Shown one piece after another: positions 1-53,663 of a DNA stretch of 53,663 nucleotides. Both the position numbers and the translations under genes were made by a program. The first letter of the stretch is position 1, and each line of letters starts with the position of its first letter. The notes below the pieces were generated by a model, which ran no database searches, was not told the DNA's origin, and saw only the letters and a list, made by a program, of their open reading frames with translations. Source of the stretch: Gloeophyllum trabeum ATCC 11539 (lineage: Eukaryota; Basidiomycota; Agaricomycetes; Gloeophyllales; Gloeophyllaceae); assembly GCF_000344685.1 (NCBI RefSeq), contig NW_006920416.1:1775299-1828961 (forward strand). The letters are read 5' to 3'.

Positions 1-1164
1 GCTGCCCTGAGGGTGCTGCTGCTGCTGCGAAGAAAAGGAGGGATCACCCGGCTTACGCTTCACCGCCGAGATCTTGTGCGCACCTAGCTGCGCCGTTTTC
101 TTGTTCTGGGATTGCTCCCAGGCAGTGACGACAGCCTCCCGGACTTTGTCAATGTCCATAGTCGATGTCGATCCCTGGACTAAGACTTGAACGAGGGAGT
201 CATACCGAGGAGGGAGTGCATTGAGACAGATCAGTCCCTGGAGACAATTAGGGATGGTCTGTTTCTCAGAAGCCAAAGCGTTAAAGTGCTTGGCGATTGT
301 TATGATTTTCCCATGCTTGTCTCATTCCATTTCCATTCCGAGCATTGCTATTGGACAGTACCTTTCTCTGAGTAGAACTTCCCATGGACGCTATCTTCTT
401 CCCACACGTTATCTCCCTTGACTCACCTTCTACCAATAGGCGCCCTTGTATTTCTCATTTCTCTGAGTTACGTTCTCACAGGATAGCTTACGCGTCCTTT
501 CTTATTGTTCTCTTCTTTGGGTATTAACCCCTATACCAGTTACTATATATACTGTAGGAAAACCCATGTATTCCTTAGTTCAACCTCCTGTTGAATACAG
601 CGATTACCTGGACTCTTGACTTGACCGTTGGCATTGGCCCGGCCAGACCTACCTTTCAGTACGCTTACTGAGGTAGTGACGACATAACTGTTGGCACGTG
701 GCCCAGTTATCTCAAGACGACTAGTTAGGACATCGCTTCCTAACAGCGATCTTGGCGAAGGCGGGAGTGGGATGTTGATCGGCTGGGATCTTGGTAGTTA
801 ACACCCCACGCAGTTCATTATAGATTGAGGCAAGAGACGAGATACCGTATGTGTCGTCAAGCTCGTCCTAAGTTTCTTTAGCCGTTGTCTTGCTTTGAAT
901 AAGGGTGGCAACGGCAGGGGAGCATCGAAGACGAATAGTACCGATCGTCTTGGTATCATTCAGTCTCCAGGCGTCTCGTGCAGAGGTATCTTCACTGGTG
1001 CTGCCATCCTTGTAGGTGGTTACAACAGGGCTAGGCATAGTAATTGTACTGTCACAGTGCCCCCAAAGGCCTTGGGACATCAGGTACGCCTTCATCTGTT
1101 GTGACCAGAGTGGCCAGTTCGAGCCATCGAGGACGGGGACAACAGTGATCAGATTGTCCGACAT
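1..1164 (-). pseudogene. Ty1/copia gag, broken by a stop codon and a solo LTR
   Basis: On the minus strand a reading frame starts at 1164 with MSDNLITVVPVLDGSNWPLW, the usual N-terminal signature of copia Gag, which packages element RNA. A TAG at 868-870 lies where related Gag proteins have Trp (KETxDELDDTYG), and the frame stays open after it. At 745-298 a solo LTR interrupts the gene. Beyond it the coding resumes with AKHFNALASEKQTIPNCL and LNALPPRYDSLVQVL, which fit the middle of Gag, and then runs off the left edge in a Gln-rich stretch. The start is clear, because a leader and primer-binding site lie directly upstream (1165-1457). Assignment to copia Gag is strong; the copy is dead. Confidence 0.85.
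298..745 (-). mobile_element. Solo LTR, family LTR-1, inserted in copia gag
   Basis: This 448-bp LTR on the minus strand begins TGTTAGGAAG (745 downward) and ends TCATAACA (298). It is flanked by a perfect 5-bp target-site duplication, GCGAT, at 293-297 and 746-750. It contains the TATATATA-like stretch near 545-552 expected of an LTR promoter. Related copies lie at 4553-4998, 16659-17106 and 17834-18168. No internal region of this family is seen in the window, so it survives here only as LTRs. The intact duplication shows a clean insertion followed by LTR-LTR recombination, later than the gag gene it splits. Confidence 0.93.
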
Positions 1165-1457
1165 TGTTGTGGAGCGATTGAGAGATCTGAAATCTGTATC
1201 GAGATCTCATCAGTATCAGCAAAGCTATGCAGCCCGATAAGGGCGCACTGCTCCATGCTGTTGGCTCCATTAGGGAGTTACCCCAGGATCGATCATCAAG
1301 CCTGATGGCTGCTGATAACAGCACCTACGGCGATGATCACGCATCAAGCCACACTGCAGCCTGTGAGGGTGCATAGGGCGATGCACAGGTGAGCGAGGCG
1401 CAACGCGCTGCAGCGAGTTACCGCGCAGGTGCAAGCTGCCTATTTGGGCTCATAACC
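1165..1457 (-). other. Copia 5' leader
   Basis: This untranslated leader lies between the LTR end (1458) and the gag start (1164). It starts with the primer-binding site described separately and has no significant open frame on the element strand. Its position and length are normal for copia. Confidence 0.65.
1446..1457 (-). promoter_or_regulatory. Primer-binding site matching the anticodon arm of initiator tRNA-Met
   Basis: Immediately after the LTR end (TTCATCA on the minus strand) comes GGTTATGAGCCC. Its complement, GGGCTCATAACC (plus strand 1446-1457), is the anticodon stem-loop sequence of eukaryotic initiator tRNA-Met, with CAT as anticodon, rather than the tRNA 3' end. Drosophila copia and yeast Ty5 are known to prime with a cleaved half of initiator tRNA-Met; this element appears to do the same. 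Confidence 0.7.
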
Positions 1458-1518
1458 TGATGAAGAGTTATGGAGGCAGCAGCACGCACAGTGCGCCCTA
1501 CACAACTCACCTGTCCAT
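1458..1518 (-). repeat. Truncated 3' end of LTR-2 fused to reverse transcriptase
   Basis: About 61 bp from the 3' end of LTR-2 (compare 4466-4526 and 14944-15000) directly follows the reverse-transcriptase coding sequence, whose last readable residues are NAHPVSTPMD. The RNase H domain and most of an LTR are missing at the join. The simplest reading is two head-to-tail elements with a deletion between them. Confidence 0.65.
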
Positions 1519-2330
1519 GGGAGTGGATACAGGGTGAGCATTGGAGAGTTGGAATTGGGAAACGATCTGGTCAATGAGGGCAATTTGGGATAGCGCAACA
1601 GTATGGGCAGGGCTATCACGTTCGATAGCGATACCGATGCAGAATTTCACATCTCCTTGGTCAGAGATTTGCCACTTCTATCGGAGCTGATCATTGATCC
1701 GTTCATTGAGGTCAGTCCGGCTGGCAACTGACAGGAAGTCATCGACGTGAACGCCAGCCAGGATGGTGCCAGAGTCATCAGAATGATAATAGATACAATG
1801 CTCACAAGATAAGCGAGTGAAGTTCAGTTCCACCATCCGTTCATGCATCATCCGGTTCCATATGCGACCAGCTTGCTTCATGCCGTAGAGACCTTTCTGT
1901 AGCTCCCAGACCCAATCCTCCTTGCCAGGTTCCTCAAACCCTTCCGGTTGTTGCATATAGCAAGTTTCATCGGCAGGGAGAAGACCATAGAGGAATGCTG
2001 TTTGATGTCAATCTGTTGGGCGTCCCAGTCCAGAGCAGCAGCAAGGTGCAATAAGACACGGAAGGATTCCATGCGCATGGTGGGTGAAGAGGTTTTGTCA
2101 TAGTCCAACCTGAAAACAGCCTCGTACCCTTTGCAGACATAGCGCGCCTTATAGCGTACGGGGGCACCCGTTTGATCGCACTTGAGTCGGAAAATAGGAC
2201 GGCCGCGCATCAGTTTGCAGCCAGGAGGGACAGCAGATGGTGGGACGAGTTTGTAGACTCCGAGTTCCTTGATGGATGCGAACTCCTCCAGGAGAGCATT
2301 GCGCCAGGATGGAGCATCAGTAGACTCCAT
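1519..2330 (-). pseudogene. Ty1/copia reverse transcriptase (RVT_2), frameshifted
   Basis: The minus strand encodes the copia reverse transcriptase in broken frames. WRNALLEEFASIKELGVYKLV and RYKARYVCKGYE (2330-2100) are the N-terminal part. QQIDIK near 2010 is followed by a one-base frameshift, after which CYMQQPEGFEE, LYGMKQAGRIWN and GVHVDDFL (the catalytic Asp-Asp, near 1740-1760) are readable. A TAG stop at 1678-1680 precedes KWQISDQGDVKFCIGI and NAHPVSTPMD, where the copy ends at a junction with an LTR fragment. The domain order is normal, the frames are broken, and no RNase H follows. This is a dead copy. Confidence 0.85.
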
Positions 2331-3343
2331 AGCCTTTCAGAGGTTCTTCGGATCATCAGGGAATTCAACATCGATAGGGCCATCCTTGAGCGCCGCAAAG
2401 GACTCATGAAGAAGAGCAACAACCTCTTCAAGAGTTTCAGGGGGGTGAGCAGCAAGATACTGAGCACAAAGACGTGCCCGGCAGCAGTGGACTCAGCAAC
2501 AGCACGCTGAACGGGATCGATTTTCGCAAGCCCTTCTTTGGCGGCACATTTTTCGCTTGGAGTAGGAACACGCCCGGAACGACAAAGAAGAGGGGGGACG
2601 GGTGAAGGAGGTGGAGGTACCACAGGTTCTGGGGATGAGGTTCCGTGACAGTTGGTGGGAAAAAGATGAGTGGTGAGATGGGAGGTGGTGATGATGCTTC
2701 AGGTGCAGGCGACTCCGTAGATTTGTCATGCAAGACCTGAGGCACAACATGGCCTGGAAACAGTGATTGTAGTATCTCTTCATGTGATTCAATGAACTGG
2801 ACATGGTAGGATGTAACAATTTTATGGGTAGCCCGATGATAGCATCAATACACTTTTGAGTTCTGGCTGTAACCGATGAGGATGCATTCGAGGGAGCGGG
2901 CATTGACCTTAGGATTGTATTGGTTTTGAATGAGGACAATCGCTCGGCAACCAATTTTGCGGAGATTAGATAGGTCGGGTTTGCGGCCATAGTATGCCTC
3001 GAAGGGTGTTTTTCCGATGAGAGAATGTGAGGGTGTATGGACAGTCAGGTAGCAAGCGGTAACAATGAACTCATCCCATCAGTTTACATGGAGATCAGCT
3101 TGTAGCCGCATGGTGCGAGCCTTGTTGCGCAGCGTACAATGGATGCGCTCCACACGGCCATTATGAGCAGACATATACGGAGCCATGAACTGCTGTTGCG
3201 TTCCACGAGAGGCAAGCCAACTTGCCATTTGTGTGCTCTTTAACTCGCCGCAGTCGGTACAAACATAGCATAAAGGACATACTAACATAGCCTAATTCAC
3301 GCTCCGAGACACCCCGCAGGGGAGGCGGCATTGATGTCTGCAT
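2331..3343 (-). pseudogene. Ty1/copia integrase and linker, with premature stops
   Basis: From 3288 downward the minus strand reads SRGTQQQFMAPYMSAHNGRV then ERIHCTLRNKARTMRLQADL, the end of the integrase core with its catalytic Glu region. A TGA at 3079-3081 follows. The frame continues with LTVHTPSHSLIGKTPFEAYY and KPDLSNLRKIGCRAIVLIQN. A second TGA lies at 2845-2847 in KVYxCYHRATHK, where relatives have Arg. A proline-rich linker containing RSGRVPTPSEK leads to the reverse transcriptase. The upstream half of the core and the protease are not recognisable beyond about 3343, so the copy is 5'-truncated as well as interrupted. Confidence 0.8.
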
Positions 3344-4220
3344 GCGGAGATGTTTTGACGGGTGGGGTCAGCGTCAAAGTTCACTTATTCAGGCGAAACA
3401 CTGCTGTAAGGCATCATGAAATAATCATCATGGGACTTACCCGATGCAACTGCTGGGGATGCCATAGGTGTATGGAATTTGCCACGAGCTGTAACTTGGG
3501 GAGTTTGGGTCAGATGCCAAGTGCCTGATTCTGATAACTGCCTTAACGTCGCCTGCCTAAATAGTCAAGATATGACTTGCAGACATGCGGGCCAAAGCTC
3601 GGCATGACAGCTGATTGCAGAACGATAGACGCACCTAATACTTTTACTGCTGGGGCGCCTGCCAATCAAAACCGCCTAATGCAGAAGAAGGGGAGCGCAT
3701 GGCAGCTGCCACTCCACTTTTGTCGGGGTAAGCTGGGTGCTAATATGCAACTAATACGCTCAATTGCCCTCGAACGAGTAACTGATGGCTTTATAAGCCG
3801 ACATCTCACCTTTTATGGCCGTTTTGTGGTTGTTTGGCTTTGGAGCACCTTGTACAGCAGGAATTTCAAGTGCGTCTGGAATACAGTAGTGGAATGAGTG
3901 TCAGTCCATGTCCAAGGTCCTTATTAGCGAGGACATGAACATCAACCCTTGTTCACTCAAGGTCATATGGGATTGACCAGAAGTGGCATCCACTCATGTG
4001 AACAAACCTTGGCGCCCGAGATCAGTCTCACGTCACCAGTACTGCATTATGCGGCGCAAAGGGGATCAGGTCTTGGTATTGTTATTGTAGTCCTCCTCTG
4101 TCTTTATGTCAGGAGAAAGAGCAGTGTTCGTATAAGTACAAGGCTTGGCGTCCTGATAAAACTTGGGGAAGTGGGCCACTGCTTTGCATGGCATTTTCGG
4201 AGTCCTGAGGTACTTGTATC
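3344..4220. other. No gene recognised
   Basis: Open frames here (for example 3577-3897, plus) show no family resemblance and no intron or promoter context. The stretch is probably decayed retroelement or neutral sequence between the truncated integrase and the solo LTR. Confidence 0.4.
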
Positions 4221-4225
4221 CTGAT

Positions 4226-4526
4226 TGTTGAACTAGGCGTTACCAGAATATATCGGAACCCTCTGGAATATTCTGTTATATTCCACCAACTGTACAACGG
4301 AGCTCATGTGGGTCAGTGACATCATAGGTGGAGCTTAGTAGGATTAGGGATATTCCATGTAGCTTAGTCAGCCTATGGGCCACTGTGTATATAAAACCTG
4401 CAGCTCTGCTGCCTAATGACACAGGGTTGTTCATATGAGCTTTACCAGTAGTGTTAGCATCCAATCAATACAGGTGAGTTGTGTAGGGCGCACTGTGTGT
4501 GCTGCTGCCTCCATAACTCTTCATCA
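4226..4526 (+). mobile_element. Solo LTR, family LTR-2 (copia)
   Basis: This 301-bp LTR begins TGTTGAACTAGG and ends CTCTTCATCA. Perfect 5-bp direct repeats CTGAT flank it (4221-4225 and 4527-4531). The end is set by comparison: three copies in the window share sequence up to TTCATCA and then diverge. It contains a TATATAAA promoter-like element near 4389-4396. The same family bounds the copia fragments at 1458-1518 and 14944-15973, so it is the LTR of the gag/pol element described here. Confidence 0.9.
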
Positions 4527-4552
4527 CTGATGAAGTTGTGGTCTCCAGCACC

Positions 4553-4998
4553 TGTTAGGAAGTGATGTCCAACTAGTCATCTTGAGATAACTGGGCCACA
4601 TGCCAACAGTTATGTCATCACTACCTCAGTAAGCGTACTGAAAGGTAGGTCTGGCCGGGCCAATGCCAACGGTCAAGTCAAGAGTCCAGGTAATCGCTGT
4701 ATTCAACAGGAGGTTGAACTAAGGAATACATGGGTTTTCCTACAGTATATATAGTAACTGGTATAGGGTTTAATACCCAAAGAAGAGAACAATAAGAAAG
4801 GACACGTAAGCTATCCTGTGAGAACGTAACTCAGAGAAATGAGAAATACAAGGGCGCCCATTGGTAGAAGGTGAGTCAAGGGAGATAATGTGTGAGAGAA
4901 GATAGCGTCCATGGGAAGGTCTACTCAGAGAAAGGTACTGTCCAATAGCAATGCTCGGAATGGAAATAGAATGAAAGAGGCATGGGAAAATCATAACA
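4553..4998 (+). mobile_element. LTR-1 copy without target-site duplication
   Basis: This is a full-length LTR-1 (TGTTAGGAAG to TCATAACA, 446 bp), close to the copy at 298-745. The flanks are GCACC on the left and ATAAA on the right, so no target-site duplication is present. This suggests recombination between elements or a rearranged end rather than a simple solo LTR. It lies only 26 bp from the LTR-2 copy. Confidence 0.85.
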
Positions 4999-6674
4999 AT
5001 AAAACACTAAGAATTTTGCAAAGATTTCTCTGTGCAACTCGCCTGCCACCCAGACAAAGCATGCAGGAGATGAACCCCAGTGGGAATCAACAATATTTTT
5101 GTATCTTTAGATAATGTAACTATATTTGCATATATTTACCTCCATATTTTGGAGGCCACAGACTGCTGAATGACACTTGCATGACACTCCCTCGACCTAC
5201 TCTACCTGCATTAGGTACGCGTCGTACAGGGACACGATGCTGTCAAGTGCGTCACGTGAGTGCATGCCTTGCGTGTCACCTGTGTGAGCGTGTCGGCCAC
5301 CTCGGATTGAATTGCAGACTCTACTGCGGCGCCGTCCCCTTTGCGCTCTGAATTATTTACCAATATGACTTGTCTGCCTAAATGGGATTCTCGAGGCGGG
5401 GGGTACATTGCAGAATGCACAAGAATGTAGAGATATAGTGAGTAATTGTTAGTTGCATCACAAAATTTTAATATTATGACTTCAATTTCAATGCAGGAAG
5501 TGATCCTGAGGACAGGTTGAATAGGTATGTCCCCATTTAAGCACAGCATATGGAACGGGAGACAGGTCACGCAGGCAAACCAGAATAAGTGCGCAGGGGG
5601 GTGGGGGGAGTAGAGATGGTGGAAGTGGGCATCAGATATGAGAGGTGTGAAGTGGGGGGATGTGCAATTGCTGGGGGACTGGCAGCACAGATGGGCAATG
5701 TGGGGGTCTGAACGACACAATGGAAAAGCTAGAAAATTATAGTAATATGTGTAAATACAGCAGGATGGGAGGGGGCAATATATGAGAACATATGTGAATA
5801 TCTGTAAAAGTACAAGAATATCCTACTGCTCATCCTGATACCGGGGAAGCCCATATACGCAGTGCACCACAACCATATATCCTCCTGATTTTGCAGCTAT
5901 TTTCGATGTATTTAGATCTATTACCAACATATGCCATGCTAGCTGCGATAGCGGCACAATTCACTAGAATATAAATCCATGTATTTAAAGTGCCACTTAC
6001 TACATTCCCCTGTATTTAGAGCTATTTTACCTGTTGTATAGAGGAACATATCTAAAAGCATGACAATATTGTCGATTTCCACTGGGGATGAACTCTGAAA
6101 TTAGAACTCCGCCGACACTCTCCCACGGTAAGGACAGGGCACCCATCACTGATTCTCACGGTAAGAAGCAGCGGCAAAAGGGGCAAGCTCATAGGGCACC
6201 ATGACGTGCATGTAAATTTGAGAAAATATTTGTGAGCATGGCTCATGTACCCAAAGACTTATATTAGGAAGCCAGGAAGATTTGGTGCAGTTATGCTGAG
6301 TGAGGGAGAAACAGAAGCAGAATAGGCACTACAAAACTGGATTTGTAGTCAATTTGTAGTCATCACTACAAACAGATACTGAATCGGACATCGAAATTTG
6401 TAATGAGCCACTACCGAACATTATTCACACGACTTCTCGGCATCTAATTCCCACGCCGTTGGTGTTCGGCAAACCGTTCAACTTTGAGCGTAAGGACTCA
6501 TCCTTCGTACCTCAGGACTCGTAACGCCTCTCTCGCTGCTCGGTCCACATCGAAACTTGGACCCCAGAACTGCAGTACAGTCACATTTTCATCCTTCAGA
6601 AATACAGCGTAGGTCAGGATGACATCGATTCTTCCACGCAGTCATGCTTATGTATATATTTATTAAGCTTAACC
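4999..6674. other. Gene-poor AT-rich stretch
   Basis: No convincing gene is visible; the 169-codon minus frame at 5211-5720 has low-complexity composition and no context. At 6330-6530 short motifs (GGATTTGTAGTC, and GTAAGGACTCATCCTTCGTA) recur almost exactly in the long inverted repeat at 45086-46608, so a related repeat fragment lies just upstream of the A-type gene. Confidence 0.45.
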
Positions 6675-7973
6675 ATGGAGCTGAACACGCGACTTGCGAA
6701 CAGCCTTCAACTTTTAAGGTGCTTCTGGCTTTCCAAGCTGCATCTTCCAAGGGGTGTCGTTCCTAGCCTGGAGGAGGAAGAGGTTAGCGAGAGAGATCTA
6801 CGGCTTACTCTGCTCAATGATGTGGCCACTCTACTGTGCACCGGCGAGAACGGCCGTTCATTGGCCGTCACGATGGAAAACACGGAGGATGGACTTCGGT
6901 TAACCCTTGCAACCGCTGCCTATCCCCTGGATAGTGAACGTGAAGCCGCCGATAAACTCTTTCGATTATTGCAAGATGAAAAGACCAACATGGAGAGTCT
7001 TTTTAATACCGCCGTATGCAGCGGCATGGAGCGGGTGAAGAGATTTATTGAAGAGGTAAAGAAGAATCTTGAATTGTTCCCGTTAATGTCCCTCATAGAT
7101 GAGGTCAAACCGTGGCGGAGATGCGAGGAGGAGATACCAATGGTTAGTCGGGCGCGGGAGCTATGCGGAGCGGAGATATCTTTGCCCCCGGCAGACCTTC
7201 TGAAGCGACTCTTCATCGCACTCCGCGAACAAATAAATTCCCTGGTCGGTATAATCACGCCAGAGACCATCAGGGATACAATAATGTTGGCTCAAGTATA
7301 CCGCGTTTCTTGCCTCTGCGACATCGTGGGGCGTTCGAGGTTCTTCCGCCGCGTCACTAGATTAAATCACTTCGAGCCCTTCAGCCATCATGCCGCCAGC
7401 CTCATGTCCGCACTGCTGGTTCTCGGGAGATACTCTGGTGCCGCCACGCGACTGTCGAAAAGGGTTCGCAACATCAGACAGCCCATCAGCTATGTATGGG
7501 ACACAGCGATTGCTGCCCCTCCAGCGCCCAAGGAGCTGGTCCTCCACCCTACGGCTTACGAAGCTTTGAGGGCGGGTGATTATGTAGAAGCCACCTCGGG
7601 CGAGGAACGAGACGCAGACGAAGCTATGGTAGAGTCAGAATTCAAGGACGCGTCGTGGGAGAACCGAGTCACGGTCTTCCTCCACCCCGAGCTGCGACTC
7701 ATACTCCTCGCCAAGGATACCACCGAGCGCATCTTAGGTATCAGCGACGATCTCTGCTTTTCCTGCAAGCGGTGGATCGAATATTACAATGAATCCACCG
7801 AGCGGAAGTGGATCGTCCGCCCGGGACTTGACGTACCGGACCCTACTTGGATGTATCCCCAGCAGCATCCATTGGAGCAGCAGATTGAGCCACTTGTTTC
7901 CGAGTGGACCGACACACTGGTCCATTTCCGTCTTGGTGGTCTAACGTTCCGCCGCGCATTGCTCTTATGGTAG
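6675..7973 (+). CDS. A-type deaminase-fold protein (OTT_1508-like), catalytic residues present
   Basis: A single uninterrupted frame of 432 residues, starting at ATG in the favourable context AACCATGG. The first residues (MELNTRLANSLQLLRCFWLS) match the 12690-14012 gene and the 26250-26546 fragment, which fixes the start. Residues 1-330 form a mainly helical region of unknown function shared by the cluster. The C-terminal part has LHPELRLILL with H337-P338-E339, then C361-F-S-C364 and KRWIEYYN, the layout of a zinc-dependent deaminase: His ligand, proton-shuttling Glu, two Cys ligands. Family assignment to the fungal OTT_1508-like deaminases comes from this motif pattern and is moderately sure; the substrate is unknown. 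The A-type copy across the glutaminase pseudogene lies in the opposite orientation. Confidence 0.72.
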   Translation: MELNTRLANSLQLLRCFWLSKLHLPRGVVPSLEEEEVSERDLRLTLLNDVATLLCTGENGRSLAVTMENTEDGLRLTLATAAYPLDSEREAADKLFRLLQDEKTNMESLFNTAVCSGMERVKRFIEEVKKNLELFPLMSLIDEVKPWRRCEEEIPMVSRARELCGAEISLPPADLLKRLFIALREQINSLVGIITPETIRDTIMLAQVYRVSCLCDIVGRSRFFRRVTRLNHFEPFSHHAASLMSALLVLGRYSGAATRLSKRVRNIRQPISYVWDTAIAAPPAPKELVLHPTAYEALRAGDYVEATSGEERDADEAMVESEFKDASWENRVTVFLHPELRLILLAKDTTERILGISDDLCFSCKRWIEYYNESTERKWIVRPGLDVPDPTWMYPQQHPLEQQIEPLVSEWTDTLVHFRLGGLTFRRALLLW

Positions 7974-9038
7974 TGATATGCTCCTGAGATACCGTGCTCC
8001 GTGTGGACTGGTATGTACTAGAGCTGTTCTTTGAGATGCTAAGTGAAGTGATTCGGAATGACTCAAGTGAATTGTCAATACACCGAAAGCGTATAATTAT
8101 CTGTGATTACTGTTCCCTCTCATACTGTCCCTGTGAGAGATTATACCCGCGGCTTTTCTTCCTAGACTGAGATCATTCAGTTCATGCCTGGAATGCCTGC
8201 TCCTCATCCGGCGCCCCCTTTGCCCCAGTACCACATGGGTCCATGGGCGGACATAGCCCCGGTACCCGAGCTACGTCTTTGCCAGTGTTCTACACGGACG
8301 CCGCAATTCCAACCTGCTGTATCTGCCTTCGCAGCGGGATGTAAGCTGATATCACGCTCAGTGCTGACACTGAGAGTATCATTGCTGTGACAGTCATCAA
8401 TGACATGTATGCTCGTGTTCGAGATACGATACGTGACCCGGTATTGCGCACCGGAGTAGATGATCATGACAGGACGACCAGTGACTCTCAGCATTCCTTG
8501 TGAGCAGTCGAGTGGCGTGGCAACGGTCATCGGTCTTTGCCGCAATACCACAACTGCGTACAGCTCGCTAGTGATCTATCTTACCACACGACTCGCGTTG
8601 AAGTCCTCCCTTACTCTCCAAGGTTACTCTCTTGAATGACGAAGTGGACCGTTGAAGTTACCATTAATTATCATTCTTTTGCCTCTCTCGGTGACCATAA
8701 GCTGACCTGAACAGCATCCATCTCCCAATGGACGCTATTTATGGGTAGTATCATGCTCAGTGATGCAAGTTGCAGTGAGCATCTCTCCGAGCCCGCGCTT
8801 TTGCAGACAGGCGGAGGGGCTCTCCCACATGGCGACCAGCGATGCGTAGACTCGGAACACAGGTAGACAGTATGTCGCGGTCCAGCTCAGGATGTTCGCT
8901 GCCCCCGGCCTTGAACTCATTGTTGAAGTCATATGCGATAAAGTATCAGCAGCCCCGCGCGCAGTGATATTGATCCTGTCTGTCCATCCATGCTGATCAT
9001 CACGTACATACGCACACGGAGCCACCCCGCCCCAGTAG
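7974..9038. other. Intergenic, no gene seen
   Basis: Frames are short and overlap on both strands (for example 8204-8551 minus, 8735-9100 minus) without recognisable domains. The right end carries the promoter of the glutaminase-like pseudogene. Confidence 0.4.
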
Positions 9039-9045
9039 TATATAC
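9039..9045 (+). promoter_or_regulatory. TATA box of the glutaminase-like gene
   Basis: TATATAC lies 44 bp upstream of the ATG at 9089, a reasonable distance for a short fungal 5' leader. It is the only such element in the proximal region. Confidence 0.5.
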
Positions 9046-9088
9046 ACCCCGTGCCCTCCTCCCCACTCTGCACAGCACTTCTACACAG

Positions 9089-12000
9089 ATGCGCATTCAT
9101 CCTCCATCCTACCTCACCCTCACGTTCCTTTCATTTCTTTCCTTCCTCTGCGCTCCGGTATGTTCATTGTCATTGAATTGGACCGCAACCCCCTTCACCC
9201 CAGACGCCGTCCCGCTCGCCGTGCGCTCACCATACCTCAGCGCGTGGCTCGCCCAAGGCGTAGGAGCCGCGCTGAACGACGGCTGGTCGACCTTCTGGAC
9301 TGGCTCGGTGCGTCCGTCTCCTTAATTCTTTCCCACCTGATGCTGATATGGAGGAAGTTTAGATTGTGGGATGGGCGGGGTACGTCCGCGTCGATGGCAC
9401 GCCGTATACATTCATGGGTATACCCGGGGGTACGACACCCGTGCCGGCTAAAGCGGTACAGAAGAGCCTGAACGTATGTTAAGTCTCCTCTCCATCGCAA
9501 ACTTGGTACATGCTGATTGAAACGGTCCATACTCCATAGTGGACCGCGACGCAGAGTACGTGCGTCCTCAGCGCGGGCAGTATCGATCTCACCGCCACCT
9601 TCCTCAGCCCCGTTACCGTACGTAGCCCACCCCTGCTTGTACTTGCCACCCCTCATCCAGCCCCCTTGCCCGCTAGCCTACCAACCTCGTCAACCTTCCT
9701 ACCTCGCGCTCACCGTCACCCGAACGACGGGAAGGAGCACGCCGTGCAAGTGTACACCGACATCACGGGCGAGTGGCTCACGAGCAACGACAGCCTCGTC
9801 GCGAACTGGAGTACGAATACAGGGGACAGTGGGGGCGTGTGGACGCACCAAATACAGCTCTCCCAGCAGGAGGTGTACGCGGAGGTGAGCGACCGCGCGC
9901 AATGTGAGTGTACCCACCGTGCCCCGAACATTCGAGTTGCGCTTCGAATGTCTGATTGGTCCTCTCCAGACGGGTCCGCGTATTACTCCACCGTCGCGGT
10001 ACGTCTCCTCTCTTCCCTCTCCCTTTATCCTCACATCCTCACGCCCTGGAAACTGATACCCAGGCTCCTAACACAACCTACTAAACCGGCGAAGACACCC
10101 TCGTCCGCTCGTACTTCCTCGCCAACGGCACACTCCCCGGCGCACAAGACACGGCCTTCCGCGCGGTCTCGGACCGCTGGCCTGTACTCGCGTTCGAGCG
10201 CGACCTCGGCGTGGTGAGCGGGGCGGGCGCGGGGACGGTGGAGTTTGCTGTCGGGCATGTCAGGGATCCGGTGGTGGAGTATGTAGCGGGAGCGGGGACG
10301 CAGAATCGGAGCGTGCATTTCTGGAGGCAGTACGAGAACGACGCGGTACGCGCTACGCCCATCGACCTCAGCGCGTGTCCACCGTTTCTACCTCGATGCA
10401 GATTTCAGATTTTCTGACCGACCACCCAAACGCACTGACCGCTGCGCAAAAATTCGACTCGCGGTTGCAAGCCGACGCGACCAAGGTGTCTAGCAACTAT
10501 GCCGATATGGCAGCGCTTTCGGTGCGCCAGGCGCTGGCGACGGCCGAGCTCACCATCTCCAAAGGGAGCGATGGCGCTTGGAACACGAGCGATACTATGA
10601 TGTTCCTCAAGGGTGCGTGCGTCTCCCGCTACCTCGTCTTTCTATCTCATCCGCTACCATAGAGATATCGAGTTCCGGTGTAAGTAACCTCGCTTGAGGC
10701 CTTGTGACAGGCAGAGCATTGATTGGCGGTACGCAGCTCGCGAGCACCACCGACGTCATCTTCGCCTCCTGGCCGCTCTGGTTGTACGCCAACCCGGCGC
10801 TGGGGAAGTATCTCCTGTTGCCCGTGCTCGCCTACCAGCCGAGCGGGATGTACCCGAATCAGTGGAGCGTGCATGATTTGGGTGCGTGTTGCGTATATCG
10901 AGTGAAGTTGGAGGTGCAAATCCTGATCGGTGTAGGGGCGTATCCGCAGGCGTTGGGGCATAACAACGGTGAGAGGGCTAGTAATTTCTGGTTAGTGATG
11001 TGCGGATCATGGCTCTACCTGCAGGGAAGGACCTGGCGATGCCCGTGGAAGGTATCCTGTCTCTTAACCTGCCCACAAGAGAAGAAAGCTCACAAGGACG
11101 TCACCTGTAGAATGCCGCAACATGCTCATCATGACTCGCCCTTGCCACCAATGACCACTCCCTCGTTAGCACCTACGTCCGTCCCTTCTGTCCCCTTCTC
11201 CTCCTGTCCCCTACTGACTGACGATGACACACAGTACTCCCTCCTGGACCAGTGGACGCAGTACCTCATCGCCAACTCCCTCATGCCGGCCAACCAGTTC
11301 AGCACGGACGTCTTCGCCGGCACGCTGGCGAACCAGACCAACCTCGCCATCAAGGGCATCGTAGGCATCAAGGCGATGAGTATGATTGCGAATATGACCG
11401 GGGATGCCCCGCGGGCGGCGGATTACAGCGTACGCTCGTCCTTTCTCGCATTTCGCGTTGGCAGCGAGGTTTGTTAATGATGGGTCTGTAGTCCGTTGCG
11501 AGTGGGTATGCGGAGCGGTTTGGTCAGCTCGCGGTGGCGAGCACCGGGGGACACTTAGTTTTGTTCACTCACTTGTATCCATCCCTTCATTAACCCACTT
11601 ATTTTGCAGTACGGTGATGGCGGCAGGTATGGTCTTTCATGGTATAGGTCCATGCGTGAGCAGAAGTCCTGACCGCTGCGTCCACCAGCTGGGGCCTCGC
11701 ATACAACATGTACGCTGACGTGCTCCTGGGCACTCAGATGTTCCCGCAGTGGTTGTATCAAATGTCCCGCATTTGTTGTATCAAATGCGTCCGTGTTTCT
11801 AATGAGCTTGTCGGACCGGTACTTATGTGCGTCCCATCCAGAGGACTGTTGGTACGGCACCGTGGCCGGTGAGTATGGAATGTGCTCAAGGCACAACAAC
11901 TCACCAATTGCTCCATAGGCACGTATGGCGTCCCCCTGGACACAAGGCGCGACTGGTACGACGTGGAGTTGGGCGTGGCGCAGGCGTTCCGCGCGCGCGC

Positions 12001-12250
12001 GCCGGTCGGGGCGCACCTTGCGCTCCTGGTTGTCAGTTCCACCGCGATGAATACAAGCAGCGCGGGGTGTGCTATTCCTAGTACCAGTTCTGTTCCAGCG
12101 TTCTCAGGAACGCAGGGGCCGAGTGCGACTGCCAGTGGTGGCGCCATACCAAGCCATACGAGCGCAGCGGCGCGCGTAGTTGCTCGCCAGATCCTCCTGG
12201 TATCATTAATCATCCCGGTATTGGCGCTATGGTCTTGTGTGTGGGTGTAG
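9089..12250 (+). pseudogene. Glutaminase A-like secreted, GPI-anchored protein, decayed copy 1
   Basis: Many short exons encode a protein of the fungal glutaminase GtaA family (DUF4964/DUF5127/DUF4965/DUF1793 type), thought to release glutamate from glutamine outside the cell. A signal peptide (MRIHPPSYLTLTFLSFLSFL) precedes PLAVRSPYLSAWL and GWAGYVRVDGTPYTFMGIP. Later come SVRQALATAEL, DVIFASWPLWLYANP, YPNQWSVHDLG, ECGNMLIM, LANQTNLAIKGIVGIKAMS and a Ser/Thr-rich tail with a hydrophobic end that fits a GPI signal. Introns are clear at about 9309-9363, 9477-9539 and 10345-10398. Damage: a TAA at 10082-10084 (Gln expected in TYxTGEDTLVRSYF), an apparent frameshift near 9720, and a deletion near 11945 that joins VPLDTR to DWYD and removes a stretch still present in copy 2. 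Probably not functional. Confidence 0.8.
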
Positions 12251-12689
12251 GGCGAAGTCTTTCCGATGTGTGTGTCACATAGTCATCATCTCTGGACCCA
12301 GTATGCAATATTTAGTCACGTACCTCGAATTACAGTAGACCAGTGGCTATTGCAGCTTTAGCTGTCCAGAGCCTGCGTCACTCCAATGAGATGGGAAACA
12401 ATAAACCCGGGAGTTCCGTAGGCGATTAAATTTTCTCTTTAGAGTGATAGTGCCGTTAACATCACCAGTCACGTCGGATGACCTCCCTAAGTCCCGATAT
12501 TTGTAGCCGATCTGGTAAGACCCGCTACAGAGCTACCGTAGGATAGTATCTGGAACTATATTCTCTGTACCTTCTCACTCGGTCATGGCACTGTCACACA
12601 CCCCTATGGACATCATTCATTATCAATTCGGACCCGTCCCTCTCAGAATATGATTGTCAAGACCAGCTCATCCAGTTTGAGAGATACCA
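12251..12689. other. Intergenic, 3' flank of glutaminase copy 1
   Basis: No gene is visible. The first about 90 bp (GTGTGTCACATA, GCAATATTTAG) also follow the second glutaminase copy after 29601, showing that the duplicated block included the 3' flank. Confidence 0.5.
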
Positions 12690-14012
12690 CTACCTTAGAA
12701 GCCGTCCACGAACCGAAAGGCCATAGATGCGGAATGACACCAGTCGATGAGTCCATTCGACAACAAGCGCACCGACTTTTGAGTTACATGGGTGCTCGGG
12801 TGGATACATCCAGGTAGGGTCCGGCATATCAAGCCCCGGGCGGACGTGCCACTTGCGCTCAGTCGACTCGTTGTGGTATTCCACCCACCGCTTGCAGCAG
12901 AAGCAGAGGTCGTCGCTGGCGCCCACGATGCGCTCGGTGGTGGCGTTGGCGAGGAGGATAAGTCGCACCTCCGGGTGGAGGAAGACAGTGGCTAGGTCGT
13001 TCCATACAGTGGCTGTGTCGTTCCCGAGCCCTGAAGTGAGCTTGAGCACGTAGTCGACTTCTGCTCTGTCGTCCTCCTGTTCCTCGCCGGACGATTGTTC
13101 GATGAATCCCCCGGTTGCCAAAGCGTCGTAGACGGTAGGCTGAAGATCGAGAACTCGGAACGCTGGAGGGACTGCGATGTCTGTATCCCACATATAGCTA
13201 ATGGTTCCTTCCAGGGTAGGAATCAAGTTCGAAGTCCGAGCTGCCGCCCCGGCGTATCGACCGAGAGCCAACAGTGCAGACATCAGGCTAGCGGAATGGT
13301 GCCGACAGACGTCGAATCTGCGGAGTTGAGTGAGGCGGCGGAAGAATCGCGATCGCCCCAAGACATCACAGAGGCAACACGTGCGGTATACTCGAGTCAA
13401 CGTCGTTCCCTCCTTGATATTCTCGGGCGTGATGGTGCCGACCAGTGAATGTATATCCTCACGCAGCGCCATGAAAAGTCGCTTCAGATAGTCAGCGGGG
13501 GAAAGGGATTCTCTTGCTTCAAATTGCTCCTGGACCCATTCAAGTCTCGGTATCTCCGTTTTGCAGTCTCCCCACATGTCAACCTCGCGTATGAATGACG
13601 CCTCTGTGAAGAACTTGAGGTGCGTCTTTACGTCTCCGATCAATTTCTTGACCCGCTCCACGCCGGTGCAAATGGCTGTGTTGAAAAGGCTCTCCATGTG
13701 GGTGTTCTTGTCTTGAAATAGCCGAAAGAGGTTATTGACCACCTGCCGCTCACTTTCCAAAGGCTCGGCCGCTGTTGCAAGCGTGAATCTCCACCCCTCC
13801 TCAGTTTTATCCATCGTGATGGCCAATGAATGACCCTTTTCTCCGGTACACAGCAGTGTAGCAAGATCATTCAGAAGCGTAATGTTTCGGTCCTTCTCTC
13901 TCAGAGTTTCCTCCACGATGCTGGGAACAACGCCTTCGGGAAGGGGTAATTTAGAGAGCCAGAAGCACCTCAAGATTTGCAGATCGTTCGCAAGCCGCGT
14001 ATTCCGCTCCAT
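12690..14012 (-). CDS. A-type deaminase-fold protein (OTT_1508-like), catalytic residues present
   Basis: The coding region is one exon of 440 residues starting MERNTRLANDLQILRCFWLS at 14012. The open frame continues upstream to 14072, but those 20 residues lie inside a 5'-UTR intron (14015-14076), so I chose the internal Met, which aligns with the sister gene at 6675. The N-terminal helical region (LLNDLATLLCTGEKGHSLAI) is followed by the C-terminal FLHPEVRLILL with H346-P347-E348 and C370-F-C-C373 KRWVEYHN. Zinc ligands and catalytic Glu are in place. It is a diverged paralog of the 6675 gene in inverted orientation across the glutaminase pseudogene. Substrate and partners are unknown; an enzymatic role is inferred only from the motif. 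Confidence 0.72.
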   Translation of the reverse strand: MERNTRLANDLQILRCFWLSKLPLPEGVVPSIVEETLREKDRNITLLNDLATLLCTGEKGHSLAITMDKTEEGWRFTLATAAEPLESERQVVNNLFRLFQDKNTHMESLFNTAICTGVERVKKLIGDVKTHLKFFTEASFIREVDMWGDCKTEIPRLEWVQEQFEARESLSPADYLKRLFMALREDIHSLVGTITPENIKEGTTLTRVYRTCCLCDVLGRSRFFRRLTQLRRFDVCRHHSASLMSALLALGRYAGAAARTSNLIPTLEGTISYMWDTDIAVPPAFRVLDLQPTVYDALATGGFIEQSSGEEQEDDRAEVDYVLKLTSGLGNDTATVWNDLATVFLHPEVRLILLANATTERIVGASDDLCFCCKRWVEYHNESTERKWHVRPGLDMPDPTWMYPPEHPCNSKVGALVVEWTHRLVSFRIYGLSVRGRLLR

Positions 14013-14014
14013 GA

Positions 14015-14076
14015 CTGAACTATTCCTCACATATGTAAGCAGAGATGCGCATATGAGTAAAAGAACTAACACTTAC
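14015..14076 (-). other. 5'-UTR intron of the A-type gene
   Basis: Minus-strand GCAG|GTAAGTG at 14076 and TTCAG| ending at 14015, two bases before the ATG, give a 62-bp intron. The upstream exon has no ATG. A similar acceptor (CTCCACAG) precedes the ATG of the fragment at 26546. Confidence 0.7.
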
Positions 14077-14580
14077 CTGCGTTGATTTCCTCCGGTGCTC
14101 TACTTCGATGATACTGTAAAGTGGGACTGAGGCACCGTGCCCCGCTCAACCGCCTTTTATATCAATTTAGACCTTTTATACGTACTGAGAGATAAGACTA
14201 CGTTTCCGATTCCAAAAAGTGATTGAGTGGCGAATGAATACAATAATGAAACGTGTTCGTCTCTTGCGCCCTTCAGTTTGAAGGAGCGGAATCTAGCCGC
14301 GGATGATAAGTTCCCACGGGTACATCAGGAAACACGCGGAAGCCAGCATAGGTCAATGTAGGTTACAGAGGGCAGAGTGGTCTTTTGGTTCCCCCCCTCC
14401 CCATAGGTCACTATAAAATGCAAGGATATATGAGAGGTCTTATATGGCTCGAAGGTAGAGGCAAATAGGTAATATAGTCGCATAGATGTTGGAGTATAGG
14501 CCGCATAGTCAGCATAGAAGGGTTCAATCATATAACATTCATATAATAAATTGGTCTCTAGCAATAATCTACCGGATGCT
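14077..14580. other. Promoter region of the A-type gene; otherwise empty
   Basis: A minus-strand TATAAAA lies at 14155-14161, about 80 bp upstream of the first donor site, and fits as the core promoter of the 14012 gene. No gene is seen in the rest. Confidence 0.45.
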
Positions 14581-14943
14581 TCATTCGCTGTCGTATTCTA
14601 CCCCGTGCAGCTCCCACTCCCTCCTCGCCGTTGCGTAGTCATCGTTGACAAGTGGGCGTGCATCACCTTCATTTGTCTCTGGTACCGTGACCTTCGCGCA
14701 ACTCCTACGAAAGAAGCTCAGCAAATCATATGCACCTCAAAGCAAGATAATGACTCACCGTGCATGTTTCAGCAAGTTTACTCGGATCCTGGCAACAACA
14801 TCTAGATCTTTGGTCTTGAAGTCAAAGGTCTCAAGGGCGGTAAGCTGCGCATCAAACTTCTGAGCATAGGCCGATTCCGTAAATTGGATATCCATGTGTT
14901 GACCAGTTATCAATTTGTCAAGAGCACATTGAACCAATGCAAC
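14581..14943 (-). pseudogene. Orphan 3' end of an unidentified intron-containing gene
   Basis: Two minus-strand exons, 14759-14943 and 14581-14704, join across a 54-bp intron (CACG|GTGAGT to TCGTAG|GAGT). They give a continuous C-terminus: KLITGQHMDIQFTESAYAQK, then ALETFDFKTKDLDVVARIRV, NLLKHARSCAKVTVPETNE and the end REWELHGVEYDSE, followed by TGA. The splice sites and uninterrupted reading suggest a real host gene. Its 5' part is missing because an LTR begins exactly at 14944. I do not recognise the family. It may be the 3' remnant of a gene destroyed by copia insertion. Confidence 0.5.
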
Positions 14944-15973
14944 TGATGAAGAGTTATGGAGGCAAGAGCACACACAGTACACCCTACACAACTCACCTGT
15001 ATTGAGTGGATGCTACAGCTACTGGTAAAGCTTGTATGAACGACCCTTGTCATTAGGCAGCAGAGCTGCCAAGAGGGGGCAAAGATCCGGATCTCTGACA
15101 CGGACCTCACCATCAGTAGGCCCCTCGTCAGTGTCTGGGGTCCCAAATCGCGTTAAAAGCGGTCATTCTGCGTCTTAGACGTTTCCCTCATTCGATATCA
15201 TATATAATGCTGCAGAGGGAGTCCTCTCATGTAGAATATACCATAGCACCAAAAAACCGCCATAAAATCCCGAGAATGAGTGAATAGAAATCTCACCGAC
15301 CATCCATCGGGTCACGTGACAGACGCGTCCTCGCGATATTGGACTCAACGAAATACTCCGCACGTACTCTTACACATATCCGCGTACTTTACCCTCTCCG
15401 CGAAACCGGTTGGCGATACTGGCGATTATCTAGGCCGCTGCTACATGAGCTTTGCAAGCGAGACCTTCAGCAGCAGTCCGATGATTCTAGTACATGCAGT
15501 ATAATGGTTCAGATTCCTTTAGTGTATATACATATATCAAGTTATCATATGCTGGCTGCTTTTGCGCCACAGACGCGTCGAGGAGAATAAGCAGACGTGG
15601 GAGGAAGTCAGGCTGACTACGGATACATGATGTCAGTGCCGAGCTCTCGGCAGACCTTCTGCGGAAGGTGGTCCTACCCCTTTGTGTCTCCGGGGTCCTT
15701 GTCACTAAGGGAGGTCAGTGTCGGAAAGTAGTGTTTTGACCCCCTCTTGAGAGCTGCAGGGTTTATATACACTGTGGCCCATAGGCTGACTAAGTTACGT
15801 GGAATATCCCTAATCCTACTGAGCTCCACCTATGATGTCACTGACCCACATGAGCTCTGTGCCACACTTGTATCTCCATACAGTTGGTGGAATATACCAG
15901 AATATTCCAGAGGGTTCCAGTATGTTCTGGTATGCTGTAGAACCTGGCAGCTAAGTCAGAGCCTAGTTCAACA
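14944..15973 (-). mobile_element. 3' LTR (LTR-2) of a copia element, split by a hAT-like insertion
   Basis: On the minus strand the LTR starts TGTTGAACTAGG at 15973 and ends TTCATCA at 14944. It follows a purine-rich tract (GCGAGGGGGAG) and the RNase H coding region, as a 3' LTR should. The length is 1030 bp, of which 688 are the insertion at 15070-15749 plus its duplicated target. The left flank is an orphan gene end, so the element inserted into or next to a gene. Confidence 0.85.
15070..15749. mobile_element. Non-autonomous hAT-like DNA transposon, 680 bp
   Basis: The ends are imperfect terminal inverted repeats, CAAGAGGGGGCAAA on the left and CAAGAGGGGGTCAAA read inward from the right, with similarity continuing to GACACnGACCTC about 40 bp inward. 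Perfect 8-bp target-site duplications AGAGCTGC lie at 15062-15069 and 15750-15757; eight bases is the hAT-superfamily size. No transposase is encoded. It inserted into the LTR-2 copy, so it is younger than that copia insertion. Confidence 0.88.
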
Positions 15974-16030
15974 CTCCCCCTCGCTAACTGTCGCGGATAA
16001 TCACGCACACAAGCATTGGGCTGACTTAGA

Positions 16031-16658
16031 TTACTTGTAGAACGTAAGTCCAAGTTGCGCTCTGAAGTGCAGGAATTTGACATGCCCTAAGTTCTTAGTG
16101 AACAAGTCTACAGGGTTATTCTCACCATCAATGTTGAATACTTCTACTTTCTTCTGCTTGACCACTTCCCTGATATAGTGGTAGCGAATGTCAATATGTT
16201 TAGACCTTTGCTCGGTGACTGGATTAGATGCAAGGAAGATAGATCCTTGGTTGTCACCGCAAATAGGAATGGGACCGAGTTGGTAGCCTAACTTATCGAA
16301 GAGTTGTCTATCCCATACACATTGGTGGCTAAAATCACTGAGCACCATGTACTCGGCTTCAGTGGAGGATAGCACAACAGTTTTCTGCGCTCTCGACTGC
16401 CAATTGAATGCGCCATGGGCTAATTTAAGGAAGTAACCAGTTTGGGACTTCCTGGTACTGGGATCTGATGCCCAGTCCGAATCAGTGCACGCAGTAATAC
16501 CAAGTCCACTAGCACCATCAAAAGCTAGCGTATAGTTACGAGTCCCAATTAGATAGCGGCAGAGATACAGTGCTTGAGACGGATTAGCAGCGAATTGCAC
16601 TAACTTGGTCACTGCATAGCTGATATTCGGTTGAGTTCCAAGCACAATGTAAAGCAAG
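16031..16658 (-). pseudogene. Copia reverse transcriptase end and RNase H domain, truncated
   Basis: An uninterrupted minus-strand frame (about 208 residues) starts at LYIVLGTQPNISYAVTKLVQ. It contains LGITACTDSDWASDPSTRKS, LSSTEAEYMVLSDFSHQ and NQGSIFLASNPVTEQRSKHI, the acidic RNase H residues and conserved blocks of copia. It ends with RAQLGLTFYK, followed by a polypurine tract and LTR-2. The coding is intact as far as it goes, but the element is cut at 16659 by an LTR-1 and no upstream pol remains, so it is dead. Confidence 0.88.
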
Positions 16659-17106
16659 TGTTAGGAAGTGATGTCCTAACTAGTCATCTTGAGATAACTG
16701 GGCCATGTGCCAACAGTTATGTTGTCACTACCTCAGTAAGCGTACTGAAAGGTAGGTCTGGCCGGGCCAATGCCAACGGTCAAGTCAAGAGTCCAGGTAA
16801 TCGCTGTATTCAACAGGAGGTTGAACTAAGGAATACATGGGTTTTCCTACAGTATATATAGTAACTGGTATAGGGGTTGATACCCAAAGAAGAGAACAAT
16901 AAGAAAGGACGCGTAAGCTATCCTGTGAGAACGTAACTCAGAGAAATGAGAAATACAAGGGCACCCATTGGTAGAAGGTGAGTCAAGGGAGATAACGTGT
17001 GGGAAGAAGATAGCGTCCATGGGAAGTTCTACTCAGAGAACGGTACTGTCCAGTAGCAATGCTCGGAAGGGAAATGGAATGAGATAAGCATGGGAAAATC
17101 ATAACA
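16659..17106 (+). mobile_element. LTR-1 copy adjoining truncated copia
   Basis: A full 448-bp LTR-1 with TG...CA ends. The flanks GCAAG and CTAAA do not match, and the copia sequence on the left does not resume on the right, so this is a rearrangement breakpoint rather than a simple insertion. Confidence 0.85.
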
Positions 17107-17129
17107 CTAAAGGACCGTGATCCTCGTCT

Positions 17130-17478
17130 CAGACCTCCTTTTGAGTTCAGTCCATGGGTGTCTTGCTGCTTCAACATGGGCAAGCAAGTTTGGACATACC
17201 GTCATCACGATCACCTCAACTGCCCGTTTGGGTGGAGTTCAACAACCGCACTGGGGCACTTTGACCCATGCAAGGCGGGTCATCTTGTTCTCTGGGACTT
17301 GGGCCTTTTAGTCCAATTTCCCCCAGGTTCAACCCAGCCCTCGTTCGCCACTCAAATTTACCAGTGCAGCCGGGTGAGACTTGATATTCTTTTGTGCAGT
17401 GGTCAGGTAGGTGCTAGGCTAGGCCAAGGAGGGGAGACCATGACAACCTACGTGGCCACCAAGCAGCCCGGCTGTACC
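17130..17478 (+). pseudogene. 2OG-Fe(II) dioxygenase-like domain fragment (TET/JBP-like)
   Basis: The plus strand reads NMGKQVWTYRHHDHLNCPFG, then WSSTTALGHFDPCKAGHLVL and WDLGLLVQFPPGS. A frameshift follows, then ALVRHSNLPVQPGET, a TGA (17382-17384) where Arg is expected, and YSFVQ. The pattern HxD, FPPGS and RHSN resembles the iron- and oxoglutarate-binding core of the TET/JBP-like dioxygenases that are expanded in mushroom genomes and often carried by KDZ transposons. Frameshift and stop make it a relic. The family call rests on motif memory. The same sequence reappears after the N gap at 18192-18540, probably as an assembly artefact. Confidence 0.5.
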
Positions 17479-17498
17479 TTTGATATCCACAAATTTGA

Positions 17499-17833
17499 NN
17501 NNNNNNNNNNNNNNNNNNNNNNNNNNNNNNNNNNNNNNNNNNNNNNNNNNNNNNNNNNNNNNNNNNNNNNNNNNNNNNNNNNNNNNNNNNNNNNNNNNNN
17601 NNNNNNNNNNNNNNNNNNNNNNNNNNNNNNNNNNNNNNNNNNNNNNNNNNNNNNNNNNNNNNNNNNNNNNNNNNNNNNNNNNNNNNNNNNNNNNNNNNNN
17701 NNNNNNNNNNNNNNNNNNNNNNNNNNNNNNNNNNNNNNNNNNNNNNNNNNNNNNNNNNNNNNNNNNNNNNNNNNNNNNNNNNNNNNNNNNNNNNNNNNNN
17801 NNNNNNNNNNNNNNNNNNNNNNNNNNNNNNNNN
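17499..17833. other. Assembly gap (335 N)
   Basis: A run of N. The 720-odd bases after the gap repeat those before it (16772-17498 against 17834-18560) almost perfectly, so the gap probably represents unmerged contig ends. Confidence 0.95.
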
Positions 17834-18560
17834 GCCAACGGTCAAGTCAAGAGTCCAGGTAATCGCTGTATTCAACAGGAGGTTGAACTAAGGAATACAT
17901 GGGTTTTCCTACAGTATATATAGTAACTGGTATAGGGGTTGATACCCAAAGAAGAGAACAATAAGAAAGGACGCGTAAGCTATCCTGTGAGAACGTAACT
18001 CAGAGAAATGAGAAATACAAGGGCACCCATTGGTAGAAGGTGAGTCAAGGGAGATAACGTGTGGGAAGAAGATAGCGTCCATGGGAAGTTCTACTCAGAG
18101 AACGGTACTGTCCAGTAGCAATGCTCGGAAGGGAAATGGAATGAGATAAGCATGGGAAAATCATAACACTAAAGGACCGTGATCCTCGTCTCAGACCTCC
18201 TTTTGAGTTCAGTCCATGGGTGTCTTGCTGCTTCAACATGGGCAAGCAAGTTTGGACATACCGTCATCACGATCACCTCAACTGCCCGTTTGGGTGGAGT
18301 TCAACAACCGCACTGGGGCACTTTGACCCATGCAAGGCGGGTCATCTTGTTCTCTGGGACTTGGGCCTTTTAGTCCAATTTCCCCCAGGTTCAACCCAGC
18401 CCTCGTTCGCCACTCAAATTTACCAGTGCAGCCGGGTGAGACTTGATATTCTTTTGTGCAGTGGTCAGGTAGGTGCTAGGCTAGGCCAAGGAGGGGAGAC
18501 CATGACAACCTACGTGGCCACCAAGCAGCCCGGCTGTACCTTGATATCCACAAATTTGAA
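17834..18560 (+). repeat. Gap-flanking duplicate of 16772-17498 (LTR-1 end plus dioxygenase fragment)
   Basis: It starts inside LTR-1 (LTR part 17834-18168) and continues through the same dioxygenase-like fragment at a constant offset of 1062 bp. The only difference I noticed is one T at the gap edge (ACCTTTGATA before the gap, ACCTTGATA after). Treat as one locus unless reads span it. Confidence 0.85.
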
Positions 18561-19424
18561 CTTCTTCAGACAAGAGAGACTGATGCGAGAGTTTCCAAGA
18601 TCCAGAAGCTCACTGCCCAGACGTTTGTGAACCATCTCACGTATCTTGTTGACATCAGATGTGATGTGTTTCCCCTTCAGCACAGCGGTAACCACCTGTT
18701 GAGCGTATGCGGTTTCGCCTCTGACCTCGCAAAGGTACCAGCCCTCGGGATAATATTGAGCAGAGCCTCACCCCTTCGTTGGTGCTTCATACGTCTTGGA
18801 GTCAAGGACCATCAGTGCAAGAGCCAAGAAGGGGACTCTGGGGAGAGTCTTATCAGGTTGGGCAGAGCCAGTGCAAGGTTGTGGATCAATCATTGGGCGG
18901 CGGGATGAGACTGATTGGTAGTGGCATCTCCATATAAACTGTCGATGTCACACGATAACTCAGTCAAATGACAGAGGTTGTAGCATTAAAAGTGGCCACC
19001 CATGGCCAGTGTGTTGATAGGGGTGTATACACAATATGATGCAATGATTCAGTCCAACACAAGCAAGCTAAGTGACAAGGATCAGCTCATTAGTTATTAT
19101 CATAGCTGAATTGAAAGAACATACGTGCACGGCTTATACTTATGGTGGATGCCACATGAAATCAAGTGGCACAGGTTTGCTGGTTAGAAAAATCCAGCCG
19201 GGCTGTTGACTCATGCACTGATATGGTACTGTGACGTGACAATGTGATGATGGCAGCCACTCGGCTCTCCGGTTATGGCTAACCAGCAGCCAGGCTGCCA
19301 CCACATCTCCCAATTTGGAGGGCAGACACAGCTTCCCATATTTGAGTGCAGACACAGCTGGGCTGGATGGCACTGCCTACAAACCCCTCTCCCTTTGTTG
19401 GCATTTGGCTCAGTCAAAAGGTGT
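18561..19424. other. No gene recognised
   Basis: Short overlapping frames only (for example 18510-18695 minus, 19211-19465 minus). The stretch is probably decayed transposon sequence between the dioxygenase relic and the integrase-like gene. Confidence 0.4.
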
Positions 19425-21047
19425 TCATGTATTACAATATGGCAAAGATGCGAAGATATAGTCAAGCAGGTGTTCCATTAGGCATGAATTGTTGATATCT
19501 TCCCAGTCAATGCCGTAGGCCAGGATATCCTCAGGTGCGAGAGGCTCATCTATGGTATGGACCATAGACTCAAGACCCCTTGCACTATACTGGAGGAGTC
19601 CGAAGAAAAACAGATCACGAGGGCTGCGATCACATTGACCATCGAGGGACATCGTGTGGTTGTTCCAAGCCTCAGCCCAATCCTGGGTGTCTGCATTGAT
19701 GGAAGGGAGGAAAAGGAGGTGGAGCAGCCAGATGTGGGCGGGGTCTTCAGCGTCCAAGCCATAGTAGAGTTCAAGATCAATGCAAAGATTCTTCCATTTT
19801 GTATTGTATCCCCATGTGACATCATACCACAGATGTTCAATACGGGTATTGTGAACACTGCTGTATATACAGGTGAGAGGTCAGAGACATTGACAGTGGA
19901 AGTGGGTGAGGGGAATGACTGGCCCCAGATGTAAGACCCTCAACCTACGCCAGGGCTTTGCTCTATGTAGCGGGCGACAGCAACATTCTCAGTGCCATGG
20001 TCTCCATGAAGGCGGCTGGGAAGACCATACCTCTCAATGCTGGTGAGGAATAAAGCTAGGATGGTGTTGGCCTGGTTATTGTTGTGTACACCTATGGTTA
20101 CCACAAGCCGGGCCATTCCCTCAATGAACGCATGGGTGATGAGCTTCCACTGTATGAGCGCTGGATAATGGGAGTTGGTGAGGATCTGAATTAGGGTGTT
20201 GTGCAGTAAAACTGACCATGCTGACCATCACCATGCCAGAGGCAATTGACTCCTGCAACATGGTACTTCCGCCGGAGAATGCGCCTGTCACCAAAGAGGT
20301 GAGGGACACCATGGACACGGAGGTATGGTACTACAATCCTCTCACACTGGATGTGAAGGCCCATGGACTGCAGGTGGCCGGCAATCATGCGACGACCAAA
20401 ATTGGGAAAGGACTGCAAGATATGTAGGAGGTGAGCATCCAAATCTTCATCAGAGATCACAGAGAAAGCCGCAGTGCGGGAGGTCCATGTGCGATGAGTG
20501 TTGCCTTCCTCATTGACTTCAATGCAAGAGACAGGTGGGGCAGGCTCAACAATGCCGTATTCCAAGGCACGACGTCTGACGGTGTGGAACGAAACATGCA
20601 AGACGTCTGCAATGCTGCTGGGGCTTCGGAGTTCAAGGGCACTTGCGAGAAATGAAGGCTCGATGTGGATCTTGGGGCACTTGCGAGATCCATGTTGATC
20701 ACGGTAGGTAACAGATGGTTGAGGGGGAGGGATAGGGTTGGCAGAGGCGTGTCTCGCTTCGTCAAGGCATTGCAGCATGTCCACAATACTGGAGGAAAGG
20801 GTGGCAAACTCAGACATGGGGAAGTGATATGAGTGCTTTAATATTAATGCGATTGGAGAAACAATTGTTCAAAAGTCAAATACGAGAGAAGTTGGAAACT
20901 GACCTGCTGTGCTGCAGCGAGGAACGTTAGGATCTCCTGCTGCTGCATGTCCAGGTGGGGTAGATCTCCAACTCGGGTAAGAACAGTGAGACAAACATCA
21001 TCACATAGAAGGCAGTAAGCAGTGCAGAAGTTGCGAAGAATATCCAT
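19425..21047 (-). pseudogene. Basidiomycete integrase-core (rve, DDE) gene with one nonsense codon
   Basis: Four minus-strand exons (20904-21047, 20217-20835, 19920-20160, 19425-19860) join in frame across introns of 68, 56 and 59 bp to give 480 codons including the stop. Residues include [50 protein letters not shown] and SVHNTRIEHLWYDV. These are the Asp, Asp and Glu blocks of the retroviral-type integrase fold found in a multicopy agaricomycete family, followed by the C-terminal block HIWLLHLLFLP and YGIDWED. The only defect seen is a TGA at 19940-19942 before GSYIWG, where relatives have Arg. It may therefore be recently dead, or intact in another allele. The upstream frame MDILRNFCTAYCLLCDD is the likely start. 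Confidence 0.75.
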
Positions 21048-22305
21048 CACCGAGGAGTGTTATAGGAATTGGAGAGGAGGGATGATGTCTCAGTTGCAAA
21101 GGGTTAAACATTTATTGGTTTCATTGATAGTGTGGAACGGAAATAAACTAAGAGCGGTAGAGCACGTTGCAAAGACAGGAAATATGTTGAGAAGGGTGTA
21201 TACGTGACACAGGTGTAACAGGACAAATTATGAACTATTGCTAAGTGTCTAGGAAATGCAATTAAATTGATATCAGATAGGGAAGGGGTGATAGAATGTG
21301 GCTAATTCTGTGGATTAAATGTGAGATCTAGTTTAGTCGAGGAAGGATGATTGTGGCAGTGCCTGAGCACCCGCCGGCACGGATCCGCACGCGTGCCGGA
21401 GAAGTATCGAGCAGGATCCCGGTGAAATGCTGGAGAATGCCGGCGGGTGCTGGCATGAGTGCTGCACTGTGTGGCATGGGCTGACAGTAGTGCATGGCGA
21501 GCATGGGTAGCGAACTGTGGCCCAGGCATGCCAGGGCTCAGTGCCGCACGTGGTAGCATGAGTAAGCATGGGTTGTGGAGTCATACTTGCGTGCTCAATG
21601 GTGCAGGAGCGTGCTAGGGGGTGCTAGGGGGTGCTATGGCCGGGCATGGGTGAGCACCTAAGGCTCATCACTTTATTGTCCAGTGTAACCATAATGTTCG
21701 GCTCCCATCAAGTCAAGCAAGCTTTAGCGCCCAACCTCAGATTACAGACCTCCGGGAGCTATAGTATCTTGATTACCGGTCTAAGTTGTCGCGCTCCTTC
21801 ACTGCCGCATGAGGGTTATCGCGCCCATGAAGTCATCCAGGCATCGACCTCGAGGGCCTACGAAGAAGTTAAGAAACTTAATCTTTGTCCAATTGTTAGT
21901 TTCATTCCCAGGCACGGTTCATAACTGCTGTCCTTCAGGTGCACTCCTCTCCCGCTAATTTACTTTGTAACTCACTATATATCAAATGGACTGCATCTCT
22001 CTTTCCCTTGCAAGTTGTGCAGTTGCAGATGCTCACTAGTAGTCTACCCGCTTCTCCCAGCCCAGAAGCACAGACGCCCATTACTTACGGTACAACTCTT
22101 CATTCTTCAACCTATGTGGATCCGCTCTTATAAAATTAATCAACATTTCTTCATATACTTCGGGCTGTGAAGCGCCTTTAGTGACGCGTCCATCATCAGG
22201 GTCGTTTAGCACAATACTCTTCTCTACGTCATAGGTCGATTCTCATAATATTGGCAGGATCGATCTAGCAGTACCCAAGGAGCATGATACGTGTACTACT
22301 GCAAT
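21048..22305. other. Intergenic; GC-rich low-complexity block
   Basis: At 21360-21640 repeated words (GCATGGG, GTGCTAGGGG in tandem, GAGCACC at both ends) suggest a decayed small transposon, but I could not find a target-site duplication. No gene is seen. Confidence 0.4.
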
Positions 22306-23643
22306 TTAGTAGTCCCTATCATTAGGCCACATTACATTGGAAATACTGATGCCTCTCAGGTTTTGTACCTTACTGTAGACCTTCTCCTCGAAGGCGTATG
22401 CGTGAGTCAGGGCAAAGGTCGGGTCCGCTTCCTCCAAAGATGGTCCAAAGTCCCAGTCCGTCTTCTCTGCCACGTTGTACTCTTTGACCCATGCCTCGGT
22501 CGAGAGGCATACCCCATCGCTGCAGCCTATGAGCTTGAGATACGTCTTCGGTGCCAACAGTATGAGCCGGAGGGCAGGGTGGGTCGAAACGACCATCTTC
22601 TCCCTATACTTCGGGCATTCTGTCCCGAAGTACGTTTCAGGGTTTCCCATCCACGCTGGCAAATCAGTCCGGATGACTTCCAGGTAGGATCGCTTCATGA
22701 TGACGGGATGATGGTTAACGATCCCCGTATCGGTGTCGGAGCACCACTCCCAAGATATTTTCCTCTCCGAATATCTGACCAATGCTTTCAGACGTTCGAG
22801 ACAACCATAGTATCTTCCGAGCATGGCCAGTTTGTACCTGAAAGACCCGAGAAAAAGCGTGATCCCTTGACACGCTGGGTGGTCGATCAGGGCAGAGAAC
22901 ACAGGAGCACGAGAGAGGTAATGCGCAAAAATAATCATGGAGTTGATCTGTCCCGCACTGTGCGAGGGGGGGCTCCCATCTCGTTTGTCTGCTGATTCAC
23001 AGAATTCGGAAGTAGATTTGTGAAGGTGACGGAACGCAATCATGAGACATTCGAGAGCCGATGCTCCTTCAAGGTCTTGCAGCTTCTTTCTCATGATTTC
23101 GAATCCTGGCAATTCGTCCTCGTGGCGCCCCCAGCTGTATTTCTCTAGGAGCTCTGTAAATCCGCCTCCGACGAATTTTTTGGCGGATTTGGCCACTTGC
23201 TCAGCCAAGCCCGTAATCCGGAGCATCGCGTAGCTTCTCATAGTGTCCATCATGTGTGCTTCGAATCTCTCTCCCGGGAGACACAATGCTTCAAAAAACC
23301 GCTGAGCGGCACTCCGGTCAGCTGACCCCGGCACATCGTTGGTGGCCAGCATGAAGTGGATGGCTCTGAGACTCCTTTCCTCCATTACTGCAGCCACTAT
23401 CTTGCCGCGTTCCCCGGTCGAAAGAGCCATGGCTACGTCATCAAGGAGTTGAAGCTTCCCATTTGCGGCCTCTGCTGTGTACACCGCAGTGGGTCGGGCA
23501 GATACAAGTCGTGGAACAATGTGCAGGATTTGTAGTTCTTCGGTGAGTCGTCCCTGTTTCTCTTCTTACCCATACCAGGCCTTTCAGTATATGGCCAAAT
23601 CCACGGAACATAGGAATATCGTACCGTTCGTAAGACTCTCCAT
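22306..23643 (-). CDS. B-type deaminase-fold protein, catalytic Glu and one Cys lost
   Basis: Two exons: 23625-23643 (19 nt, MESLTN plus one base) and 22306-23564, joined across a 60-bp intron (GTACGA to GGGTAAG). The product is 425 residues, MESLTNEEKQGRLTEELQIL onward. The first exon was found by comparison with the sister genes and corrects an N-terminally short open frame. Residues 40-330 form the shared helical region (LLDDVAMALSTGERGKIVAA, MRSYAMLRITGLAEQVAK). The deaminase-like region reads STHPALRLILL with H335-P336-A337, then C359-L-S-T362. The catalytic Glu is Ala and the second zinc Cys is Thr. The frame is intact and the fold core is conserved, so a non-catalytic role is likely. 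Confidence 0.72.
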
Positions 23644-24526
23644 GATCGACAAGACAGAAGCTGAGTATTCGTGTTGTCCCGGATGTTTTCATGCACTGGC
23701 TTAAATACAGTCATAGGTCTTATTCCCAAGTCGTTTCACGGCAGAAGTCTGTGTCATCGTTGCACTACAAGCATGTGGCTACAAGGATGTGATAAATCTG
23801 ATCCGAGTCATCCGACTCACAATGTTGATCATGAAGCATCCGACTCGGCCGCACTTCGGATCATATCGAAGATACTTACGAGCTGGATGGACAGCATACA
23901 GGAAAAGTGTCTAATGGAGAGAATAAAATGTAATATGTGTACAGTAAAGCTAGTCGTCCCTCCCATATACACTAAGTATCCCATCTCTCAGTTGGCATGA
24001 CGGTGTTCTGGGGCAGGCAGTTGTCATGTGACAATGCAACCTTCCCCTGTCACTGGGCGAACGGAAGTGAAAGGGAGACCAAGATCAAAGCAACACAAGA
24101 CAACTACCATCGGCCTCGACGGGACTCATTCTTTTTAGTGTTCGAGTTTCATGAGTAATCGCTGCAATCGCCTTGCCGGGTTCTTGGTACAAGAGCATCC
24201 TTGTACCGGAGAGCCCGGAGACTGTAACAGTCTGATCTTTACAATGTTTGCCATTAGAAAGTCAAGCGACAAGGGACGGCTGTCATTTGTTCCGAGTGAA
24301 CTCAGTTGCATCAATTATAGAGGCAAACATCCGGGGCTGCCGATCGCCAGCAGCGTTGAGTTTCACTTGAAAGTAGGCCGACCTAGTTATTGTAAGTCCT
24401 CCAGACGTGCGCTGAAAGGGCATAAGGCAGTGAACAGAAGACTGAACTCGAAAATATAAATCATGACAGTACTTCGAGGGCATTCGTACTTCACGTGGGA
24501 CGACGAATATACACACACTGTAAAGA
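23644..24526. other. Intergenic between divergent B- and C-type genes
   Basis: The 883 bp between two divergently oriented family members must hold both promoters. No other gene is visible, and I could not place a convincing TATA box. Confidence 0.4.
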
Positions 24527-26001
24527 ATGGAGGCATTTTCCAGTACGTCAATCGGATACACTGTGACCCACTCCACTCACTGGCACATACAGAGCGCAGC
24601 AGGCAGGAGAAGCTGTCTGTTTACCTAAAGGTGATGGAATTATACATGGGGTATAATTGGCGCCCGACATCGAATCGCAATGCCTCAGCCAAGAGTCCAC
24701 ATTCCATCGGACGAAGTAACATGGAGATGCGCTCAAAGCAGGAAGACATGATTGCGAAGCTCTTAGACCAGCTTGCGCTCTTGCTGGCAACTGGGCGTCG
24801 AGGGGAGGTGGTAGCAACGATCTTCACAGACATGACTTTGTCGGAGGTCCAGATATCCTTCAATGAGCCACCTTCTGCGGGACAGAAGAAGCAGGCGAAG
24901 GAGTTGTTTGACCTACTACGCGGCACGACACAGGCGAACACAATCGAAAGCTTGGGAAAGCTGCGCGGATTTGCGCACAGCCACTGTGCCGAGACCATCA
25001 AGGCCAGAATGGAGAGGATCCGCAGATCCCTGCACGGCTCACCAGTTACGACCCGGGAATTGAGGCGGGTGATAGAGGAGCTGAAAGCAGGTGGCGACAA
25101 ACCCATATCTCAGTGGTCTGACCCTCCCATCCGTGATTGGAAGAACCTTCGATTGGTGTATGAGAATGTTGACAATCTTCACGCCTCAGACCTGCTCTCT
25201 AGGATGCTGGATGACACTTTGAGGTGGTCTCAGAACTGGGGTACAGGGAATGAGACGAACCTGCCCGATGACGAGGAAGTTCAGCGCAGGTGTTTGATTG
25301 CGCACGTCCTCGGTGGTGCAACGATCCTGAAGGATGACTTGCCGCCCATCATCAAGTTATCTTCGCGTCTGCGCAAGCTGGGTAGATTCTGGCACGGTCT
25401 TGAGATGGTCATTGTGTGGGCGTCCAATCAATTTGATCAGGGGAACAGTATCCGTTACAGATGGATCCCTGATGACCCCAGATTGGACACACCCATACCG
25501 TCTTTCAAGCTGGGCACGCAAGCCAGCGCAATCATCCAATACCTCATGAAAGTGAGGCAATCCTCTCTCACATATGAGGAACTTGACCACGCACGGTTGA
25601 ATGCAATCCTGGCCAAACTAAATCCGAATGAGATGATATGTCCGACTTGTCACTGTGAAGTGCGCCAGATCTTGGCCGAGCGAAGGCATGATAATAAACC
25701 CGGCTCCATAGGGTGCAACAAGCGAAGCTGCCTCACGTGCAAGCTCTGGATCGAATGCTACAACCGGGTGGAACGAACCGCATGGGCAACCAACGGGTCC
25801 CACTACAAGCCCTACCGTAACTGGCGTCTTCCTGGAGTCTATACCCATATTGAGGATGAGGTGATCGACATAATGGAGGCAATGCTATTTTCATATCTAG
25901 TCCAGAGGGTGATCACCCAGGAATTGCCGCCTATGCGATCGGATGACGAGGCGAGCTTCCCCAAAGGCTCGCCGACGTTGGCATTGGAGCTAATGGAATA
26001 G
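24527..26001 (+). CDS. C-type deaminase-fold protein with full canonical active site
   Basis: Proposed exons: 24527-24542 (MEAFS plus one base) and 24593-26001, with a 50-bp intron GTACGT...TACAG, giving 474 residues. An unspliced frame from 24463 is also open, but the short exon and phase-1 intron match the other genes. The N-terminus RSRQEKLSVYLKVMELYMG is followed by LLDQLALLLATGRRGEVVAT, the shared region. The catalytic region has CHCEVRQIL with H359-C360-E361, then IGCNKRSC385-L-T-C388 KLWIECYN. This is the textbook zinc-deaminase His/Glu/Cys-Cys set. The C-terminus (ITQELPPMRSDDEASFPKGS) is specific to this subfamily. Of the clearly active-looking members this is one of two, so it is a good candidate for the ancestral function. 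Substrate unknown. Confidence 0.75.
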
Positions 26002-26249
26002 AGTCCCGCAACGCAAGCTCAGGCATTTTTGTGTTTGCGTGTGTAGGGGCTCATGAATTATAGGAACATTAGTACTACCGCCGGAGACCAAGTATCAATA
26101 ACATAACCAATATCATATATTTCGCTGAACGAACCTCATTTGGAGATTGGCACTGGCCAGACCTCCGGACGTAATCAAGATCCACGTACTGTTCATCACG
26201 AATCATGTTCACCTCTAGGTAGATGAAGAGTTAAGTCTGCATCAAAGGT
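26002..26249. other. Short intergenic region between convergent genes
   Basis: The 248 bp lie between the stop of the C-type gene and the truncated A-type fragment. Nothing was recognised. Confidence 0.35.
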
Positions 26250-26546
26250 TTAGGTGGCCCTCCTTTCAGCAGCGCGACGTTCACTATCCAGAGGGTCGGC
26301 AGCGGTAGCAAGCGTTAACCGCAGCCCCTCCTCCTCCGTATTTTCCATCGAGACCGCCACCGAACGGCCCTGCTCGCCGGTACACAGCAGCGTGGGCACA
26401 TCATTGCGCAGCGTGAGGCGCGGATCCCTCTCGCTCCCCTCTTCGTCCTCCAGGCTCGGAACGACGCCCCGTGGGAGGTGCAGCTTGGAAAGCCAGAAGC
26501 ACCGCAAGAGTTGCAGGCTGTTCGCCAGTCGCGCGCTCCGCTCCAT
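26250..26546 (-). pseudogene. 5' fragment of an A-type deaminase-fold gene
   Basis: From the ATG at 26546 the minus strand reads MERSARLANSLQLLRCFWLS, then KLHLPRGVVPSLEDEEGSER and LCTGEQGRSVAVSMENTEEE. It is close to the first about 90 residues of the 6675 gene and ends after DPLDSERRAAE, where homology stops near 26262. The catalytic domain is absent. An acceptor-like CTCCACAG precedes the ATG, as in the 14012 gene. It lies about 1.3 kb from the second glutaminase copy, repeating the A-type/glutaminase association of 6.7-14 kb. Confidence 0.8.
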
Positions 26547-27019
26547 CGCCGTCTGTGGAGGTTGCGTGATAGAGTGAACCGCCGGTGTTGACTGTGGCAA
26601 AGACCGAGAACCGTCGCCGCGCCACTCGGCTCGCGATCAGCGAATCACAATCCGCCCCTGCTCATGTACTAGTACAAAGGATGTTCACTGCTGACTGCTC
26701 CCTGCTAGCCTGAGCACTCTCATCCTGTCTCGATCGTCCTACCAACAGCGTTTCTCGCTGTCTCGTGTACGTCAACATGTACGGAATCCTGCCCGCGTTG
26801 TAGACGCTGAAGGGACTAGTTATAGCAGTCCGTCCGTTACGCCTCTGTCGGCATTCACTGATCTATGCCGGACTAAGTCCCCTATCATTCCCTACCCCAG
26901 TTGCGCACACGATCCGCCGAAGCACTCATCCGGCGTCGCGTACAGGCGTGGCGCGTACCTCGCATCCAGAACGTGCGTGTACTTCCGTTTTTCTTCCCGG
27001 CGCGCGCGCAATCGATACC
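26547..27019. other. Spacer with a short copy of a dispersed repeat
   Basis: At 26590-26770 the words GCCGAGAACCGTCGC and CGCCACTCGGCTCGC recur in the repeat blocks at 29838 and 37768. No gene. Confidence 0.5.
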
Positions 27020-27310
27020 CTGTGGGCAGCCAGTCAATCCGATCGTGGGGAACAGCATTGGACATGGCTGGATCCCGGAGAGCTCTGAGTCGGATCTGAA
27101 CATACCTCCCTTCAAGTTGGACGTTGAACCGCTTGAGGTCATCAAGTACCTCATAGAAGTGAGTGACTCCGCTCCAGCTATGAAGAGCTTGATCATGCGC
27201 AGATCGCCGCCATCTTCTACTTATGGAAACTGAACGAAACACTCGGGCCAAGATGCCATTGTGAAGTACGCCAGGTTTTGGTGTTTCGAACTCATGAGGG
27301 GAAGCGAAAC
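27020..27310 (+). pseudogene. Relic of a C-type deaminase-fold gene retaining the HCE motif
   Basis: The plus strand reads NPIVGNSIGHGWIPESSESD and FKLDVEPLEVIKYLIEVSDS, matching the region just before the active site in the C-type genes. After a one-base frameshift the next frame gives AIFYLWKLNETLGPRCHCEV and RQVLVFRTHEGK. His-Cys-Glu is encoded at 27257-27265. The Cys-x-x-Cys part and everything upstream of about residue 300 are gone. Only comparison with 24527-26001 makes it visible, because the frames are short. Confidence 0.7.
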
Positions 27311-27361
27311 ACTGCAGCAGGCACTCAGAGTCAACCCATCCGACTCTATCTTCGATTGTAT

Positions 27362-27892
27362 ATGGACGCTGCTGGTCTTACCAACGGTACGATGTTACCG
27401 TAATATACGATCCTGGGGGTGCACTGAAAGAGCGCTTTGGCAAGACGAGAAACAGGCACACCTCTCGGAGGACCTCCAGGTCCTGCACATCGTCCCGCAC
27501 CTCGTACGTCTCCGCCCCGCGGGCGTGTACGCCACCGCGGCGAGAGACAAGGTCCTGAGGCTCTTGGCCGACGTCGTGAGCGCGCTCTCGACCGGCCGAA
27601 CGGTCACGGTCGCGACGGGCGGCGCGGGGCGCTTCACGCTCGCCTTCGGCGGTTTCTCGCGGCGCTGTGTAATCTCGGGGAGTGGCTCGAGGCGCGGGTG
27701 CCGGATGCGGTGAGGGGGTATGCGATGCCGCGCATCACGCGCTTGGCTCGGCAGGTCGCAGGCGACTGCAAGAAGTTCGTCGAGAGGGGTTCATCGCGTC
27801 GGAGGTGCTCGGGAAGCATACCTGGGGATGCCGCGAGGAGGAATCACCCGGATTCGAGGCCATGGAGGCGAAGCTCCCGGGAGGACTGAATA
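27362..27892 (+). pseudogene. 5' part of a B-type deaminase-fold gene, frameshifted and truncated
   Basis: Exon 1 at 27362-27386 encodes MDAAGLTN. A 58-bp intron (27387-27444, GTACGA to GGCAAG) leads to DEKQAHLSEDLQVLHIVPHL. The frame then gives LLADVVSALSTGRTVTVA, but the segment after FTLAFGG is deleted and shifted. The following pieces are in two other frames: EWLEARVPDAVRGYAMPRIT and KHTWGCREEESPGFEAM. At about 27892 the gene breaks into glutaminase sequence. No catalytic region is left. The B-type exon-intron structure is preserved at the 5' end, which confirms the intron model used for the intact genes. Confidence 0.78.
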
Positions 27893-29601
27893 CACACAGC
27901 TCGCGAGCACCACCGACGTCATCCTCGCCTCCTGGCCACTCTGGCTGTACGCCAATCCGGCGCTGGGGAAGTATCTCCTGCGCCCGCTTCTCGCGTACCA
28001 GGCGAGCGGGATGTATCCGAATCAGTGGAGCGCGCATGGTTTGGGTGCGTGTTGCCTACATTAAGTGGAGGTGGAAGTGGAAACTTGGATACTAATTGGG
28101 GCTAGGGACGTATCCAAAGGCGTTGGAGCATAACGATGGTGAGAGGGCTGGCGAGGTCCGGTTGGGTGATGGGACTGATTGCGCTGCGCGCAGGGAAGGA
28201 CCTGGCAATGCCAGTGGAAGGTAATCGGGGTCTTGTCCGTCGGAAACGGGAGGATAGCTCACGCAGAGGTTATATCCCAGAATGCGGCAACATGCTCATC
28301 ATGGCCCTCTCCTACACGCTCGCCACGAGCGACCACTCCCTCATTACCACCTTACGTCCGTCTCCTCTTCCCTGCCCCGTCACTCCGCTGACACTGCAAC
28401 AGTACACCCTCCTCGACCAGTGGACCCAGTACCTCGTCACCAACTCTCTCATGCCGGCCAACCAGCTCATTGCAGACGCCTTCGCGAGCTCTCTGGCGAA
28501 CCAGACCAACCTCGCCATCAAGGGCATCGTCGGCATCGAGGCGATGAGCGTCATTGCGAACATGACGGGGGATGCGGGGCGGGCGGCGAATTACAGCGTA
28601 CGTTCATGGTCCTTACGCTTGGTCAGGTTAGGAGCCAGGTTTGTTAATGATGGATATTTAGTCTGTTGCGAGTGGGTATGCTGAGCAGTTTAGCAAGCTC
28701 GCTATGGCGAGCACCGAGGGACACTTGACGTTGAATGTAATCAGTTCATTCGCTCACTTGTATCCATGTCTTAACCCTTTCGTATTGCAGTACGGCGATG
28801 AACGCAGGTACGTTCTTTCATGGTATGAAAGCATGTATGACCATTGATTCTGACTTCTGTGTCTGCCAGCTGGGGCCTCGCGTACAACCTGTATGCCGAC
28901 GTGCTCCTGGGCACTCAGGTGTTTCCGAAGTCGTTATATCAGATGCGTACGTGGCCTTAATGAGCGTATCCAACCCGTACTGATGTGCGTCCCGTCCAGA
29001 GGACTGTTGGTACGGTACCGTCGCCAGTGAGTATCGAAAGAGCCCGCTGTACTACAACTTACGGATATCTCTACAGGCACGTACAGCGTCCCCCTAGACA
29101 CTAGGCACACATACACCGAATCAGGTATAATTATGATTCCGTATTTCACCCCAGCTCATCGCGTCTTCTCCAGACTGGGAAATCTGGATGGCAGCTCTTG
29201 CCACTTCCACGCAGACGCGCGACCTCTTCATCGAATCCGTGCACAACTACGCCGCATACAACGTTGGCAACAACAGCGAGCCATTAGGCGACTGGTACGA
29301 CGCGATCTCGGGCGTGGCACAGGCATTCCGCGCGCGCCCACAGGTCGGGGCACACCTTGCGCTCCTGGTTCTCAATACCACCACGACAAATGCGGGGGGT
29401 CAGGGATGTGCACTTACCAGCACCAGTTCGTTTCCAGCATTTTCTGGGACGCAGGGGCCGAGTACGACCGGCGGGGGTAGTGGTGCGGCGCCGAGCCATA
29501 CAAGCCCAGCGACCCGCGTAATTGTTCGTCCTGTTCTGTTCGTGTCACTGGAAATTTCCGTACTGGGGCTGTCGTCCGGCGTGTGGGATCTGATATGGTG
29601 A
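27893..29601 (+). pseudogene. Glutaminase A-like gene, copy 2, 5'-truncated
   Basis: It starts abruptly in the middle of the family (DVILASWPLWLYANPALGKY), fused to a B-type pseudogene. It continues with YPNQWSAHGLG, LAMPVE, ECGNMLIMALSYTLATSDHS, LMPANQLIADAFASSLANQT and NLAIKGIVGIEAMSVIANMT. It keeps an exon missing from copy 1: WEIWMAALATSTQTRDLFIE, SVHNYAAYNVGNNS and GDWYDAISG. The Ser/Thr-rich tail and hydrophobic C-terminus match copy 1. The signal peptide and the first half of the enzyme are absent, so the copy cannot make a normal secreted protein. The sequence 29395-29961 reappears after the N gap. Confidence 0.82.
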
Positions 29602-29961
29602 TTTCTAGGGTGAAGTGCTTCGACTGTGTGTGTGTCACATATTTATCATCTTCCGACGCAGTACGCAATATTTAGCCACGTATCTCGAATTGAAAGCGAT
29701 TGACAGACATTTCATCAATCTGCCTCCGGTTGACGCCTAGCAACCATGTACCTTCACAACGTTGCAGACCTTGAGCGCGAGTCGTCCGTCATAAATAGGC
29801 TACATGCGACATCATAAGGCGAAAGTCAATTCACAATGCAGCAATGGCCGAGAGCGGTTTCCACGCCACGCGGCTCGCCATCAGCCAATGAGATCTGTCC
29901 TACTCGCAAAGGATTACTTCTGCTCTCATCCTGTTTCAATGCGGCGTCTGCCTTCATCATC

Positions 29962-30306
29962 NNNNNNNNNNNNNNNNNNNNNNNNNNNNNNNNNNNNNNN
30001 NNNNNNNNNNNNNNNNNNNNNNNNNNNNNNNNNNNNNNNNNNNNNNNNNNNNNNNNNNNNNNNNNNNNNNNNNNNNNNNNNNNNNNNNNNNNNNNNNNNN
30101 NNNNNNNNNNNNNNNNNNNNNNNNNNNNNNNNNNNNNNNNNNNNNNNNNNNNNNNNNNNNNNNNNNNNNNNNNNNNNNNNNNNNNNNNNNNNNNNNNNNN
30201 NNNNNNNNNNNNNNNNNNNNNNNNNNNNNNNNNNNNNNNNNNNNNNNNNNNNNNNNNNNNNNNNNNNNNNNNNNNNNNNNNNNNNNNNNNNNNNNNNNNN
30301 NNNNNN
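29962..30306. other. Assembly gap (345 N)
   Basis: A run of N flanked by near-identical sequence on both sides, as at the other gap. Probably unmerged contig ends. Confidence 0.95.
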
Positions 30307-30868
30307 GGGGGTCAGGGATGTGCACTTACCAGCACAGTTCGTTTCCAGCATTTCTGGGACGCAGGGCCGAGTACGACCGGCGGGGGTAGTGTGCGGCGCC
30401 GAGCCATACAAGCCCAGCGACCCGCGTAATTGTTCGTCCTGTTCTGTTCGTGTCACTGGAAATTTCCGTACTGGGGCTGTCGTCCGGCGTGTGGGATCTG
30501 ATATGGTGATTTCTAGGGTGAAGTGCTTCGACTGTGTGTGTGTCACATATTTATCATCTTCCGACGCAGTACGCAATATTTAGCCACGTATCTCGAATTG
30601 AAAGCGATTGACAGACATTTCATCAATCTGCCTCCGGTTGACGCCTAGCAACCATGTACCTTCACAACGTTGCAGACCTTGAGCGCGAGTCGTCCGTCAT
30701 AAATAGGCTACATGCGACATCATAAGGCGAAAGTCAATTCACAATGCAGCAATGGCCGAGAGCGGTTTCCACGCCACGCGGCTCGCCATCAGCCAATGAG
30801 ATCTGTCCTACTCGCAAAGGATTACTTCTGCTCTCATCCTGTTTCAATGCGGCGTCTGCCTTTCATCA
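30307..30868 (+). repeat. Gap-flanking duplicate of 29395-29961 (glutaminase tail and 3' flank)
   Basis: The same sequence as before the gap, but with four single-base losses concentrated in the first 100 bp (for example CACAGTTCG for CACCAGTTCG, CATTTCTGG for CATTTTCTGG, CGCAGGGCCG for CGCAGGGGCCG). Such errors are typical of a low-coverage contig end. It should not be annotated as a second gene. Confidence 0.85.
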
Positions 30869-31260
30869 TCCTTGCTCCCATTTCCTGTACTTGCAACAGA
30901 CTGAACCATCCTTCTACCATTTGAACCTCCTGACTTTCGCTTCACCTTGGTTACGGCACTCTGTCCGCACCATGAATCATGATAGTCCTCTACCGGGGTT
31001 CATTGATTCGGGCGGACTACCGTACCTCAGCGGAGCACGACAAGATTGAATGCTCGCGCACAGGGACCTCTCTCGCTTGAAGTCTTGACTGGAGTCGGAG
31101 GGAAATGGTAAGCGTCGTCGAAGATGTACAGCCGTACGTCTTCCCGGTGTATGCATATCGATACGGTGCTGCGTGCAGTGAACGATGGGTCTCAGATCCC
31201 TCACTCGAGATCAGACAGTGTTCACGTTCTATCGACCTCCTTAAAGTGTCTTGGCACTGA

Positions 31261-32052
31261 ATCAAGTTAACGCTTGCTCATACATCGGTGGGACCTTGCT
31301 CGCGCTGTCGCTCTGCTGGCCTTGCGTCTTCGTAATTTCCGTCTCTGCTACTTTACTGGTAACCATACATGCACATTCCTCCATCGCTCCGCGCTCGTCA
31401 CAACGGATAAACAATCATGATGACGGCCACGGATCCACCGCTGCTGTCACACCTGTGATTCGTTCAGGACTCGGATTCTCTCTTGGTTACTTAGGTCTTT
31501 ATGGACAATGACTTTGTCAAAGACAGAAAGTGATTCAGTTATGTACCTCGAAACACCTTTCGAGCTGGGTTTTGATCCGGCAGTCTTGCTGTCAGAAAGG
31601 CGCCAGACAGGTTCCCAAGGTCGTGCCTGGCAGCCCCGTCGAGCGCGCGCGGACGGTTCGGGCGCTTGGGCGCTCTCTGGATAGGGATAGGCGTTATTCT
31701 TCGCGGACACCCTGCGCGACTGCTCTATTTGGCCTGCCGCCAGCGGTGCAGATGACATGCGGTGTGTAATGTTGTGTACTTTGATTGCCGGCACCTGTTG
31801 TCGCACTCCTTCGTCGTATGTAGATGAGGAGAATCCCTCCAGATGGAGTGAACTCATACACTGGCAGACATCGAGCCCAAGTGCTGTCCCGAACATTTGT
31901 ATCAAAAAAAGCTCAGGTTTGTCTGTATCTCTGGATAGAAACGCGACTAACAGACCTATACAATATCCGATACGTACTTACCACCCTTAACGAGGTATGT
32001 CTATACATTACATGAAACTACGAGGGAGCATCTCGACTATCGTGAAAGCAGT
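31261..32052. other. Intergenic, no gene seen
   Basis: The overlapping frames at 31251-31511 (plus) and 31447-31905 (minus) have no recognisable features. The right end is the 3' side of the B-type gene. Confidence 0.4.
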
Positions 32053-33402
32053 TCAAGATGGCCACAACAAATTTTGAACGGTGACACCTCTCAAATTCCT
32101 CACCATCTCATAGACATTCCCCTCGAACGCATATTGGTGGGTGAGAGCAAACGTCGGGTCCGCGTCTCTCAGGGATGGACCAAATTCCCAGTTCGTGCTT
32201 TCCGCCTTATTGTACTCTCTAATCCACGCCTCGGATGCGAGGCAGATCCCCTCACTGCAGCCTACGAGCTGCGGCTGAGCCTGCGTCGCCGAAAGAATCA
32301 GACGGATCGCGGGATGAGTCGAGACCGTGATTGCTTGCTTGTACCTCCTAGGTACGCCCCCGAAAGTGAACTCTGGAAACACCGTCCTGGTTTCCAATCT
32401 CCATTCTGGAAGGTCAGTTGTGATGACCTCCAAGTGGGATCGGCGAATAGCAACGAGACGATTGTTGGTGACACCTCCAGCATCCTTGCGGCACCATTCG
32501 TATGTTATATTCCTGTTTGAGAGCGTCATAAGCGCCTTCAAGCGGCTGAGGCAGCCCCAATATCTTCCTAGCGTTGCGAGTCTGTATCGGAAAGATCCCA
32601 GAAAGAACACGAGCCTTCGACAAGCTCGGTGGTTGAGAAGGAGGGTGAGAATCGGAACCTGAGCGAGGTAGTACGCAACGACTATCATCCAGTTCAGCCG
32701 CCCCACATCGTATGCAGGGGTAGGACTGGCCGCGTCATTCACTGCACGCCAGAAGTTCCCAGTGGCTTCGCCGAGGTATTTGAACATGGTGACGAGACAG
32801 TCGGGTACGGAGGCCCCTTCGACTTGAAGCTCGGGATGTAGTTCCTTCATGTGTCTGAATCCTGGCAATTCCTTTTCGTGCCTACTCCACCTGTACCCGT
32901 CAATAAGGCCCAGGTAGTCACCTCGAACGAAGTCCTCGGACGCGTCGGCCACTTGTTTGGCCAACTTCGCGATCCGCGGAATTGCATAGCTCCTCATGGC
33001 ATTCATCATACGCTCCTCAAACCGCTCTTCGGGACCACGAAGCGCTCCAAAGAAGCGCTCGACAGCGGCTTCGTCGCTCGAAGTAGGCTGTCCATTGACG
33101 GCCAGCACGAAGTGCACGAAATCCGAGTCGTTACCCCGCTCTTCCATTGTGATCGCCACCGTCTTCTCAGGCACCCCCGTCGAAACTGCCATAGCTATGT
33201 CATCAAGGAGTTGAAGCTTCTGGTCTCGATACTGGGGTGTGTCGACTGCTGGGGGATGTGATTCTGCAAGTCGTGGTATAATATGAAGGATTTGTAATTC
33301 TTCGGTGAGGCGTTCTTGTAATTCGTCTTTCCCTGGCATTTTATCAGTATATTTGCTTCGATGCGCTTCGGGAGCACCCCTACCGTTGGCTAGGCTTGTC
33401 AT
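32053..33402 (-). CDS. B-type deaminase-fold protein, catalytic Glu and one Cys lost
   Basis: Exon 1 is 33384-33402 (MTSLAN plus one base; an ATG six bases further upstream is also in frame). A 51-bp intron (33333-33383, GTAGGG to TGCCAG) leads to exon 2, 32053-33332. The product is 432 residues. The intron length is a multiple of three without a stop, so an unspliced 451-residue frame is also open; family comparison favours splicing. The helical region LLDDIAMAVSTGVPEKTVAI and MRSYAIPRIAKLAKQVADAS is followed by STHPAIRLILS with H346-P347-A348 and C370-L-A-S373. Glu is replaced by Ala and the second Cys by Ser. The C-terminal block FGPSLRDADPTFALTHQYAF is B-type specific. Confidence 0.72.
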   Translation of the reverse strand: MTSLANGRGAPEAHRSKYTDKMPGKDELQERLTEELQILHIIPRLAESHPPAVDTPQYRDQKLQLLDDIAMAVSTGVPEKTVAITMEERGNDSDFVHFVLAVNGQPTSSDEAAVERFFGALRGPEERFEERMMNAMRSYAIPRIAKLAKQVADASEDFVRGDYLGLIDGYRWSRHEKELPGFRHMKELHPELQVEGASVPDCLVTMFKYLGEATGNFWRAVNDAASPTPAYDVGRLNWMIVVAYYLAQVPILTLLLNHRACRRLVFFLGSFRYRLATLGRYWGCLSRLKALMTLSNRNITYEWCRKDAGGVTNNRLVAIRRSHLEVITTDLPEWRLETRTVFPEFTFGGVPRRYKQAITVSTHPAIRLILSATQAQPQLVGCSEGICLASEAWIREYNKAESTNWEFGPSLRDADPTFALTHQYAFEGNVYEMVRNLRGVTVQNLLWPS

Positions 33403-33912
33403 GGTCATCGAAAGAAAGACGTGAAAGCTAAATTGGTAACAGACTCGGACGCTGACACGCTCCTAGAACATGTGGATAGTTCTGACTAAATAGTCATAAG
33501 TCGAAAGAACGACAAGCTCCGCTGTGAAGATGCGTCAGGTAAGTGATTCCCATACATCTGAACTCGAGTAAAGTATCCGTAGATCTTTGCTTTGTGAGTC
33601 ATCGAGACACGATGTAGGGGATTGTTCCATGGGCCGTCAGCCACTGCGGATGTTACAACGCTTAGCTCACGCGGTATCAGGCGACGACCCCAGAGACGTC
33701 CTTAAGTACGCACCAAGTACAGCTGGCGAGTCAGTCCCCATTCGCTGAGGTGTCTGATCATGCTCACGCCCGGGACCCTGCCATTGAATACATCGTGACG
33801 AGCTAGTCCACGCTTATGACACTTCTTTAGTTCAAAACCGGGTGTTTGCTTGAGAGGAGCATTTAACTAAGCACATGGTACAATGTATGTATACAGGGAG
33901 GTTGTGGAGGAC
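33403..33912. other. Intergenic between tandem B-type genes
   Basis: It holds the promoter of the 33402 gene and the 3' end of the next gene. No gene seen. Confidence 0.4.
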
Positions 33913-35256
33913 CTAATAGTCCATTGGACTTGGGTCGAGCCAATCGATGAGACTTATTTCCTTCGCCTCCTTTATCGACTGGTAGACATCCTCCTCGAAC
34001 GGAAACCGATGTGTCAGAGCCCACGTTGAATCCACTTCTTGCAGAGAAGGACCTGCTGTCCACATGGCGCCTGGGTGTGCGTCATTGTACCGTGAGATCC
34101 ACTCTGAGCAAGCATAGCAGACCCCGCCGCTGCACCCTACAAGCCTGGTTTGTGCGGTAGAACCCAATTTAAGAATGAGGCGGATGGTGGGGTGAGTGGA
34201 GACCGTCAGGGTAGGCTTGTACTGGCTGCATATTTTGCCAAAGGTCGAATCTGATACTGATATTGCGATACGAGTGGCCCTGTCTTCGGCGGCCTTGATA
34301 ACTTCCAGAGCAGATCGATGCATGACCACAGGACGATCATTGACGATTCCCGCAACATCATCGGTGCACCATTCATATGTTATCTTCATTTCTGTGCGTT
34401 TCGCAAGGGTACGCAACCGCTCAAGGCAGGCATGATACCTCCCAAGCATTGCGAGTTTATACCTCAACCCCCCCACAAAAAGCACAATGACTGCTCGAGT
34501 GCTGCGGCGGATGAGGCGATTGAATATGGGAGCCTTGGAGAGATGGTGTGCTAAGACCAAAAGCCCGTTGACGAACATTGCATCATGTGTGGTGAATGAT
34601 GGGTTGTCCGCAGACTGGTGCACCTCTGAGGTACGCTCCCGAAGACGCTCGAGAAGAATGGTGAGAGCCTCCGGCACTGATGCGATTTCAAGCTCTGGGA
34701 AACGGTTTCTAAACGCTTGAAATCCCGGTACCTCTTGTACGTGAGGACCCCAGGCGTCGTCGGCGATGTCTTGTATGAGGTCGTCCTGGAGGAACTGCTC
34801 GATAGACTCGGCTACTTGTCCCGACAGCCTCGCGATGCGAGGCATGGCATAACTCCTCATTGCCTCCAGCATGTGCGGCACAAAATGGTCTCCAGGATAC
34901 AACAGAGCTTTGAAAAATCGCTCAGCGGCGGCCTCCTCGCGCGAGGAAGGCAGCCCATTAACAACCAAAATGAAGTGGACGGAACTGGCACCCCTTTCTT
35001 CCATTGCATCCCCTACTTTCTTGTTGCATTCTCCAGTAGCAATAGCTGAAGCAATGTCATCAAGGATAGTGAGCTTCTCATCCTTGAACTTTGTGTGATA
35101 GATTCCGTTGGGGAAGGAGGTTATAGGCGGTGGAACCAATTCGATGATCTGCAGCTCTTCAGTGAGTCGAGCGTGCTTGTGGTCTGAGCGAAAGCCTGTA
35201 TGAGTGTATGGAGAGCTGCGGAGAACTAGAGATTTCGCACCATTGGTAAGATTCAT
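33913..35256 (-). CDS. B-type deaminase-fold protein, catalytic Glu lost, CxxC kept
   Basis: Exon 1, 35241-35256, encodes MNLTN plus one base. A 57-bp intron (35184-35240, GTGCGA to CGCTCAG) is followed by exon 2, 33913-35183, giving 428 residues. The longer open frame from 35343 adds a hydrophobic leader and reads through the intron; I prefer the conserved short first exon. The central region has LTILDDIASAIATGECNKKV and MRSYAMPRIARLSGQVAESI. The deaminase-like part reads STHPTIRLILK with H336-P337-T338 and C361-Y-A-C364 SEWISRYN. The zinc ligands are complete but the catalytic Glu is Thr, so it may bind zinc without catalysis. It is divergent with the next gene, sharing a 383-bp promoter region. 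Confidence 0.72.
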   Translation of the reverse strand: MNLTNGAKSLVLRSSPYTHTGFRSDHKHARLTEELQIIELVPPPITSFPNGIYHTKFKDEKLTILDDIASAIATGECNKKVGDAMEERGASSVHFILVVNGLPSSREEAAAERFFKALLYPGDHFVPHMLEAMRSYAMPRIARLSGQVAESIEQFLQDDLIQDIADDAWGPHVQEVPGFQAFRNRFPELEIASVPEALTILLERLRERTSEVHQSADNPSFTTHDAMFVNGLLVLAHHLSKAPIFNRLIRRSTRAVIVLFVGGLRYKLAMLGRYHACLERLRTLAKRTEMKITYEWCTDDVAGIVNDRPVVMHRSALEVIKAAEDRATRIAISVSDSTFGKICSQYKPTLTVSTHPTIRLILKLGSTAQTRLVGCSGGVCYACSEWISRYNDAHPGAMWTAGPSLQEVDSTWALTHRFPFEEDVYQSIKEAKEISLIDWLDPSPMDY

Positions 35257-35639
35257 GCTGGTGACTGCAAGTTGTCTTGTGCTAATGAGAAAACTCACCA
35301 AAGACAATGTCAAAACAATCGTCCACGCGCAGAAAGCGCGCACATTGTTATTAACTCACTCGACCCCCGGCGGCTCACACTGGAAGTATACTTGCTTGGG
35401 GTTTCCTTTAGCTGGACCCTCGAAGCTATACAAGTGACTCAAGCTCGTCAAGCTGTGAGTGGTTCAATATTTGCATGGGATATTAGTCCTAACACCAGAG
35501 AGCCTTGTTTTGCGTAGGTAGTACAGTACGGGCCTCGGCTTCAGCGGCCTGACCCGGCCGGCCTGACCTAAATATGCCTTGGTTTGGCCCGGCTTGTGCT
35601 TTGAAGCCGGGCCAGTCACAGCACTATCTAGCCTCAACC
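35257..35639. promoter_or_regulatory. Shared promoter region of divergent B-type genes
   Basis: The 383 bp separate the start codons of two divergently transcribed paralogs. It is enriched in CCGGCC words near 35540-35565 and contains a perfect hairpin at 35585-35614. A clear TATA box is not seen. Confidence 0.4.
35585..35614 (+). promoter_or_regulatory. Perfect 11-bp inverted repeat just upstream of a B-type start
   Basis: TGGCCCGGCTT and AAGCCGGGCCA are separated by 8 nt and end 25 bp before the ATG at 35640. As RNA this would be a very stable GC-rich hairpin in the 5' leader; as DNA it could be a dimeric factor site. Confidence 0.5.
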
Positions 35640-36999
35640 ATGGAGAGCCTCACAAATGGTACGATGTTCAATGGCTACCCAATCTGCGAGTGTACTGAAA
35701 AGACGATGTCATGTTTAAGACGAAAAGCAGCAGCGACTTACCGAAGAACTACAGATACTTCAAATCATGCCGCGACTTAGAATCGCGCTGCCCGCGCGGC
35801 CGAGAGGTGTCGCCGCTATGCCGGCCAACGATCGGAAGCTCAAGCTCCTTGATGACATAGCCATGGCTGTCTCAACGGGGGAGAGTGGCAAGACGGTAGC
35901 TGTCGTAGTGCAAGAAAGGGACAACCGTGCTGTACACTTCACGCTGGCCGTAAACGGGCTGCCTGGGCCACGCGACAAAGCCGCTGCTGAGCAGTTTTTT
36001 GGATCCTTGCTTCACCCAGAGGAGCAGTTTGAGGTACACATGATGAACACCATAAGAAGCTACGCCATGCCGCGCATTGAGCGCCTGGCTAAGAAAGTCA
36101 CCGACGCCTCCGAGATGTTCCTCGGGGGTGGATTTATAGACTTGCTGGAGGACTGCAGCTGGGGACCTCACAAAGACCAATTGCCGGGATTCGAATTCAT
36201 GAAAACAAAGCTTGCACGTCTTGAAGGTGCCTCCATGCCCACATGTCTCGCAATGGTATTCAGCCACCTCCACGAATCCGCCGCCAAGCTTTCTGAGCCA
36301 GCAAATGAATCAGCCGGCGGTTCCCCCTCGCATGCGAAGTGGATTAATTCGATTATCCTCTTTGCGTATTACCTGGCTCGAGCTTCCGTCTTCTCCATCC
36401 TCGCCAGCCACCCAGAATGCAAAGGGAATACGCGTTTCCTCAGCTTGTTCAGGTATAGGCTATCCATGCTCGGAAGATACTTTGGCTGTCTAGAGCGTCT
36501 GAAAGCACTTGTCCACTACGCTGGAGGGAATATATCATGGGAGTGGTACTGCGAAACTGGTGCGGGGATCGTCAACGATTACCCGGTTACTATGCGTCGA
36601 TCCCATCTGGAAATCATTAGATCTGGGTTGCCCCAGTGGATGGATGACGATGACAGAGAGGAGGCAGACATGATTTTGGGGAAAGAATGTCCAAAATACA
36701 AGAAGACGGTTCTAGTTTCGACTCACCCCGCTCTCCGGCTCATTCTTGGGACCAGAGGGTCTCATCTCCAACTCATAGGTTGCAGTGATGGGATCTGTCT
36801 CACCACCGGAGAGTGGATAGAGGAATATAACTTGGCGAAGAAGACAGAGTGGCGGTTCGGCCCGTCCTTGAGAGAATCCGACCCATCATTCGCTCTGACA
36901 CATATATTTTCATTCGAGGACAAGGTCTACGATATAGTTGAAAATATGAGGGGCCTTGCCGTTAACGACGAGATGAGGCCTCGCGATCACGATTACTAA
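35640..36999 (+). CDS. B-type deaminase-fold protein, catalytic Glu and one Cys lost
   Basis: Exon 1 is 35640-35658 (MESLTN plus one base, in the context AACCATGG), the intron is 35659-35719 (61 bp, GTACGA to TGTTTAAG), and exon 2 is 35720-36999. The product is 432 residues beginning MESLTNDEKQQRLTEELQIL. An open frame starting later, at 35767, misses the conserved N-terminus. The middle has LLDDIAMAVSTGESGKTVAV and IRSYAMPRIERLAKKVTDAS. The C-terminal region has STHPALRLILG with H342-P343-A344 and C366-L-T-T369 GEWIEEYN. It groups with the 22306 gene by its N-terminus and by the same double loss of catalytic residues. Role unknown; an enzymatic role is unlikely. Confidence 0.74.
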
Positions 37000-37767
37000 T
37001 GTGTAATACACTTCCCCTGGTCTTCGCGTCGTGTATTTCGGCCTCGCGTAGGGTAGGGAGCGTGGCGGCTGTCAATATGAGTTCTATGCTTATACGTACG
37101 CTTCCTATACCAGACGACTCGGTCGTCGGGCCCACCCAGTGCCGCGAAAGAGCCATTTGTATAGTTGGGCACTATTGGTGTTCGTCTTATCGTGGCATGA
37201 CGCTGGACGTACATGGGCTTGCACTGCCAATTACATCCGATGATGCGCTAACGTTGGTACTGCAACTTGAATCCAAATACGAACTCGCCATGATTCCTAT
37301 GACTCTCGCAAGCTGACACGGCCTGTGGCTGGTGAAGTCGGGCATGCTGCCGAGGAAAGGATTGCATAGTATTCAGCGTCGTGACTTGTACTTGAAGTTT
37401 GAGACGGGATGGCTGACTGGAGGTCAGAGCTCATCTACTCAGCGCATGACATCTGTATTTCCCTACTTCCGTACCATAGCTGCGGTCCTAGTCCTCTGGA
37501 CAGGAAGATAGATATCGCAGCATTGCATGATTGTGAGCACCCCAGAGACTCTGGTCCGAGGATACCATACACATAGTCGGATTTTTCCGAAGGCAAACTT
37601 GAAGAGACAGCCTGAAGCCTAGGTTCCGCGGTAGGTCTGTTCTTCACGAACTTGCTACCCAACCTCGTAAAAATCCAAGCCGACTCACGCTCCAACGTCG
37701 GACATGGACGGGATGGTCACTCTTCTGAACCAGACTCGAGATGCGAGGAAGTATAGCTCAGGTTGGG
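37000..37767. other. Intergenic, no gene seen
   Basis: The short frame 36999-37316 overlaps the end of the preceding gene and shows no domain. Nothing else was recognised. Confidence 0.4.
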
Positions 37768-38565
37768 TACGGGCAAAGGCCGAGAACCGTTGCCACGCCA
37801 CTCGGCTCGCCATCAGCCAATCAGATCTGTCCCGCATACTCAGGATACTCAGACTCATGATCAGAGCTCTCGTCTTACCACTCATCCTGCGTCTGCGTAT
37901 CACCAACCTTGTTGCACACCTCCTGTGCTCGCAACGTACGCCATCTCCCCTCTGCCGGTGGGCCGCTTCACCTTCGTCGGGCACGCCAGTGGTTACGCAT
38001 GGTGATAATCCTCTGTCGGCGTTACATTGATTCGTGCGGACGACCCTACCCAGCGGAGCACAATAGGGTGAAATGCTTGTGCAAGGGATACCTTCAGCCA
38101 TACAAGGTCATAATGGAGCAAGGAAGGGCTCAAGTAGTGACGTGTAGGATTAGAAGGACGGTGCGAGGTGCGTCTATACCGGTACGTTCGATATGCGCAA
38201 CCGCGCCTGAATTTGTGCACCTCGGAAATATACCAGAGTGAGCCCAGGAGCTTTTGATTTTGATGGGCTTGCGCCGTGTGATGGACCTTTGATCGCCGTG
38301 TTGGCTGTTCCCTCTTCTGTCGAGTTGGCCTGTCTTACTCTTCCTTTACTCTCCCTCTTCCGACTCCCAAATGTTCGAGATCAAGTCACTACACTACATG
38401 TGCGGTCTCGTTTGAAGGACAGGATAATCCAGGCTGAACAAGGTTGCGAACTATCCCTGGTCCCGGTGTCGTATATACGTGCTGTCTGCGGTGAGCGATC
38501 AGTCACAGATCAGTCACTCGAGATCAAGCACAATGTTCACGCTTTTCGACCCTCCTTGGCATAGC
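37768..38565. repeat. Diverged dispersed repeat block, copy 2
   Basis: GCCGAGAACCGTTGCCACGC, CTCGCCATCAGCCAAT, ACATTGATTCGTGCGGAC, CCCAGCGGAGCACAA and CAGTCACTCGAGATCA occur in the same order as in the block at 29838-31260. Both copies lie near B-type genes. The class of repeat is unknown. Confidence 0.55.
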
Positions 38566-39911
38566 CCCCAAGTTATCGCCCACTCGTAAACCGGACGAAC
38601 CTAGGACAGGTAGGCCCACAGGAAGGTGTTCGATGTGCCCATGTAGCGGCGTAGATTCTTGTTCTGCGCTGCTTCACTCGAGCTTCATCGACGGGCCGTC
38701 GTACACCATCACCCTCCGTTTTTCCGTACTCGTCATACCTGATGGAACAAACGCAGAGTCGATCAAGTGCTGCGACCACCATGCTCAGCGTTGCGATCCA
38801 GACTCGCTACGGTAGGTCTAGACCTACATTTTGCTGTTCGGGCGGCTGCGTGGCTGGGTAACCTCGGATCATCCTGCGCGTTGGATATGGGCCGCGTCTA
38901 TTTCGCCTTCCGCTTCGTATCGGGCTCCACGACGTGCGTCTGGGAGGTGCAGTCGAAGAAGCCGAGCCCTCCAGCGTTACTCCCAGCGGGCGCGCGTTTG
39001 TTCGCGCCGTGCATCTTTGGGTGCCCGGACGCTCTCTGGCCCGACGTCGACACGAGGCGCACCCCGCACGCCTCCTTCATGGTGGCTGCCATGTGCATCC
39101 GATGACGCGCACCCATAGAGTCGCGTCGCATCCCGACGCACGCATCACTTTCTGTTTTGACGTGACCGCCAGGGACGTCTATTAGTACAGGTACGCTGTG
39201 GATCTCCATGTGAAAGTCGATGAGATCACCATGCGGTGCCCAGCCTGGGCCAGAGCCCGCGGTACATAAACGAACTCGCGGTTATTCCTACGAAGGGTTC
39301 CGTATGTTCTTCCGTTGTAATATAAGAAGAGCTAATCAGGTTCTGGAGGAAAACATATCCATTCTATATGCTCAAAGTCTGGGACTCCGGAGCGAGGAAC
39401 TCCCTCCGCGCAATCGTACGACTGCAGTCAGGGCAGGCAGTGGGGCCACTTACGTCGGGTGATCGTCATTGGAGGGCGAGAGAGCGGGAGGATGAGTATA
39501 TGAACTCATGACAGCTGTCCAGCTGACTCCGAGCCGTCACCTGACGTAAGCGATCGCGAGCAGCTTCGACAGCCAAATCCGCTGAAAGTTTGCCTTCAGA
39601 AGCGTTTTAGCCTTCACCCTGGCAAGCACCGGAGGCAGGGACGGGGAACTGCGTGTCTGGAATGGCTCGCCCCCCCACGCAGGATTGAATTTCGGCCCCT
39701 CTCCGCACCGCGAACGCACGTGGGCACAGCGATCAGCTGTCCCAAAACGTCATCCGTCCTTCCTAAATTGGCACCCGCACCAATTGCAGACCGGGCCCTG
39801 GTCAAGTGAGCCAAGTTCGGACGCGGGCTGACTGCGAAGCGAAACAGATCAAAGGAACGAACGGGCGGATGACAGGCGCCCCCAGCCTTCCCACGTCCCC
39901 CCGCGCCTGCA
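38566..39911. other. Region with one unassigned ORF
   Basis: The plus frame at 38767-39105 (112 codons, CALDMGRVYFAFRFVSGSTT, Cys-containing) overlaps a minus frame of similar length. I recognise neither, and GC-rich composition can explain both. No splice or promoter evidence was found. Confidence 0.35.
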
Positions 39912-39917
39912 TATAAA
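39912..39917 (+). promoter_or_regulatory. TATA box of the CFEM gene
   Basis: TATAAA lies 110 bp upstream of the ATG at 40022, leaving room for a leader of about 80 nt. A good match to a strong fungal core promoter. Confidence 0.65.
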
Positions 39918-40021
39918 CCCGGTCATGCGCCGGACATGCTGCATCTTCCTTCGTGAAGTCGTACCACCCCTACCCATATAACGCCCCTTAGACGTCTCAC
40001 TCGACGACCACTGTATACGCC

Positions 40022-40778
40022 ATGAAGTTCTTTACGACCGCCGTTGTTGTCCTCAGTGCCTCGCTCGGCGCCCTCGCTCAGAGCAGCGCGGCCCCGTCGG
40101 CCACTGCAGGACTTACGTCCTGCATCATTAATTGTGTCACTACCGCTGCCCAGCAGAACGGCTGCTCGTCTTTGTGAGTATCGGCAAGCTGTCTTGGGAT
40201 GATTATCACCACACGCTGACCGCGATGACCGCAGCACTGACCTGACGTGCGTCTGCACGAACACGAACTTCCAGCAGTCCGCGCTGTCCTGCCTTCAGTC
40301 GTCCTGCTCGCAGCAGGAGGTCCAAACCGCCACTCAGCTTGAGCAGTCGCAGTGCGCCGCCGCTGGATGTGAGTCTTCTCTCCCCGACCGACTTCCGTGA
40401 AGTGAGTCTGGGTCTGACGTCATGCTATTCTTAGATTCTTCCGCCGCGAGCGGTTCTTCTACCGCCACCTCCCCCGCGTCGTCCTCGGCCGCCTCGGGCG
40501 CGTCCTCGCTCTCCTCCGCCGCCTCGTCCGCCTCCGTGTCCATCTCCTCGGGCGTGTCGTCGGCGCTGTCTTCGGCTTTGTCGTCGGCGTCTGCCGCGGG
40601 GTCCTCGCTCTCCAGATCTGTCAGCAGCCGCGTGAGCTCGCTCAGCACGGCTGCCACCAACACAGCTTCAAACTCGAGTGCTGCTGGGCAGGCGACTGCA
40701 TTGACGAGTGCTGGCGTGTGGATGGGGGTTGTCACTACGGTCGTTGGTGCGGTCGTTGGTGCTCTGGCTGTGTTGTAA
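40022..40778 (+). CDS. CFEM-domain GPI-anchored cell-surface protein
   Basis: Three exons, 40022-40173, 40235-40368 and 40435-40778, with introns of 61 and 66 bp (GTGAGT donors, GCAG and TTAG acceptors), give 209 residues. Residues 1-19 (MKFFTTAVVVLSASLGALA) are a signal peptide. Residues 34-95 form the eight-Cys CFEM domain: LTSC, INC, NGC, LTCVC, LSC, SSC and SQC, with the family's usual spacing. A long Ser/Ala-rich stalk follows, and a hydrophobic C-terminus (VVTTVVGAVVGALAVL) fits a GPI-attachment signal. CFEM proteins act in the fungal wall in adhesion, haem or iron uptake and host interaction; which applies here cannot be told. No relation to the neighbouring deaminase-like genes is evident. 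Confidence 0.92.
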
Positions 40779-41453
40779 CCCGTCAGTGGAGTTGCACTCG
40801 TCAGAGGAAAGGATAGCATGCATTAGCTCAAAACGTACTGTAGTGTTTGTATAAGTTGTCGTTAGGACAGTTATTGGTCTATTGGATGTTGTTGCTTCGA
40901 ACGCTCTGCAGCCGTCTATTGGTCGACTCATTGGCATGTCACACGGTTGTCGCCAGTTCGGTATCTTCACATCCTGCTGTATTACCCATCTCAATGCTTT
41001 CAAGTGGCGGATGTGTCAGGACTTCGGTACCGTCTGTTATAGTCCAGTGGTTCGCAGTGAGCATAGGCAGCACAAGGATGAGACTAACCATCATAATACT
41101 TGGTGGAAATTCCTACGACCAGGCGTTGTCAGTCTTGAGAAGATCAAAATTGTTGTCAGTCTTGAGAAGATCAAAATTACATAGCGCATGGTACTTTGTC
41201 GTGTGCACTTTTGAGTCCAAACTCATGACATCGGATTTGGACTCGGAGTCGGCTCGGATTCTCACGCGCCCACCAGCCTTCTTACCTCGTTTTCAGGTCC
41301 GAGCTAAATGCGAACTTGCAGGTGCATAGCGAGGTACTCGAGCTTTGTGAATCGTCGAGGAAGTTTACCATTGGTGCTGTCAGCCTCAGCGTCGGTGGAC
41401 GCCACGAGGTGCGGGATACTGACTCGCTGAGTCTCGCTCGGACTACTTTGGAC
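40779..41453. other. Intergenic with a short tandem repeat
   Basis: A 27-bp unit starting GTTGTCAGTCTTGAGAAG occurs twice head to tail at about 41125-41178. No gene is recognised. Confidence 0.5.
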
Positions 41454-41768
41454 CTACGCCACGAAGTGGGATTCGGATATGAAATTTGATGGAAACAGAT
41501 TACAATTGCGTGTCGTTCGTATGTATGGCAGTGCGTTACTCAGTGAATAGCTCAACACTGCCTTTAGATTCCGGGACGGAAAGATTCGCGCAACCCTTCT
41601 TTCGAATGGGACAGGGATCTTCTGTCCCAGGCGCTTACAGGGGATTCCACCAACATTCTCGGTAGGGTCAACACCTACCCAGAGAGTTTTACCTAGTACC
41701 TGGCGAGCTCGAATCACCTTAAACCTCCGCCACGCAGAACTATCCGGATATCGACTCAATGGATACAA
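41454..41768 (-). repeat. Diverged tandem copy of the 3' end of the truncated C-type gene
   Basis: Minus-strand VGVDPTENVGGIPCKRLGQK and PFERRVARIFPSRNLKAVLS parallel PAGVDPTMLMDSLARPWERE and TLERKFAAMFPSWNLQY of the adjacent gene. The homology continues past the gene's stop (TTGAGCTATTC in both). A direct duplication of about 250 bp therefore covers the end of the gene and its flank. Confidence 0.7.
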
Positions 41769-41832
41769 ATTACATTGGTATCTGTTGGATGCTCGTTATA
41801 TAAGTATGACAGTGGTCTACTGTGCGAATAGC

Positions 41833-42852
41833 TCAATACTGCAGATTCCAGGACGGAAACATTGCCGCAAACTTCCTTTCAAGGGTGACGGAGGATTCTC
41901 TTTCCCAGGGTCTCGCAAGGGAATCCATGAGCATAGTAGGATCAACACCTGCGGGGAGAGCAGGAATGTGTTCCTCTGATGCAGAATCGTTGGGAACCCA
42001 GCCGTGTCCGATAACGCTCCCCGCCTCCGATTGGCATCTCGCCCAGTCCAGGACGTCCCGCGAGCCACGCCAGAACATACCTAGCTTTAGCAGGCGTCTC
42101 CTGAGTTGCGCGATGGACTTATTGTCCCCGCTCAGGACGCGGGATGAGCCGAGGACGTGTGCGACGAGGCACATGGGCTCGAGTTCGTCCTCGCCCGGCA
42201 GGACGATGTCCTTCGCCTCTTCGCACCACTCAACCCGCGTGTACGTTTCGTCGAGCATCCTCATGGCGAGATCCGCGGCGCGCAGGCTCGCTACCTCCCC
42301 GTAGACCCCCCGGAGGGCGTCCCAACCAGGGACCCAGTCGGACGCGGAGACAGGTTTGTCATCCTCCTTCTCCCATATCTCAATGGCCCTCCCTAACTCC
42401 TCCATTGTATGCTGATCGCCGTATAAGGACTTCCAGATTCCCGACATCCGCGCCTTGATGCTCGCGGCGCCGTATGTGTAGGTCATCTTACGAAGCTGTA
42501 CGTGCGTCTCTGCCGCGTTCGCAGGTGCATAGGCGCGCAGCAGGGCAAAGATCTCCTCGGCGTGCTTCTCTTGGGACGGGGAAGGCCCGTTGCTGGCGCA
42601 AAGGAGTAACCGCGACATTGACGCGTCATCGAAGGCGGCGGCCACCGCGCCTCCTGAGTCGCCGGTGATCAGCAATGTAAACCCGTCCAACAACTTCATG
42701 ATGCGGTCGACGCTGGTTGAACGTTCAGTGCGACGGTTGTGCGGATCGTCTTTTCGCTTGATGCGACTGGATGCTGTCCCGCCATCTACGCTGCTGTACA
42801 GCTCGACCATCTTCAACAAGAGAGATAGTGTGTCTCTCTTTGCTTGTACCAT
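41833..42852 (-). pseudogene. C-type deaminase-fold gene truncated before the active site
   Basis: An open frame of 339 residues begins MVQAKRDTLSLLLKMVELYS. An upstream phase-1 exon, as in the sister genes, may have been lost or may use GTGAGT near 42893, so the start is uncertain. It follows the C-type N-terminal region closely: LLDGFTLLITGDSGGAVAAA, YGAASIKARMSGIWKSLYGD, CLVAHVLGSSRVLSGDNKSI and GSVIGHGWVPND. It then stops at SWNLQY, about where relatives approach His-Cys-Glu. The catalytic region is absent downstream; instead the gene end is tandemly duplicated. It could still encode the N-terminal domain alone, because the frame is otherwise clean. Confidence 0.68.
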
Positions 42853-43950
42853 GAGCGGCGCCGGTGAAGGTTTCTCTAGTGCGGGATAGACTCACCCGAT
42901 TGAGAAATCGGACAAGGTAAACCAGTTGTTGATATTTCAGGGTATGTGCCACAGGAAGATAGATAGTGGACGCCAACGTCGCTTTTTATGTCCTCCGGCA
43001 GTCATCTTTTTCGACGTCCTTGTAACAATCTGCGTGCTTGTAAAATCCGAGCACTCCGAGCAAAACATCTCAAAGTATCAGGAGATGAAACATACCCTTC
43101 CTGAAACCCGTGATGCTCGCCGTCGATCCCGGCACAGTCGAGTTTTGAGCTCATCAAGGCAACTTGAAGGCTGCCAGTAATAGTGGACGAATATGACCGT
43201 CACCAATCGGACGGCTACTACAGATCAGACAGTGAGACGATGTGCTTGTCTGAGTCTCCGAGCCCGGGCCTTCCGTTAATAGATTAACCGTGATCCATCC
43301 ATTTCTGTAACTTAATGAACCACAAATGAGTAATGTAGCCATACACTGACTGGCAATGTACAAGAAATCATTGTCAGTCTATTTTTTGACAGGCTCACAG
43401 GTTCTCAATGTACAGGCTTGTTACCGCTTGTATGGGATGCATTTGTATCCTTTCACTTTTGTATCTTTTGTCACAGTGTTCATAGAATAATGAATCAAAA
43501 AATGGAATATATTTTTGATATTATATTCTAAATATAGGAAAATAATGAATGGACCCTACACAGCTCCGACAGGGCTCACCTACCAGCTCACCTCACCTCG
43601 TACTGCATGCTTCATGTGAGTGTCTGGTGATACATTACATGAGACATCGAAGAGAAGGACGAGGAGTAACCAATAACCGAATGTATCAATGTATCTGCTA
43701 TGCTTCAGCAATGTTTCTCAACCCCGAGCCCTTTGTCCCAGAGCTGCACCGGGATGCCAGCTGAGCTTGAATATGACAGCCCCGGCATCCCGGCATCGAG
43801 ACCCAGATCGGGATTTGATCTGAGCAGTTGCCAATAATGGCTGGCTGGGTATACCTGGCACTGCAGGCACCAGAAAAATGCGGAACAATATCGAAAAATC
43901 GGAATATATTTGTGGGGCCCAGTGCGACTACATTACAGCTATAAATAAGG
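42853..43950. other. AT-rich intergenic region
   Basis: Strongly AT-rich near 43480-43545 (ATATTTTTGATATTATATTC). Nothing coding was recognised. The right part may be the decayed upstream portion of the recombinase relic. Confidence 0.4.
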
Positions 43951-44502
43951 GTGGGAATGTGCACAGCGCGCCACAGATCAGCAGCTCGCAGCACAGGCCT
44001 TGATCCCTTGCAAGGCCACGGCATACGGATCGGTGCCACATTCGAATACCTCCTCCGCGGAGTGCCCTTTGACGTCATGAAGGTGAAGGGATGCTGGGCA
44101 AGTGAGGCATTTGTGCTGTACCTGCGGAAGCACACCCAAATCATGGCACCTTACATGCTCGCTGTCACGGATGTGCATGAAAGCTTCATATATGCTACAT
44201 GTCGCCAGTTAGATGACCATGAGTTCCTCTCCGCCTCCTACAACTCGGGTGTTCCACATTCGCGCGACACATCGCCGTTTCGGACTCCTAGCATCTGGGA
44301 TTCGTTGCTCATTTGCGTCCTCCCCCGCTTTGTAGGCGAACGGTTTTGGGCCAGGAAGCTCGAGCACGGCTTTTGCCCACCAATTACCTACAGACACATC
44401 TATCTAAGGAGCGAGTACAAAGATAAGAGCCTCGCCGAGCAGATTCTAAGAAATGCAGAAGATGACCTCTTAAGGTTAGGGCTCCTCAGAGACCCGACAT
44501 GA
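43951..44502 (+). pseudogene. C-terminal fragment of a tyrosine recombinase (Crypton-like)
   Basis: The frame holds LQGHGIRIGATFEYLLRGVP then FDVMKVKGCWASEAFVLYLR and KHTQIMAPYM. The GHGIRIG segment matches the His-x-x-Arg box of tyrosine recombinases, and the Tyr of LYLRKH or APY would be the nucleophile region. This resembles the recombinase-like ORFs common in agaricomycete genomes. The N-terminal two-thirds is not found upstream. The following residues (PRFVGERFWARKLEHGF and onward) are unrecognised and may be downstream genomic sequence read in frame. Confidence 0.6.
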
Positions 44503-45085
44503 TGAGCGTGAACCACGCTGACGAACTATTGAAATAATCCTACACAGCCCGGCAGTATTTGTACAAATGTTGGGTCAAAATCCGGAATCAAACGTTTGCG
44601 CTGAGATTGCCAAACAGGAGCAAGAAATCGCCCTCGCGAATGAATCAGACCGAATATTTGCGTGAGTTTCTTGCCGCGGGATAGCGCAAATGTCGCACAA
44701 ATAGAGTCACATGATCTGCATGGGACTGATAACATCAATCACACCATCCCATACCATATGCCGCACACTCTCGGCCTATATAACTCCTGCATCATCAGTA
44801 TGTTCAGAAACTGGAAGAGTATCACACATGCAAATCGAGCATCAGCGAAGCATCACTATAGATATGGTATGCGTACCATGTCGAGTAGAGACAATAGCTA
44901 CAAGAGGCTGAGCGGAACTGAGGCAAGGACAGGCAGATGGTGGTGTTTGAAGGGAAAGAGAGGATGAGAGAGAAATTTGTTGAAGTCCAACTCCAACTGC
45001 TACAAGCGGAGATTGAACTCCGGCACATCGGCATGACGAAGCAGCGATGCGACATGTCACGAGACCAGCAGCACGTCCCCGTGCC
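44503..45085. other. Intergenic, no gene seen
   Basis: Only short overlapping frames. It abuts the left arm of the long inverted repeat. Confidence 0.4.
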
Positions 45086-45626
45086 GATTACAAGTCCTGA
45101 GTTTACGAAGGATGAGTCCTTACCTGCAAAATTGGGTGCGTGCCGAACATTGTACCCCGTGGGCATCGCAATGCTGAGAATGCGTGCGACTTTCTGGTTG
45201 TAGTCTTGACTACACTGTTTAATGTCCGCTTTAAAGTCCGCTTGTATTGGAGACTACAAAATCGGATTTGTAGTCTCTGCTTTCAATCAGACTGTGTTTT
45301 CGTCTTGAGTTGTTCATGTATTTCCGTAGTTTCTTCTATGAAGAGGTTTTTTTGGGTTATCTGTGGAATATTTTGAGCATTTTATCGTACCTCCGTCTTT
45401 TACTGCATGCTCGTTGTCGTCTGTGGCATGTTGTTACCGTGGGAATTGACTTCTGTGGCTGTTTGTAGTCGGTGGCTGAGGTGCCACACCAGTTGGGATC
45501 TCTGGCTTCTCATTGGCTCCTGCCTACTATGACATAGCTTGACTACAGAAAGCTCATTTCTGTAGTTGAGTGATGTCATAGTTGCCCACTCGCTCATTAG
45601 TCTAGTACTTGCAGCAGTTGAAGCAT
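45086..45626 (+). repeat. Left arm of a 541-bp inverted repeat
   Basis: It starts GATTACAAGTCCTGAG and ends GTTGAAGCAT. It is the reverse complement of 46068-46608 with equal arm length and only a few mismatches (for example CACACCAGTT against CACGCCAGTT). An internal small hairpin, GACTACAAA/TTTGTAGTC, lies near 45250-45276. The arms carry no recognisable gene. Confidence 0.92.
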
Positions 45627-46067
45627 TTCAACTTGGTGGGCTGTGCTTCCTTTTATTGCTGTTTTCAGAAAACTTGGCATGTGACCAGTGCGCGCGATTT
45701 CATGCTCTCGGATGTGTCTCCGCGTTTTCGAATTTTATCTCGCCTGTGGCTGCCTCGTTTGATGTGATTCAAGTTGTGCCTGGCAGCTAAAATTCCAGGG
45801 CAGGGCCTGGCATATGTTTTTTGTGGATGAGTCTCTTGCTTCTCTCTGTATGAGCTATGTACTGATTTCTGGGGATGCTGTAGAGTTGTGAATTTTCATG
45901 GAAGCTGGAATGGGCTGCTGGGCTGAGGGAGGATTGGGATGGGCAGTCTGGATACTTGGATAGGGTATGGGATGGTTTTGGTAGTAGGAGGAGGTCTGGG
46001 TGCTGGATGGTGTTGTATTCTTTGTTGGATGATGTAATGGTCTGTTCTCTGAATCTTGTACTCTGTC
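45627..46067. other. 441-bp spacer of the inverted repeat
   Basis: Unique sequence between the arms, with G/T-rich low-complexity stretches (45900-46030). No gene. Confidence 0.6.
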
Positions 46068-46608
46068 ATGCTTCAACTGCTGCAAGTACTAGACTAATGA
46101 GCGAGTGGGCAACTATGACATCACTCAACTACAGAAATGAGCTTTCTGTAGTCAAGCTATGTCATAGTAGGCAGGAGCCAATGAGAAGCCAGAGATCCCA
46201 ACTGGCGTGGCACCTCAGCCACCGACTACAAACAGCCACAGAAGTCAATTCCCACGGTAACAACATGCCACAGACGACAACGAGCATGCAGTAAAAGACG
46301 GAGGTACGATAAAATGCTCAAAATATTCCACAGATAACCCAAAAAAACCTCTTCATAGAAGAAACTACGGAAATACATGAACAACTCAAGACGAAAACAC
46401 AGTCTGATTGAAAGCAGAGACTACAAATCCGATTTTGTAGTCTCCAATACAAGCGGACTTTAAAGCGGACATTAAACAGTGTAGTCAAGACTACAACCAG
46501 AAAGTCGCACGCATTCTCAGCATTGCGATGCCCACGGGGTACAATGTTCAGCACGCACCCAATTTTGCAGGTAAGGACTCATCCTTCGTAAACTCAGGAC
46601 TCGTAATC
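46068..46608 (-). repeat. Right arm of the 541-bp inverted repeat
   Basis: Reverse complement of 45086-45626, ending CTCAGGACTCGTAATC. No target-site duplication is seen outside the arms (GTGCC left, TGAGT right), so it is not a simple transposon with long terminal inverted repeats. Confidence 0.92.
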
Positions 46609-46681
46609 TGAGTCTATGTGTGGGTGGCAGGGACTATGATACAATTTGGTAGGATGTTACCTGGAGTCTGCAGGCATTATT

Positions 46682-47136
46682 AGTGTTGGGTGCAGGTTGC
46701 ACTGTGGGTGGTCAGAGCGACACTGCACCTGCACCCACATACTCCATACCCTCGGCAGGTGCGGGTCTAAAACCTGCCGTCGAGACCGCGGCTCATTGGC
46801 TGATGCCCAAGGCCACCTGGGAGCACTACATAGGCATCGAGAATGGCTTACCAGGTGAGCCGGGCCAGGTCCTCATCCATTGCACATAAGTTGCTCGCAA
46901 GGCTGGTAGTGGTCTTAATATGCTCCCTAAATGACTGGTCAGTTAATTTCTAAGTCTAAAGTTGATCATTTCAGGTAAAAAAATGGGACCCCTCAACGAG
47001 AACCGCGGACCCATATAGCTGGTGTTGCGGGTTGCGATATGGCATGGTGTGGACAATCCACACACCATACCCGCACCCGAGCGACTCTCGGGTTGAATAC
47101 TGCGGTGGCACCTGCCACCTGCACCCAACCTTCAGT
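46682..47136. mobile_element. Probable small TIR element (hAT-like?)
   Basis: TTGGGTGCAGGTTGCA near the left end pairs with TTGGGTGCAGGTGGCA read inward from the right end. The outer ends are AGTG and CAGT. Direct repeats ATTATT flank it (46676-46681 and 47137-47142). Six bases is short for hAT, so the class is uncertain. It has no coding capacity. Confidence 0.5.
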
Positions 47137-47691
47137 ATTATTGACTATCTCTTCCACTGGGGACAAAAGACCTGTGTCACAGAGCTGCCAATCTTTGATT
47201 GGTAGCAGAGGAACACTTTGATCTATGTTATTTGTGTCTAGTAGTGGAGCTGCTACTGTCCCTTGGGCTGGGTACAAATACAATTTCGTAGTCTTTTTGT
47301 AGCCACCAATACAGACCAACTTTTAATCTGTCAGAGGGAGGGACTTTTATGGTACAATGATGGCAGAGCCACAGGGGGACAACTTGAAAGTATGAATGAA
47401 GGGGACATTGCAGATACAGATCTAAGGGATTTCAATATGTGCATAAGAAAGAGTACTGTATACATCAATTGGAACATTTATACACCCAATGCTAACACTT
47501 ATCAGACACCACTCAGGACTCGTGTCCTGCCATGCATAGCAATGGCCCTCTACTGACAAGTAAGTCTAAGTCAGAATATTGCGCAAAGGAATCCACGACG
47601 CAAATTCTTTGCAACCTGTATTGCAACCGTTGCACAAATGGCACATGTGCAAAATCAGCGCAACTGTTACACAAAAGTACTGATAATTATA
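47137..47691. other. Intergenic, no gene seen
   Basis: Short frames only; nothing recognised. Confidence 0.4.
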
Positions 47692-47699
47692 CTACCGAC

Positions 47700-48012
47700 T
47701 AGTGATGCCACGGTCCGGCTCGGTCCGGTTATTTGCCCAAATTTCCAGACCTGGGACCGGACCCAAGGTCCAGTTCGGGTGAATGTCCGGACCGTGAACC
47801 TCAAAGAACCCAAAATGGTGTTCGGTTTGGTCAGGTTCCGGTTCGAACCCTTCAAATTACCATATTTAGGTACGGTTCGGGCATTGTGGCTCTACCTGGA
47901 CCTCATTTCAGGTTCGGTCCACCCCAAAGCCGGACTGCAGACCAGAACCTGGGTCCGGTCCGAGGTTCGAACCGGTTCTCCGAGGTTCGGGAACCGGACT
48001 GCGGCATCACTA
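47700..48012. mobile_element. Non-autonomous hAT element (MITE), 313 bp
   Basis: The ends are TAGTGATGCC and GGCATCACTA (inverted repeats, continuing imperfectly through GTCCGG). Perfect 8-bp target-site duplications CTACCGAC lie at 47692-47699 and 48013-48020. The interior is rich in GGTTCGG/CCGAACC words. No transposase. The 253-codon frame crossing it is spurious. Confidence 0.92.
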
Positions 48013-48020
48013 CTACCGAC

Positions 48021-48568
48021 ATTTGCACGAACGCCCCTTGGATTTTTTCACCAGATTCTGGGCAGGCCGTGTAGCAAATGGAAGACGAGCGTGTTTGCCC
48101 CGAGCGGTCGGTTGCCCGAACAGCAGTCGCGTACCGTACAACGAGTAGATACAGCGACTATATACGAGTTCCGCATAAACTTTCACCCGCTACGGCCGCC
48201 TATGGCGGCCCCATCCTATCGCGCGCGAGCTCGCAAGCTCGACCGACAACCCCGAAATTCCAACACCAACGCCGCCGGACAAGCTCGCAGCAGACTTGAG
48301 CGAGACGGCTATTTTCGTCTGAGAGGTAGGCACGGTCGCGTCGTGCCGGGATCCCGGGGTCATGCCAAGCGGGCATTGACCCTCAATTTAGGGCGCTAAA
48401 CTGGTGACTTGAATGTTCGCGATTAAAGTGACTTATGTCCTGGAATTACATGCGATACACTTGGCGGAGCAGTTTATACCGCGTCTCATCATTACTATTG
48501 ATACATGCTCTCCAACAGGGTTCTACCATGGAGTTCCCAGCACTCCCCAGCGCACCTGAACCGTTTCC
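48021..48568. other. Intergenic, no gene seen
   Basis: The plus frame over 48078-48299 is Arg-rich and has no known domain. It lies 3' of the C-type gene. Confidence 0.4.
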
Positions 48569-50118
48569 CTAGGGGGCAATCGAGAACGCGATGTCGGTCT
48601 TCGGCGATCCGCTGGGCAAGCTTGCGTCATCATCTGATTGCATTGCCGGAAGGTCTTGTGTAATTTTCCCTCTGACCAGATAGTTGAATGCTTCGTCTTC
48701 AACCAACTTCAACAACGCCTCGTCGACTTCATCGAAGATAGGATTGGCGACAACAGTTCCAGGGAACTGCCATTGCATGTAGTATTTCATGTGGCTTCCG
48801 AGGGTCGACCATCGGGTGCGTCGTATCTGATTGAAAAGGTCTATCCATTTCTGGCAGGTGAAGCAGCTTCGCTTGTTGCACGTTATAATTCTGGGCATCT
48901 TCTGCTTGTCGTGGTCAAGGTATGCCATGATGATAGCTACTTCACAGTGAAGTACTGGATGTACTAACTCGCCTGAATTCCAGCCGTGAAATATGGCCTT
49001 GAGTACTTTCCAGTCAATGTCGTTCAAGGGGACATTGGGACTCCTGGAATTCGCAAGGTATTCCACGACCACCTCTGGCCGAGTGCCTAACTTGAAAGCG
49101 CGCATACGCTTGTGTGATTGAGTACCCTCGGGAATCCAGCTGTATTGGATACTCTTCCGCTCTTCATGACACTGTATCGCCCAGTCCATAAGGCTCAGGA
49201 TACCATGCCAAAATCTTCCCAGCTTCATCAGACGCGACACAAGTTTCCGGATTGAGATATGCTGGCTTATCATAACTCGGGATACGCCAAGGATGTGAGC
49301 AAGAAGACAGGTGCGCTGAATCTCATCGTCGTCGGGCACGATGATATTATTGACCTCTTTCCATTTCCCAGCCTGCGTATACAGATCTCCAACCATCTGC
49401 CTGACGAGCTGTGATGGGAGAAGGTCCGATATGTTGATATTGCTGTATACCAGTCCTAGGTTTTGGTAACCAGGGACCACAGACTCGGAAACAGGTGTTT
49501 CGTCTTCCTTTTCCAAGTTTTCGATGGCCTGTTCTAATTCCTTCATAGTGTCTCTGTCGCCGTATAACGACTTCCAGATCTTCCACATTCGCACCTTGAT
49601 TGTCTGAGCGCAGAATGTATATATCATCTTGCGTAGCCGTACGCGGTTTTCCACCACATTTTCTCTCCTGGTGGCACGCAACAAGGTGAAGAATGCCTCT
49701 GTATGTTGCCGCTGTGCCGACGAAGGTACTCCATTGGCAGAGAGTCGTACCTGCGCTTGTGAGAAGTCCGTGAATACCGCGGACACAACCTCTCCTGGTC
49801 GTCCTGTGACCACGAATAATGTGATCTGGTCTAACACCTCTACTATAGCATTTTCGTCGTCGGAGCGCAGGCTTCGGTTACTGCGTGGGAGACCTCCGGG
49901 CGACTGGGTAGGTCTCGGATCCTGCCTGTCACCCTTACGCGGCGTATACGCCATATACCTGTCCAACATTCTCAGCGAAATGGAGAGTTTCTCCTGATTG
50001 CTACGCTCTAAGCAAAACATATGTTGGCCGATGACTCCCAAATAAGCATATGATTCCAGGGGGTGGCCTTACCTGCATATTCCCGCAACTCCTCTGGTGA
50101 AGCATTTGCTTGCTGCAT
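48569..50118 (-). CDS. C-type deaminase-fold protein with full canonical active site
   Basis: Exon 1, 50073-50118, encodes MQQANASPEELREYA plus one base. A 65-bp intron (50008-50072, CAG|GTAAGG to TGCTTAG) leads to exon 2, 48569-50007, for 494 residues. The splice corrects an open frame that starts inside the intron at 50041. The shared region has VLDQITLFVVTGRPGEVVSA and FCAQTIKVRMWKIWKSLYGD. The active site is LHCEVAIIM with H369-C370-E371 and TCNKRSC397-F-T-C400 QKWIDLFN, a complete zinc-deaminase set. The C-terminus (ITQDLPAMQSDDDASLPSGS) is nearly that of the 24527 gene, so both are under constraint over their full length. Substrate unknown; nucleic acid or nucleoside is the family expectation. 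Confidence 0.77.
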
Positions 50119-50264
50119 CGTGCGTGTCCACGTTTGCCACTTTATGCTCGAGGCTGAGGGAAATGGCTGATATTTCAATGGGCAGGATACACTGCGAGAC
50201 GAAGAAAACTGTTCTGCTCGACTGGAGCCTATCATTTATTATATGGTTCCTGCCCCGATTTGTT

Positions 50265-50433
50265 TTCTTTTGAGAACCTTGTACTGAAGAAATCTACGGA
50301 TCTAGGGAGCAGAACAAACACCCGCTTGTGGTGCATCTTTCGCGTGAGGTTCTTTTGAGAACCTTGTACTGAAGAAATCTACGGATCTAGGGAGCAGAAC
50401 AAACACCCGCTTGTGGTGCATCTTTCGCGTGAG
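50265..50433 (+). repeat. 85-bp tandem duplication
   Basis: The unit beginning TTCTTTTGAGAACCTTGTAC occurs twice head to tail with no differences that I could see. It lies in a gene-free region, and the identity suggests it is recent. Confidence 0.9.
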
Positions 50434-51038
50434 GGTTATCAATGGCCGAGGCGTTTCGGTGCTTGTCATGACGATTCGACTACTGGATTTGAGAAGGAGC
50501 GGCTCCGTGAGTACAATCGCCATCCACACCTCCTCATGCCTGGATCCGCAACAAGGTGTCCTTGAATAACAGTCATGAGACAGTTCACGGTTGTCAGTAG
50601 TTTAGATTAAGATCCTCGCATCCTGACGGTGCCAGAATTGCATGCCCTCGGTCACAGTTTTTTGCGCCATACATATACTAGCCCTACAATGAATGCAAGA
50701 GACGTGATGAGTGATATGCGATGATACGCGGAAGACAATCTCTAATAGTCACTCACTCCGCCCACGTCTGATAAAACGTTACAGCAATACCTTAGATCAC
50801 AGCCCGATGGATAAGGACAGTTCTCCTGTAACTGACCGTGTTTCCCGACGTATCATCGTGGTCGATCATCGACCAGCAACATTGAAAAGGAAGACTTTCC
50901 GACTTGGCCCGAAGTAGTCCCGACTCCACCGATGTGTTCCGTCTTGAAGCCCGAGCCCTTCGTCTAGCGTCCCTGAAGCCCGAGTCCGTCGTCTGGTTTC
51001 TCATTATGCCAGATCGAGGATAACGGCGTCCATCGCGG

Positions 51039-51045
51039 TATAAAA
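51039..51045 (+). promoter_or_regulatory. TATA box of the B-type gene
   Basis: TATAAAA lies 76 bp upstream of the ATG at 51121, a normal core-promoter position. Confidence 0.65.
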
Positions 51046-51120
51046 TTGGCTCACAGAGCATACTCATTCGCCTCATTGATATCCATCTCTCTTACACGAG
51101 TGACCCCTACTCTCACTACA

Positions 51121-52474
51121 ATGACCCTCACAAACGGTAGGACGGCCCTCGAACTCTCTGCCCTTCGGGTATACTGACGCTCACGTTTCTCAAGACGACA
51201 AGCAAGCTCGACTCACTGAAGAGCTGCAGCTTATCCAACTCATGCCTCCATACATAGGCATTTTTCCGAGTGGAATTGACAACACCGAGTCTTCAAATAA
51301 GAAGATCAATCTCCTTGATGATATAGCTATGGCTATCGCTACTGCAGTTCACAACAGAGTGGGGGTTGTGATGGAAGAGAGGAATGACGCGGTGCATTTT
51401 ACTCTGGCTGTTAATGGATCGCCTTCCTCGGACGACAGAGAAGCCGCTGAGCGGTTTTTCAAAGCTCTGCTGCAGCAGGAAGGAGACTTTGCATTGCACA
51501 TGCTGGACATCATGAGGAGTTATGCCATGCCTCGCATCACGAGCCTGGCTGGGCAAGTGGCCGAGTCCATCGGGCAGTTCCTCCGCGCGGACTTGATACG
51601 TTGTGTTGCCAACGACGACTCGGCACGTCATGACGAAGAAATACCGGGTTTCAAATTTCTCGCAGATAAGCTACCTGAGCTCCGAGGAACGTCGGTGCTG
51701 GAGGCTCTCTCGTTCCTTTTCAAGCGCCTTCAGGAACGTGCCGCGGCGGTGCATCGGTCTGCCAGTGACCCAGCATTCCCCGCACATGATGCAAGTCTCG
51801 TCAACGGGGTGCTATTCTTGGCATACCAACTCGCGAAGGCGCCCATATTTGGTCGCATCTTGGTTGATCGTAACACTCGGCCACCATCTGTGCATTTCGT
51901 TGGGAGGTGCAGGTATACAATTGCGATGCTGGGAAGATATTGGGGATGCCTGGAGCGTCTGCGTACGCTTGTAAAGCTGACGAGAAGGAATATCACCTAT
52001 GAGTGGTGCCCCGACGATGTTGAGGGGATTGTCAATGATCAACCCATCGCCATGCGCCGGTCTGCTCTTCAGGTCATCAAAGCAGTCTCAGACTGGGGGA
52101 GACGTACCGTAATGTCGGTATCAGATTCGGCCTTCAACAGGTTATGCCTGCAGTACAAGGACACCGTGACGGTGTCCACTCACCCTGCTATTCGTTTGAT
52201 TCTTAAAGCAGGGACCAATGCGGAGTCAGGACAAAGCAGACTCGTAGGCTGTAGCGGCGGAGTCTGCTGGACCTGTTCCGAGTGGATTGCACTGTACAAT
52301 AGCACCGTGCACCAAGACAATCAATGGAGGATCGGTCCATCCTTGCTGGAGGTGGACACAACGTTCGCTCTGACACACCGATATCCATTCGAGGAGGACG
52401 TATACGAGTCAGCCAAGGACTTCAAGGCAATGACTCTCCACAATTGGCTAGACCCAAATCCGAGGGACTACTAG
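51121..52474 (+). CDS. B-type deaminase-fold protein, catalytic Glu lost, CxxC kept
   Basis: Exon 1, 51121-51136, encodes MTLTN plus one base. A 58-bp intron (51137-51194, GTAGGA to TTTCTCAAG) leads to exon 2, 51195-52474, for 431 residues beginning MTLTNDDKQARLTEELQLIQ. The middle contains LLDDIAMAIATAVHNRVGVV and MRSYAMPRITSLAGQVAESI. The C-terminal region reads STHPAIRLILK with H335-P336-A337 and C363-W-T-C366 SEWIALYN. The catalytic Glu is Ala while both Cys are kept. It pairs with the 33913 gene by its five-residue exon 1, its intact CxxC and its C-terminus (NWLDPNPRDY against DWLDPSPMDY). Likely expressed: good TATA box, start and splice sites. Function unknown. Confidence 0.75.
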
Positions 52475-53215
52475 GGCTACACTCACCGTCTATAATGTAC
52501 CATTTACCGATTTGAACGCTCATGTGAGCGATTTCGGAGCGAAGAGATGATGCAACTTTTCAGTAGTAGGCGGCGACTGTTTTGAATTTATGACTATGCG
52601 ATCTGCTTACACATTTACGCGTGGCGAGGACTTCAAGTTCTATCAGTCAGTAGATAACGCAGCCAGTCCTACGCCTACATACGATATGGACAGCTAATTT
52701 GCATGAAAGTCGTCAGAGACTAAGAATCTCGAGATAGTTGAAGAGCGTACGCATGCGTTCACCCCTCTTTTGCTCGATTTGCGTGCCTCCACTACATAGA
52801 GCAAGAGCGCTACTGACCAGACCGGCGCTGATGCAGCCGTTTGACGCTAACATCAGGAAAACCCTCCGTAGCTAATTAGATATAAATTATGCTTGATCAG
52901 ACAAAACGTAGCTTAGCCCGATAACTGGTGATGACGCGGCATAATGTTGCAAAATTATTCGGACGGTGTTCATATTGTCTGTGATTAGCTATAGTTTGAA
53001 CGAGAGTTTGTTGTGGTATAGCGGGTGTTTGCACGGTCCTGGTTACTTGCAGGGGTCATATGTTCGAGTCCGTATGTAGCTTTATTTTCGAACACGTCAC
53101 CCCCTGTAGTCAACCCAAGCGCATGCGGGATGTCATTATATTGATCTGTCCGATTTTAGCACATAGTCAAAAAGGTCCTATGTTGATCAAACGACATACA
53201 TGAATGCAGGGTTGT
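52475..53215. other. Intergenic; possible tRNA-like A and B boxes
   Basis: TGGTATAGCGGG (53013-53024) and TGTTCGAGTCC (53061-53071) resemble Pol III A and B boxes at nearly tRNA spacing, but the acceptor stem does not form. Otherwise nothing is recognised. Confidence 0.3.
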
Positions 53216-53663
53216 TTAGACAAATGTAGCAAACGTGTGCCGGTCTAGGAATGGGTTTACAAAGAATGCTGCCGCCAAATCTAAGACAGTGCTGCTTGTC
53301 CAGTCCCGAGGGACGACAGGACCAAACTTAGGCAAGAGATGTACACTACGTTCAATCTGAGAAACTGGTATAATACTCGCCAAGCGTTCCCCATTCTGAA
53401 TTGAGCGGACAACCCTGTACATCCCCGAGTTACGGTCTGGTTCCGCAGTGAAAGCCGAGAACCATTCGACGTATGCCAGGTGATCCGGCGGTGGTCGCTT
53501 GAATAAGGTCGCGACGGCGCGAGGCGGTAAAGCGAAGACTACGCGCACTTGCGCTACTCGAAAACCTGTTGTAGAGTTGCAACGTCAAATGGACAGCATA
53601 GGCAGGGATATAAGACTCACCTTGCAACCGCGAGTTGGCATTTCCAGAAGTCCCCATATTAAC
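53216..53663 (-). pseudogene. C-terminal part of a DNA-transposon ORF (Plavaka-type?), runs off the window
   Basis: The minus-strand frame (53216-53565) reads [66 protein letters not shown] and [20 protein letters not shown]. This is the conserved tail of a multicopy agaricomycete transposon-encoded protein, which I associate with Plavaka-type elements. A 55-bp intron (53566-53620, GTGAGT to AACAG) joins it to an upstream exon ending SRLQ near the window edge. No defect is seen in the visible part, so it may be an intact gene whose 5' portion lies outside. Between Plavaka and other basidiomycete transposon families I am not certain. Confidence 0.55.

Follow-up and report, generated by a model that had tools for sequence, protein, structure and literature searches.

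A cluster of OTT_1508-like deaminase genes in Gloeophyllum trabeum that includes an apparently constrained clade of putative pseudo-deaminases

Members of the cluster and their surroundings

Gloeophyllum trabeum is a brown-rot basidiomycete. The window analysed here is a stretch of 53,663 nucleotides from strain ATCC 11539 (C7:1775299-1828961, contig NW_006920416.1; whole genome 35.5 Mb). Ten long frames of 352-513 aa were used as tblastn queries against the window and gave 12 hit clusters, one of which (27020-27879) is a C-type relic followed by a B-type relic. The family therefore has 13 members inside 46 kb (three relics besides the ten long frames), the number that a sequence-only reading had given. 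Nine copies are full-length, and the catalytic residues are lost in five of these, all of type B; four members are broken, namely the three relics and the truncated frame at 41833. From left to right the ten frames run A+, A-, B-, C+, B-, B-, B+, C(broken)-, C- and B+.

The two A-type genes occupy 6675-7973 (+; 432 aa from the ATG) and 12690-14012 (-; 440 aa), and their products share 61% identity over 431 codons. Intact C-type genes lie at 24460-26001 (+; start codon position provisional) and 48569-50118 (-; GLOTRDRAFT_93902, 494 aa). The third C-type gene, at 41833-42891 (-), is broken, with a stop that precedes the motif. Its frame beyond the stop reads DHCHTY roughly at the HCE site of the other members, and a search downstream for the C-terminal part did not find it (best E 4.3). 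The B-type genes form two groups: B2, at 22306-23643 (-), 32053-33408 (-) and 35640-36999 (+; GLOTRDRAFT_129737, frame 35719), and B1, at 33913-35256 (-) and 51121-52474 (+; frame 51125). The relics are an A-type N-terminal piece at 26283-26552 (-), 84% identical to the 6675 product across 26283-26546, a C-type C-terminal piece at 27020-27304 (+) in a broken frame with HCE still legible, and a B-type N-terminal piece at about 27402-27879 (+) spread over two frames.

Transposon debris had been reported around the cluster, and we find a copia-type reverse transcriptase fragment (RVT_2) at 1881-2336 (-) and an integrase core fragment (rva_4) at 19428-19880 (-) among the family members. A 300-base direct repeat of 97% identity, with copies 12.1 kb apart at 4571-4870 and 16678-16977, flanks both A genes and possibly represents long terminal repeats. 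Two glutaminase A-type genes (DUF5127, GtaA hairpin) are represented by pieces at 9540-11474 (+) and 28106-29598 (+), among the deaminase genes, perhaps as a result of segmental duplication.

The cluster reaches past the window edges. A-type copies outside it were observed at C7:1758 kb and C7:1843-1846 kb, both in pieces, and at C20:257.6 kb, with frame changes; genome-wide there are at least these, copy counts being lower bounds. Types B and C were absent outside the window among the best-scoring candidates of genome-wide single-protein searches of the 35.5 Mb. The broken A copy at C7:1843 kb (L046 4709-5813) matches the 12690 product at 97% over residues 55-239 and at 84% over residues 239-422, and its motif reads HPA. 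Gene conversion together with a further loss of Glu might account for this; that loss is a separate event, in a dead gene. Contig C7 ends at 1857171, about 11-99 kb from the family copies on it (1758-1846 kb). In its last 9.2 kb the telomere words TTAGGG and CCCTAA occur once and three times, and a telomere is not evident there.

Catalytic residues, family assignment and order of loss

Alignment and codons gave three motif states, as the sequence-only reading had described. The C genes carry HCE with CLTC (24460) or CFTC (48569), the A genes HPE with CFSC (6675) or CFCC (12690), and all five B genes HPA or HPT without Glu. The His and the first Cys, said to be kept throughout, are present in 9/9 aligned members, an alignment that excludes the truncated 41833. 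B had been described as a single class, which is right for the missing Glu; it splits, however, into B1, which retains CxxC (HPT with CYAC in 33913, HPA with CWTC in 51125), and B2, in which the second zinc Cys is gone (HPA with CLST in 22306, CLAS in 32053 and CLTT in 35719). The pattern HxE...CxxC is found in both intact C genes and in both A genes of the window, which are all predicted to be active, and in none of the five B genes. The B genes are therefore classed as pseudo-deaminase paralogues and not as deaminases. Since the A genes keep this pattern they are not degraded. The proposed series from enzyme to pseudo-enzyme fits the residues, but A, with its full catalytic set, is not an intermediate in it.

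The family had been recognised as OTT_1508 deaminases, and a search with the Pfam model (PF14441) bears this out for two of the ten members, the intact C genes 24460 (2.8e-10) and 48569 (3.9e-13), which exceed the curated cut-off. Four members match only below threshold, the A genes 6675 (E 0.021) and 12690 (E 0.0011) and the B1 genes 33913 (E 0.019) and 51125 (E 0.039). The remaining four, the three B2 genes and the truncated C gene, have no match, B2 being out of reach of this model, which has 64 positions and spans only the surroundings of HxE and CxxC. The product of C48569 already carries a precomputed PF14441 annotation. Homology among the three types extends across most of their length, with profile-profile probabilities of 97.3-99.8%. 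The putative membership of A and B in the OTT_1508-like family holds by this homology only.

The structure model of C48569 has a deaminase-like order of secondary-structure elements, and weak matches to APOBEC3 and DYW proteins. Foldseek returned nothing at E<=0.001 for the models of C48569 and 35640 (B). APOBEC3G stood in 4 of the best 50 matches of the C48569 model, at E 3.9-4.7; with VIA, zinc deaminases made up none of the best 50 matches of the whole 35640 model, and helical bundles dominated. A PDB sequence search with a nine-member profile gave one match of E 1e-7, to 8ugc_A (FD15) over profile positions 112-222, and two weaker ones (0.074 and 1.1); with C alone the best E was 0.2. Six of the ten members were scanned with PADLOC, and the lone match, an odd and weak one to Cas11e (E 0.0034), was disregarded. 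Protein searches for wider relatives by a five-residue-word method, which does not imply uniqueness, gave proteins of this contig only, and in prokaryote genomes none of 174 pattern-matching stretches was confirmed.

The tree, which had no outside root, comprised 11 rows: the ten members in the window plus a segment of the C20 copy. On it a branch sets apart each of A, B, C, B1 and B2 (100/99, 98/97, 100/100, 84/91 and 90/91, respectively), with the caveat that A and C have long branches and that these meet. Zinc deaminases carry a His/Glu/Cys/Cys tetrad, and we take this as the ancestral state. Given that, a single loss of Glu ahead of the B radiation and a single loss of the second Cys ahead of B2 would suffice, and the order of loss, as read from the tree, is Glu first and the second Cys later. 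The gradient from active to inactive members that had been claimed for the locus exists on the tree, but there is no series along the DNA.

Selection, exon structure and gene order

A codon model was fitted on fixed trees, and 2dlnL was taken against omega=1. The B genes (n=5, 408 codons) gave an omega of 0.322 (2dlnL 244.9), the A genes (n=2) 0.217 (125.0), the C genes (n=3) 0.277 (104.0, chiefly on N-terminal codons) and the intact C genes (n=2) 0.254 (78.8). The tree with dN/dS per subfamily that the sequence-only reading had called for gives values of 0.217-0.322 for A, B and C, and requires one event for each loss. In the deaminase half and the N-terminal part omega was 0.268 and 0.337 for B, 0.148 and 0.226 for A, and 0.315 and 0.214 for intact C; these are separate estimates for each half, to be read singly and not half against half. 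Pairwise dS ranges from 0.86 to 2.19 and synonymous change is partly saturated. In the least-diverged pair, 33913/51125, dS is 0.86, omega 0.34 and 2dlnL 61.0.

The five B frames are open across about 420 codons or more. Under simulated neutral drift, with divergences set by hand at about half the pairwise dS, stop-free frames were obtained in 0/2000 runs for each of the five genes. In all five, too, a micro-exon can be placed whose last residues are LTN (LAN in one gene); a GT..AG intron of 57-61 bp follows, and the start of exon 2 matches. Among the public models examined only that of 35719 (GLOTRDRAFT_129737) has this intron and includes the micro-exon. For the other genes both were inferred from sequence: a micro-exon from 23643 with a 60 bp intron in 22306, one with a 57 bp intron in 32053 and likewise in 33913, where the public models (P0004 and P0005, respectively) read through, and one from 51121 with a 58 bp intron in 51125. 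The model of C48569 has a phase-1 intron shortly before the position that matches the B intron, and we infer that the B-gene intron is ancestral.

Judged from these figures, the B genes look preserved by purifying selection. It might be argued that they are decaying deaminase relics in a repeat-rich region near the contig end, as four other window members are broken (the three relics and 41833) and transposon fragments are interspersed. Against this stand five frames that are still open, an omega of about 0.3 and splice signals that match. Decay was ruled out as an account of the B genes by the omega of 0.32, the open frames, the matching splice signals and the drift simulation, and we give it hardly any weight.

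Both intact C genes stand head-to-head with a B gene, in the pairs 24460/22306 and 48569/51125. The gap is about 0.8 kb in the former, taking the first ATG of C24460 as its start, and about 1.0 kb in the latter. The B genes 33913 and 35640 (frame 35719) are likewise head-to-head, their start codons 383 bp apart. Two C-B pairs arose by chance in 6.3% of 200,000 shuffles of labels and strands (P 0.063; ten frames, relics excluded). The pairing is a lead for a partnership, not proof of one. Across seven upstream or intergenic regions, no promoter word of 7-11 bases was shared more widely than in 10 Markov-resampled controls, whether matched exactly or with one mismatch allowed. The dS of the intact C pair, 2.16, agrees with that of the B pair facing it (22306/51125), 2.19. 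Co-duplication of C and B is not claimed on these figures, since both are near saturation and the other five B1-B2 pairs have a dS of 1.67-1.87. A perfect 85-base tandem duplication lies at 50265-50434, between C48569 and B51125.

It is also conceivable, if rather unlikely in our judgement, that the B products work on their own, binding RNA or serving as decoys (dominant-negative competition for substrate being one example), and not as partners of C or A. The B genes are constrained in both halves, the C-B pairing is unproven at P 0.063, and B2 lacks one zinc Cys so that a metal site need not persist; all of this such proteins could accommodate. Given the precedent of Tad2-Tad3, a partner role is no less likely, and nothing else bears specifically against decoys.

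Possible roles and comparison with known systems

Homology, losses that nest on the tree, purifying selection acting on the B genes and matching exon signals are directly supported. On this basis we favour, with moderate confidence, an OLD-type cluster in which the C and A genes would encode zinc deaminases and the B genes pseudo-deaminase partners or regulators. C and A would most likely be A-to-I editors of RNA, and may serve a programme of response to viruses or conflict, as the OLD proteins studied so far suggest. B would be pseudo-deaminases that have lost the proton-shuttling Glu and, in three cases, also the second zinc Cys. Their role would be a non-catalytic one, most likely that of a partner or regulator of the active copies, on the model of Tad3 and Tad2; by that analogy a partnership of B with C or A is probable. 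A different purpose would be self/non-self recognition or intraspecific conflict of a heteroincompatibility-like kind, with toxin-derived deaminases and with B as immunity or inhibitor partners; intraspecific conflict or heteroincompatibility is a role raised in the literature (PMC3482391). The relics and the local turnover are consistent with this reading, but the fungal OLD proteins examined by experiment are RNA editors in a virus response (PMC12754623), and we hold it to be improbable here.

That the family is in Pfam and that the C48569 product carries PF14441 is already known. What appears to be new is the presence of a pseudo-deaminase clade under constraint next to genes of active type, together with its nested losses; within a partial coverage of the literature, no publication was found on such a clade in G. 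trabeum or with any of three GLOTRDRAFT gene names. In fungi, the link of OLD deaminases with antiviral RNA editing was made only recently (PMC12754623). Five conserved pseudo-deaminases of nine full-length paralogues in a wood-decay fungus are thus candidate OLD cofactors or brakes, and the nested series, first Glu and then the zinc Cys, is material on how an editing enzyme turns into a non-enzyme.

The OLD-ZAO system of Neurospora crassa (Honda et al. 2025) is taken here as described in PMC12754623 and PMC13327615. In the former, OLD proteins are described as A-to-I RNA editors whose OTT_1508-like domain has HXE..CXXC, and which favour hairpin loops and a preceding U. By correcting a premature UAG in the transcript of the neighbouring ZAO transcription factor, OLD brings on a costly antiviral response, and its full activity is thought there to need unidentified cofactors. 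The C genes, and by motif the A genes, resemble OLD in their OTT_1508-like HxE..CxxC and in being duplicated fungal genes. G. trabeum is a basidiomycete, a group from which PMC12754623 reports the OLD-ZAO pair in one species. In contrast to OLD-ZAO, no zinc-finger partner was found near the cluster, which has in addition a clade that is conserved but devoid of the catalytic residues. C2H2 and Zn2Cys6 patterns in their strict form had no match in the window and its flanks (about 18 kb on the left, 28 kb on the right and 9 kb around the C20 copy), these patterns being read in one frame, such that an intron-split finger or one of another type could escape, and perhaps not being of ZAO's type. A loose C2H2 pattern gave four matches in the window and flanks (two overlapping), judged to be chance, and CCHC occurred once; none of the 24 PF00096 matches listed was on C7 or C20. 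The cluster is thus one of predicted OLD-family enzymes with no recognisable OLD-ZAO unit. The defence context proposed by the sequence-only reading is plausible by analogy with OLD editors in virus response, but that role is called indirect, and its generality unknown, in PMC13327615; the mutator role also proposed is without support.

In the Tad2-Tad3 (ADAT2-ADAT3) editor, the structural subunit has lost the same catalytic Glu, according to PMC11087585. G. trabeum likewise has catalytic genes and a paralogue without this Glu, of which B1 keeps CxxC, and a Glu-less paralogue that appears to be under selection, as in Tad3, is found in 5/5 B genes. It differs in that the deaminase family is another one, B2 is also without the second zinc Cys, B is present in multiple copies, and a complex of B with C or A is hypothetical. 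This precedent and that of the OLD cofactors are why we read B as a putative non-catalytic partner or regulator. A more specific proposal, which we put forward tentatively as possible but doubtful, is an OLD branch that lacks ZAO at the locus. In it an active RNA deaminase, C or A, would join with a co-evolved B, either in a heteromeric editor or as a sensor and its inhibitor. This would mean that the Tad2-Tad3 arrangement was invented anew and independently in another family of deaminases, with repeated divergent gene pairs of enzyme and pseudo-enzyme near a contig end.
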